Shown: piece by piece, positions 1 through 64,000 of the stretch
Position numbering within the stretch: the first letter of the stretch is position 1
How the letters are laid out: each line of letters opens with the position of its first letter
NCBI GenBank assembly: GCA_002189035.1
Contig: NEEC01000036.1
Span: 1-64,000 of the forward strand
Source: Utricularia gibba
Taxonomy: Eukaryota; Streptophyta; Magnoliopsida; Lamiales; Lentibulariaceae
Length of the DNA stretch: 64,000 nt
Direction: 5' to 3'
Position numbers and translations under genes: made by a program
Notes under the pieces: generated by a model
The model's database searches: none
Told to the model about the DNA's origin: nothing
Seen by the model: only the letters and a program-made list of their open reading frames with translations

Positions 1-1728
1 TGTTCCTTGAAAAACCTTGTAGGAAGCCCCTGAAACCGAACGTTAATAAGTGCATCGCTTTAGTTGCCAGGCTACAACTAACTTTCGGCCCTAACCCAAC
101 CTGACCTTTGTCCCGTTCTAGGTGCCCCCCAAGACCGCCTCCTCAAGTATAAAGTAAGTTGTTGAAAAAATCATGTGGGGTGCACGTGACATCTTACTTT
201 AAACAAATGCATCATTATTTTCGTCGACTCGCACCGGTTGGGCTCATGAGCCGGACCGAACGCAGCGCCGGACCAAGTGCCCAGTGAGAGTGGCCGACAC
301 AAAACGAGAAGTTGTTCCTTGAAAAACCTTGTAGGAAGCCCCTGAAAACCGAACGTTAATAAGTGCATCGCTTTAGTTGCCAGGCTAACTAACTTTCGGC
401 CCTAACCCAAACTGACCTTTGTCCCGTTCTAGGTGCCCCCAAGACCGCCTCCTCAAGTATAAAGTAAGTTGTTGAAAAAATCATGTGGGGTGCACGTGAC
501 ATCTTACTTTAAACAAATGCATCATTATTTTCGTCGACTCGCACCCGGTTGGGCTCATGAGCCGGACCGAACGCAGCGCCGGACCAAGTGCCCAGTGAGA
601 GTGGCCGACACAAAACGAGAAGTTGTTCCTTGAAAAACCTTGTAGGAAGCCCTGAAAACCGAACGTTAATAAGTGCATCGCTTTAGTTGCCAGGCTACAA
701 CTAACTTTCGGCCCTAACCCAACCTGACCTTTGTCCCGTTCTAGGTGCCCCCCAAGACCGCCTCCTCAAGTATAAAGTAAGTTGTTGAAAAATCATGTGG
801 GTGCACGTGACATCTTACTTTAAACAAATGCATCATTATTTTCGTCGACTCGCACCCGTTGGGCTCATGAGCCGGACCGAACGCAGCGCCGGACCAAGTG
901 CCCAGTGAGAGTGGCCGACAAAAACGAGAAGTTGTTCCTTGAAAAACCTTGTAGGAAGCCCCTGAAAACCGAACGTTAATAAGTGCATCGCTTTAGTTGC
1001 CAGGCTACAACTAACTTTCGGCCCTAACCAACCTGACCTTTGTCCCTTCTAGGTGCCCCCCAAGACCGCCTCCTCAAGTATAAAGTAAGTTGTTGAAAAA
1101 ATCATGTGGGGTGCACGTGACATCTTACTTTAAACAAATGCATCATTATTTTCGTCGACTCGCACCCGGTTGGGCTCATGAGCCGGACCGAACGCAGCGC
1201 CGGACCAAGTGCCCAGTGAGAGTGGCCGACACAAAACGAGAAGTTGTTCCTTGAAAAACCTTGTAGGAAGCCCCTGAAAACCGAACGTTAATAAGTGCAT
1301 CGCTTTAGTTGCCAGGCTACAACTAACTTTCGGCCCTAACCCAACCTGACCTTTGTCCCGTTCTAGGTGCCCCAAGACCGCCTCCTCAAGTATAAAGTAA
1401 GTTGTTGAAAAAATCATGTGGGGTGCACGTGACATCTTACTTTAAACAAATGCATCATTATTTTCGTCGACTCGCACCCGGTTGGGCTCATGAGCCGGAC
1501 GAACGCAGCGCCGGACCAAGTGCCCAGTGAGAGTGGCCGACACAAAACGAGAAGTTGTTCCTTGAAAAACCTTGTAGGAAGCCCCTGAAACCGAACGTTA
1601 ATAAGTGCATCGCTTTAGTTGCCAGGCTACAACTAACTTTCGGCCCTAACCCAACCTGACCTTTGTCCCGTTCTAGGTGCCCCCCAAGACCGCCTCCTCA
1701 AGTATAAAGTAAGTTGTTGAAAAAATCA
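1..1728 (+). repeat. Near-regular copies with single-base losses
   Basis: Five and a half copies with phase marks at 207, 517, 828, 1138 and 1450, spaced 310, 311, 310 and 312 bp. The shortfalls come from one-base losses in homopolymers: ACCCGG to ACCGG near 232, GGGG to GGG near 800, GCCCCTG to GCCCTG near 650, CCCGTTC to CCCTTC near 1046, and a missing C in GGACGAAC near 1498. One larger loss removes CA from GGCTACAACT near 385. Confidence 0.9.
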
Positions 1729-1730
1729 TG

Positions 1731-1754
1731 TGCATCATTATTTTCGTCGACTCG
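1731..1754 (+). repeat. Local 24-bp partial duplication within a monomer
   Basis: A second copy of the words TGCATCATTA and TTTTCGTCGACTCG is inserted directly after AAAAAATCATG, replacing the normal TGGGG. The array then resumes at TTGCACGTGAC. The phase spacing rises to 332 bp. The inserted segment is identical to the normal segment about 50 bp downstream, apart from one A lost in that downstream copy, as expected for a template slip between TCATGTG and AATGTGCATC-like words. Confidence 0.85.
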
Positions 1755-3968
1755 TTGCACGTGACATCTTACTTTAAACAAATGCATCATTTTTTCGTCG
1801 ACTCGCACCCGGTTGGGCTCATGAGCCGGACCGAACGCAGCGCCGGACCAAGTGCCCAGTGAGAGTGGCCGACACAAAACGAGAAGTTGTTCCTTGAAAA
1901 ACCTTGTAGGAAGCCCCTGAAAACCGAACGTTAATAAGTGCATCGCTTTAGTTGCCAGGCTACAACTAACTTTCGGCCCTAACCCAACCTGACCTTTGTC
2001 CCGTTCTAGGTGCCCCCAAGACCGCCTCCTCAAGTATAAAGTAAGTTGTTGAAAAAATCATGTGGGGTGCACGTGACATCTTACTTTAAACAAATGCATC
2101 ATTATTTTCGTCGACTCGCACCCGGTTGGCTCATGAGCCGGACCGAACGCAGCGCCGGACCAAGTGCCCAGTGAGAGTGGCCGACACAAAACGAGAAGTT
2201 GTTCCTTGAAAAACCTTGTAGGAAGCCCCTGAAAACCGAACGTTAATAAGTGCATCGCTTTAGTTGCCAGGCTACAACTAACTTTCGGCCCTAACCCAAC
2301 CTGACCTTTGTCCCGTTCTAGGTGCCCCCAAGACCGCCTCCTCAAGTATAAAGTAAGTTGTTGAAAAAATCATGTGGGTGCACGTGACATCTTACTTTAA
2401 ACAAATGCATCATTATTTTCGTCGACTCGCACCCGGTTGGGCTCATGAGCCGGACCGAACGCAGCGCCGGACCAAGTGCCCAGTGAGAGTGGCCGACACA
2501 AAACGAGAAGTTGTTCCTTGAAAAACCTTGTAGGAAGCCCCTGAAAACCGAACGTTAATAAGTGCATCGCTTTAGTTGCCAGGCTACAACTAACTTTCGG
2601 CCCTAACCCAACCTGACCTTTGTCCCGTTCTAGGTGCCCCCCAAGACCGCCTCCTCAAGTATAAAGTAAGTTGTTGAAAAAATCATGTGGGGTGCACGTG
2701 ACATCTTACTTTAAACAAATGCATCATTATTTTCGTCGACTCGCACCCGGTTGGGCTCATGAGCCGGACCGAACGCAGCGCCGGACCAAGTGCCCAGTGA
2801 GAGTGGCCGACACAAAACGAGAAGTTGTTCCTTGAAAAACCTTGTAGGAAGCCCCTGAAAACCGAACGTTAATAAGTGCATCGCTTTAGTTGCCAGGCTA
2901 CAACTAACTTTCGGCCCTAACCCAACCTGACCTTTGTCCCGTTCTAGGTGCCCCCCAAGACCGCCTCCTCAAGTATAAAGTAAGTTGTTGAAAAAATCAT
3001 GTGGGGTGCACGTGACATCTTACTTTAAACAAATGCATCATTATTTTCGTCGACTCGCACCCGGTTGGGCTCATGAGCCGGACCGAACGCAGCGCCGGAC
3101 CAAGTGCCCAGTGAGAGTGGCCGACACAAAACGAGAAGTTGTTCCTTGAAAAACCTTGTAGGAAGCCCCTGAAAACCGAACGTTAATAAGTGCATCGCTT
3201 TAGTTGCCAGGCTACAACTAACTTTCGGCCCTAACCCAACCTGACCTTTGTCCCGTTCTAGGTGCCCCCCAAGACCGCCTCCTCAAGTATAAAGTAAGTT
3301 GTTGAAAAAATCATGTGGGGTGCACGTGACATCTTACTTTAAACAAATGCATCATTATTTTCGTCGACTCGCACCCGGTTGGGCTCATGAGCCGGACCGA
3401 ACGCAGCGCCGGACCAAGTGCCCAGTGAGAGTGGCCGACACAAAACGAGAAGTTGTTCCTTGAAAAACCTTGTAGGAAGCCCCTGAAAACCGAACGTTAA
3501 TAAGTGCATCGCTTTAGTTGCCAGGCTACAACTAACTTTCGGCCCTAACCCAACCTGACCTTTGTCCCGTTCTAGGTGCCCCCCAAGACCGCCTCCTCAA
3601 GTATAAAGTAAGTTGTTGAAAAAATCATGTGGGGTGCACGTGACATCTTACTTTAAACAAATGCATCATTATTTTCGTCGACTCGCACCCGGTTGGGCTC
3701 ATGAGCCGGACCGAACGCAGCGCCGGACCAAGTGCCCAGTGAGAGTGGCCGACACAAAACGAGAAGTTGTTCCTTGAAAAACCTTGTAGGAAGCCCCTGA
3801 AAACCGAACGTTAATAAGTGCATCGCTTTAGTTGCCAGGCTACAACTAACTTTCGGCCCTAACCCAACCTGACCTTTGTCCCGTTCTAGGTGCCCCCCAA
3901 GACCGCCTCCTCAAGTATAAAGTAAGTTGTTGAAAAAATCATGTGGGGTGCACGTGACATCTTACTTT

Positions 3969-4281
3969 AAACAAATGCATCATTATTTTCGTCGACTCGC
4001 ACCCGGTTGGGCTCATGAGCCGGACCGAACGCAGCGCCGGACCAAGTGCCCAGTGAGAGTGGCCGACACAAAACGAGAAGTTGTTCCTTGAAAAACCTTG
4101 TAGGAAGCCCCTGAAAACCGAACGTTAATAAGTGCATCGCTTTAGTTGCCAGGCTACAACTAACTTTCGGCCCTAACCCAACCTGACCTTTGTCCCGTTC
4201 TAGGTGCCCCCAAGACCGCCTCCTCAAGTATAAAGTAAGTTGTTGAAAAAATCATGTGGGGTGCACGTGACATCTTACTTT
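3969..4281 (+). repeat. Reference monomer, 313-bp (C5) form
   Basis: This copy is the same as the 314-bp form except that the C run near its 3' end has five C instead of six. The two forms are mixed through the array. The one-base change shifts the minus-strand reading frame, which is why a minus-strand open frame of 86 codons appears only over the C5 copies. Confidence 0.93.
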
Positions 4282-5255
4282 AAACAAATGCATCATTATT
4301 TTCGTCGACTCGCACCCGGTTGGGCTCATGAGCCGGACCGAACGCAGCGCCGGACCAAGTGCCCAGTGAGAGTGGCCGACACAAAACGAGAAGTTGTTCC
4401 TTGAAAAACCTTGTAGGAAGCCCCTGAAAACCGAACGTTAATAAGTGCATCGCTTTAGTTGCCAGGCTACAACTAACTTTCGGCCCTAACCCAACCTGAC
4501 CTTTGTCCCGTTCTAGGTGCCCCCAAGACCGCCTCCTCAAGTATAAAGTAAGTTGTTGAAAAAATCATGTGGGGTGCACGTGACATCTTACTTTAAACAA
4601 ATGCATCATTATTTTCGTCGACTCGCACCCGGTTGGGCTCATGAGCCGGACCGAACGCAGCGCCGGACCAAGTGCCCAGTGAGAGTGGCCGACACAAAAC
4701 GAGAAGTTGTTCCTTGAAAAACCTTGTAGGAAGCCCCTGAAAACCGAACGTTAATAAGTGCATCGCTTTAGTTGCCAGGCTACAACTAACTTTCGGCCCT
4801 AACCCAACCTGACCTTTGTCCCGTTCTAGGTGCCCCCAAGACCGCCTCCTCAAGTATAAAGTAAGTTGTTGAAAAAATCATGTGGGGTGCACGTGACATC
4901 TTACTTTAAACAAATGCATCATTATTTTCGTCGACTCGCACCCGGTTGGGCTCATGAGCCGGACCGAACGCAGCGCCGGACCAAGTGCCCAGTGAGAGTG
5001 GCCGACACAAAACGAGAAGTTGTTCCTTGAAAAACCTTGTAGGAAGCCCCTGAAAACCGAACGTTAATAAGTGCATCGCTTTAGTTGCCAGGCTACAACT
5101 AACTTTCGGCCCTAACCCAACCTGACCTTTGTCCCGTTCTAGGTGCCCCCAAGACCGCCTCCTCAAGTATAAAGTAAGTTGTTGAAAAAATCATGTGGGG
5201 TGCACGTGACATCTTACTTTAAACAAATGCATCATTATTTTCGTCGACTCGCACC

Positions 5256-5279
5256 CGGTTGGGCTCATGAGCCGGACCG
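5256..5279. repeat. 24-bp imperfect dyad with a 12-bp perfect palindrome core
   Basis: The core GGCTCATGAGCC (5262-5273) is its own reverse complement. Moving outward there are two non-matching positions (TG against GG) and then four more paired bases (CGGT with ACCG), so 10 of 12 positions per arm pair. The dyad occurs once in every intact monomer. It could form a small cruciform or bind a dimeric protein; neither is shown by sequence. Several deletion joins elsewhere in the array fall in this element. Confidence 0.8.
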
Positions 5280-5295
5280 AACGCAGCGCCGGACC
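5271..5295 (+). repeat. Short direct repeat GCCGGACC x2 inside the monomer
   Basis: GCCGGACC occurs at 5271-5278 and again at 5288-5295, separated by nine bases (GAACGCAGC). A related eight-base word, ACCGAACG, occurs at 5276-5283 and again at 5369-5376. Such short internal repeats give substrates for slippage or microhomology-mediated deletion within a copy. They may be remnants of how the monomer formed, but are too short to show a subunit structure. Confidence 0.75.
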
Positions 5296-5422
5296 AAGTG
5301 CCCAGTGAGAGTGGCCGACACAAAACGAGAAGTTGTTCCTTGAAAAACCTTGTAGGAAGCCCCTGAAAACCGAACGTTAATAAGTGCATCGCTTTAGTTG
5401 CCAGGCTACAACTAACTTTCGG

Positions 5423-5440
5423 CCCTAACCCAACCTGACC
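5423..5440 (-). other. Telomere-like word and two-tier G-quadruplex motif
   Basis: The plus strand reads CCCTAACCCAACCTGACC. On the minus strand this gives four G runs (GG, GG, GGG, GGG) with loops of 3, 2 and 3 bases, enough for a two-tetrad G-quadruplex. The CCCTAACCC part is one and a half TTAGGG-type telomere units. A nine-base match in one monomer is weak evidence for telomeric origin; its interest comes from being repeated in nearly every copy. Confidence 0.5.
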
Positions 5441-5458
5441 TTTGTCCCGTTCTAGGTG

Positions 5459-5464
5459 CCCCCC
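5459..5464 (+). repeat. C5/C6 length-variable homopolymer in each monomer
   Basis: The run of C between GGTG and AAGACC is six long here. It is five long in the copies marked at 3975-4914 and in the ten copies from 6796 to 9613. It is the main polymorphism between otherwise identical copies and sets the 313 versus 314 bp spacing. C4 also occurs (for example near 1372, 19866 and 35336). Homopolymer length is the least reliable call in most sequencing chemistries, but the long runs of one state suggest that much of this variation is real. Confidence 0.85.
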
Positions 5465-5481
5465 AAGACCGCCTCCTCAAG

Positions 5482-5488
5482 TATAAAG
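5482..5488 (+). promoter_or_regulatory. TATAAAG word (TATA-box-like), function not shown
   Basis: TATAAAG lies in each intact monomer between the CCTCCTCAAG word and the AGTAAGTTGTTG word. It resembles a polymerase II TATA element, and satellites are often transcribed at low level, but no initiator, gene or transcript end is visible. I list it as a sequence word, not as a supported promoter. Confidence 0.15.
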
Positions 5489-5498
5489 TAAGTTGTTG

Positions 5499-5504
5499 AA
5501 AAAA
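5499..5504 (+). repeat. A6 tract in each monomer
   Basis: Six A follow GTTGTTG in the standard copy and a second A5 tract lies at 5343-5347, about 157 bp upstream, half a unit away. A-tracts bend DNA and affect nucleosome placement. Here the main use of the A6 tract is diagnostic: it shrinks to A4 or A5 in copies near 789, 23747, 53367, 53678, 59766 and 60383, often along with other homopolymer losses. Confidence 0.6.
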
Positions 5505-5513
5505 TCATGTGGG

Positions 5514-5524
5514 GTGCACGTGAC
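5514..5524 (-). other. GTGCAC/CACGTG overlap; E-box / CDEI-like word
   Basis: GTGCAC (5514-5519) overlaps CACGTG (5517-5522). On the minus strand the bases GTCACGTG (5524-5517) fit RTCACRTG, the yeast centromere CDEI consensus bound by the bHLH protein Cbf1, and also the general CACGTG E-box/G-box. A match somewhere in a unit of this length is expected by chance about 4% of the time with equal base use, so this is suggestive only. Repetition would place some 200 such sites in this window. No binding is shown. Confidence 0.45.
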
Positions 5525-6789
5525 ATCTTACTTTAAACAAATGCATCATTATTTTCGTCGACTCGCACCCGGTTGGGCTCATGAGCCGGACCGAACGCAG
5601 CGCCGGACCAAGTGCCCAGTGAGAGTGGCCGACACAAAACGAGAAGTTGTTCCTTGAAAAACCTTGTAGGAAGCCCCTGAAAACCGAACGTTAATAAGTG
5701 CATCGCTTTAGTTGCCAGGCTACAACTAACTTTCGGCCCTAACCCAACCTGACCTTTGTCCCGTTCTAGGTGCCCCCCAAGACCGCCTCCTCAAGTATAA
5801 AGTAAGTTGTTGAAAAAATCATGTGGGGTGCACGTGACATCTTACTTTAAACAAATGCATCATTATTTTCGTCGACTCGCACCCGGTTGGGCTCATGAGC
5901 CGGACCGAACGCAGCGCCGGACCAAGTGCCCAGTGAGAGTGGCCGACACAAAACGAGAAGTTGTTCCTTGAAAAACCTTGTAGGAAGCCCCTGAAAACCG
6001 AACGTTAATAAGTGCATCGCTTTAGTTGCCAGGCTACAACTAACTTTCGGCCCTAACCCAACCTGACCTTTGTCCCGTTCTAGGTGCCCCCCAAGACCGC
6101 CTCCTCAAGTATAAAGTAAGTTGTTGAAAAAATCATGTGGGGTGCACGTGACATCTTACTTTAAACAAATGCATCATTATTTTCGTCGACTCGCACCCGG
6201 TTGGGCTCATGAGCCGGACCGAACGCAGCGCCGGACCAAGTGCCCAGTGAGAGTGGCCGACACAAAACGAGAAGTTGTTCCTTGAAAAACCTTGTAGGAA
6301 GCCCCTGAAAACCGAACGTTAATAAGTGCATCGCTTTAGTTGCCAGGCTACAACTAACTTTCGGCCCTAACCCAACCTGACCTTTGTCCCGTTCTAGGTG
6401 CCCCCAAGACCGCCTCCTCAAGTATAAAGTAAGTTGTTGAAAAAATCATGTGGGGTGCACGTGACATCTTACTTTAAACAAATGCATCATTATTTTCGTC
6501 GACTCGCACCCGGTTGGGCTCATGAGCCGGACCGAACGCAGCGCCGGACCAAGTGCCCAGTGAGAGTGGCCGACACAAAACGAGAAGTTGTTCCTTGAAA
6601 AACCTTGTAGGAAGCCCCTGAAAACCGAACGTTAATAAGTGCATCGCTTTAGTTGCCAGGCTACAACTAACTTTCGGCCCTAACCCAACCTGACCTTTGT
6701 CCCGTTCTAGGTGCCCCCCAAGACCGCCTCCTCAAGTATAAAGTAAGTTGTTGAAAAAATCATGTGGGGTGCACGTGACATCTTACTTT

Positions 6790-9700
6790 AAACAAATGCA
6801 TCATTATTTTCGTCGACTCGCACCCGGTTGGGCTCATGAGCCGGACCGAACGCAGCGCCGGACCAAGTGCCCAGTGAGAGTGGCCGACACAAAACGAGAA
6901 GTTGTTCCTTGAAAAACCTTGTAGGAAGCCCCTGAAAACCGAACGTTAATAAGTGCATCGCTTTAGTTGCCAGGCTACAACTAACTTTCGGCCCTAACCC
7001 AACCTGACCTTTGTCCCGTTCTAGGTGCCCCCAAGACCGCCTCCTCAAGTATAAAGTAAGTTGTTGAAAAAATCATGTGGGGTGCACGTGACATCTTACT
7101 TTAAACAAATGCATCATTATTTTCGTCGACTCGCACCCGGTTGGGCTCATGAGCCGGACCGAACGCAGCGCCGGACCAAGTGCCCAGTGAGAGTGGCCGA
7201 CACAAAACGAGAAGTTGTTCCTTGAAAAACCTTGTAGGAAGCCCCTGAAAACCGAACGTTAATAAGTGCATCGCTTTAGTTGCCAGGCTACAACTAACTT
7301 TCGGCCCTAACCCAACCTGACCTTTGTCCCGTTCTAGGTGCCCCCAAGACCGCCTCCTCAAGTATAAAGTAAGTTGTTGAAAAAATCATGTGGGGTGCAC
7401 GTGACATCTTACTTTAAACAAATGCATCATTATTTTCGTCGACTCGCACCCGGTTGGGCTCATGAGCCGGACCGAACGCAGCGCCGGACCAAGTGCCCAG
7501 TGAGAGTGGCCGACACAAAACGAGAAGTTGTTCCTTGAAAAACCTTGTAGGAAGCCCCTGAAAACCGAACGTTAATAAGTGCATCGCTTTAGTTGCCAGG
7601 CTACAACTAACTTTCGGCCCTAACCCAACCTGACCTTTGTCCCGTTCTAGGTGCCCCCAAGACCGCCTCCTCAAGTATAAAGTAAGTTGTTGAAAAAATC
7701 ATGTGGGGTGCACGTGACATCTTACTTTAAACAAATGCATCATTATTTTCGTCGACTCGCACCCGGTTGGGCTCATGAGCCGGACCGAACGCAGCGCCGG
7801 ACCAAGTGCCCAGTGAGAGTGGCCGACACAAAACGAGAAGTTGTTCCTTGAAAAACCTTGTAGGAAGCCCCTGAAAACCGAACGTTAATAAGTGCATCGC
7901 TTTAGTTGCCAGGCTACAACTAACTTTCGGCCCTAACCCAACCTGACCTTTGTCCCGTTCTAGGTGCCCCCAAGACCGCCTCCTCAAGTATAAAGTAAGT
8001 TGTTGAAAAAATCATGTGGGGTGCACGTGACATCTTACTTTAAACAAATGCATCATTATTTTCGTCGACTCGCACCCGGTTGGGCTCATGAGCCGGACCG
8101 AACGCAGCGCCGGACCAAGTGCCCAGTGAGAGTGGCCGACACAAAACGAGAAGTTGTTCCTTGAAAAACCTTGTAGGAAGCCCCTGAAAACCGAACGTTA
8201 ATAAGTGCATCGCTTTAGTTGCCAGGCTACAACTAACTTTCGGCCCTAACCCAACCTGACCTTTGTCCCGTTCTAGGTGCCCCCAAGACCGCCTCCTCAA
8301 GTATAAAGTAAGTTGTTGAAAAAATCATGTGGGGTGCACGTGACATCTTACTTTAAACAAATGCATCATTATTTTCGTCGACTCGCACCCGGTTGGGCTC
8401 ATGAGCCGGACCGAACGCAGCGCCGGACCAAGTGCCCAGTGAGAGTGGCCGACACAAAACGAGAAGTTGTTCCTTGAAAAACCTTGTAGGAAGCCCCTGA
8501 AAACCGAACGTTAATAAGTGCATCGCTTTAGTTGCCAGGCTACAACTAACTTTCGGCCCTAACCCAACCTGACCTTTGTCCCGTTCTAGGTGCCCCCAAG
8601 ACCGCCTCCTCAAGTATAAAGTAAGTTGTTGAAAAAATCATGTGGGGTGCACGTGACATCTTACTTTAAACAAATGCATCATTATTTTCGTCGACTCGCA
8701 CCCGGTTGGGCTCATGAGCCGGACCGAACGCAGCGCCGGACCAAGTGCCCAGTGAGAGTGGCCGACACAAAACGAGAAGTTGTTCCTTGAAAAACCTTGT
8801 AGGAAGCCCCTGAAAACCGAACGTTAATAAGTGCATCGCTTTAGTTGCCAGGCTACAACTAACTTTCGGCCCTAACCCAACCTGACCTTTGTCCCGTTCT
8901 AGGTGCCCCCAAGACCGCCTCCTCAAGTATAAAGTAAGTTGTTGAAAAAATCATGTGGGGTGCACGTGACATCTTACTTTAAACAAATGCATCATTATTT
9001 TCGTCGACTCGCACCCGGTTGGGCTCATGAGCCGGACCGAACGCAGCGCCGGACCAAGTGCCCAGTGAGAGTGGCCGACACAAAACGAGAAGTTGTTCCT
9101 TGAAAAACCTTGTAGGAAGCCCCTGAAAACCGAACGTTAATAAGTGCATCGCTTTAGTTGCCAGGCTACAACTAACTTTCGGCCCTAACCCAACCTGACC
9201 TTTGTCCCGTTCTAGGTGCCCCCAAGACCGCCTCCTCAAGTATAAAGTAAGTTGTTGAAAAAATCATGTGGGGTGCACGTGACATCTTACTTTAAACAAA
9301 TGCATCATTATTTTCGTCGACTCGCACCCGGTTGGGCTCATGAGCCGGACCGAACGCAGCGCCGGACCAAGTGCCCAGTGAGAGTGGCCGACACAAAACG
9401 AGAAGTTGTTCCTTGAAAAACCTTGTAGGAAGCCCCTGAAAACCGAACGTTAATAAGTGCATCGCTTTAGTTGCCAGGCTACAACTAACTTTCGGCCCTA
9501 ACCCAACCTGACCTTTGTCCCGTTCTAGGTGCCCCCAAGACCGCCTCCTCAAGTATAAAGTAAGTTGTTGAAAAAATCATGTGGGGTGCACGTGACATCT
9601 TACTTTAAACAAATGCATCATTATTTTCGTCGACTCGCACCCGGTTGGGCTCATGAGCCGGACCGAACGCAGCGCCGGACCAAGTGCCCAGTGAGAGTGG

Positions 9701-9880
9701 CCGACACAAAACGAGAAGTTGTTCCTTGAAAAACCTTGTAGGAAGCCCCTGAAAACCGAACGTTAATAAGTGCATCGCTTTAGTTGCCAGGCTACAACTA
9801 ACTTTCGGCCCTAACCCAACCTGACCTTTGTCCCGTTCTAGGTGCCCCCAAGACCGCCTCCTCAAGTATAAAGTAAGTTG
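6790..9880 (+). repeat. Run of ten consecutive identical-looking C5 copies
   Basis: Copies with phase marks at 6796, 7109, 7422, 7735, 8048, 8361, 8674, 8987, 9300 and 9613 are all in the C5 state and I see no other difference between them. Elsewhere the two states alternate every one to five copies. This is the footprint expected of recent local amplification of one monomer, or of several rounds of unequal exchange with little time for mutation. The tenth copy ends just before a two-base loss near 9899. Confidence 0.85.
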
Positions 9881-9894
9881 TTGAAAAAATCATG

Positions 9895-11127
9895 TGGGGC
9901 ACGTGACATCTTACTTTAAACAAATGCATCATTATTTTCGTCGACTCGCACCCGGTTGGGCTCATGAGCCGGACCGAACGCAGCGCCGGACCAAGTGCCC
10001 AGTGAGAGTGGCCGACACAAAACGAGAAGTTGTTCCTTGAAAAACCTTGTAGGAAGCCCCTGAAAACCGAACGTTAATAAGTGCATCGCTTTAGTTGCCA
10101 GGCTACAACTAACTTTCGGCCCTAACCCAACCTGACCTTTGTCAGGTGCCCCAAGGCCTGTATCCACGTGAGCATCATTATTTTCGTCGACTCGCAATGA
10201 GCCGGACCGAACGCAGCGCCGGACCAAGTGCCCAGTGAGAGTGGCCGACACAAAACGAGAAGTTGTTCCTTGAAAAACCTTGTAGGAAGCCCCTGAAAAC
10301 CGAACGTTAATAAGTGCATCGCTTTAGTTGCCAGGCTACAACTAACTTTCGGCCCTAACCCAACCTGACCTTTGTCCCGTTCTAGGTGCCCCCCAAGACC
10401 GCCTCCTCAAGTATAAAGTAAGTTGTTGAAAAAATCATGTGGGGTGCACGTGACATCTTACTTTAAACAAATGCATCATTATTTTCGTCGACTCGCACCC
10501 GGTTGGGCTCATGAGCCGGACCGAACGCAGCGCCGGACCAAGTGCCCAGTGAGAGTGGCCGACACAAAACGAGAAGTTGTTCCTTGAAAAACCTTGTAGG
10601 AAGCCCCTGAAAACCGAACGTTAATAAGTGCAAAAAATCATGTGGGGTGCACGTGACATCTTACTTTAAACAAATGCATCATTATTTTCGTCGACTCGCA
10701 CATGAGTGACCTATCCCTGTTCGAACGAGAAGGTTGTATAAAGTAAGTTGTTGAAAAAATCCACGTGACATCTTACTTTAAACAAATGCATCATTATTTT
10801 CGTCGACTCGCACCCGGTTGGGCTCATGAGCCGGACCGAACGCAGCGCCGGACCAAGTGCCCAGAAGAGTTGTTCCTTGAAAAACCTTGTAGGAAGCCCC
10901 TGAAAACCGAACGTTAATAAGTGCATCGCTTTAGTTGCCAGGCTACAACTAACTTTCGGCCTAACCCAACCTGACCTTTGTCCCGACTTCTAGAGTGCCC
11001 CCGACACAAAACGACCGCCTCCTCAAGTATAAATCGCTTTAGTTGCCAGGCTACAACTAACTTTCGGCCCTAACCCAACCTGAAGGTGCCCCCCAAGAAT
11101 CATGTGGGGTGCACGTGACATCTTACT
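9895..11127 (+). repeat. Disrupted stretch: truncated and fused copies
   Basis: Phase spacing falls from 313 to about 246, 301, 203, 112 and then 350 bp. Joins include GTCAGGTGCC and CCACGTGAGCATC near 10141-10180, CTCGCAATGAG at 10191, GTGCAAAAAATC near 10630, AAAATCCACGTGAC near 10760, and a re-entry at 11027-11105 that repeats the GCTTTAGTTGCCAGG to CCCAACCTGA segment a second time. Almost all the DNA is still monomer sequence in the original orientation. Confidence 0.88.
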
Positions 11128-13798
11128 TTAAACAAATGCATCATTATTTTCGTCGACTCGCACCCGGTTGGGCTCATGAGCCGGACCGAACGCAGCGCCG
11201 GACCAAGTGCCCAGTGAGAGTGGCCGACACAAAACGAGAAGTTGTTCCTTGAAAAACCTTGTAGGAAGCCCCTGAAAACCGAACGTTAATAAGTGCATCG
11301 CTTTAGTTGCCAGGCTACAACTAACTTTCGGCCCTAACCCAACCTGACCTTTGTCCCGTTCTAGGTGCCCCCAAGACCGCCTCCTCAAGTATAAAGTAAG
11401 TTGTTGAAAAAATCATGTGGGGTGCACGTGACATCTTACTTTAAACAAATGCATCATTATTTTCGTCGACTCGCACCCGGTTGGGCTCATGAGCCGGACC
11501 GAACGCAGCGCCGGACCAAGTGCCCAGTGAGAGTGGCCGACACAAAACGAGAAGTGTTCCTTGAAAAACCTTGTAGGAAGCCCCTGAAAACCGAACGTTA
11601 ATAAGTGCATCGCTTTAGTTGTGGCCCTACGAACCCCCATCTTACATGTGGGGTGCACGTGACATCTTACTTTAAACAAATGCATCATTATTTTCGTCGA
11701 CTCGCACCCGGTTGGGCTCATGAGCCGGACCGAACGCAGCGCCGGACCAAGTGCCCAGTGAGAGTGGCCGACACAAAACGAGAAGTTGTTCCTTGAAAAA
11801 CCTTGTAGGAAGCCCCTGAAAACCGAACGTTAATAAGTGCATCGCTTTAGTTGCCAGGCTACAACTAACTTTCGGCCCTAACCCAACCTGACCTTTGTCC
11901 CGTTCTAGGTGCCCCCAAGACCGCCTCCTCAAGTATAAAGTAAGTTGTTGAAAAAATCATGTGGGGTGCACGTGACATCTTACTTTAAACAAATGCATCA
12001 TTATTTTCGTCGACTCGCACCCGGTTGGGCTCATGAGCCGGACCGAACGCAGCGCCGGACCAAGTGCCCAGTGAGAGTGGCCGACACAAAACGAGAAGTT
12101 GTTCCTTGAAAAACCTTGTAGGAAGCCCCTGAAAACCGAACGTTAATAAGTGCATCGCTTTAGTTGCCAGGCTACAACTAACTTTCGGCCCTAACCCAAC
12201 CTGACCTTTGTCCCGTTCTAGGTGCCCCCCAAGACCGCCTCCTCAAGTATAAAGTAAGTTGTTGAAAAAATCATGTGGGGTGCACGTGACATCTTACTTT
12301 AAACAAATGCATCATTATTTTCGTCGACTCGCACCCGGTTGGGCTCATGAGCCGGACCGAACGCAGCGCCGGACCAAGTGCCCAGTGAGAGTGGCCGACA
12401 CAAAACGAGAAGTTGTTCCTTGAAAAACCTTGTAGGAAGCCCCTGAAAACCGAACGTTAATAAGTGCATCGCTTTAGTTGCCAGGCTACAACTAACTTTC
12501 GGCCCTAACCCAACCTGACCTTTGTCCCGTTCTAGGTGCCCCCAAGACCGCCTCCTCAAGTATAAAGTAAGTTGTTGAAAAAATCATGTGGGTGCACGTG
12601 ACATCTTACTTTAAACAAATGCATCATTATTTTCGTCGACTCGCACCCGGTTGGGCTCATGAGCCGGACCGAACGCAGCGCCGGACCAAGTGCCCAGTGA
12701 GAGTGGCCGACACAAAACGAGAAGTTGTTCCTTGAAAAACCTTGTAGGAAGCCCCTGAAAACCGAACGTTAATAAGTGCATCGCTTTAGTTGCCAGGCTA
12801 CAACTAACTTTCGGCCCTAACCCAACCTGACCTTTGTCCCGTTCTAGGTGCCCTCCTCAAGTATAAAGTAAGTTGTTGAAAAAATCATGTGGGGTGCATG
12901 ACATCCTTTAAACAAATGCATCATTATTTTCGTCGACTCGCACCCGGTTGGGCTCATGAGCCGGACCGAACGCAGCGCCGGACCAAGTGCCCAGTGAGAG
13001 TGGCCGACACAAAACGAGAAGTTGTTCCTTGAAAAACCTTGTAGGAAGCCCCTGAAAACCGAACGTTAATAAGTGCATCGCTTTAGTTGCCAGGCTACAA
13101 CTAACTTTCGGCCCTAACCCAACCTGACCTTTGTCCCGTTCTAGGTGCCCCCCAAGACCCTCCTCAAGTATAAAGTAAGTTGTTGAAAAAATCCACGTGA
13201 CATCTTACTTTAAACAAATGCATCATTATTTTCGTCGACTCGCACCCGGTTGGGCTCATGAGCCGGACCGAACGCAGCGCCGGACCAAGTGCCCAGTGAG
13301 AGTGGCCGACACAAAACGAGAAGTTGTTCCTTGAAAAACCTTGTAGGAAGCCCCTGAAAACCGAACGTTAATAAGTGCATCGCTTTAGTTGCCAGGCTAC
13401 AACTAACTTTCGGCCCTAACCCAACCTGACCTTTGTCCCGTTCTAGGTGCCCCCCAAGACCGCCTCCTCAAGTATAAAGTAAGTTGTTGAAAAAATCATG
13501 TGGGGTGCACGTGACATCTTACTTTAAACAAATGCATCATTATTTTCGTCGACTCGCACCCGGTTGGGCTCATGAGCCGGACCGAACGCAGCGCCGACCA
13601 AGTGCCCAGTGAGAAGTAAAAACCTTGTTGAAAACCGAACGTTAATAAGTGCATCGCTTTAGTTGCCAGGCTACAACTAACTTTCGGCCCTAACCCAACC
13701 TGACCTTTGTCCCGTTCTAGGTGCCCCCAAGACCGCCTCCTCAAGTATAAAGTAAGTTGTTGAAAAAATCATGTGGGGTGCACGTGACATCTTACTTT
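11128..13798 (+). repeat. Mostly full copies with several small and medium deletions
   Basis: Phase marks at 11136, 11449, 11680, 11993, 12307, 12619, 12916, 13218, 13532 and 13805. The 231-bp interval (11449-11680) holds a join reading TTAGTTGTGGCCCTACGAAC followed by CCCCCATCTTACATGTGG. Smaller losses occur near 12851 (GTGCCCTCCTC), 12896-12906 (GTGCATGACATCCTTTAAAC), 13158 and 13193. The copy at 13532 loses 40 bp between GAGAAG and the AAAACCGAACG word. Confidence 0.88.
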
Positions 13799-16700
13799 AA
13801 ACAAATGCATCATTATTTTCGTCGACTCGCACCCGGTTGGGCTCATGAGCCGGACCGAACGCAGCGCCGGACCAAGTGCCCAGTGAGAGTGGCCGACACA
13901 AAACGAGAAGTTGTTCCTTGAAAAACCTTGTAGGAAGCCCCTGAAAACCGAACGTTAATAAGTGCATCGCTTTAGTTGCCAGGCTACAACTAACTTTCGG
14001 CCCTAACCCAACCTGACCTTTGTCCCGTTCTAGGTGCCCCCAAGACCGCCTCCTCAAGTATAAAGTAAGTTGTTGAAAAAATCATGTGGGGTGCACGTGA
14101 CATCTTACTTTAAACAAATGCATCATTATTTTCGTCGACTCGCACCCGGTTGGGCTCATGAGCCGGACCGAACGCAGCGCCGGACCAAGTGCCCAGTGAG
14201 AGTGGCCGACACAAAACGAGAAGTTGTTCCTTGAAAAACCTTGTAGGAAGCCCCTGAAAACCGAACGTTAATAAGTGCATCGCTTTAGTTGCCAGGCTAC
14301 AACTAACTTTCGGCCCTAACCCAACCTGACCTTTGTCCCGTTCTAGGTGCCCCCAAGACCGCCTCCTCAAGTATAAAGTAAGTTGTTGAAAAAATCATGT
14401 GGGGTGCACGTGACATCTTACTTTAAACAAATGCATCATTATTTTCGTCGACTCGCACCCGGTTGGGCTCATGAGCCGGACCGAACGCAGCGCCGGACCA
14501 AGTGCCCAGTGAGAGTGGCCGACACAAAACGAGAAGTTGTTCCTTGAAAAACCTTGTAGGAAGCCCCTGAAAACCGAACGTTAATAAGTGCATCGCTTTA
14601 GTTGCCAGGCTACAACTAACTTTCGGCCCTAACCCAACCTGACCTTTGTCCCGTTCTAGGTGCCCCCAAGACCGCCTCCTCAAGTATAAAGTAAGTTGTT
14701 GAAAAAATCATGTGGGGTGCACGTGACATCTTACTTTAAACAAATGCATCATTATTTTCGTCGACTCGCACCCGGTTGGGCTCATGAGCCGGACCGAACG
14801 CAGCGCCGGACCAAGTGCCCAGTGAGAGTGGCCGACACAAAACGAGAAGTTGTTCCTTGAAAAACCTTGTAGGAAGCCCTGAAAACCGAACGTTAATAAG
14901 TGCATCGCTTTAGTTGCCAGGCTACAACTAACTTTCGGCCCTAACCCAACCTGACCTTTGTCCCGTTCTAGGTGCCCCCAAGACCGCCTCCTCAAGTATA
15001 AAGTAAGTTGTTGAAAAAATCATGTGGGGTGCACGTGACATCTTACTTTAAACAAATGCATCATTATTTTCGTCGACTCGCACCCGGTTGGGCTCATGAG
15101 CCGGACCGAACGCAGCGCCGGACCAAGTGCCCAGTGAGAGTGGCCGACACAAAACGAGAAGTTGTTCCTTGAAAAACCTTGTAGGAAGCCCCTGAAAACC
15201 GAACGTTAATAAGTGCATCGCTTTAGTTGCCAGGCTACAACTAACTTTCGGCCCTAACCCAACCTGACCTTTGTCCCGTTCTAGGTGCCCCCCAAGACCG
15301 CCTCCTCAAGTATAAAGTAAGTTGTTGAAAAAATCATGTGGGGTGCACGTGACATCTTACTTTAAACAAATGCATCATTATTTTCGTCGACTCGCACCCG
15401 GTTGGGCTCATGAGCCGGACCGAACGCAGCGCCGGACCAAGTGCCCAGTGAGAGTGGCCGACACAAAACGAGAAGTTGTTCCTTGAAAAACCTTGTAGGA
15501 AGCCCCTGAAAACCGAACGTTAATAAGTGCATCGCTTTAGTTGCCAGGCTACAACTAACTTTCGGCCCTAACCCAACCTGACCTTTGTCCCGTTCTAGGT
15601 GCCCCCAAGACCGCCTCCTCAAGTATAAAGTAAGTTGTTGAAAAAATCATGTGGGGTGCACGTGACATCTTACTTTAAACAAATGCATCATTATTTTCGT
15701 CGACTCGCACCCGGTTGGGCTCATGAGCCGGACCGAACGCAGCGCCGGACCAAGTGCCCAGTGAGAGTGGCCGACACAAAACGAGAAGTTGTTCCTTGAA
15801 AAACCTTGTAGGAAGCCCCTGAAAACCGAACGTTAATAAGTGCATCGCTTTAGTTGCCAGGCTACAACTAACTTTCGGCCCTAACCCAACCTGACCTTTG
15901 TCCCGTTCTAGGTGCCCCCCAAGACCGCCTCCTCAAGTATAAAGTAAGTTGTTGAAAAAATCATGTGGGGTGCACGTGACATCTTACTTTAAACAAATGC
16001 ATCATTATTTTCGTCGACTCGCACCCGGTTGGGCTCATGAGCCGGACCGAACGCAGCGCCGGACCAAGTGCCCAGTGAGAGTGGCCGACACAAAACGAGA
16101 AGTTGTTCCTTGAAAAACCTTGTAGGAAGCCCCTGAAAACCGAACGTTAATAAGTGCATCGCTTTAGTTGCCAGGCTACAACTAACTTTCGGCCCTAACC
16201 CAACCTGACCTTTGTCCCGTTCTAGGTGCCCCCAAGACCGCCTCCTCAAGTATAAAGTAAGTTGTTGAAAAAATCATGTGGGGTGCACGTGACATCTTAC
16301 TTTAAACAAATGCATCATTATTTTCGTCGACTCGCACCCGGTTGGGCTCATGAGCCGGACCGAACGCAGCGCCGGACCAAGTGCCCAGTGAGAGTGGCCG
16401 ACACAAAACGAGAAGTTGTTCCTTGAAAAACCTTGTAGGAAGCCCCTGAAAACCGAACGTTAATAAGTGCATCGCTTTAGTTGCCAGGCTACAACTAACT
16501 TTCGGCCCTAACCCAACCTGACCTTTGTCCCGTTCTAGGTGCCCCCAAGACCGCCTCCTCAAGTATAAAGTAAGTTGTTGAAAAAATCATGTGGGGTGCA
16601 CGTGACATCTTACTTTAAACAAATGCATCATTATTTTCGTCGACTCGCACCCGGTTGGGCTCATGAGCCGGACCGAACGCAGCGCCGGACCAAGTGCCCA

Positions 16701-17320
16701 GTGAGAGTGGCCGACACAAAACGAGAAGTTGTTCCTTGAAAAACCTTGTAGGAAGCCCCTGAAAACCGAACGTTAATAAGTGCATCGCTTTAGTTGCCAG
16801 GCTACAACTAACTTTCGGCCCTAACCCAACCTGACCTTTGTCCCGTTCTAGGTGCCCCCCAAGACCGCCTCCTCAAGTATAAAGTAAGTTGTTGAAAAAA
16901 TCATGTGGGGTGCACGTGACATCTTACTTTAAACAAATGCATCATTATTTTCGTCGACTCGCACCCGGTTGGGCTCATGAGCCGGACCGAACGCAGCGCC
17001 GGACCAAGTGCCCAGTGAGAGTGGCCGACACAAAACGAGAAGTTGTTCCTTGAAAAACCTTGTAGGAAGCCCCTGAAAACCGAACGTTAATAAGTGCATC
17101 GCTTTAGTTGCCAGGCTACAACTAACTTTCGGCCCTAACCCAACCTGACCTTTGTCCCGTTCTAGGTGCCCCCCAAGACCGCCTCCTCAAGTATAAAGTA
17201 AGTTGTTGAAAAAATCATGTGGGGTGCACGTGACATCTTACTTTAAACAAATGCATCATTATTTTCGTCGACTCGCACCCGGTTGGGCTCATGAGCCGGA
17301 CCGAACGCAGCGCCGGACCA
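13799..17320 (+). repeat. Regular block, eleven to twelve copies
   Basis: Phase marks from 13805 to 17251 are spaced 313, 313, 313, 312, 314, 313, 314, 313, 313, 314 and 314 bp. The one 312-bp copy has C3 instead of C4 in AAGCCCTG near 14877. No rearrangement is seen until the join near 17321. Confidence 0.92.
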
Positions 17321-19625
17321 GAAAAAGTATCATGTGGGGTGCACGTGACATCTTACTTTAAACAAATGCATCATTATTTTCGTCGACTCGCACCCGGTTG
17401 GGCTCATGAGCCGGACCGAACGCAGCGCCGGACCAAGTGCCCAGTGAGAGTGGCCGACACAAAACGAGAAGTTGTTCCTTGAAAAACCTTGTAGGAAGCC
17501 CCTGAAAACCGAACGTTAATAAGTGCATCGCTTTAGTTGCCAGGCTACAACTAACTTTCGGCCCTAACCCAACCTGACCTTTGTCCCGTTCTAGGTGCCC
17601 CCAAGACCGCCTCCTCAAGTATAAAGTAAGTTGTTGAAAAAATCATGTGGGGTGCACGTGACATCTTACTTTAAACAAATGCATCATTATTTTCGTCGAC
17701 TCGCACCCGGTTGGGCTCATGAGCCGGACCGAACGCAGCGCCGGTGCCCAGTGAGAGTGGCCGACACAAAACGAGAAGTTGTTCCTTGGTAGGAAGCCCC
17801 TGAGGACTTTAATTCTAGGTTGCCAAGGCCCTAACCCAACCTGACCTTTGTCCTTCTAAAGACCGCCTCCTCAAGTATAAAGTAAGTTGTTGAAAAAATC
17901 ATGTGGGGTGCACGTGACATCTTACTTTAAACAAATGCATCATTATTTTCGTCGACTCGCACCCGGTTGGGCTCATGAGCCGGACCGAACGCAGCGCCGG
18001 ACCAAGTGCCCACCGTTGCCCAGTGAGAGTGTGCCGAGTTGCCAGGCTAAACTAACGAACCTGACCTTTGTCCCGTTCTAGGTTCCTCAAGTATCATGTG
18101 GGGTGCACGTGACATCTTACTTTAAACAAATGCATCATTATTTTCGTCGACTCGCACCCGGTTGGGCTCATGAGCCGGACCGAACGCAGCGCCGGACCAA
18201 GTGCCCAGTGAGAGTGGCCGACACAAAACGAGAAGTTGTTCCTTGAAAAACCTTGTAGGAAGCCCCTGAAAACCGAACGTTAATAAGTGCATCGCTTTAG
18301 TTGCCAGGCTACAACTAACTTTCGGCCCTAACCCAACCTGACCTTTGTCCCGTTCTAGGTGCCCCCAAGACCGCCTCCTCAAGTATAAAGTAAGTTGTTG
18401 AAAAATGACATGCATCAGTCGACTCGCAATGAGTAAGTTTGTTCCTTGAAAAAATGAAATGTGCATCGGTTGTGGCAACGACACATCCTCAAGTATAAAG
18501 TAAGTTGTTGAAAAAATCATGTGGGGTGCACGTGACATCTTACTTTAAACAAATGCATCATTATTTTCGTCGACTCGCACCCGGTTGGGCTCATGAGCCG
18601 GACCGAACGCAGCGCCGGACCAAGTGCCCAGTGAGAGTGGCCGACACAAAACGAGAAGTTGTTCCTTGAAAAACCTTGTAGGAAGCCCCTGAAAACCGAA
18701 CGTTAATAAGTGCATCGCTTTAGTTGCCAGGCTACAACTAACTTTCGGCCCTAACCCAACCTGACCTTTGTCCCGGTTCCTCAGTAAGTTGCCCCCTTAA
18801 AGACCGCCTCCTCAAGTATAAAGTAAGTTGTTGAAAAAATCATGTGGGGTGCACGTGACATCTTACTTTAAACAAATGCATCATTATTTTCGTCGACTCG
18901 CACCCGGTTGGGCTCATGAGCCGGACCGAACGCAGCGCCGGACCAAGTGCCCAGTGAGAGTGGCCGACACAAAACGAGAAGTTGTTCCTTGCATCATTAT
19001 TTTCGTCGACTCGCACCTTGTCATGGCCTGAAAACCGAACGTTAATAAGTGCATCGCTTTAGTTGCCAGGCTACAACTAACTTTCGGCCCTAACCCAACC
19101 TGACCTTTGTCCCGTTCTAGGTGCCCCCAAGACCGCCTCCTCAAGTATAAAGTAAGTTGTTGAAAAAATCATGTGGGGTGCACGTGACATCTTACTTTAA
19201 ACAAATGCATCATTATTTTCGTCGACTCGCACCCTCATGAGTTGAGAGTGGCCGACACAAAACGAGAAGTTGTTCCTTGAAAAACCTTGTAGGAAGCCCC
19301 TGAAAACCGAACGTTAATAAGTGCATCGCTTTAGTTGCCAGGCTACAACTAACTTTCGGCCCTAACCCAACCTGACCTTTGTCCCTTCTAGGTGCCCCCC
19401 CAAGTACCGTGACACCGACACGAGAAGTTGTTCCTTGAAAAACCTTGTAGGAAGCCCCTGAAAACCGAACGTTAATAAGTGCATCGCTTTAGTTGCCAGG
19501 CTACAACTAACTTTCGGCCCTAACCCAACCTGACCTTTGTCCCGTTCTAGGTGCCCCCAAGACCGCCTCTCAAGTATAAAGTAAGTTGTTGAAAAAATCA
19601 TGTGGGGTGCACGTGACATCTTACT
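17321..19625 (+). repeat. Disrupted stretch with short copies and a misplaced segment
   Basis: Phase spacing is 115, 313, 256, 195, about 280, 143, 323, 329 and 429 bp. Notable parts are the join GGACCAGAAAAAGTATCATG (17317), a compressed copy at 17745-17880, a mini-copy at 18406-18500 that keeps only scattered words, and a join from GCCCCCCCAAGTACC into CCGACACGAGAAG near 19400 that removes about 200 bp, including the phase word. Confidence 0.88.
18991..19016 (+). repeat. Misplaced monomer segment replacing another part of the copy
   Basis: The words GCATCATTATTTTCGTCGAC and TCGCACC appear a second time within the same copy, between GTTGTTCCTT and GTCATGGCCTG, where AAAAACCTTGTAGGAAGC would normally lie. 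It duplicates sequence from about 110 bp upstream in the same orientation. It looks like template switching or non-homologous patching rather than simple unequal crossing over, which would keep the copy in register. Confidence 0.82.
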
Positions 19626-22498
19626 TTAAACAAATGCATCATTATTTTCGTCGACTCGCACCCGGTTGGGCTCATGAGCCGGACCGAACGCAGCGCCGGA
19701 CCAAGTGCCCAGTGAGAGTGGCCGACACAAAACGAGAAGTTGTTCCTTGAAAAACCTTGTAGGAAGCCCCTGAAAACCGAACGTTAATAAGTGCATCGCT
19801 TTAGTTGCCAGGCTACAACTAACTTTCGGCCCTAACCCAACCTGACCTTTGTCCCGTTCTAGGTGCCCCAAGACGCCTCCTCAAGTATAAAGTAAGTTGT
19901 TGAAAAAATCATGTGGGGTGCACGTGACATCTTACTTTAAACAAATGCATCATTATTTTCGTCGACTCGCACCCGGTTGGGCTCATGAGCCGGACCGAAC
20001 GCAGCGCCGGACCAAGTGCCCAGTGAGAGTGGCCGACACAAAACGAGAAGTTGTTCCTTGAAAAACCTTGTAGGAAGCCCCTGAAAACCGAACGTTAATA
20101 AGTGCATCGCTTTAGTTGCCAGGCTACAACTAACTTTCGGCCCTAACCCAACCTGACCTTTGTCCCGTTCTAGGTGCCCCCAAGACCGCCTCCTCAAGTA
20201 TAAAGTAAGTTGTTGAAAAAATCATGTGGGGTGCACGTGACATCTTACTTTAAACAAATGCATCATTATTTTCGTCGACTCGCACCCGGTTGGGCTCATG
20301 AGCCGGACCGAACGCAGCGCCGGACCAAGTGCCCAGTGAGAGTGGCCGACACAAAACGAGAAGTTGTTCCTTGAAAAACCTTGTAGGAAGCCCCTGAAAA
20401 CCGAACGTTAATAAGTGCATCGCTTTAGTTGCCAGGCTACAACTAACTTTCGGCCCTAACCCAACCTGACCTTTGTCCCGTTCTAGGTGCCCCCAAGACC
20501 GCCTCCTCAAGTATAAAGTAAGTTGTTGAAAAAATCATGTGGGGTGCACGTGACATCTTACTTTAAACAAATGCATCATTATTTTCGTCGACTCGCACCC
20601 GGTTGGGCTCATGAGCCGGACCGAACGCAGCGCCGGACCAAGTGCCCAGTGAGAGTGGCCGACACAAAACGAGAAGTTGTTCCTTGAAAAACCTTGTAGG
20701 AAGCCCCTGAAAACCGAACGTTAATAAGTGCATCGCTTTAGTTGCCAGGCTACAACTAACTTTCGGCCCTAACCCAACCTGACCTTTGTCCCGTTCTAGG
20801 TGCCCCCAAGACCGCCTCCTCAAGTATAAAGTAAGTTGTTGAAAAAATCATGTGGGGTGCACGTGACATCTTACTTTAAACAAATGCATCATTATTTTCG
20901 TCGACTCGCACCCGGTTGGGCTCATGAGCCGGACCGAACGCAGCGCCGGACCAAGTGCCCAGTGAGTGGCCGACACAAAACGAGAAGTTGTTCCTTGAAA
21001 AACCTTGTAGGAAGCCCCTGAAAACCGAACGTTAATAAGTGCATCGCTTTAGTTGCCAGGCTACAACTAACTTTCGGCCCTTGACCTTTGTCCCGTTCTA
21101 GGTGCCCCCAAGACCGCCTCCTCAAGTATAAAGTAAGTTGTTGAAAAAATCATGTGGGGTGCACGTGACATCTTACTTTAAACAAATGCATCATTATTTT
21201 CGTCGACTCGCACCCGGTTGGGCTCATGAGCCGGACCGAACGCAGCGCCGGACCAAGTGCCCAGTGAGAGTGGCCGACACAAAACGAGAAGTTGTTCCTT
21301 GAAAAACCTTGTAGGAAGCCCCTGAAAACCGAACGTTAATAAGTGCATCGCTTTAGTTGCCAGGCTACAACTAACTTTCGGCCCTAACCCAACCTGACCT
21401 TTGTCCCGGTTCCTCAAGGTAAGTTGTTGAAAAAATCATGTGGGGTGCACGTGACATCTTACTTTAAACAAATGCATCATTATTTTCGTCGACTCGCACC
21501 CGGTTGGGCTCATGAGCCGGACCGAACGCAGCGCCGGACCAAGTGCCCAGTGAGAGTGGCCGACACAAAACGAGAAGTTGTTCCTTGAAAAACCTTGTAG
21601 GAAGCCCCTGAAAACCGAACGTTAATAAGTGCATCGCTTTAGTTGCCAGGCTACAACTAACTTTCGGCCCTAACCCAACCTGACCTTTGTCCCGTTCTAG
21701 GTGCCCCCAAGACCGCCTCCTCAAGTATAAAGTAAGTTGTTGAAAAAATCATGTGGGGTGCACGTGACATCTTACTTTAAACAAATGCATCATTATTTTC
21801 GTCGACTCGCACCCGGTTGGGCTCATGAGCCGGACCGAACGCAGCGCCGGACCAAGTGCCCAGTGAGAGTGGCCGACACAAAACGAGAAGTTGTTCCTTG
21901 AAAAACCTTGTAGGAAGCCCCTGAAAACCGAACGTTAATAAGTGCATCGCTTTAGTTGCCAGGCTACAACTAACTTTCGGCCCTAACCCAACCTGACCTT
22001 TGTCCCGTTCTAGGTGCCCCCCAAGACCGCCTCCTCAAGTATAAAGTAAGTTGTTGAAAAAATCATGTGGGGTGCACGTGACATCTTACTTTAAACAAAT
22101 GCATCATTATTTTCGTCGACTCGCACCCGGTTGGGCTCATGAGCCGGACCGAACGCAGCGCCGGACCAAGTGCCCAGTGAGAGTGGCCGACACAAAACGA
22201 GAAGTTGTTCCTTGAAAAACCTTGTAGGAAGCCCCTGAAAACCGAACGTTAATAAGTGCATCGCTTTAGTTGCCAGGCTACAACTAACTTTCGGCCCTAA
22301 CCCAACCTGACCTTTGTCCCGTTCTAGGTGCCCCCCAAGACCGCCTCCTCAAGTATAAAGTAAGTTGTTGAAAAAATCATGTGGGGTGCACGTGACATCT
22401 TACTTTAAACAAATGCATCATTATTTTCGTCGACTCGCACCCGGTTGGGCTCATGAGCCGGACCGAACGCAGCGCCGGACCAAGTGCCCAGTGAGTGG
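19626..22498 (+). repeat. Mostly regular block, ten copies
   Basis: Phase marks from 19634 to 22413 with spacings 311, 313, 313, 313, 302, 286, 313, 314 and 314 bp. The 302-bp copy has small losses near 20966 (GTGAGTGGCC) and 21080 (GGCCCTTGACC). The 286-bp copy carries the CCCGGTTCCTCAAGG join at 21406-21419, a deletion type seen again elsewhere. Confidence 0.9.
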
Positions 22499-22800
22499 CT
22501 CCTTGCCTTGTAGGAAGCCCCTGAAAACCGAACCATCGCTTTAGTTGCCAGGCTACAACTAACTTTCGGCCCTAACCCAACCTGACCTTTGTCCCGTTCT
22601 AGGTGCCCCCAAGAAAGCCATGAGTGGACTCGAACTGCCCAAGAGTGGCCTTGAGAAGTTGTTCCTTGAAAAACCTTGTAGGAAGCCCCTGAAAACCGAA
22701 CGTTAATAAGTGCATCGCTTTAGTTGCCAGGCTACAACTAACTTTCGGCCCCCAACCTGAAGGTGCCCCCCAAGACCGCCTCCTCAAGTATAAAGTAAGT
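22499..22800 (+). repeat. Rearranged interval between regular blocks
   Basis: The gap between phase marks 22413 and 22848 is 435 bp. It holds one shortened copy (GAGTGGCTCCTTGCC, CCGAACCATCGC) followed by a fragment starting AAGAAAGCCATGAGTGG and ending with the CCTGAAGGTGCC join at 22756. About 190 bp of the expected sequence is missing over the two units. Confidence 0.85.
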
Positions 22801-25110
22801 TGTTGAAAAAATCATGTGGGGTGCACGTGACATCTTACTTTAAACAAATGCATCATTATTTTCGTCGACTCGCACCCGGTTGGGCTCATGAGCCGGACCG
22901 AACGCAGCGCCGGACCAAGTGCCCAGTGAGAGTGGCCGACACAAAACGAGAAGTTGTTCCTTGAAAAACCTTGTAGGAAGCCCCTGAAAACCGAACGTTA
23001 ATAAGTGCATCGCTTTAGTTGCCAGGCTACAACTAACTTTCGGCCCTAACCCAACCTGACCTTTGTCCCGTTCTAGGTGCCCCCCAAGACCGCCTCCTCA
23101 AGTATAAAGTAAGTTGTTGAAAAAATCATGTGGGGTGCACGTGACATCTTACTTTAAACAAATGCATCATTATTTTCGTCGACTCGCACCCGGTTGGGCT
23201 CATGAGCCGGACCGAACGCAGCGCCGGACCAAGTGCCCAGTGAGAGTGGCCGACACAAAACGAGAAGTTGTTCCTTGAAAAACCTTGTAGGAAGCCCCTG
23301 AAAACCGAACGTTAATAAGTGCATCGCTTTAGTTGCCAGGCTACAACTAACTTTCGGCCCTAACCCAACCTGACCTTTGTCCCGTTCTAGGTGCCCCCCA
23401 AGACCGCCTCCTCAAGTATAAAGTAAGTTGTTGAAAAAATCATGTGGGGTGCACGTGACATCTTACTTTAAACAAATGCATCATTATTTTCGTCGACTCG
23501 CACCCGGTTGGGCTCATGAGCCGGACCGAACGCAGCGCCGGACCAAGTGCCCAGTGAGAGTGGCCGACACAAAACGAGAAGTTGTTCCTTGAAAAACCTT
23601 GTAGGAAGCCCCTGAAAACCGAACGTTAATAAGTGCATCGCTTTAGTTGCCAGGCTACAACTAACTTTCGGCCCTAACCCAACCTGACCTTTGTCCCGTT
23701 CTAGGTGCCCCCAAGACCGCCTCTCAAGTATAAAGTAAGTTGTTGAAAAATCATGTGGGGTGCACGTGACATCTTACTTTAAACAAATGCATCATTATTT
23801 TCGTCGACTCGCACCCGGTTGGGCTCATGAGCCGGACCGAACGCAGCGCCGGACCAAGTGCCCAGTGAGAGTGGCCGACACAAAACGAGAAGTTGTTCCT
23901 TGAAAAACCTTGTAGGAAGCCCCTGAAAACCGAACGTTAATAAGTGCATCGCTTTAGTTGCCAGGCTACAACTAACTTTCGGCCCTAACCCAACCTGACC
24001 TTTGTCCCGTTCTAGGTGCCCCCCAAGACCGCCTCCTCAAGTATAAAGTAAGTTGTTGAAAAAATCATGTGGGGTGCACGTGACATCTTACTTTAAACAA
24101 ATGCATCATTATTTTCGTCGACTCGCACCGGTTGGGCTCATGAGCCGGACCGAACGCAGCGCCGGACCAAGTGCCCAGTGAGAGTGGCCGACACAAAACG
24201 AGAAGTTGTTCCTTGAAAAACCTTGTAGGAAGCCCCTGAAAAACCGAACGTTAATAAGTGCATCACGCTCTTAGGCCAGGCTACAAACTAACTTTCGGCC
24301 CTAACCCAACCTGACCTTTGTCCCGTTCTAGGTGCCCCCATCAAGTATAAAGTAAGTTGTTGAAAAAATCATGTGGGACTCGTGCACGTGACATACTTTA
24401 AACAAATGCATCATTATTTTCGTCGACTCGCAGGGCACTCATGAGCATCGGACCGAACCACAACGCGCCGGACCAAGTGCCCAGTGAGAGTGGCCGACAC
24501 AAAACGAGAAGTTGTTCCTTGAAAAACCTTGTAGGAAGCCCCTGAAAACCGAACGTTAATAAGTGCATCGCTTTAGTTGCCAGGCTACAACTAACTTTCG
24601 GCCCTAACCCAACCTGACCTTTGTCCCGTTCTAGGTGCCCCCAAGACCGCCTCCTCAAGTATAAAGTAAGTTGTTGAAAAAATCATGTGGGGTGCACGTG
24701 ACATCTTACTTTAAACAAATGCATCATTATTTTCGTCGACTCGCACCCGGTTGGGCTCATGAGCCGGACCGAACGCAGCGCCGGACCAAGTGCCCAGTGA
24801 GAGTGGCCGACACAAAACGAGAAGTTGTTCCTTGAAAAACCTTGTAGGAAGCCCCTGAAAACCGAACGTTAATAAGTGCATCGCTTTAGTTGCCAGGCTA
24901 CAACTAACTTTCGGCCCTAACCCAACCTGACCTTTGTCCCGTTCTAGGTGCCCCCAAGACCGCCTCCTCAAGTATAAAGTAAGTTGTTGAAAAAATCATG
25001 TGGGGTGCACGTGACATCTTACTTTAAACAAATGCATCATTATTTTCGTCGACTCGCACCCGGTTGGGCTCATGAGCCGGACCGAACGCAGCGCCGGACC
25101 AAGTGCCCAG
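22801..25110 (+). repeat. Mostly regular block with one divergent copy
   Basis: Phase marks at 22848, 23162, 23476, 23787, 24101, 24406, 24719 and 25032. The copy around 24240-24470 is unusual because it carries small insertions and base changes as well as losses: CATCACGCTCTTAGGCC for CATCGCTTTAGTTGCC, GTGGGACTCGTGCACGTG, and GCAGGGCACTCATGAGCATC. Scattered substitutions of this kind are rare in the regular blocks. Confidence 0.87.
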
Positions 25111-25739
25111 TGAGAGTTTGTTCCTTGAAAAACCTTGTAGGAAGCCCCTCCGAACGTTAATAAGTGCATCGCTTTAGTTGCCAGGCTACAACTAACTTTC
25201 GGCCCTAACCCAACCTGAACTCTTACATGTGGGGTGCACGTGACATCTTACTTTAAACAAATGCATCATTATTTTCGTCGACTCGCACCCGGTGCCCAGT
25301 GAGAGTGGCCGACACAAAACGAGAAGTTGTTCCTTGAAAAACCTTGTAGGAAGCCCCTGAAAACCGAACGTTAATAAGTGCATCGCTTTAGTTGCCAGGC
25401 TACAACTAACTTTCGGCCCTAACCCAACCTGACCTTTGTCCCGTTCTAGGTGCCCCCAAGACCGCCTCCTCAAGTATAAAGTAAGTTGTTGAAAAAATCA
25501 TGTGGGGTGCACGTGACATCTTACTTTAAACAAATGCATCATTATTTTCGTCGACTCGCACCCGGTTGGGCTCATGAGCCGGACCGAACGCAGCGCCGGA
25601 CCAAGTGCCCAGTGAGAGTGGCCGACACAAAACGAGAAGTTGTTCCTTGAAAAACCTTGTAGGAAGCCCCTGAAAACCGAACGTTAATAAGTGCATCGCT
25701 TTAGTTGCCAGGCTACAACTAACTTTCGGCCCTAACCAA
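25111..25739 (+). repeat. Two truncated copies leading into the scrambled region
   Basis: Phase marks 25032, 25261 and 25534 are spaced 229 and 273 bp. Joins are GAGAGTTTGTTCC at 25113, CCCCTCCGAACG near 25146, CCTGAACTCTTACATGTGG near 25215 and CACCCGGTGCCCAG near 25287. Confidence 0.86.
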
Positions 25740-27390
25740 CCTGACCTTTGTCCCGTTCTAGGTGCCTCCTCAAGACCACGTGACATCTGCATCCGTCGAC
25801 TCGCACCCTAGGTGCCCCTCCGCCTCCTCAAGTATAAAGTAAGTTGTTGAAAAAATCATGTGGGGTGCACGTGACATCTTGACTTTTGTTCCTTGAAAAA
25901 CCTCATTATAAGTTTCGTCGACTGAAGGTGCCCGAAAGGGCATCATGAGCCGGACCGAACGCAGCGCCGGACCAAGTGCCCAGTGAGAGTGGCCGACACA
26001 AAACGAGAAGTTGTTCCTTGAAAAACCTTGTAGGAAGCCCCTGAAAACCGAACGTTAATAAGTGCATCGCTTTAGTCATGTCGACAGGCTATGTGCCCCT
26101 TGAAAAACCTTGCCCTAACCCAACCGCTGAGGCTACAACTTTTCGTCCCGTTAGGTGCCTAAGTCCACGTTCTAGGTATAAAGTGCCCAAGTTAAAAAAA
26201 AAAGTGTTGGGTGACGTGACATGACCAAACAAATGCATCATTATTTTCGTCGACTCGCACCCGGTTGGGCTCATGAGCCGGACCGAACGCAGCGCCGGAC
26301 CAAGTGCCCAGTGAGAGTGGCCGACACAAAACGAGAAGTTGTTCCTTGAAAAACCTTGTTGTGAAAAGGCCCTAACCCAACCTGACCTTTGTCCCGGTTA
26401 ACCTTAGCATCCGCGACTCGCACCCGGTTGCTCATGACAACGGACCGAACTGCCTGAGCCGGACAGCAGCCCGGACTGAGCCAGTTGGCCGACACGTGAA
26501 AGTTTAAACCATCATGAAAACGGCCCTAACCCATACCTTTGTCCCGTTCTAGGTGCCCCCAGACCGCCTCCTCAAGTGTAAGTTGTTGAAAAAAAGTCAT
26601 GTGGGGTGACATCGCATGACACCCGGTTGGGCTCATGAGCTTTAAGAAATGCATCATTATTTTCCAGGCTACGAGAAGTTGGGCCATGAGCCGGACTCGA
26701 AAGTGCCCAGTGAAACCGACACAATGTGTTGTTCCTTGAAAAACCTTGTAGGAAGCCCCTGAAAACCGAACGTTTTAAGTGCATCGCTTTAGTTGCCAGG
26801 CTACAACTAACTTTCGGCCCTAACCCAACCTGACCTTGTTCCTCAAGTATAAAGTAAGCCATGACCGGCGGTCAAGTGCCCACTTGTTCCTTGAAAAACC
26901 TTGTAGGAAGCCCCTGAAATTGCAAATTTAGTCCAGGTGCTACATCTGAGCATCGTCGACCGGTGACCTCATCCGTTCTAACGCAGACGCCGGACCAAGT
27001 GCCCAGTGACATGTACTTGTTCCTTGAAAAACAAAAGATCATTGTTTGAACGAACTTGTCATCATGAGCCGACAACGACGCCGGCCTTGCCAAGAGACCT
27101 TTGTCCCGTTCTAGGTGCCCCCCACCGGGTGTATAAAGTTTTTTTGAAAAAATCATAGAAGGCCCTTGAAATCTTACCTTGCATCCGCGACTCGCTTGGG
27201 TTGAGCCGGACCGAAGTTGTTGAAAACAACTAACATGACCTTTGTCCCGTGTGCCGTGACATCTTACTTTAAACAAATGCATCATTATTTTCGTCGACTC
27301 GCACCCGGTTGGGCTTGAGCCGGACCGAAGTTGTTGAAAACAAGTGCCCAGGTGCAAGAGTGGCATCGACAAAAACGCAGTCGAAGTTGT
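25740..27390 (+). repeat. Scrambled core: monomer broken into short shuffled words
   Basis: Over about 1.65 kb the register is lost. Words of roughly 8-40 bases from the monomer remain, mostly in plus orientation but out of order, with changed spacing and many joins. Only short stretches are nearly normal (25946-26070, 26229-26355, 26720-26830 and 27255-27330). A run of ten A near 26192 and an 'AACAACTAACATG' type join near 27225 are not part of the standard unit. No coding sequence, terminal inverted repeat or unrelated element can be seen. It could be an old decayed block, a recombination scar or low-quality consensus. Confidence 0.8.
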
Positions 27391-29197
27391 TCCTTGAAAA
27401 ACCTTGTAGGAAGCCCCTGAAAACCGAACGTTAATAAGTGCATCGCTTTAGTTGCCAGGCTACAACTAACTTTCGGCCCTAACCCAACCTGACCTTTGTC
27501 CCGTTCTAGGTGCCCCCCAAGACCGCCTCCTCAAGTATAAAGTAAGTTGTTGAAAAAATCATGTGGGTGCACGTGACATCTTACTTTAAACAAATGCATC
27601 ATTATTTTCGTCGACTCGCACCCGGTTGGGCTCATGAGCCGGACCGAACGCAACCAAGTGCCCAGTGAGAGTGGCCGACACAAAACGAGAAGTTGTTCCT
27701 TGAAAAACCTTGTAGGAAGCCCTGAAAACCGAACGTTAATAAGTGCATCGCTTTAGTTGCCAGGCTACAACTAACTTTCGGCCCTAACCCAACCTGACCT
27801 TTGTCCCGTTCTAGGTGCCCCCAAGACCGCCTCCTCAAGTATAAAGTAAGTTGTTGAAAAAATCATGTGCACGTGACATCTTACTTTAAACAAATGCATC
27901 ATTATTTTCGTCGACTCGCACCCGGTTGGGCTCATGAGCCGGACCGAACGCAGCGCTGCCCAGTGAGAGTGGCCGACACAAAACGACCTTGAAAAACCTT
28001 GTAGTGAAAACCGAACGTTAAGTGCATCGCTTTAGTTGCCAGGCTACAACTAACTTTCGGCCCTAACCCAACCTGACCTTAAAGTCCTCAAGTATAAAGT
28101 AAGTTGTTGAAAAAATCATGTGGGGTGCACGTGACATCGCATCATTATTTTCGTCGACTCGCATTGGGCTCATGAGCCGGACCGAACGCAGCGCCGGACC
28201 AAGTGCCCAGTGAGAGTGGCCGACACAAAACGAGAAGTTGTTCCTTGAAAAACCTTGTAGGAAGCAAAACCGAACGTTAATAAGTGCATCGCTTTAGTTG
28301 CCAGGCTACAACTAACTTTCGGCCCTAACCCAACCTGACCTTTGTCCCGTTCTAGGTGCCCCCCAAGACCGCCTCCTCAAGTATAAAGTAAGTTGTTGAA
28401 AAAATCATCACGTGAGCATCATTATTTTCGTCGACTCGCACCCGGTTGGGCTCACCGGACCGAACGCAGCGCCGGACCAAGTGCCCAGTGAGAGTGGCCG
28501 ACACAAAACGAGAAGTTGTTCCTTGAAAAACCTTGTAGGAAGCCCTGAAAACCGAACGTTAATAAGTGCATCGCTTTAGTTGCCAGGCTACAACTAACTT
28601 TCGGCCCTAACCCAACCTGACCTTTGTCCCGTTCTAGGTGCCCCCCAAGACCGCCTCCTCAAGTATAAAGTAAGTTGTTGAAAAAATCATGTGGGGTGCA
28701 CGTGACATCTTACTTTAAACAAATGCATCATTATTTTCGTCGACTCGCACCGGTTGGGCTCATGAGCCGGACCGAACGCAGCGCCGGACCAAGTGCCCAG
28801 TGAGAGTTTGTTCCTTGAAAAACCTTGTAGGAAGCCCCTGAAAACCGAACGTTAATAAGTGCATCGCTTTAGTTGCCAGGCTACAACTAACTTTCGGCCC
28901 TAACCCAACCTGACCTTTGTCCCGTTCTAGGTGCCGACCGCCTCCTCACCACGTGGTGCCAAGTGGAAGCTCCCTGAGCCGACACAAAACGAGAAGTTGT
29001 TCCTTGAAAAACCTTGTAGGAAGCCCCTGAAAACCGAACGTTAATAAGTGCATCGCTTTAGTTGCCAGGCTACAACTAACTTTCGGCCCTAACCCAACCT
29101 GACCTTTGTCCCGTTCTAGGTGCCCCCCAAGACCGCCTCCTCAAGTATAAAGTAAGTTGTTGAAAAAATCATGTGGGGTGCACGTGACATCTTACTT
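27391..29197 (+). repeat. Recovering block with repeated partial deletions
   Basis: Phase marks near 27594, 27894, 28137, 28414, 28723 and 29205 are spaced 300, 243, 277, 309 and 482 bp. Joins include CATGTGCACGTG (27866), AACGACCTTG and TTGTAGTGAAAAC (27984-28008), CTTAAAGTCCTCAAG (28079), CACGTGAGCATC (28409), GAGAGTTTGTTCC (28803), and a fragment at 28937-28982 containing CACCACGTGGTGCC. Confidence 0.86.
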
Positions 29198-32100
29198 TAA
29201 ACAAATGCATCATTATTTTCGTCGACTCGCACCCGGTTGGGCTCATGAGCCGGACCGAACGCAGCGCCGGACCAAGTGCCCAGTGAGAGTGGCCGACACA
29301 AAACGAGAAGTTGTTCCTTGAAAAACCTTGTAGGAAGCCCCTGAAAACCGAACGTTAATAAGTGCATCGCTTTAGTTGCCAGGCTACAACTAACTTTCGG
29401 CCCTAACCCAACCTGACCTTTGTCCCGTTCTAGGTGCCCCCAAGACCGCCTCCTCAAGTATAAAGTAAGTTGTTGAAAAAATCATGTGGGGTGCACGTGA
29501 CATCTTACTTTAAACAAATGCATCATTATTTTCGTCGACTCGCACCCGGTTGGGCTCATGAGCCGGACCGAACGCAGCGCCGGACCAAGTGCCCAGTGAG
29601 AGTGGCCGACACAAAACGAGAAGTTGTTCCTTGAAAAACCTTGTAGGAAGCCCCTGAAAACCGAACGTTAATAAGTGCATCGCTTTAGTTGCCAGGCTAC
29701 AACTAACTTTCGGCCCTAACCCAACCTGACCTTTGTCCCGGTTCCTCAAGTATAAAGTAAGTTGTTGAAAAAATCATGTGGGGTGCACGTGACATCTTAC
29801 TTTAAACAAATGCATCATTATTTTCGTCGACTCGCACCCGGTTGGGCTCATGAGCCGGACCGAACGCAGCGCCGGACCAAGTGCCCAGTGAGAGTGGCCG
29901 ACACAAAACGAGAAGTTGTTCCTTGAAAAACCTTGTAGGAAGCCCCTGAAAACCGAACGTTAATAAGTGCATCGCTTTAGTTGCCAGGCTACAACTAACT
30001 TTCGGCCCTAACCCAACCTGACCTTTGTCCCGTTCTAGGTGCCCCCAAGACCGCCTCCTCAAGTATAAAGTAAGTTGTTGAAAAAATCATGTGGGGTGCA
30101 CGTGACATCTTACTTTAAACAAATGCATCATTATTTTCGTCGACTCGCACCCGGTTGGGCTCATGAGCCGGACCGAACGCAGCGCCGGACCAAGTGCCCA
30201 GTGAGAGTGGCCGACACAAAACGAGAAGTTGTTCCTTGAAAAACCTTGTAGGAAGCCCCTGAAAACCGAACGTTAATAAGTGCATCGCTTTAGTTGCCAG
30301 GCTACAACTAACTTTCGGCCCTAACCCAACCTGACCTTTGTCCCGTTCTAGGTGCCCCCCAAGACCGCCTCCTCAAGTATAAAGTAAGTTGTTGAAAAAA
30401 TCATGTGGGGTGCACGTGACATCTTACTTTAAACAAATGCATCATTATTTTCGTCGACTCGCACCCGGTTGGGCTCATGAGCCGGACCGAACGCAGCGCC
30501 GGACCAAGTGCCCAGTGAGAGTGGCCGACACAAAACGAGAAGTTGTTCCTTGAAAAACCTTGTAGGAAGCCCCTGAAAACCGAACGTTAATAAGTGCATC
30601 GCTTTAGTTGCCAGGCTACAACTAACTTTCGGCCCTAACCCAACCTGACCTTTGTCCCGTTCTAGGTGCCCCCAAGACCGCCTCCTCAAGTATAAAGTAA
30701 GTTGTTGAAAAAATCATGTGGGGTGCACGTGACATCTTACTTTAAACAAATGCATCATTATTTTCGTCGACTCGCACCCGGTTGGGCTCATGAGCCGGAC
30801 CGAACGCAGCGCCGGACCAAGTGCCCAGTGAGAGTGGCCGACACAAAACGAGAAGTTGTTCCTTGAAAAACCTTGTAGGAAGCCCCTGAAAACCGAACGT
30901 TAATAAGTGCATCGCTTTAGTTGCCAGGCTACAACTAACTTTCGGCCCTAACCCAACCTGACCTTTGTCCCGTTCTAGGTGCCCCCCAAGACCGCCTCCT
31001 CAAGTATAAAGTAAGTTGTTGAAAAAATCATGTGGGGTGCACGTGACATCTTACTTTAAACAAATGCATCATTATTTTCGTCGACTCGCACCCGGTTGGG
31101 CTCATGAGCCGGACCGAACGCAGCGCCGGACCAAGTGCCCAGTGAGAGTGGCCGACACAAAACGAGAAGTTGTTCCTTGAAAAACCTTGTAGGAAGCCCC
31201 TGAAAACCGAACGTTAATAAGTGCATCGCTTTAGTTGCCAGGCTACAACTAACTTTCGGCCCTAACCCAACCTGACCTTTGTCCCGTTCTAGGTGCCCCC
31301 CAAGACCGCCTCCTCAAGTATAAAGTAAGTTGTTGAAAAAATCATGTGGGGTGCACGTGACATCTTACTTTAAACAAATGCATCATTATTTTCGTCGACT
31401 CGCACCCGGTTGGGCTCATGAGCCGGACCGAACGCAGCGCCGGACCAAGTGCCCAGTGAGAGTGGCCGACACAAAACGAGAAGTTGTTCCTTGAAAAACC
31501 TTGTAGGAAGCCCCTGAAAACCGAACGTTAATAAGTGCATCGCTTTAGTTGCCAGGCTACAACTAACTTTCGGCCCTAACCCAACCTGACCTTTGTCCCG
31601 TTCTAGGTGCCCCCAAGACCGCCTCCTCAAGTATAAAGTAAGTTGTTGAAAAAATCATGTGGGGTGCACGTGACATCTTACTTTAAACAAATGCATCATT
31701 ATTTTCGTCGACTCGCACCCGGTTGGGCTCATGAGCCGGACCGAACGCAGCGCCGGACCAAGTGCCCAGTGAGAGTGGCCGACACAAAACGAGAAGTTGT
31801 TCCTTGAAAAACCTTGTAGGAAGCCCCTGAAAACCGAACGTTAATAAGTGCATCGCTTTAGTTGCCAGGCTACAACTAACTTTCGGCCCTAACCCAACCT
31901 GACCTTTGTCCCGTTCTAGGTGCCCCCAAGACCGCCTCCTCAAGTATAAAGTAAGTTGTTGAAAAAATCATGTGGGGTGCACGTGACATCTTACTTTAAA
32001 CAAATGCATCATTATTTTCGTCGACTCGCACCCGGTTGGGCTCATGAGCCGGACCGAACGCAGCGCCGGACCAAGTGCCCAGTGAGAGTGGCCGACACAA

Positions 32101-32530
32101 AACGAGAAGTTGTTCCTTGAAAAACCTTGTAGGAAGCCCCTGAAAACCGAACGTTAATAAGTGCATCGCTTTAGTTGCCAGGCTACAACTAACTTTCGGC
32201 CCTAACCCAACCTGACCTTTGTCCCGTTCTAGGTGCCCCCAAGACCGCCTCCTCAAGTATAAAGTAAGTTGTTGAAAAAATCATGTGGGGTGCACGTGAC
32301 ATCTTACTTTAAACAAATGCATCATTATTTTCGTCGACTCGCACCCGGTTGGGCTCATGAGCCGGACCGAACGCAGCGCCGGACCAAGTGCCCAGTGAGA
32401 GTGGCCGACACAAAACGAGAAGTTGTTCCTTGAAAAACCTTGTAGGAAGCCCCTGAAAACCGAACGTTAATAAGTGCATCGCTTTAGTTGCCAGGCTACA
32501 ACTAACTTTCGGCCCTAACCCAACCTGACC
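29198..32530 (+). repeat. Regular block, eleven copies
   Basis: Phase marks from 29205 to 32317 are spaced 313, 292, 313, 314, 313, 314, 314, 313, 313 and 313 bp. The single short copy carries the CCCGGTTCCTCAAG join at 29737-29750. The rest are intact C5 or C6 copies. Confidence 0.92.
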
Positions 32531-32700
32531 TTAATAAGTAAGCATCGCTCTTAGCATCATGTCGACAGGCTCATGAGCCGGAAACTAACGTTTCGGTCGA
32601 CTCGCAGTGACCTTGTGTCCCTGGAACCATCGCTTTAGTTGCCAGGCTACAACTAACTTTCGGCCCCCCAACCTGACCTTTGTCCTTCCTCAAGTATAAA
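32531..32700 (+). repeat. Short scrambled patch
   Basis: After a normal CCCAACCTGACC the sequence reads TTAATAAGTAAGCATCGCTC and then mixes words such as CATGTCGACAGGCTCATGAG, TTTCGGTCGACTCGCAGTG and GGAACCATCGC before re-entering the CTTTAGTTGCC register. The gap between phase marks is 437 bp, so part of one unit is lost and part is reshuffled. Confidence 0.84.
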
Positions 32701-33990
32701 GTAAGTTGTTGAAAAAATCATGTGGGGTGCACGTGACATCTTACTTTAAACAAATGCATCATTATTTTCGTCGACTCGCACCCGGTTGGGCTCATGAGCC
32801 GGACCGAACGCAGCGCCGGACCAAGTGCCCAGTGAGAGTGGCCGACACAAAACGAGAAGTTGTTCCTTGAAAAACCTTGTAGGAAGCCCCTGTGCATCGC
32901 TTTAGTTGCCAGGCTACAACTAACTTTCGGCCCTAACCCAACCTGACCTTTGTCCCGTTCTAGGTGCCTCCTCAAGTATAAAGTAAGTTGTTGAAAAAAT
33001 CATGTGGGGTGCACGTGACATCTTACTTTAAACAAATGCATCATTATTTTCGTCGACTCGCACCCGGTTGGGCTCATGAGCCGGACCGAACGCAGCGCCG
33101 GACCAAGTGCCCAGTGAGAGTGGCCGACACAAAACGAGAAGTTGTTCCTTGAAAAACCTTGTAGGAAGCCCCTGAAAACCGAACGTTAATAAGTGCATCG
33201 CTTTAGTTGCCAGGCTACAACTAACTTTCGGCCCTAACCCAACCTGACCTTTGTCCCGTTCTAGGTGCCCCCCAAGACCGCCTCCTCAAGTATAAAGTAA
33301 GTTGTTGAAAAAATCATGTGGGGTGCACGTGACATCTTACTTTAAACAAATGCATCATTATTTTCGTCGACTCGCACCCGGTTGGGCTCATGAGCCGGAC
33401 CGAACGCAGCGCCGGACCAAGTGCCCAGTGAGAGTGGCCGACACAAAACGAGAAGTTGTTCCTTGAAAAACCTTGTAGGAAGCCCCTGAAAACCGAACGT
33501 TAATAAGTGCATCGCTTTAGTTGCCAGGCTACAACTAACTTTCGGCCCTAACCCAACCTGACCTTTGTCCCGTTCTAGGTGCCCCCAAGACCGCCTCCTC
33601 AAGTATAAAGTAAGTTGTTGAAAAAATCATGTGGGGTGCACGTGACATCTTACTTTAAACAAATGCATCATTATTTTCGTCGACTCGCACCCGGTTGGGC
33701 TCATGAGCCGGACCGAACGCAGCGCCGGACCAAGTGCCCAGTGAGAGTGGCCGACACAAAACGAGAAGTTGTTCCTTGAAAAACCTTGTAGGAAGCCCCT
33801 GAAAACCGAACGTTAATAAGTGCATCGCTTTAGTTGCCAGGCTACAACTAACTTTCGGCCCTAACCCAACCTGACCTTTGTCCCGTTCTAGGTGCCCCCC
33901 AAGACCGCCTCCTCAAGTATAAAGTAAGTTGTTGAAAAAATCATGTGGGGTGCACGTGACATCTTACTTTAAACAAATGCATCATTATTT
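32701..33990 (+). repeat. Regular block, four to five copies
   Basis: Phase marks 32754, 33036, 33350, 33663 and 33977. The first copy is 282 bp because it lacks GAAAACCGAACGTTAATAA-like sequence near 32891 and part of the C run near 32966. The others are 313 or 314 bp. Confidence 0.9.
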
Positions 33991-36845
33991 TCGTCGACTC
34001 GCACCGGTTGGGCTCATGAGCCGGACCGAACGCAGCGCCGGACCAAGTGCCCAGTGAGAGTGGCCGACACAAAACGAGAAGTTGTTCCTTGAAAAACCTT
34101 GTAGGAAGCCCCTGAAAACCGAACCGCTTTAATACAACTAACTTTCGGCCCTAACCCAACCTGACAGGTGCGACCGCCTAAGTAGTAAGTTGTTGAAAAA
34201 ATCATGTGGGGTGCACGTGACATCTTACTTTAAACAAATGCATCATTATTTTCGTCGACTCGCACCCGGTTGGGCTCATGAGCCGGACCGAACGCAGCGC
34301 CGGACCAAGTGCCCAGTGAGAGTGGCCGACACAAAACGAGAAGTTGTTCCTTGAAAAACCTTGTAGGAAGCCCCTGAAAACCGAACGTTAATAAGTGCAT
34401 CGCTTTAGTTGCCAGGCTACAACTAACTTTCGGCCCTAACCCAACCTGACCTTTGTCCCGTTCTAGGTGCCCCCAAGACCGCCTCCTCAAGTATAAAGTA
34501 AGTTGTTGAAAAAATCATGTGGGGTGCACGTGACATCTTACTTTAAACAAATGCATCATTATTTTCGTCGACTCGCACCCGGTTGGGCTCATGAGCCGGA
34601 CCGAACGCAGCGCCGGACCAAGTGCCCAGTGAGAGTGGCCGACACAAAACGAGAAGTTGTTCCTTGAAAAACCTTGTAGGAAGCCCTGAAAACCGAACGT
34701 TAATAAGTGCATCGCTTTAGTTGCCAGGCTACAACTAACTTTCGGCCTAACCCAACCTGACCTAAGACCGCCTCCTCAAGTATAAAGTAAGTTGTTGAAA
34801 AAATCATGTGGGGTGCACGTGACATCTTACTTTAAACAAATGCATCATTATTTTCGTCGACTCGCAATTTGAGAGTGGCCGACACAAAACGAGAAGTTGT
34901 TCCTTGAAAAACCTTGTAGGAAGCCCCTGAAAACCGAACGTTAATAAGTGCATCGCTTTAGTTGCCAGGCTACAACTAACTTTCGGCCCTAACCCAACCT
35001 GACCTTTGTCCCGTTCTAGGTGCCCCCAAGACCGCCTCCTCAAGTATAAAGTAAGTTGTTGAAAAAATCATGTGGGGTGCACGTGACATCTTACTTTAAA
35101 CAAATGCATCATTATTTTCGTCGACTCGCACCCGGTTGGGCTCATGAGCCGGACCGAACGCAGCGCCGGACCAAGTGCCCAGTGAGAGTGGCCGACACAA
35201 AACGAGAAGTTGTTCCTTGAAAAACCTTGTAGGAAGCCCCTGAAAACCGAACGTTAATAAGTGCATCGCTTTAGTTGCCAGGCTACAACTAACTTTCGGC
35301 CCTAACCCAACCTGACCTTTGTCCCGTTCTAGGTGCCCCAAGACCAACATGTGGGGTGCACGTGACATCTTACTTTAAACAAATGCATCATTATTTTCGT
35401 CGACTCGCACCCGGTTGGGCTCATGAGCCGGACCGAACGCAGCGCCGGACCAAGTGCCCCCGACAGACCTTGCCTCCTCAACGTTAATAAATCGCTTTAG
35501 TTGCCAGGCTACAACTAACTTTCGGCCCTAACCCAACCTGACCTTTGTCCCGTTCTAGGTGCCCCCAAGACAAGTACATGTGGGGTGCACGTGACATCTT
35601 ACTTTAAACAAATGCATCATTATTTTCGTCGACTCGCACCCGGTTGGGCTCATGAGCCGGACCGAACGCAGCGCCGGACCAAGTGCCCAGTGAGAGTGGC
35701 CGACACAAAACGAGAAGTTGTTCCTTGAAAAACCTTGTAGGAAGCCCCTGAAAACCGAACGTTAATAAGTGCATCGCTTTAGTTGCCAGGCTACAACTAA
35801 CTTTCGGCCCTAACCCAACCTGACCTTTGTCCCGTTCTAGGTGCCCCCCAAGACCGCCTCCTCAAGTATAAAGTAAGTTGTTGAAAAAATCATGTGGGGT
35901 GCACGTGACATCTTACTTTAAACAAATGCATCATTATTTTCGTCGACTCGCACCCGGTTGGGCTCATGAGCCGGACCGAACGCAGCGCCGGACCAAGTGC
36001 CCAGTGAGAGTGGCCGACACAAAACGAGAAGTTGTTCCTTGAAAAACCTTGTAGGAAGCCCCTGAAAACCGAACGTTAATAAGTGCATCGCTTTAGTTGC
36101 CAGGCTACAACTAACTTTCGGCCCTAACCCAACCTGACCTTTGTCCCGTTCTAGGTGCCCCCAAGACCGCCTCCTCAAGTATAAAGTAAGTTGTTGAAAA
36201 AATCATGTGGGGTGCACGTGACATCTTACTTTAAACAAATGCATCATTATTTTCGTCGACTCGCACCCTCATGAGTGCCCCTCCCCCGGACCAAACGAGA
36301 AGGACCACATGTGGGGTGCACGTGACATCTTACTTTAAACAAATGCATCATTATTTTCGTCGACTCGCACCCGGTTGGCTCGAGCCTGAGTGAAGTTTGT
36401 TCCTTGAAAAACCTTGTAGGAAGCCCCCGAACGTTAATAAGTGCATCGCTTTAGTTGCCAGGCTACAACTAACTTTCGGCCCTAACCCAACCTGACCTTA
36501 AAGTCCTCAAGTGCATCACGTGACATCTTACTTTAAACAAATGCATCATTATTTTCGTCGACTCGCAGGTTGGGCTCATGAGCCGGACCGAACGCAGCGC
36601 CGGACCAAGTGCCCAGTGAGAGTGGCCGACACAAAACGAGAAGTTGTTCCTTGAAAAACCTTGTAGGAAGCCCCTGAAAACCGAACGTTAATAAGTGCAT
36701 CGCTTTAGTTGCCAGGCTACAACTAACTTTCGGCCCTAACCCAACCTGACCTTTGTCCCGTTCTAGGTGCCCCCAAGACCGCCTCCTCAAGTATAAAGTA
36801 AGTTGTTGAAAAAATCATGTGGGGTGCACGTGACATCTTACTTTA
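33991..36845 (+). repeat. Disrupted stretch of shortened copies
   Basis: Phase spacings are 261, 313, 289, 264, 279, 229, 314, 313, 104, 198 and 310 bp. The 104-bp interval (36239-36343) is the shortest between intact phase words: GCACCCTCATGAGTGCCCC is joined almost directly to ACCACATGTGGGG. Other joins are CAACATGTGG (35346), AGTACATGTGG (35574), TGACAGGTGCGACCGCC (34162) and CTTAAAGTCCTCAAG (36498). Confidence 0.88.
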
Positions 36846-39800
36846 AACAAATGCATCATTATTTTCGTCGACTCGCACCCGGTTGGGCTCATGAGCCGGA
36901 CCGAACGCAGCGCCGGACCAAGTGCCCAGTGAGAGTGGCCGACACAAAACGAGAAGTTGTTCCTTGAAAAACCTTGTAGGAAGCCCCTGAAAACCGAACG
37001 TTAATAAGTGCATCGCTTTAGTTGCCAGGCTACAACTAACTTTCGGCCCTAACCCAACCTGACCTTTGTCCCGTTCTAGGTGCCCCCCAAGACCGCCTCC
37101 TCAAGTATAAAGTAAGTTGTTGAAAAAATCATGTGGGGTGCACGTGACATCTTACTTTAAACAAATGCATCATTATTTTCGTCGACTCGCACCCGGTTGG
37201 GCTCATGAGCCGGACCGAACGCAGCGCCGGACCAAGTGCCCAGTGAGAGTGGCCGACACAAAACGAGAAGTTGTTCCTTGAAAAACCTTGTAGGAAGCCC
37301 CTGAAAACCGAACGTTAATAAGTGCATCGCTTTAGTTGCCAGGCTACAACTAACTTTCGGCCCTAACCCAACCTGACCTTTGTCCCGTTCTAGGTGCCCC
37401 CCAAGACCGCCTCCTCAAGTATAAAGTAAGTTGTTGAAAAAATCATGTGGGGTGCACGTGACATCTTACTTTAAACAAATGCATCATTATTTTCGTCGAC
37501 TCGCACCCGGTTGGGCTCATGAGCCGGACCGAACGCAGCGCCGGACCAAGTGCCCAGTGAGAGTGGCCGACACAAAACGAGAAGTTGTTCCTTGAAAAAC
37601 CTTGTAGGAAGCCCCTGAAAACCGAACGTTAATAAGTGCATCGCTTTAGTTGCCAGGCTACAACTAACTTTCGGCCCTAACCCAACCTGACCTTTGTCCC
37701 GTTCTAGGTGCCCCCAAGACCGCCTCCTCAAGTATAAAGTAAGTTGTTGAAAAAATCATGTGGGGTGCACGTGACATCTTACTTTAAACAAATGCATCAT
37801 TATTTTCGTCGACTCGCACCCGGTTGGGCTCATGAGCCGGACCGAACGCAGCGCCGGACCAAGTGCCCAGTGAGAGTGGCCGACACAAAACGAGAAGTTG
37901 TTCCTTGAAAAACCTTGTAGGAAGCCCCTGAAAACCGAACGTTAATAAGTGCATCGCTTTAGTTGCCAGGCTACAACTAACTTTCGGCCCTAACCCAACC
38001 TGACCTTTGTCCCGTTCTAGGTGCCCCCCAAGACCGCCTCCTCAAGTATAAAGTAAGTTGTTGAAAAAATCATGTGGGGTGCACGTGACATCTTACTTTA
38101 AACAAATGCATCATTATTTTCGTCGACTCGCACCCGGTTGGGCTCATGAGCCGGACCGAACGCAGCGCCGGACCAAGTGCCCAGTGAGAGTGGCCGACAC
38201 AAAACGAGAAGTTGTTCCTTGAAAAACCTTGTAGGAAGCCCCTGAAAACCGAACGTTAATAAGTGCATCGCTTTAGTTGCCAGGCTACAACTAACTTTCG
38301 GCCCTAACCCAACCTGACCTTTGTCCCGTTCTAGGTGCCCCCAAGACCGCCTCCTCAAGTATAAAGTAAGTTGTTGAAAAAATCATGTGGGGTGCACGTG
38401 ACATCTTACTTTAAACAAATGCATCATTATTTTCGTCGACTCGCACCGGTTGGGCTCATGAGCCGGACCGAACGCAGCGCCGGACCAAGTGCCCAGTGAG
38501 AGTGGCCGACACAAAACGAGAAGTTGTTCCTTGAAAAACCTTGTAGGAAGCCCCTGAAAACCGAACGTTAATAAGTGCATCGCTTTAGTTGCCAGGCTAC
38601 AACTAACTTTCGGCCCTAACCCAACCTGACCTTTGTCCCGTTCTAGGTGCCCCCAAGACCGCCTCCTCAAGTATAAAGTAAGTTGTTGAAAAAATCATGT
38701 GGGGTGCACGTGACATCTTACTTTAAACAAATGCATCATTATTTTCGTCGACTCGCACCCGGTTGGGCTCATGAGCCGGACCGAACGCAGCGCCGGACCA
38801 AGTGCCCAGTGAGAGTGGCCGACACAAAACGAGAAGTTGTTCCTTGAAAAACCTTGTAGGAAGCCCCTGAAAACCGAACGTTAATAAGTGCATCGCTTTA
38901 GTTGCCAGGCTACAACTAACTTTCGGCCCTAACCCAACCTGACCTTTGTCCCGTTCTAGGTGCCCCCCAAGACCGCCTCCTCAAGTATAAAGTAAGTTGT
39001 TGAAAAAATCATGTGGGGTGCACGTGACATCTTACTTTAAACAAATGCATCATTATTTTCGTCGACTCGCACCCGGTTGGGCTCATGAGCCGGACCGAAC
39101 GCAGCGCCGGACCAAGTGCCCAGTGAGAGTGGCCGACACAAAACGAGAAGTTGTTCCTTGAAAAACCTTGTAGGAAGCCCCTGAAAACCGAACGTTAATA
39201 AGTGCATCGCTTTAGTTGCCAGGCTACAACTAACTTTCGGCCCTAACCCAACCTGACCTTTGTCCCGTTCTAGGTGCCCCCCAAGACCGCCTCCTCAAGT
39301 ATAAAGTAAGTTGTTGAAAAAATCATGTGGGGTGCACGTGACATCTTACTTTAAACAAATGCATCATTATTTTCGTCGACTCGCACCGGTTGGGCTCATG
39401 AGCCGGACCGAACGCAGCGCCGGACCAAGTGCCCAGTGAGAGTGGCCGACACAAAACGAGAAGTTGTTCCTTGAAAAACCTTGTAGGAAGCCCCTGAAAA
39501 CCGAACGTTAATAAGTGCATCGCTTTAGTTGCCAGGCTACAACTAACTTTCGGCCCTAACCCAACCTGACCTTTGTCCCGTTCTAGGTGCCCCCAAGACC
39601 GCCTCCTCAAGTATAAAGTAAGTTGTTGAAAAAATCATGTGGGGTGCACGTGACATCTTACTTTAAACAAATGCATCATTATTTTCGTCGACTCGCACCC
39701 GGTTGGGCTCATGAGCCGGACCGAACGCAGCGCCGGACCAAGTGCCCAGTGAGAGTGGCCGACACAAAACGAGAAGTTGTTCCTTGAAAAACCTTGTAGG

Positions 39801-40575
39801 AAGCCCCTGAAAACCGAACGTTAATAAGTGCATCGCTTTAGTTGCCAGGCTACAACTAACTTTCGGCCCTAACCCAACCTGACCTTTGTCCCGTTCTAGG
39901 TGCCCCCAAGACCGCCTCCTCAAGTATAAAGTAAGTTGTTGAAAAAATCATGTGGGGTGCACGTGACATCTTACTTTAAACAAATGCATCATTATTTTCG
40001 TCGACTCGCACCCGGTTGGGCTCATGAGCCGGACCGAACGCAGCGCCGGACCAAGTGCCCAGTGAGAGTGGCCGACACAAAACGAGAAGTTGTTCCTTGA
40101 AAAACCTTGTAGGAAGCCCCTGAAAACCGAACGTTAATAAGTGCATCGCTTTAGTTGCCAGGCTACAACTAACTTTCGGCCCTAACCCAACCTGACCTTT
40201 GTCCCGTTCTAGGTGCCCCCAAGACCGCCTCCTCAAGTATAAAGTAAGTTGTTGAAAAAATCATGTGGGGTGCACGTGACATCTTACTTTAAACAAATGC
40301 ATCATTATTTTCGTCGACTCGCACCCGGTTGGGCTCATGAGCCGGACCGAACGCAGCGCCGGACCAAGTGCCCAGTGAGAGTGGCCGACACAAAACGAGA
40401 AGTTGTTCCTTGAAAAACCTTGTAGGAAGCCCCTGAAAACCGAACGTTAATAAGTGCATCGCTTTAGTTGCCAGGCTACAACTAACTTTCGGCCCTAACC
40501 CAACCTGACCTTTGTCCCGTTCTAGGTGCCCCCAAGACCGCCTCCTCAAGTATAAAGTAAGTTGTTGAAAAAATC
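36846..40575 (+). repeat. Regular block, twelve copies
   Basis: Phase marks from 36851 to 40297 are spaced 314, 314, 313, 314, 313, 312, 314, 314, 312, 313 and 313 bp, with a 311-bp copy next. The two 312-bp copies (marks 38419 and 39359) share the same pair of states, ACCGG instead of ACCCGG and a C5 run. They lie exactly three units (940 bp) apart. Confidence 0.91.
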
Positions 40576-41110
40576 ATGTGGGGCACGTGACATCTTACTT
40601 TAAACAAATGCATCATTATTTTCGTCGACTCGCACCCGGTTGGGCTCATGAGCCGGACCGAACGCAGCGCCGGACCAAGTGCCCAGTGAGAGTGGCCGAC
40701 ACAAAACGACCCCTGAAAACCGAACGTTAATAAGTGCATCGCTTTAGTTGCCAGGCTACAACTAACTTTCGGCCCTAACCCAACCTGACCTTTGTCCCGT
40801 TCTAGGTGCCCCCCAAGACCGCCTCCTCAAGTATAAAGTAAGTTGTTGAAAAAATCATGTGGGGTGCACGTGACATCTTACTTTAAACAAATGCATCATT
40901 ATTTTCGTCGACTCGCACCCGGTTGGGCTCATGAGCCGGACCGAACGCAGCGCCGGACCAAGTGCCCAGTGAGAGTGGCCGACTCCCCTTGTAGTGAAAT
41001 GTGCATCGAGTTATTAACTTTCGGCCCTAACCCAACCTGAAGGTGCCCGGCCTCCTGTATCCATGAGCATCGTCGACTCGCAACCGGAAACGCAGCGCCG
41101 GACCAAGTGC
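40576..41110 (+). repeat. Rearranged interval
   Basis: The copy at 40608 loses about 31 bp at AAAACGACCCCTGAAAACC. The next is broken after GTGGCCGAC at 40983 and continues as TCCCCTTGTAGTGAAATGTG, then CGAGTTATTAACTTTCGG, the CCTGAAGGTGCC join (41036) and CTGTATCCATGAGCATCGTC, before returning to register at AACGCAGCGCC. Confidence 0.85.
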
Positions 41111-43190
41111 CCAGTGAGAGTGGCCGACACAAAACGAGAAGTTGTTCCTTGAAAAACCTTGTAGGAAGCCCCTGAAAACCGAACGTTAATAAGTGCATCG
41201 CTTTAGTTGCCAGGCTACAACTAACTTTCGGCCCTAACCCAACCTGACCTTTGTCCCGTTCTAGGTGCCCCCAAGACCGCCTCCTCAAGTATAAAGTAAG
41301 TTGTTGAAAAAATCATGTGGGGTGCACGTGACATCTTACTTTAAACAAATGCATCATTATTTTCGTCGACTCGCACCCGGTTGGGCTCATGAGCCGGACC
41401 GAACGCAGCGCCGGACCAAGTGCCCAGTGAGAGTGGCCGACACAAAACGAGAAGTTGTTCCTTGAAAAACCTTGTAGGAAGCCCCTGAAAACCGAACGTT
41501 AATAAGTGCATCGCTTTAGTTGCCAGGCTACAACTAACTTTCGGCCCTAACCCAACCTGACCTTTGTCCCGTTCTAGGTGCCCCCCAAGACCGCCTCCTC
41601 AAGTATAAAGTAAGTTGTTGAAAAAATCATGTGGGGTGCACGTGACATCTTACTTTAAACAAATGCATCATTATTTTCGTCGACTCGCACCCGGTTGGGC
41701 TCATGAGCCGGACCGAACGCAGCGCCGGACCAAGTGCCCAGTGAGAGTGGCCGACACAAAACGAGAAGTTGTTCCTTGAAAAACCTTGTAGGAAGCCCCT
41801 GAAAACCGAACGTTAATAAGTGCATCGCTTTAGTTGCCAGGCTACAACTAACTTTCGGCCCTAACCCAACCTGACCTTTGTCCCGTTCTAGGTGCCCCCA
41901 AGACCGCCTCCTCAAGTATAAAGTAAGTTGTTGAAAAAATCATGTGGGGTGCACGTGACATCTTACTTTAAACAAATGCATCATTATTTTCGTCGACTCG
42001 CACCCGGTTGGGCTCATGAGCCGGACCGAACGCAGCGCCGGACCAAGTGCCCAGTGAGAGTGGCCGACACAAAACGAGAAGTTGTTCCTTGAAAAACCTT
42101 GTAGGAAGCCCCTGAAAACCGAACGTTAATAAGTGCATCGCTTTAGTTGCCAGGCTACAACTAACTTTCGGCCCTAACCCAACCTGACCTTTGTCCCGTT
42201 CTAGGTGCCCCCCAAGACCGCCTCCTCAAGTATAAAGTAAGTTGTTGAAAAAATCATGGGGTGCACGTGACATCTTACTTTAAACAAATGCATCATTATT
42301 TTCGTCGACTCGCACCCGGTTGGGCTCATGAGCCGGACCGAACGCAGCGCCGGACCAAGTGCCCAGTGAGAGTGGCCGACACAAAACGAGAAGTTGTTCC
42401 TTGAAAAACCTTGTAGGAAGCCCCTGAAAACCGAACGTTAATAAGTGCATCGCTTTAGTTGCCAGGCTACAACTAACTTTCGGCCCTAACCCAACCTGAC
42501 CTTTGTCCCGTTCTAGGTGCCCGGTACATGTGGGGTGCAAGCATCATTATTTTCGTCGACTCGCACCCGGTTGGGCTCATGAGCCGGACCGAACGCAGCG
42601 CCGGACCAAGTGCCCAGTGAGAGTGGCCGACACAAAACGAGAAGTTGTTCCTTGAAAAACCTTGTAGGAAGCCCCTGAAAACCGAACGTTAATAAGTGCA
42701 TCGCTTTAGTTGCCAGGCTACAACTAACTTTCGGCCCTAACCCAACCTGACCTTTGTCCCGTTCTAGGTGCCCCCCAAGACCGCCTCCTCAAGTATAAAG
42801 TAAGTTGTTGAAAAAATCATGTGGGGTGCACGTGACATCTTACTTTAAACAAATGCATCATTATTTTCGTCGACTCGCACCCGGTTGGGCTCATGAGCCG
42901 GACCGAACGCAGCGCCGGACCAAGTGCCCAGTGAGAGTGGCCGACACAAAACGAGAAGTTGTTCCTTGAAAAACCTTGTAGGAAGCCCCTGAAAACCGAA
43001 CGTTAATAAGTGCATCGCTTTAGTTGCCAGGCTACAACTAACTTTCGGCCCTAACCCAACCTGACCTTTGTCCCGTTCTAGGTGCCCCCAAGACCGCCTC
43101 CTCAAGTATAAAGTAAGTTGTTGAAAAAATCATGTGGGGTGCACGTGACATCTTACTTTAAACAAATGCATCATTATTTTCGTCGACTCG
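41111..43190 (+). repeat. Mostly regular block, six to seven copies
   Basis: Phase marks 41349, 41663, 41976, 42288, about 42539, 42853 and 43166. The 312-bp copy reads AAATCATGGGGTGC near 42253. The 251-bp copy has the join GCCCGGTACATGTGG near 42521 and GTGCAAGCATCATT at 42536. Confidence 0.89.
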
Positions 43191-43607
43191 CATTGGGCTC
43201 ATTTTAAACAACATCACCGGTCGACTCGCACCCGGTTGGGCTCATGAGCCGGACCGAACGCAGCGCCGGACCAAGTGCCCCTGGCACACAAAACGAGAAG
43301 TGAACTACCTTGGGAAAATGATCCTTGTTTTCGTGTTAATGCCTTGCATCGGAAATGAGCCTGAGCCGACCAAGTGCCCAGTTCAGGTGGCCGACAAAAA
43401 CATGTGGGGTGCACGTGACAGCATCATGTCGACTCGCACCCGGTTGGGCTCATGAGCCGGACCGAACGCAGCGCCGGACCAAGTTGAGAGTGGCCGACAC
43501 AAAACCAGAAGTTGTTTCGGTTGTAGGAAGCCCCTTTGTCCGAACGTTAATAAGTGCATCGGTGCCCCCAAGACCTTGCCAGGTGCTCAAGTATAAAGTA
43601 AGTTGTT
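43191..43607 (+). repeat. Scrambled patch with the most non-monomer sequence
   Basis: About 415 bp of fragments. Recognisable pieces are TCGACTCGCACCCGGTTGGG (43219), ACATGTGGGGTGCACGTGAC (43400), and CGGACCAAG-type words. Between about 43300 and 43360 there is a stretch (containing GAACTACC, TTGGGAAAATGATCC and TTTTCGTGTTAATGCC) that does not follow the unit for more than 10-12 bases at a time. Short open frames cross it on both strands but resemble frame translations of the satellite, not a protein. Confidence 0.8.
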
Positions 43608-45090
43608 GAAAAAATCATGTGGGGTGCACGTGACATCTTACTTTAAACAAATGCATCATTATTTTCGTCGACTCGCACCCGGTTGGGCTCATGAGCCGGA
43701 CCGAACGCAGCGCCGGACCAAGTGCCCAGTGAGAGTGGCCGACACAAAACGAGAAGTTGTATCCTTGAAAACTCGCACCTTGTAGGAAGCCCCTGAAAAC
43801 CGAACGTTAATAAGTGCATCGCTTTAGTTGCCAGGCTACAACTAACTTTCGGCCCTAACCCAACCTGACCTTTGTCCCGTTCTAGGTGTTAACCGCCTCC
43901 ATCAAGTATAAAGTAAGTTGTTGAAAAAATCATGTGGGGTGTCGTGACATCTTACCGCCAAATGCATCATTATTTTCGTCGACTCGCACCCGGTTGGGCT
44001 CATGAGCCGGACCGAACGCAGCGCCGGACCAAGTGCCCAGTGAGAGTGGCCGACACAAAACGAGAAGTTGTTCCTTGAAAAACCTTGTAGGAAGCCCCTG
44101 AACGAAATAATAAGTGCATCGCTTTAGTTGCCAGGCTACAACTAACTTTCGGCCCTAACCCAACCTGACCTTTGTCCCGTTCTAGGTGCCCCCGACCGCC
44201 TCCTCAAGTATAAAGTAAGTTGTTGAGAAGTGTGGGGTGCACGTGACATCTTACTTTAAACAAATGCATCATTATTTTCGTCGACTCGCACCCGGTTGGG
44301 CTCATGAGCCGGACCGAACGCAGCGCCGGACCAAGTGCCCAGTGAGAGTGGCCGACACAAAACGAGAAGTTGTTCCTTGAAAAACCTTGTAGGAAGCCCC
44401 TGAAAACCGAACGTTAATAAGTGCATCGCTTTAGTTGCCAGGCTACAACTAACTTTCGGCCCTAACCCAACCTGACCTTTGTCCCGTTCTAGGTGCCCCC
44501 CAAGACCTCCTCCTCAAGTATAGTAAGTTGCATGTGGGGTGCACGTGACATCTTACTTTAAACAAATGCATCATTATTTTCGTCGACTCGCACCCGGTTG
44601 GGCTCATGAGCCGGACCGAACGCAGCGCCGGACCAAGTGCCCAGTGAGAGTGGCCGACACAAAACGAGAAGTTGTTCCTTGAAAAACCTTGTAGGAAGCC
44701 CCTGAAAACCGAACGTTAATAAGTGCATCGCTTTAGTTGCCAGGCTACAACTAACTTTCGGCCCTAACCCAACCTGACCTTTGTCCCGTTCTAGGTGCCC
44801 CCAAGACCGCCTCCTCAAGTATAAAGTAAGTTGTTGAAAAAATCATGTGGGGTGCACGTGACATCTTACTTTAAACAAATGCATCATTATTTTCGTCGAC
44901 TCGCACCCGGTTGGGCTCATGAGCCGGACCGAACGCAGCGCCGGACCAAGTGCCCAGTGAGAGTGGCCGACACAAAACGAGAAGTTGTTCCTTGAAAAAC
45001 CTTGTAGGAAGCCCCTGAAAACCGAACGTTAATAAGTGCATCGCTTTAGTTGCCAGGCTACAACTAACTTTCGGCCCTAACCCAACCTGA
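43608..45090 (+). repeat. Near-full copies with small insertions and losses
   Basis: Phase marks 43651, 43962, 44264, 44566 and 44879 (spacings 311, 302, 302, 313). Differences include an insertion GTATCCTTGAAAACTCGCACC near 43758, GGTGTTAACCGCC near 43886, GTGTCGTGACATCTTACCGCC near 43939, TTGAGAAGTGTGGGG near 44222 and a lost run near 44514-44531. Several are substitutions or small insertions, unlike the clean deletions in the neighbouring blocks. Confidence 0.86.
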
Positions 45091-48000
45091 CCTTTGTCCC
45101 GGTTCTCAAGTATAAAGTAAGCCCCCGCATCCGTCGACTCGCTCTCATGAGTATGAAAGTAAGTTGTTGAAGTTGCCAACAACTAACTTTCGGCCCTAAC
45201 CCAACCTGACCTTTGTCCCGGTGTGCACGTGACATCTTTAAACAAATGCATCATTATTTTCGTCGACTCGCACCCGGTTGGGCTCATGAGCCGGATGCAG
45301 TCCGATTATTGTTGTCGACCAGGCTACAACTAACAACCCGAAGGTGCTCAAGTATAAAGTAAGTTGTTGAAAAAATCATGTGGGGTGCACGTGACATCTT
45401 ACTTTAAACAAATGCATCATTATTTTCGTCGACTCGCACCCGGTTGGGCTCATGAGCCGGACCGAACGTGCCCAGTGAGAGTGGCCGACACAAAACGAGA
45501 AGTTGTTCCTTGAAAAACCTTGTAGGAAGCCCCTGAAAACCGAACGTTAATAAGTGCATCGCTTTAGTTGCCAGGCTACAACTAACTTTCGGCCCTAACC
45601 CAACCTGACCTTTGTCCCGGTTGCCGCATCTTACTTTAAACAAATGCATCATTATTTTCGTCGACTCGCACCCGGTTGGGCTCATGAGCCGGACCGAACG
45701 CAGCGCCGGACCAAGTGCCCAGTGAGAGTGGCCGACACAAAACGAGAAGTTGTTCCTTGAAAAACCTTGTAGGAAGCCCCTGAAAACCGAACGTTAATAA
45801 GTGCATCGCTTTAGTTGCCAGGCTACAACTAACTTTCGGCCCTAACCCAACCTGACCTTTGTCCCGTTCTAGGTGCCCCCAAGACCGCCTCCTCAAGTAT
45901 AAAGTAAGTTGTTGAAAAAATCATGTGGGGTGCACGTGACATCTTACTTTAAACAAATGCATCATTATTTTCGTCGACTCGCACCCTCATGAGTGCCCAG
46001 TGAGAGTGGCCGACACAAAACGAGAAGTTGTTCCTTGAAAAACCTTGTAGGAAGCCCCTGAAAACCGAACGTTAATAAGTGCATCGCTTTAGTTGCCAGG
46101 CTACAACTAACTTTCGGCCCTAACCCAACCTGACCTTTGTCCGGACCAAGTACCACGTGACATCTTACTTTAAACAAATGCATCATTATTTTCGTCGACT
46201 CGCACCCGGTTGGGCTCATGAGCCGGACCGAACGCAGCGCCGGACCAAGCCCAGTGAGAGTTGTTCCTTGAAAAACCTTGTAGGAAGCCCCTGAAAACCG
46301 AACGTTAATAAGTGCATCGCTTTAGTTGCCAGGCTACAACTAACTTTCGGCCCTAACCCAACCTGACCTTTGTCCCGTTCTAGGTGCCCCCAAGACCGCC
46401 TCCTCAAGTATAAAGTAAGTTGTTGAAAAAATCATGTGGGGTGCACGTGACATCTTACTTTAAACAAATGCATCATTATTTTCGTCGACTCGCACCGGTT
46501 GGGCTCATGAGCCGGACCGAACGCAGCGCCGGACCAAGTGCCCAGTGAGAGTGGCCGACACAAAACGAGAAGTTGTTCCTTGAAAAACCTTGTAGGAAGC
46601 CCCTGAAAACCGAACGTTAATAAGTGCATCGCTTTAGTTGCCAGGCTACAACTAACTTTCGGCCCTAACCCAACCTGACCTTTGTCCCGGTTCTCAAGTA
46701 TAAAGTAAGTTGAAAAAATCCACGTGACATCTTACTTTAAACAAATGCATCATTATTTTCGTCGACTCGCACCCGGTTGGGCTCATGAGCCGGACCGAAC
46801 GCAGCGCCGGACCAAGTGCCCAGTGAGAGTGGCCGACACAAAACGAGAAGTTGTTCCTTGAAAAACCTTGTAGGAAGCCCCTGAAAACCGAACGTTAATA
46901 AGTGCATCGCTTTAGTTGCCAGGCTACAACTAACTTTCGGCCCTAACCCAACCTGACCTTTGTCCCGTTCTAGGTGACCGCCTCCTCAAGTACATGTGAC
47001 GTGACATCTTACTTTAAACAAATGCATCATTATTTTCGTCGACTCGCACCCGGTTGGGCTCATGAGCCTGCCCAGTGAGAGTGGCCGACACAAAACGACC
47101 TTGAAAAACCTTGTAGGAAGCCCCTGAAAACCGAACGTTAATAAGTGCATCGCTTTAGTTGCCAGGCTACAACTAACTTTCGGCCCTAACCCAACCTGAC
47201 CTTAATAAGTCAAAGCATCATTATTTTCGTCGACTCGCACCCTCATGTTCTTGAAAAACCTTGTAGGCCCCTGAAAACCGAACCATCGCTGAGGCGAACG
47301 TTAATAAGTGCATCACGTGAGCATCATTATTTTCGTCGACTCGCACCCGGTTGGGCTCATGAGCCGGAAACGCAGCGCCGGACCAAGTGCCCAGTGAGAG
47401 TGGCCGACACAAAACGAGAAGTTGTTCCTTGAAAAACCTTGTAGGAAGCCCCTGAAAACCGAACGTTAATAAGTGCATCGCTTTAGTTGCCAGGCTACAA
47501 CTAACTTTCGGCCCTAACCCAACCTGACCTTTGTCCCGTTCTAGGTGCCCCCCAAGACCGCCTCCTCAAGTATAAAGTAAGTTGTTGAAAAAATCATGTG
47601 GGGTGCACGTGACATCTTACTTTAAACAAATGCATCATTATTTTCGTCGACTCGCACCCGGTTGGGAGCTGCCCAGTGAGAGTGGCCGACACAAAACGAG
47701 AAGTTGTTCCTTGAAAAACCTTGTAGGAAGCCCCTGAAAACCGAACGTTAATAAGTGCATCGCTTTAGTTGCCAGGCTACAACTAACTTTCGGCCCTAAC
47801 CCAACCTGACCTTTGTCAGGTGCCCCCCAAGACCGCCTCCTCACCACGTGACATCTTACTTTAAACAAATGCATCATTATTTTCGTCGACTCGCACCCGG
47901 TTGGGCTCATGAGCCTTTGAAAAACCTTGTAGGAAGCCCCTGAAAACCGAACGTTAATAAGTGCATCGCTTTAGTTGCCAGGCTACAACTAACTTTCGGC

Positions 48001-48108
48001 CCTAACCCAACCTGACCTTTGTCCCGTTCTAGGTGCCCCCAAGACCGCCTCCTCAAGTATAAAGTAAGTTGTTGAAAAAATCATGTGGGGTGCACGTGAC
48101 ATCTTACT
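45091..48108 (+). repeat. Longest stretch dominated by truncated copies
   Basis: Phase spacings are 367, 166, 232, 313, 221, 290, 277, 277, about 191, about 106, about 311, 239 and 248 bp. Joins at 45099 and 46687 are the same (CCCGGTTCTCAAG). Others are GTCCCGGTGTGCACG (45211), GTCCCGGTTGCCGCATC (45615), CACCCTCATGAGTGCC (45983), GGACCAAGTACCACGTG (46143), AAAATCCACGTGAC (46715), AAGTACATGTGACG (46989), CATCACGTGAGCATC (47311) and TTGTCAGGTGCC (47813). Confidence 0.88.
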
Positions 48109-49270
48109 TTAAACAAATGCATCATTATTTTCGTCGACTCGCACCCGGTTGGGCTCATGAGCCGGACCGAACGCAGCGCCGGACCAAGTGCCCAGTGAGA
48201 GTGGCCGACACAAAACGAGAAGTTGTTCCTTGAAAAACCTTGTAGGAAGCCCCTGAAAACCGAACGTTAATAAGTGCATCGCTTTAGTTGCCAGGCTACA
48301 ACTAACTTTCGGCCCTAACCCAACCTGACCTTTGTCCCGTTCTAGGTGCCCCCAAGACCGCCTCCTCAAGTATAAAGTAAGTTGTTGAAAAAATCATGTG
48401 GGGTGCACGTGACATCTTACTTTAAACAAATGCATCATTATTTTCGTCGACTCGCACCCGGTTGGGCTCATGAGCCGGACCGAACGCAGCGCCGGACCAA
48501 GTGCCCAGTGAGAGTGGCCGACACAAAACGAGAAGTTGTTCCTTGAAAAACCTTGTAGGAAGCCCCTGAAAACCGAACGTTAATAAGTGCATCGCTTTAG
48601 TTGCCAGGCTACAACTAACTTTCGGCCCTAACCCAACCTGACCTTTGTCCCGTTCTAGGTGCCCCCCAAGACCGCCTCCTCAAGTATAAAGTAAGTTGTT
48701 GAAAAAATCATGTGGGGTGCACGTGACATCTTACTTTAAACAAATGCATCATTATTTTCGTCGACTCGCACCCGGTTGGGCTCATGAGCCGGACCGAACG
48801 CAGCGCCGGACCAAGTGCCCAGTGAGAGTGGCCGACACAAAACGAGAAGTTGTTCCTTGAAAAACCTTGTAGGAAGCCCCTGAAAACCGAACGTTAATAA
48901 GTGCATCGCTTTAGTTGCCAGGCTACAACTAACTTTCGGCCCTAACCCAACCTGACCTTTGTCCCGTTCTAGGTGCCCCCAAGACCGCCTCCTCAAGTAT
49001 AAAGTAAGTTGTTGAAAAAATCATGTGGGGTGCACGTGACATCTTACTTTAAACAAATGCATCATTATTTTCGTCGACTCGCACCCGGTTGGGCTCATGA
49101 GCCGGACCGAACGCAGACCAAGTGCCCAGTGAGAGTGGCCGACACAAAACGAGAAGTTGTTCCTTGAAAAACCTTGTAGGAAGCCCCTGAAAACCGAACG
49201 TTAATAAGTGCATCGCTTTAGTTGCCAGGCTACAACTAACTTTCGGCCCTAACCCAACCTGACCTTTGTC
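48109..49270 (+). repeat. Short regular block, almost four copies
   Basis: Phase marks 48117, 48430, 48744 and 49057 with spacings 313, 314 and 313 bp. The last copy loses GCGCCGG near 49117 and ends at the CCCGGTTGTATCC join near 49271. Confidence 0.91.
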
Positions 49271-51130
49271 CCGGTTGTATCCACCATCTTACTTTAAACA
49301 AATGCATCATTATTTTCGTCGACTCGCACCCGGTTGGGCTCATGAGCCGGACCGAACGCAGCGCCGGACCAAGTGCCCAGTGAGAGTGGCCGACACAAAA
49401 CGAGAAGTTGTTCCTTGAAAAACCTTGTAGGAAGCCCCTGAAAACCGAACGTTAATAAGTGCATCGCTTTAGTTGCCAGGCTACAACTAACTTTCGGCCC
49501 TAACCCAACCTGACCTTTGTCCCGTTCTAGGTGCCCCCCAAGACCGCCTCCTCAAGCCACGTGACATCTTACTTTAAACAAATGCATCATTATTTTCGTC
49601 GACTCGCACCCGGTTGGGCTCATGAGCCGGACCGAACGCAGCGCCGGACCAAGTGCCCAGTGAGAGTGGCCGACACAAAACGAGAAGTTGTTCCTTGAAA
49701 AACCTTGTAGGAAGCCCCTGAAAACCGAACGTTGAAGGTAAGTGCATCGTTTAGTTGCCAGGCTTTAACTTTCGGCCCTAACCCAACCTGACCTTTGTCC
49801 CGCACCCGGTTGGGACTCATTGAAGCCGGACCGAACGCAGCGCCGGACCAAGTGCCCAGTGAGAGTGGCCGACACAAAACGAGAAGTTGTTCCTTGAAAA
49901 ACCTTGTAGGAAGCCCCTGAAAACCGAACGTTAATAAGTGCATCGCTTTAGTTGTCGACAGGCTACAACTAACTTTCGGCCCTAACCCAACCTGACCTTT
50001 GTCCCGTTCTAGGTGCCCCCAAGACCGCCTCCTCAAGTATAAAGTAAGTTGTTGAAAAAATCACGTGTGGTCGGTTGGGCACCGTGACCGATTGTTCCTT
50101 AAAACCTTGTAGGAAGCCCCTGAAAACCGAACGTCATTTAGTTGCATTAACTTTTTTACTCGCACACGGTGGTCGACTCATTGACCGGACCGAACGCAGC
50201 GCCGGACCAAGTGCCCAGTGAGAGTGGCCGACACAAAACGAGAAGTTGTTCCTTGAAAACCCTTGGCCCTAGACAAGTGAAAACCACGTGACATCGTTGT
50301 CGACTAATGTGCATGAGAGTGGCCGACTTTAGTTGATCTTACACTAACTTTCGGACCCTAATGCCTGACCTTTGTCCCGTTCTAGGTGCCCCCAAGACCG
50401 CCTCCTCAAGTATAAAGTAAGTTGTTGAAAAAATCATGTGGGGTGCACGTGACATCTTACTTTAAACAAATGCATCATTATTTTCGTCGACTCGCACCCG
50501 GTTGGGCTCATGAGCCGGACCGAACGCAGCGCCGGACCGAACAAAACGAGAAGTGTTCCTTGAAAAACCTTGTAGGAAGCCCCTGAAAACCGAACGTTAA
50601 TAAGTGCATCGCTTTAGTTGCCAGGCTACAACTAACTTTCGGCCCTAACCCAACCTGACCTTTGTCCCGTTCTAGGTGCCCCCAAGACCGCCTCCTCAAG
50701 TATAAAGTAAGTTGTTGAAAAAATCCTTGAAAAACCTTGTAGGAAGCCCTGCCCAAAACCGAGACGTTGTAATGAAGTGCATCGCTTTAGTTGCCAGGCT
50801 ACAACTAACTTTCGGCCCTAACCCAACCTGACCTTTGTCCCTTCTAGGTGCCCCAAGACCGCCTCCTCAAGTATAAAGTAAGTTGTTGAAAAAATCATGT
50901 GGGGTGCACCATCTTAAAACAAATGCATCATTATTTTCGTCGACTCGCACCCGGTTGGGCTCATGAGTAGTGAGAGTGGCCGACACAAAACGAGAAGTTT
51001 TCCTTGAAAAACCTTGTAGGAAGCCCCTGAAAACCGAACGTTGATCGCTTTAGTTGCCAAAACTAACTTTCGGCCCTAACCCAACCTGACCTTTGTCCCG
51101 TTCTAGGTGCCCCCAAGACCGCCTCCTCAA
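49271..51130 (+). repeat. Disrupted stretch, including an 888-bp gap between phase words
   Basis: Phase marks are 49302, 49582, 50470, 50923 and 51191. Between 49730 and 50440 the unit repeats from GCACCCGGTTGGG to the A-tract but the phase word is absent. Examples of altered text are ACGTTGAAGGTAAGTG (49730), CGCACCCGGTTGGGACTCATTG (49801, shown here as two adjoining words), GTTGTCGACAGGCTAC (49952), and a scrambled part at 50064-50370. A later copy joins GAAAAAATC directly to CTTGAAAAACC near 50724. Confidence 0.83.
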
Positions 51131-53995
51131 GTATAAAGTAAGTTGTTGAAAAAATCATGTGGGGTGCACGTGACATCTTACTTTAAACAAATGCATCATT
51201 ATTTTCGTCGACTCGCACCCGGTTGGGCTCATGAGCCGGACCGAACGCAGCGCCGGACCAAGTGCCCAGTGAGAGTGGCCGACACAAAACGAGAAGTTGT
51301 TCCTTGAAAAACCTTGTAGGAAGCCCCTGAAAACCGAACGTTAATAAGTGCATCGCTTTAGTTGCCAGGCTACAACTAACTTTCGGCCCTAACCCAACCT
51401 GACCTTTGTCCCGTTCTAGGTGCCCCCCAAGACCGCCTCCTCAAGTATAAAGTAAGTTGTTGAAAAAATCATGTGGGGTGCACGTGACATCTTACTTTAA
51501 ACAAATGCATCATTATTTTCGTCGACTCGCACCCGGTTGGGCTCATGAGCCGGACCGAACGCAGCGCCGGACCAAGTGCCCAGTGAGAGTGGCCGACACA
51601 AAACGAGAAGTTGTTCCTTGAAAAACCTTGTAGGAAGCCCCTGAAAACCGAACGTTAATAAGTGCATCGCTTTAGTTGCCAGGCTACAACTAACTTTCGG
51701 CCCTAACCCAACCTGACCTTTGTCCCGTTCTAGGTGCCCCCCAAGACCGCCTCCTCAAGTATAAAGTAAGTTGTTGAAAAAATCATGTGGGGTGCACGTG
51801 ACATCTTACTTTAAACAAATGCATCATTATTTTCGTCGACTCGCACCCGGTTGGGCTCATGAGCCGGACCGAACGCAGCGCCGGACCAAGTGCCCAGTGA
51901 GAGTGGCCGACACAAAACGAGAAGTTGTTCCTTGAAAAACCTTGTAGGAAGCCCCTGAAAACCGAACGTTAATAAGTGCATCGCTTTAGTTGCCAGGCTA
52001 CAACTAACTTTCGGCCCTAACCCAACCTGACCTTTGTCCCGTTCTAGGTGCCCCCAAGACCGCCTCCTCAAGTATAAAGTAAGTTGTTGAAAAAATCATG
52101 TGGGGTGCACGTGACATCTTACTTTAAACAAATGCATCATTATTTTCGTCGACTCGCACCCGGTTGGGCTCATGAGCCGGACCGAACGCAGCGCCGGACC
52201 AAGTGCCCAGTGAGAGTGGCCGACACAAAACGAGAAGTTGTTCCTTGAAAAACCTTGTAGGAAGCCCCTGAAAACCGAACGTTAATAAGTGCATCGCTTT
52301 AGTTGCCAGGCTACAACTAACTTTCGGCCCTAACCCAACCTGACCTTTGTCCCGTTCTAGGTGCCCCCGAAGACCGCCTCCTCAAGTATAAAGTAAGTTG
52401 TTGAAAAAATCATGTGGGGTGCACGTGACATCTTACTTTAAACAAATGCATCATTATTTTCGTCGACTCGCACCCGGTTGGGCTCATGAGCCGGACCGAA
52501 CGCAGCGCCGGACCAAGTGCCCAGTGAGAGTGGCCGACACAAAACGAGAAGTTGTTCCTTGAAAAACCTTGTAGGAAGCCCCTGAAAACCGAACGTTAAT
52601 AAGTGCATCGCTTTAGTTGCCAGGCTACAACTAACTTTCGGCCCTGAACCCAACCTGACCTTTTGTCCCGTTCCGTCAGGTGCCCCCTTACAAGATCCGA
52701 CCTCCCGTTCAAGTAAGTAAAGTAAGTTGTTGAAAAAATCAAGTGTGGGGTGCACGTGACATCTTACTTTAAACAAATGCATCATTATTTTCGTCGACTC
52801 GCACCCGGTTGGGCTCATGAGCCGGACCGAACGCAGCGCCGGACCAAGTGCCCAGTGAGAGTGGCCGACACAAAACGAGAAGTTGTTCCTTGAAAAACCT
52901 TGTAGGAAGCCCCTGAAAACCGAACGTTAATAAGTGCATCGCTTTAGTTGCCAGGCTACAACTAACTTTCGGCCCTAACCCAACCTGAGGCCTTTGTCCC
53001 GTTCTAGGTGCCCCCCAAGACCGCCTCCTCAAGTATAAAGTAAGTTGTTGAAAAAATCATGTGGGTGCACGTGACATCTTACTTTAAACAAATGCATCAT
53101 TATTTTCGTCGACTCGCACCCGGTTGGGCTCATGAGCCGGACCGAACGCAGCGCGGACCAAGTGCCCAGTGAGAGTGGCCGACACAAAACGAGAAGTTGT
53201 TCCTTGAAAAACCTTGTAGGAAGCCCCTGAAAACCGAACGTTAATAAGTGCATCGCTTTAGTTGCCAGGCTACAACTAACTTTCGGCCCTAACCCAACCT
53301 GACCTTTGTCCCGTTCTAGGTGCCCCCAAGACCGCCTCCTCAAGTATAAAGTAAGTTGTTGAAAAATCATGTGGGGTGCACGTGACATCTTACTTTAAAC
53401 AAATGCATCATTATTTTCGTCGACTCGCACCCGGTTGGGCTCATGAGCCGGACCGAACGCAGCGCCGGACCAAGTGCCCAGTGAGAGTGGCCGACACAAA
53501 ACGAGAAGTTGTTCCTTGAAAAACCTTGTAGGAAGCCCCTGAAAACCGAACGTTAATAAGTGCATCGCTTTAGTTGCCAGGCTACAACTAACTTTCGGCC
53601 CTAACCCAACCTGACCTTTGTCCCGTTCTAGGTGCCCCCAAGACCGCCTCCTCAAGTATAAAGTAAGTTGTTGAAAAATCATGTGGGGTGCACGTGACAT
53701 CTTACTTTAAACAAATGCATCATTATTTTCGTCGACTCGCACCCGGTTGGGCTCATGAGCCGGACCGAACGCAGCGCCGGACCAAGTGCCCAGTGAGAGT
53801 GGCCGACACAAAACGAGAAGTTGTTCCTTGAAAAACCTTGTAGGAAGCCCCTGAAAACCGAACGTTAATAAGTGCATCGCTTTAGTTGCCAGGCTACAAC
53901 TAACTTTCGCCCTAACCCAACCTGACCTTTGTCCCGTTCTAGGTGCCCCCAAGACCGCCTCCTCAAGTATAAAGTAAGTTGTTGAAAAAATCATG
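51131..53995 (+). repeat. Mostly regular block with one expanded copy
   Basis: Phase marks 51191, 51505, 51819, 52132, 52446, 52777, 53092, 53403 and 53715. The 331-bp copy (52446-52777) is enlarged by scattered one- to four-base insertions between 52644 and 52745, such as CCCTGAACCC, CCTTTTGTCC, GTTCCGTCAGG, CCCCCTTACAAGATCCGACC and AAGTAAGTAAAGTAAG. Other copies are 311-315 bp with A or G homopolymer losses. Confidence 0.88.
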
Positions 53996-55463
53996 TGGGG
54001 TGCAACACAAATGCATCATTATTTTCGTCGACTCGCACCCGGTTGGGCTCATGAGCCGGACCGAACGCAGCGCCGGACCAAGTGCCCAGTGAGAGTGGCT
54101 TCCTTGAAAAACCTTGTAGGAAGCCCCTGAAAACCGAACGTTAATAAGTGCATCGCTTTAGTTGCCAGGCTACAACTAACTTTCGGCCCTAACCCAACCT
54201 GACCTTTGTCCCGTTCTAGGTGCCCCCAAGACCGCCTCCTCAAGTATAAAGTAAGTTGTTGAAAAAATCATGTGGGGTGCACGTGACATCTTACTTTAAA
54301 CAAATGCATCATTATTTTCAAACATTGTTTTTGAAAAACCTTGTAGGAAGCCCCTGAAAACCGAACGTTAATAAGTGCATCGCTTTAGTTGCCAGGCTAC
54401 AACTAACTTTCGGCCCTAACCCAACCTGACCTTTGTCGCAACCGAACGTGTTGGGCTCGCTTTGTGCCCAGTGAGAGCTAGGTGCCCCGAGAGAGTAACC
54501 TGACCTTTGTCCCTTTAACCTTGCATGTGACTCCTGAAGTGACATAAGTTGTCATCGCTTTAGTTGCCAGGCTACAACTAACTTTCGGCCCTAACCCAAC
54601 CTGACCTTGTCCCGTTCTAGGTGCCCCCAAGACCGCCTCCTCAAGTATAAAGTAAGTTGTTGAAAAAATCATGTGGGGTGCACGTGACATCTACTTTAAA
54701 CAAATGCATCATTATTTTCGTCGACTCGCACCGGTTGGGCTCATGAGTGCGCCGGACCAAGTAGCCCAAGTGCGAGTGCAGAGTGACAAGTAACAAAAGT
54801 GAGAATCCTTGAGAAGTTGTTCCTTGAAAAACCTGTAGGAAGCCCCTGAAAACCGAACGTTAATAAGTGCATCGCTTTAGTTGCCAGGCTACAACTAACT
54901 TTCGCCCTAACCAACCTGACCTTGTCCCGTTCTAGGTGCCCCCAAGACCGCCTCCTCAAGTATAAAGTAGTTGTTGAAAAAATCATGTGGGGTGCACGTG
55001 ACATCTTACTTTAAACAAATGCATCCCGCCAGGCTGCCCAACTAACTTTCGGCCCCGAACCCAACCTATAAAGTAAGTTGTTGAAAAAATCATGTGGGGT
55101 GCACGTGACATCTTACTTTAAACAAATGCATCATTATTTTCGTCGACTCGCACCCGGTTGGGCTCATGAGCCGGACCGAACGTGCCCAGCCCACGAGACC
55201 GCCTCCCTCAAGTATAAAGAGTGCAGCCGTTGAAAAAATCATGTGGGGTGCACGTGACATCTTACTTAAACAAATGCATCATTATTTTCGTCGACTCGCA
55301 CCCGGTTGGGCTCATGAGCCGGACCGAACCCACTGAAAAACCGAACAAGTTAATAAGTGCATCGCTTTAGTTGCCAGGCTACAACTAACTTTCGGCCCTA
55401 ACCCAACCTGACCCGACCCGTTCTAACCCCAGACGTCCTCCTTGAAAAGTTGTAAGTAGAAGC

Positions 55464-55565
55464 CCCTGAAAACCGAACGTTAATAAGTGCATCGCTTCAT
55501 GTTGCCAGGTGCTACATCACTTCTTACTTTAAACAAATGCATCATTATTTTCGTCGACTCGCACC
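55464..55565 (+). repeat. Copy A of a duplicated rearranged segment
   Basis: This part carries the rare text CGCTTCATGTTGCCAGG followed by TGCTACATCACTTCTTAC (55493-55527), joining the CGCTTTAGTTGCC word to the TTACTTTAAAC word with a loss of about 110 bp. The same text occurs again 665 bp downstream with matching flanks of about 100 bp in total. Confidence 0.85.
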
Positions 55566-56128
55566 TAACCGGCTGATGAGCCGGACCGAACGCCCGTTCC
55601 GGACCAAGCCCCCAAGACCCAGTGCTCAAGTATAAAGTAAGTTGTTGAAAAAATCATGGGGGTGCACGTGACATCTTACTTTAAACAAATGCATCATTAT
55701 TTTCGTCGACTCGCACCCGTTGGCTCATGAGCCGGACCGAACGCAGCGCCGGACCAAGTGCCAGTGAGAGTGGCCGACACAAAACGAGAAGTTGTTCCTT
55801 GAAAACCTTGTAGGAAGCCCCTGAAAACCGAACGTTAATAAGTGCATCGCTTTAGTTGCCAGGCTACAACTAACTTTCGGCCCTAACCCAACCTGACCTT
55901 TGTCCCGTTCTAGTGCCCCCAAGACCGCCTCCTCAAGTATAAAGTAAGTTGTTGAAAAAATCATGTGGGGTGCACGTGACATCTTACTTTAAACAAATGC
56001 ATCATTATTTTCGTCGACTCGCACCGGTTGGGCTCATGAGCCGGACCGAACGCAGCGCCGGACCAAGTGCCCAGTGAGAGTGGCCGACACAAAACGAGAA
56101 GTTGTTCCTTGAAAAACCTTGTAGGAAG

Positions 56129-56230
56129 CCCTGAAAACCGAACGTTAATAAGTGCATCGCTTCATGTTGCCAGGTGCTACATCACTTCTTACTTTAAACA
56201 AATGCATCATTATTTTCGTCGACTCGCACC
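56129..56230 (+). repeat. Copy B of a duplicated rearranged segment
   Basis: It repeats the rare join of 55464-55565 base for base over about 100 bp, offset by 665 bp. Because the join is not part of the standard unit, the two must share one origin or one error source. Flanks differ: here AAGCCCTG precedes it and a normal CACCCGGTTGGG follows, while copy A is followed by CACCTAACCGGCTG. Confidence 0.85.
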
Positions 56231-58030
56231 CGGTTGGGCTCATGAGCCGGACCGAACGCAGCGCCGGTGACCTTGCCCAGTGAGAGTTCCGAGGTGAGAA
56301 GACCGCCTCCTCAAGTATAAAAGTGTTGAAAAAATCATGTGGGTGCACGTGACATCTTACTTTAAACAAATGCATCATTATTTTCGTCGACTCGCACCCG
56401 GTTGGGCTCATGAGCCGGACCGAACGCAGCGCCGGACCAAGTGCCCAGTGAGAGTGGCCGACACAAACGACGAGAATTGTGCATCCTTTAAAAACCTTGT
56501 CCCAGGAAGCCGCCTGAAAACCCAACCTGACCTTTGTCCCGTGCATCTTTAGTTGCCCCCAAGACTAACTTTCGGCCTCCTCACCCAACCTATAAAGTAA
56601 GTTGTTGAAAAAATCATGTGGGGTGCACGTCCCGACTTCTTGGTGCCCCCCAAGAAATGCCGCCTCCTCAAGTTATAAATTTTAAGTCGTTGAACCCGAA
56701 TCATGTGGGGTGCACGTGACATCTTACTTTAAACAAATGCATCATTATTTTCGTCGACTCGCACCCGGTTGGGCTCATGAGCCGGACCGAACGCAGCGCC
56801 GGACCAAGTGCCCAGTGAGAGTGGCCGACACAAAACGAGAAGTTGTTCCTTGAAAAACCTTGTAGGAAGCCCCTGAAAACCGAACGTTAATAAGTGCATC
56901 GCTTTAGTTGCCAGGCTACAACTAACTTTCGGCCCTAACCCAACCTGACCTTTGTCCGTTCTAGGTGCCCCCCAAGACCGCCTCAAGCAATAAAAAGTTG
57001 AGTTGTTGAAAAATCATGTGGGTGCACGTGACACTCTTACTTTAAACAAATGCATCATTATTTTCGTCGACTCGCACCGGTTGGCTCATGAGCCGGATGA
57101 GTGAGTGGCCGACACAAAACGAGAAGTTGTTCCTTGAAAAACCTTGTAGGAACCGGTTAATAAGTGCATCGCTTTAGTTGCCAGGCTACAACTAACTTTC
57201 GCAGCCCCGGACCAAGTGCCTGACCTTTGTCCAGGTGGCCCCCAAGCAACGAGAAGTTGTTCCTTGAAAAACCTTGTAGGAAGTAAGTTCCTTGAAAACC
57301 GAACGTTGGGGTAAGTGCATCGTGACATCTTACTTTAAACAAATGCATCATTATTTTCGTCGACTCGCACCCGGTTGGGCTCATGAGCCGGACCGAACGC
57401 AGCGCCGGACCAAGTGCCCAGTGAGAGTGGCCGACACAAAACGAGAAGTTGTTCGAAAAACCTTGTAGGAACCCTAACCCAACAAAACCGAACCCGTTAG
57501 GTGCCCCCAAGTACATCGCCTTAGCAAGTCCAGGCTAAGTAAGTTTGTTGAAAAAATAACCGATGTGGGGTGTCCCGTTTGAGGTGCCCCCAAGACCGCT
57601 CCTCAAGTATAAAGTAAGTTGTTGAAAAAATCATGTGGGGCACGTGACATCTTACTTTAATGCATCATTATTTTCGTCGACTCGCACCCGGTTGGGCTCA
57701 TGAGCCGGACCGAACGCAGCGCCGGACCGTCCCAGTGAGAGTGGCCGGTTGGGCTCAACTGAGAACCGAACCAGCGCCGGACCACCTTGTAGTGCCCAGT
57801 GAGAGTGGCCGACACAAACGACGAGAATTGTTCCTTGAAAAACCAGGCTGTAGGAAGCCCCTGAAAACAACCGACCTTAATAAGTTCATCGCTTTAGTTG
57901 CCAGGCTACAACTAACTTTCGGCCCCCCAAGAACCTGACCTTTGTCCCGTTCTAGGCCCCCAAGACCGCCTCCTCATGTGTATAAAGTAAGTTGTTGAAA
58001 ATACATGTGGGGTGCACGTGACATCTTACT

Positions 58031-61000
58031 TTAAACAAATGCATCATTATTTTCGTCGACTCGCACCCGGTTGGGCTCATGAGCCGGACCGAACGCAGCG
58101 CCGGACCAAGTGCCCAGTGAGAGTGGCCGACACAAAACGAGAAGTTGTTCCTTGAAAAACCTTGTAGGAAGCCCCTGAAAACCGAACGTTAATAAGTGCA
58201 TCGCTTTAGTTGCCAGGCTACAACTAACTTTCGGCCCTAACCCAACCTGACCTTTGTCCCGTTCTAGGTGCCCCCCAAGACCGCCTCCTCAAGTATAAAG
58301 TAAGTTGTTGAAAAAATCATGTGGGGTGCACGTGACATCTTACTTTAAACAAATGCATCATTATTTTCGTCGACTCGCAATGAGCCGGACCGAACGCAGC
58401 GCCGGACCAGTGCCCAGTGAGAGTGGCCGACACAAAACGAGAAGTTGTTCCTTGAAAAACCTTGTAGGAAGCCCTGAAAACCGAACGTTAATAAGTCGCT
58501 TTAGTTGCCAGGCTACAACTAACTTTCGGCGACCTTTGTCCCTTCTAAAGACCGCCTCCTCACATGTGGGTGCACGACATCTTACTTTAAACAAATGCAT
58601 CATTATTTTCGTCGACTCGCTTGGGCTCATGAGCCGGACCGAACGCAGCGCCGGACCAAGTGCCCAGTGAGAGTGGCCGACACAAAACGAGAAGTTGTTC
58701 CTTGAAAAACCTTGTAGGAAGCCCTGAAAACCGAACGTTAATAAGTGCATCGCTTTAGTTGCCAGGCTACAACTAACTTTCGGCCCTAACCCAACCTGAC
58801 CTTTGTCCCGTTCTACCCCCCAAGACCGCCTCCTCAAGTATAAAGTAAGTTGTTGAAAAAATCATGTGGGGTGCACGTGACATCTTACTTTAAACAAATG
58901 CATCATTATTTTCGTCGACTCGCACCCGGTTGGGCTCATGAGCCGACCGAACGCAACCAAGTGCCCAGTGAGAGTGGCCGACACAAAACGAGAAGTTGTT
59001 CCTTGAAAAACCTTGTAGGAAGCCCCTGAAAACCGAACGTTAATAAGTGCATCGCTTTAGTTGCCAGGCTACAACTAACTTTCGGCCCTAACCCAACCTG
59101 ACCTTTGTCCCGTTCTAGGTGCCCCCAAGACCGCCTCCTCAAGTATAAAGTAAGTTGTTGAAAAAATCATGTGGGGTGCACGTGACATCTTACTTTAAAC
59201 AAATGCATCATTATTTTCGTCGACTCGCACCCGGTTGGCTCATGAGCCGGACCGAACGCAGCGCCGGACCAAGTGCCCAGTGAGAGTGGCCGACACAAAA
59301 CGAGAAGTTGTTCCTTGAAAAACCTTGTAGGAAGCCCCTGAAAACCGAACGTTAATAAGTGCATCGCTTTAGTTGCCAGGCTACAACTAACTTTCGGCCC
59401 TAACCCAACCTGACCTTTGTCCCGTTCTAGGTGCCCCCAAGACCGCCTCCTCAAGTATAAAGTAAGTTGTTGAAAAAATCATGTGGGGTGCACGTGACAT
59501 CTTACTTTAAAAAATGCATCATTATTTTCGTCGACTCGCACATGAGCCGGACCGAACGCAGCGCCGGACCAAGTGCCCAGTGAGAGTGGCCGACACAAAC
59601 GAGAAGTTGTTCCTTGAAAAACCTTGTAGGAAGCCCCTGAAAACCGAACGTTAAATCGCTTTAGTTGCCAGGCTACAACTAACTTTCGGCCCTAACCCAA
59701 CCTGACCTTGTCCCGTTCTAGGTGCCCCCAAGACCGCCTCCTCAAGTATAAGTAAGTTGTTGAAAAATCATGTGGGGTGCACGTGACATCTTACTTTAAA
59801 CAATGCATCATTATTTTCGTCGACTCGCACCCGGTTGGGCTCATGAGCCGGACCGAACGCAGCGCCGGACCAAGTGCCCAGTGAGAGTGGCCGACACAAA
59901 ACGAGAAGTTGTTCCTTGAAAAACCTTGTAGGAAGCCCGAAAACCGAACGTTAATAAGTGCATCGCTTTAGTTGCCAGGCTACAACTAACTTTCGGCCCT
60001 AACCCAACCTGACCTTTGTCCCGTTCTAGGTGCCCCCAAGACCGCCTCCTCAAGTATAAAGTAAGTTGTTGAAAAAATCATGTGGGTGCACGTGACATCT
60101 TACTTTAAACAAATGCATCATTATTTTCGTCGACTCGCACCCGGTTGGGCTCATGAGCCGGACCGAACGCAGCGCCGGACCAAGTGCCCAGTGAGAGTGG
60201 CCGACACAAAACGAGAAGTTGTTCCTTGAAAACCTTGTAGGAAGCCCCTGAAAACCGAACGTTAAAAGTGCATCGCTTTAGTTGCCAGGCTACAACTAAC
60301 TTTCGGCCCTAACCCAACCTGACCTTTGTCCCTTCTAGGTGCCCCCAAGACCGCCTCCTCAAGTATAAAGTAAGTTGTTGAAAAATCATGTGGGGTGCAC
60401 GTGACATCTTACTTTAACAAATGCATCATTTTTTCGTCGACTCGTTGGCTCATGAGCCGGACGAACGCAGCGCCGGACCAAGTGCCCCACAAAAACGAGA
60501 AGTTGTTCCTTGAAAAACCTTGTAGTGAAAACCGAACGTTAATAAGTGCATCGCTTTAGTTGCCAGGCTACAACTAACTTTCGGCCCTAACCCAACCTGA
60601 CCTTTGTCCCGTTCTAGGTGCCCCCAATCCTCAAGTATAAAGTAAGTTGTTGAAAAAATCATGTGGGGTGCACGTGACATCTTACTTTAAACAAATGCAT
60701 CATTATTTTCGTCGACTCGCACCGGTTGGGCTCATGAGCCGGACCGAACGCAGCGCCGGACCAAGTGCCGTGAGAGTGGCCGACACAAAACGAGAAGTTG
60801 TTCCTTGAAAAACCTTGTAGGAAGCCCTGAAAACCGAACGTTAATAAGTGCATCGCTTTAGTTGCCAACAACTAACTTTCGGCCCTAACCCAACCTGACC
60901 TTTGTCCCGTTCTAGGTGCCCCCCAGACCGCCTCCTCAAGTATAAAGTAAGTTGTTGAAAAAATCATGTGGGTGCACGTGACATCTTACTTTAAACAAAT

Positions 61001-62215
61001 GCATCATTATTTTCGTCGACTCGCACCCGTTGGGCTCATGAGCCCGAACGCAGCGCCGGACCAAGTGCCCAGTGAGAGTGGCCGACACAAACGAGAAGTT
61101 GTTCCTTGAAAAACCTTGTAGGAAGCCCCTGAAAACCGAACGTTAATAAGTGCATCGCTTTAGTTGCCAGGCTACAACTAACTTTCGGCCCTAACCCAAC
61201 CTGACCTTTGTCCCGTTCTAGGTGCCCCCATCCTCAAGTATAAAGTAAGTTGTTGAAAAAATCATGTGGGGTGCACGTGACATCTTACTTTAAACAAATG
61301 CATCATTATTTTCGTCGACTCGCAATGAGCCGGACCGAACGCATGCCCCCGACACAAAACGAGAAGTTGTTCCTTGAAAAACCTTGTAGGAAGCCCCTGA
61401 AAACCGAACGTTAATAAGTGCATCGCTTTAGTTGCCAGGCTACAACTAACTTTCGGCCCTAACCCAACCTGACCTTTGTCCCGTTCTAGGTGCCCCCAAC
61501 CGCCTCCTCAAGTATAAAGTAAGTTGTTGAAAAAATCATGTGGGGCACGTGACATCTTACTTTAAACAAATGCATCATTATTTTCGTCGACTCGCACCCG
61601 GTTGGGCTCATGAGCCGGACCGAACGCAGCGCCGGACCAAGTGCCCAGTGAGAGTGGCCGACACAAAACGAGAAGTTGTTCCTTGAAAAACCTTGTAGGA
61701 AGCCCCTGAAAACCGAACGTTAATAAGTGCATCGCTTTAGTTGCCAGGCTACAACTAACTTTCGGCCCTAACCCAACCTGACCTTTGTCCCGTTCTAGGT
61801 GCCCCCAAGACCGCCTCCTCAAGTATAAGTAAGTTGTTGAAAAATCATGTGGGGTGCACGTGACATCTTACTTTAAACAAATGCATCATTATTTTCGTCG
61901 ACTCGCACCCGGTTGGGCTCATGAGCCGGACCGAACGCAGCGCCGACCAAGTGCCCAGTGAGAGGCCGACACAAAACGAGAAGTTGTTCCTTGAAAACCT
62001 TGTAGGAAGCCCCTGAAAACCGAACGTTAATAAGTGCATCGCTTTAGTTGCCAGGCTACAACTAACTTTCGGCCCTAACCCAACCTGACCTTTGTCCCGT
62101 TCTAGGTGCCCCCAAGACGCCTCCTCAAGTATAAAGTAAGTTGTTGAAAAAATCATGTGGGGTGCACGTGACATCTTACTTTAAACAAATGCATCATTAT
62201 TTTCGTCGACTCGCA
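58031..62215 (+). repeat. Copies with frequent one-base homopolymer losses and small deletions
   Basis: Phase marks run from 58039 to 62189 with spacings of 242-314 bp. Losses are mostly single bases in runs: AAAAATC for AAAAAATC, GTGGGTG for GTGGGGTG, CACAAACG for CACAAAACG, GTATAAGTAAG for GTATAAAGTAAG, ACCGG for ACCCGG, and CCTTGTCCC for CCTTTGTCCC. Larger deletions occur near 58377, 58490, 58560, 59536, 60447, 60620, 61322 and 61345. Confidence 0.87.
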
Positions 62216-64000
62216 CCGGTTGGCTCATGAGCCGGACCGAACGCAGCGCCGGACCAGTGCCCAGTGAGAGTGGCCGACACAAAACGAGAAGTTGTTCCTT
62301 GAAAACCTTGTAGGAAGCCCCTGAAAACCGAACGTTAATAAGTGCATCGCTTTAGTTGCCAGGCTACAACTAACTTTCGGCCCTAACCCAACCTGACCTT
62401 TGTCCCGTTCTAGGTGCCCCCAAGACCGCCTCCTCAAGTATAAAGTAAGTTGTTGAAAAAATCATGTGGGGTGCACGTGACATCTTACTTTAAACAAATG
62501 CATCATTATTTTCGTCGACTCGCACCCGGTTGGGCTCATGAGCCGGACCGAACGCAGCGCCGGACCAAGTGCCCAGTGAGAGTGGCCGACACAAAACGAG
62601 AAGTTGTTCCTTGAAAAACCTTGTAGGAAGCCCCTGAAAACCGAACGTTAATAAGTGCATCGCTTTAGTTGCCAGGCTACAACTAACTTTCGGCCCTAAC
62701 CCAACCTGACCTTTGTCCCGTTCTAGGTGCCCCCCAAGACCGCCTCCTCAAGTATAAAGTAAGTTGTTGAAAAAATCATGTGGGGTGCACGTGACATCTT
62801 ACTTTAAACAAATGCATCATTATTTTCGTCGACTCGCACCCGGTTGGGCTCATGAGCCGGACCGAACGCAGCGCCGGACCAAGTTAGAGTGGCCGACACA
62901 AAACGAGAAGTTGTTCCTTAAAACCTTGTAGGAAGCCCCTGAAAACCGAACGTTAATAAGTGCATCGCTTTAGTTGCCAGGCTACAACTACTTTCGGCCC
63001 TAACCCAACCTGACCTTTGTCCCGTTCTAGGTGCCCCCCAAGACCGCCTCCTCAAGTATAAAGTAAGTTGTTGAAAAAATCATGTGGGGTGCACGTGACA
63101 TCTTACTTTAAACAAATGCATCATTATTTTCGTCGACTCGCACCGGTTGGGCTCATGAGCCGGACCGAACGCAGCGCCGGACCAAGTGCCCAGTGAGAGT
63201 GGCCGACACAAAACGAGAAGTTGTTCCTTGAAAAACCTTGTAGGAAGCCCCTGAAAACCGAACGTTAATAAGTGCATCGCTTTAGTTGCCAGGCTACAAC
63301 TAACTTTCGGCCCTAACCCATCGCTTTAGTTGCCAGGCTGACCTTTGTCCCGTTCTAGGTGCCCCCAAGACCGCCTCCTCAAGTATAAAGTAAGTTGTTG
63401 AAAAAATCATGTGGGGTGCACGTGACATCTTACTTTAAACAAATGCATCATTATTTTCGTCGACTCGCACCCGGTTGGGCTCATGAGCCGGACCGAACGC
63501 AGCGCCGGACCAAGTGCCCAGTGAGAGTGGCCGACACAAAACGAGAAGTTGTTCCTTGAAAAACCTTGTAGGAAGCCCCTGAAAACCGAACGTTAATAAG
63601 TGCATCGCTTTAGTTGCCAGGCTACAACTAACTTTCGGCCCTAACCCAACCTGACCTTTGTCCCGTTCTAGGTGCCCCCAAGACCGCCTCCTCAAGTATA
63701 AAGTAAGTTGTTGAAAAAATCATGTGGGTGCACGTGACATCTTACTTTAAACAAATGCATCATTATTTTCGTCGACTCGCACCCGGTTGGGCTCATGAGC
63801 CGGACCGAACGCAGCGCCGGACCAAGTGCCCAGTGAGAGTGGCCGACACAAAACGAGAAGTTGTTCCTTGAAAAACCTTGTAGGAAGCCCCTGAAAACCG
63901 AACGTTAATAAGTGCATCGCTTTAGTTGCCAGGCTACAACTAACTTTCGGCCCTAACCCAACCTGACCTTTGTCCCGTTCTAGGTGCCCCCCAAGACCGC
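62216..64000 (+). repeat. Mostly regular terminal block
   Basis: Phase marks 62498, 62812, 63116, 63443 and 63755. Small losses are at 62221 (TTGGCTC), 62885 (CCAAGTTAGAG), 62919 (CCTTAAAACC) and 62990 (CAACTACTTTCGG). One copy is lengthened to 327 bp by a local duplication. The array runs off the right end of the window in mid-unit. Confidence 0.89.
63320..63339 (+). repeat. Local duplication of a 20-bp monomer word
   Basis: The word ATCGCTTTAGTTGCCAGGCT appears a second time, placed between GGCCCTAACCC and GACCTTTGTCCC, where ACCT would normally be. The original is about 42 bp upstream in the same copy. It has the form of a short template slip-back. Confidence 0.86.

Follow-up and report, generated by a model that had tools for sequence, protein, structure and literature searches.

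Recurrent deletion joins in a Lentibulariaceae satellite array are most likely ordinary errors of long-read assembly

Damaged copies of a plant tandem repeat can share deletion joins to the exact base, many kilobases apart. Do such joins record events in the chromosome, or were they made during assembly? The window analysed here, positions 1-64,000 of a 78,582-bp contig (C368), is occupied like the rest of that contig, from end to end, by a tandem array of a single 313-base satellite unit (1..64000, + strand). Repeat intervals were letter-identical in 48 cases at 313 bases and in 31 cases at 314 bases, the two forms being a single C apart, in a C5/C6 homopolymer run. With one 313/314-bp unit arranged head to tail at high identity over 78.6 kb, the array has the characteristics of satellite DNA. 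No dimer structure was found in it, and searches of a plasmid collection and of Rfam with the 313-bp unit gave no match. Contigs C62, C108 and C134 are composed of the same unit, and a 30-base anchor word from it has 940 exact copies in the 100.1-Mb, 516-contig assembly. All of the pure-satellite contigs observed were 21-79 kb long.

The near-perfect array in the window comes from a plant of the Lentibulariaceae, with Utricularia gibba the most likely species, and the assembly analysed is probably the PacBio/HGAP assembly of that species. A review describes the U. gibba assembly as PacBio data at 88-fold coverage, assembled with HGAP, with a mean subread of 10,385 bases and 581 contigs (PMC5793159). 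The 161-bp Gn7c161 repeat of Genlisea nigrocaulis likewise forms a long head-to-tail array of near-identical copies of a short unit in a Lentibulariaceae-type genome, whereas the Genlisea motifs, at 60-161 and 900 bp, differ in length from the 313/314-bp unit (PMC4542322). Satellite repeats were reported to be absent at putative U. gibba centromeres (PMC8333044); in contrast, the satellite contigs seen here, from two families, sum to several hundred kb, with the window, C62, C108 and C134 among them. Elsewhere in the assembly, an 18S rRNA gene fragment, which we read as angiosperm, is inserted adjoining a copia-like element (C451; L022 1500-1830), and the mitochondrial cox1 gene (C515:183547-185854) carries the Cys-Cys motif LLCCSA, its frame running on into a LAGLIDADG-like intron ORF. 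The exact residues of the contiguous-cysteine cox1 change in Utricularia and Genlisea are reportedly given by Jobson et al. 2004. A cox1 mutation exclusive to the two genera has also been described (PMC5749785). The species assignment is based on the one Cys-Cys motif together with assembly size.

Ten k-mers, designated A to J here, had been listed in the first-pass annotation as recurrent deletion joins. All were recovered by exact string search, at most one base from the positions claimed and on the + strand only. K-mer A occurs at 10754, 13186 and 46713, B at 10165, 28409 and 47314, C at 19230, 36264 and 45982, F at 28075 and 36494, G at 27998 and 60519, H at 27982 and 47094, I at 25112 and 28802, and J at 10137 and 47811. 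Cyclic Viterbi alignment confirmed A, B, D, E, G, H, I and J as single joins of 7-20 bases; the description does not fit C and F, each of which holds more than one change. Join A (10754..10769, +) links AAAAAATC to CACGTGAC with the loss of 10 bases, and is also present in C134 and in a sibling satellite at C84:15647. Join D (10191..10205, +) links CTCGCA to ATGAGCCGG with 13 bases lost; further copies lie at 58374 and 61319, and C108 has one. Join E (11079..11090, +), in which CCTGA meets AGGTGCC after the loss of 15 bases, recurs at 22756 and 41036, giving three copies in C368, with two more in C108 and one in C134.

Damage in the window was clustered into 38 blocks (spacing CV 3.65). Clustered damage lies within 30 bp of 22% of the bases, and the perfect runs between blocks, in which no join of at least 2 bases occurs, reach 8 kb. 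The stretch 1756..9898 (+, 8.1 kb) is clean, with no such joins, no clustered change and no substitutions. Damaged blocks follow at 9899..13629 (+), containing joins A, B, D, E and J, and at 17744..19420 (+), with 45 changes other than single-base indels. In the worst block, 25777..28455 (+), there are 155 such changes in 2.7 kb; the order of the satellite words is scrambled, and joins B, F, G and H are present. A series of blocks at 43193..47916 (+) contains joins A, B, C, H and J, and further damaged blocks occupy 54005..58002 (+). From 58000 to 64000 the scrambles give way to mainly single-base deletions, as near the ends of other satellite contigs, a shift that may reflect a change of underlying read. 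On C108, the stretch L028 5000-8900 (reverse strand) is cleaner than the window's scrambled blocks, showing almost exclusively deletions, with words of 20-60 bases still in order.

To compare recurrence with chance, the window was aligned to the 313-base consensus by cyclic Viterbi alignment permitting jumps, and every join was left-normalised. Breaks were then placed evenly, with lengths as in the observed joins, in 300 simulation runs. The 419 joins of at least 2 bases formed 44 shared classes, against 15.7 expected (maximum 28), and 65 identical pairs, against 18.5 expected (maximum 34). Sharing among joins of 2-6 bases was close to even-break chance. The excess was located in the 123 joins of 7-30 bases, with 19 shared classes against 2.65 expected and 33 identical pairs against about 2.8-2.9, a number that never exceeded 12 in any run. 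The claim of non-random repetition therefore holds. That damaged copies reuse a small set of joins is true in part: the reuse is real, but the list was selective, as 365 distinct joins were found among the 419, so that the majority occurred only once.

The spectrum of changes was determined from isolated changes, defined as having no other change within 30 bp, in 166 kb of the 313-bp satellite. These comprised 308 single-base deletions, 10 single-base insertions and 9 substitutions. In the window, 1 of 165 substitutions lay more than 30 bp from any other change. Single-base deletions per available base rose from 26/142 outside runs to 87/20 in runs of four. The spectrum is thus of the type produced by errors, being dominated by indels and dependent on homopolymers, with hardly any substitutions outside clusters. 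Larger losses preferred G+C-rich words (0.64-0.68 against 0.50 in C134), and the deletion profile across all contigs tracked local G+C content (r 0.50; 1 of 312 rotations was equally high).

Break positions were analysed in 262 joins of 7-30 bases from four contigs (C368, C108, C134 and C62). Breaks were distributed non-randomly along the monomer, with hot left edges at positions 195, 67, 210, 86 and 254, and hot right edges at 83, 102, 306, 93 and 171. When all observed edges were fixed and their left and right partners shuffled inside the length range, the re-paired edges gave 80 of the 117 identical pairs, against 13 with even breaks. Most of the recurrence excess is due to preferred break edges, and the idea that a special shared event is required for exact repetition is unsupported. 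In C368 alone, re-pairing accounted for about 18 (18.4) of the 33 identical pairs, leaving a remainder that may stem from a noisy read used more than once. A one-way reading effect, by which left ends would be tighter than right ends, was discarded; it appeared in C108 (5.5 versus 6.3 bits) but was absent in C368. The deletion profiles of different contigs were correlated (r 0.44-0.70), and 17 distinct joins of 7-30 bases were common to C368 and the set of C108, C134 and C62, against 4.1 expected.

Sharing extended to a second family. The sibling satellite, 86% identical to the 313-bp family, fills contig C84 and is present on at least 12 further contigs. Its commonest unit is 316 bp, and it occupies many contigs of 20-60 kb (C84, C90, C54, C10 and others). 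Unlike the 313-bp family, it shows recurring substitutions, 157 A>G and 64 A>C, the former up to 15 times within one 10-kb piece, a pattern to be expected of real satellite evolution. At C84:15647, where join A was found, the local sequence is identical in the two families. Mixing of sibling reads, under which words differing between the two families would be lost, was also considered and rejected, as losses did not correlate with sibling divergence (r 0.08).

Could the joins be real deletion variants, each of single origin, that spread within and between arrays through unequal crossing-over or gene conversion? Some joins do have identical flanks of 215-372 bp, sharing across contigs would be expected under spread, and the 157 A>G variants of the sibling show that normal exchange takes place in this genome. 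However, substitutions are nearly absent from the 313-bp family, where deletion alleles number in the hundreds, and the joins are concentrated in scrambled blocks instead of being scattered over clean monomers. Join A, moreover, occurs in two families that differ at 14% of sites. Changes neighbouring recurrent joins were mostly not shared, apart from certain pairs, most of them no more than about 0.7 kb apart, and the long identical flanks are simply consensus sequence. Copying of damaged units therefore fails to explain the joins. The exceptions with shared neighbours were complex scrambles exactly duplicated nearby, one 665 bases apart (about 55490 and 56155) and another 114 bases apart (27200 and 27314), as though the same noisy stretch had served twice. 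Together, the preferred edges, the sharing across contigs and with the sibling, and the unlinked neighbours indicate that the joins are set by local sequence and not inherited, and we regard the spread of real variants as improbable.

A real mutational process at fixed sites of the monomer, whether through hairpins, end joining after breaks or the fragility of G+C-rich words, might instead recreate identical microdeletions. It would fit the preference for particular edges with variable partners, and the G+C-richness of the lost words. Microhomology, however, was not in excess: the 85 clean joins had 0, 1, 2 and 3 bases in 47, 18, 16 and 4 cases, against 47.6, 22.2, 10.2 and 3.3 expected. Near-homology at joins showed no excess either (z -1.7 to 1.4), and hairpin propensity had no link to the deletion profile (r -0.05). 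Microhomology, near-homology and hairpins were therefore rejected as the cause, and their lack of excess speaks against deletion by end joining, by slippage or through DNA structure. Microhomology-mediated deletion and replication slippage do resemble the present case in producing short deletions inside repeats, but differ in that the joins here lack such an excess. Several dozen preferred edges per monomer would also have to be accommodated, and a 30-fold predominance of homopolymer single-base deletions over insertions is an error signature. Such a process is thus very unlikely. Taken as real, the joins would mean that a minimal plant genome harbours a young satellite undergoing repeated microdeletions at fixed G+C-rich edges, without microhomology and with hardly any substitutions, a reading we consider equally hard to credit. 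Chance coincidence among many breaks, the least probable reading of all, would cover the 2-6-base joins, shared at near the even-break expectation, but is ruled out for joins of at least 7 bases by the excess of pairs and the sharing across contigs.

The first-pass annotation had also named a consensus artefact as an option, which was a fair possibility. We estimate a probability of roughly 0.84 that the window is a near-perfect array assembled from PacBio continuous long reads of U. gibba, and that its damaged copies are stretches of failed read consensus. As errors would land at the same preferred edges repeatedly, the joins are most likely ordinary errors of long-read assembly and not a new DNA process. 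Reads from a tandem array cannot be uniquely placed, so polishing would be unable to mend the draft. The draft would omit poorly supported words, mainly G+C-rich words and homopolymers, and then skip to the next well-supported word. Because all monomers share one sequence, words would be lost at identical edges every time, and identical left and right edges would meet independently in many places, including other contigs and even the sibling satellite. We infer that the responsible step was the draft consensus, not the chromosome.

A toy graph consensus of noisy reads from a perfect array produced deletion-rich, word-scrambled blocks resembling those observed. With even errors, it failed to recover the edge preference (profile r 0.03 and -0.02), and exact recurrence of 7-30-base joins was absent. 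Once deletions were biased towards G+C-rich sequence and homopolymers, the profile was matched in part, at one setting only (r 0.41; 0 of 312 rotations as high), while joins of at least 7 bases were no more recurrent than expected from even breaks. Clean loss of entire words of 10-25 bases is atypical of raw PacBio error. As the toy models yielded no exact longer joins, the case for consensus failure leans on the change spectrum and on the sharing across contigs and families, and we infer the step that fixes the edges. Draft-consensus errors in unpolishable repeats of noisy long-read assemblies resemble the present case in being dominated by deletions, dependent on homopolymers and arranged in blocks, and in occurring in contigs of satellite alone while genes elsewhere are clean. 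They differ in that the exact 7-30-base joins here recur more than toy graph consensus produces. Among the few genes sampled from other parts of the assembly, full-length histone frames and the cox1 exon frame were open; the best histone matches covered the domain without a stop, 18 of the 20 best being stop-free.

Base-exact recurrence is no proof of biology, as a sequence-dependent error process will repeat itself in a tandem array. A cheap and general test combines the ratio of isolated substitutions to deletions, the re-pairing of break ends and a check whether a diverged sibling family carries the join too. Caution is warranted when satellite evolution, be it deletion alleles, recurrent breakpoints or rearranged blocks, is inferred from unpolished long-read drafts.
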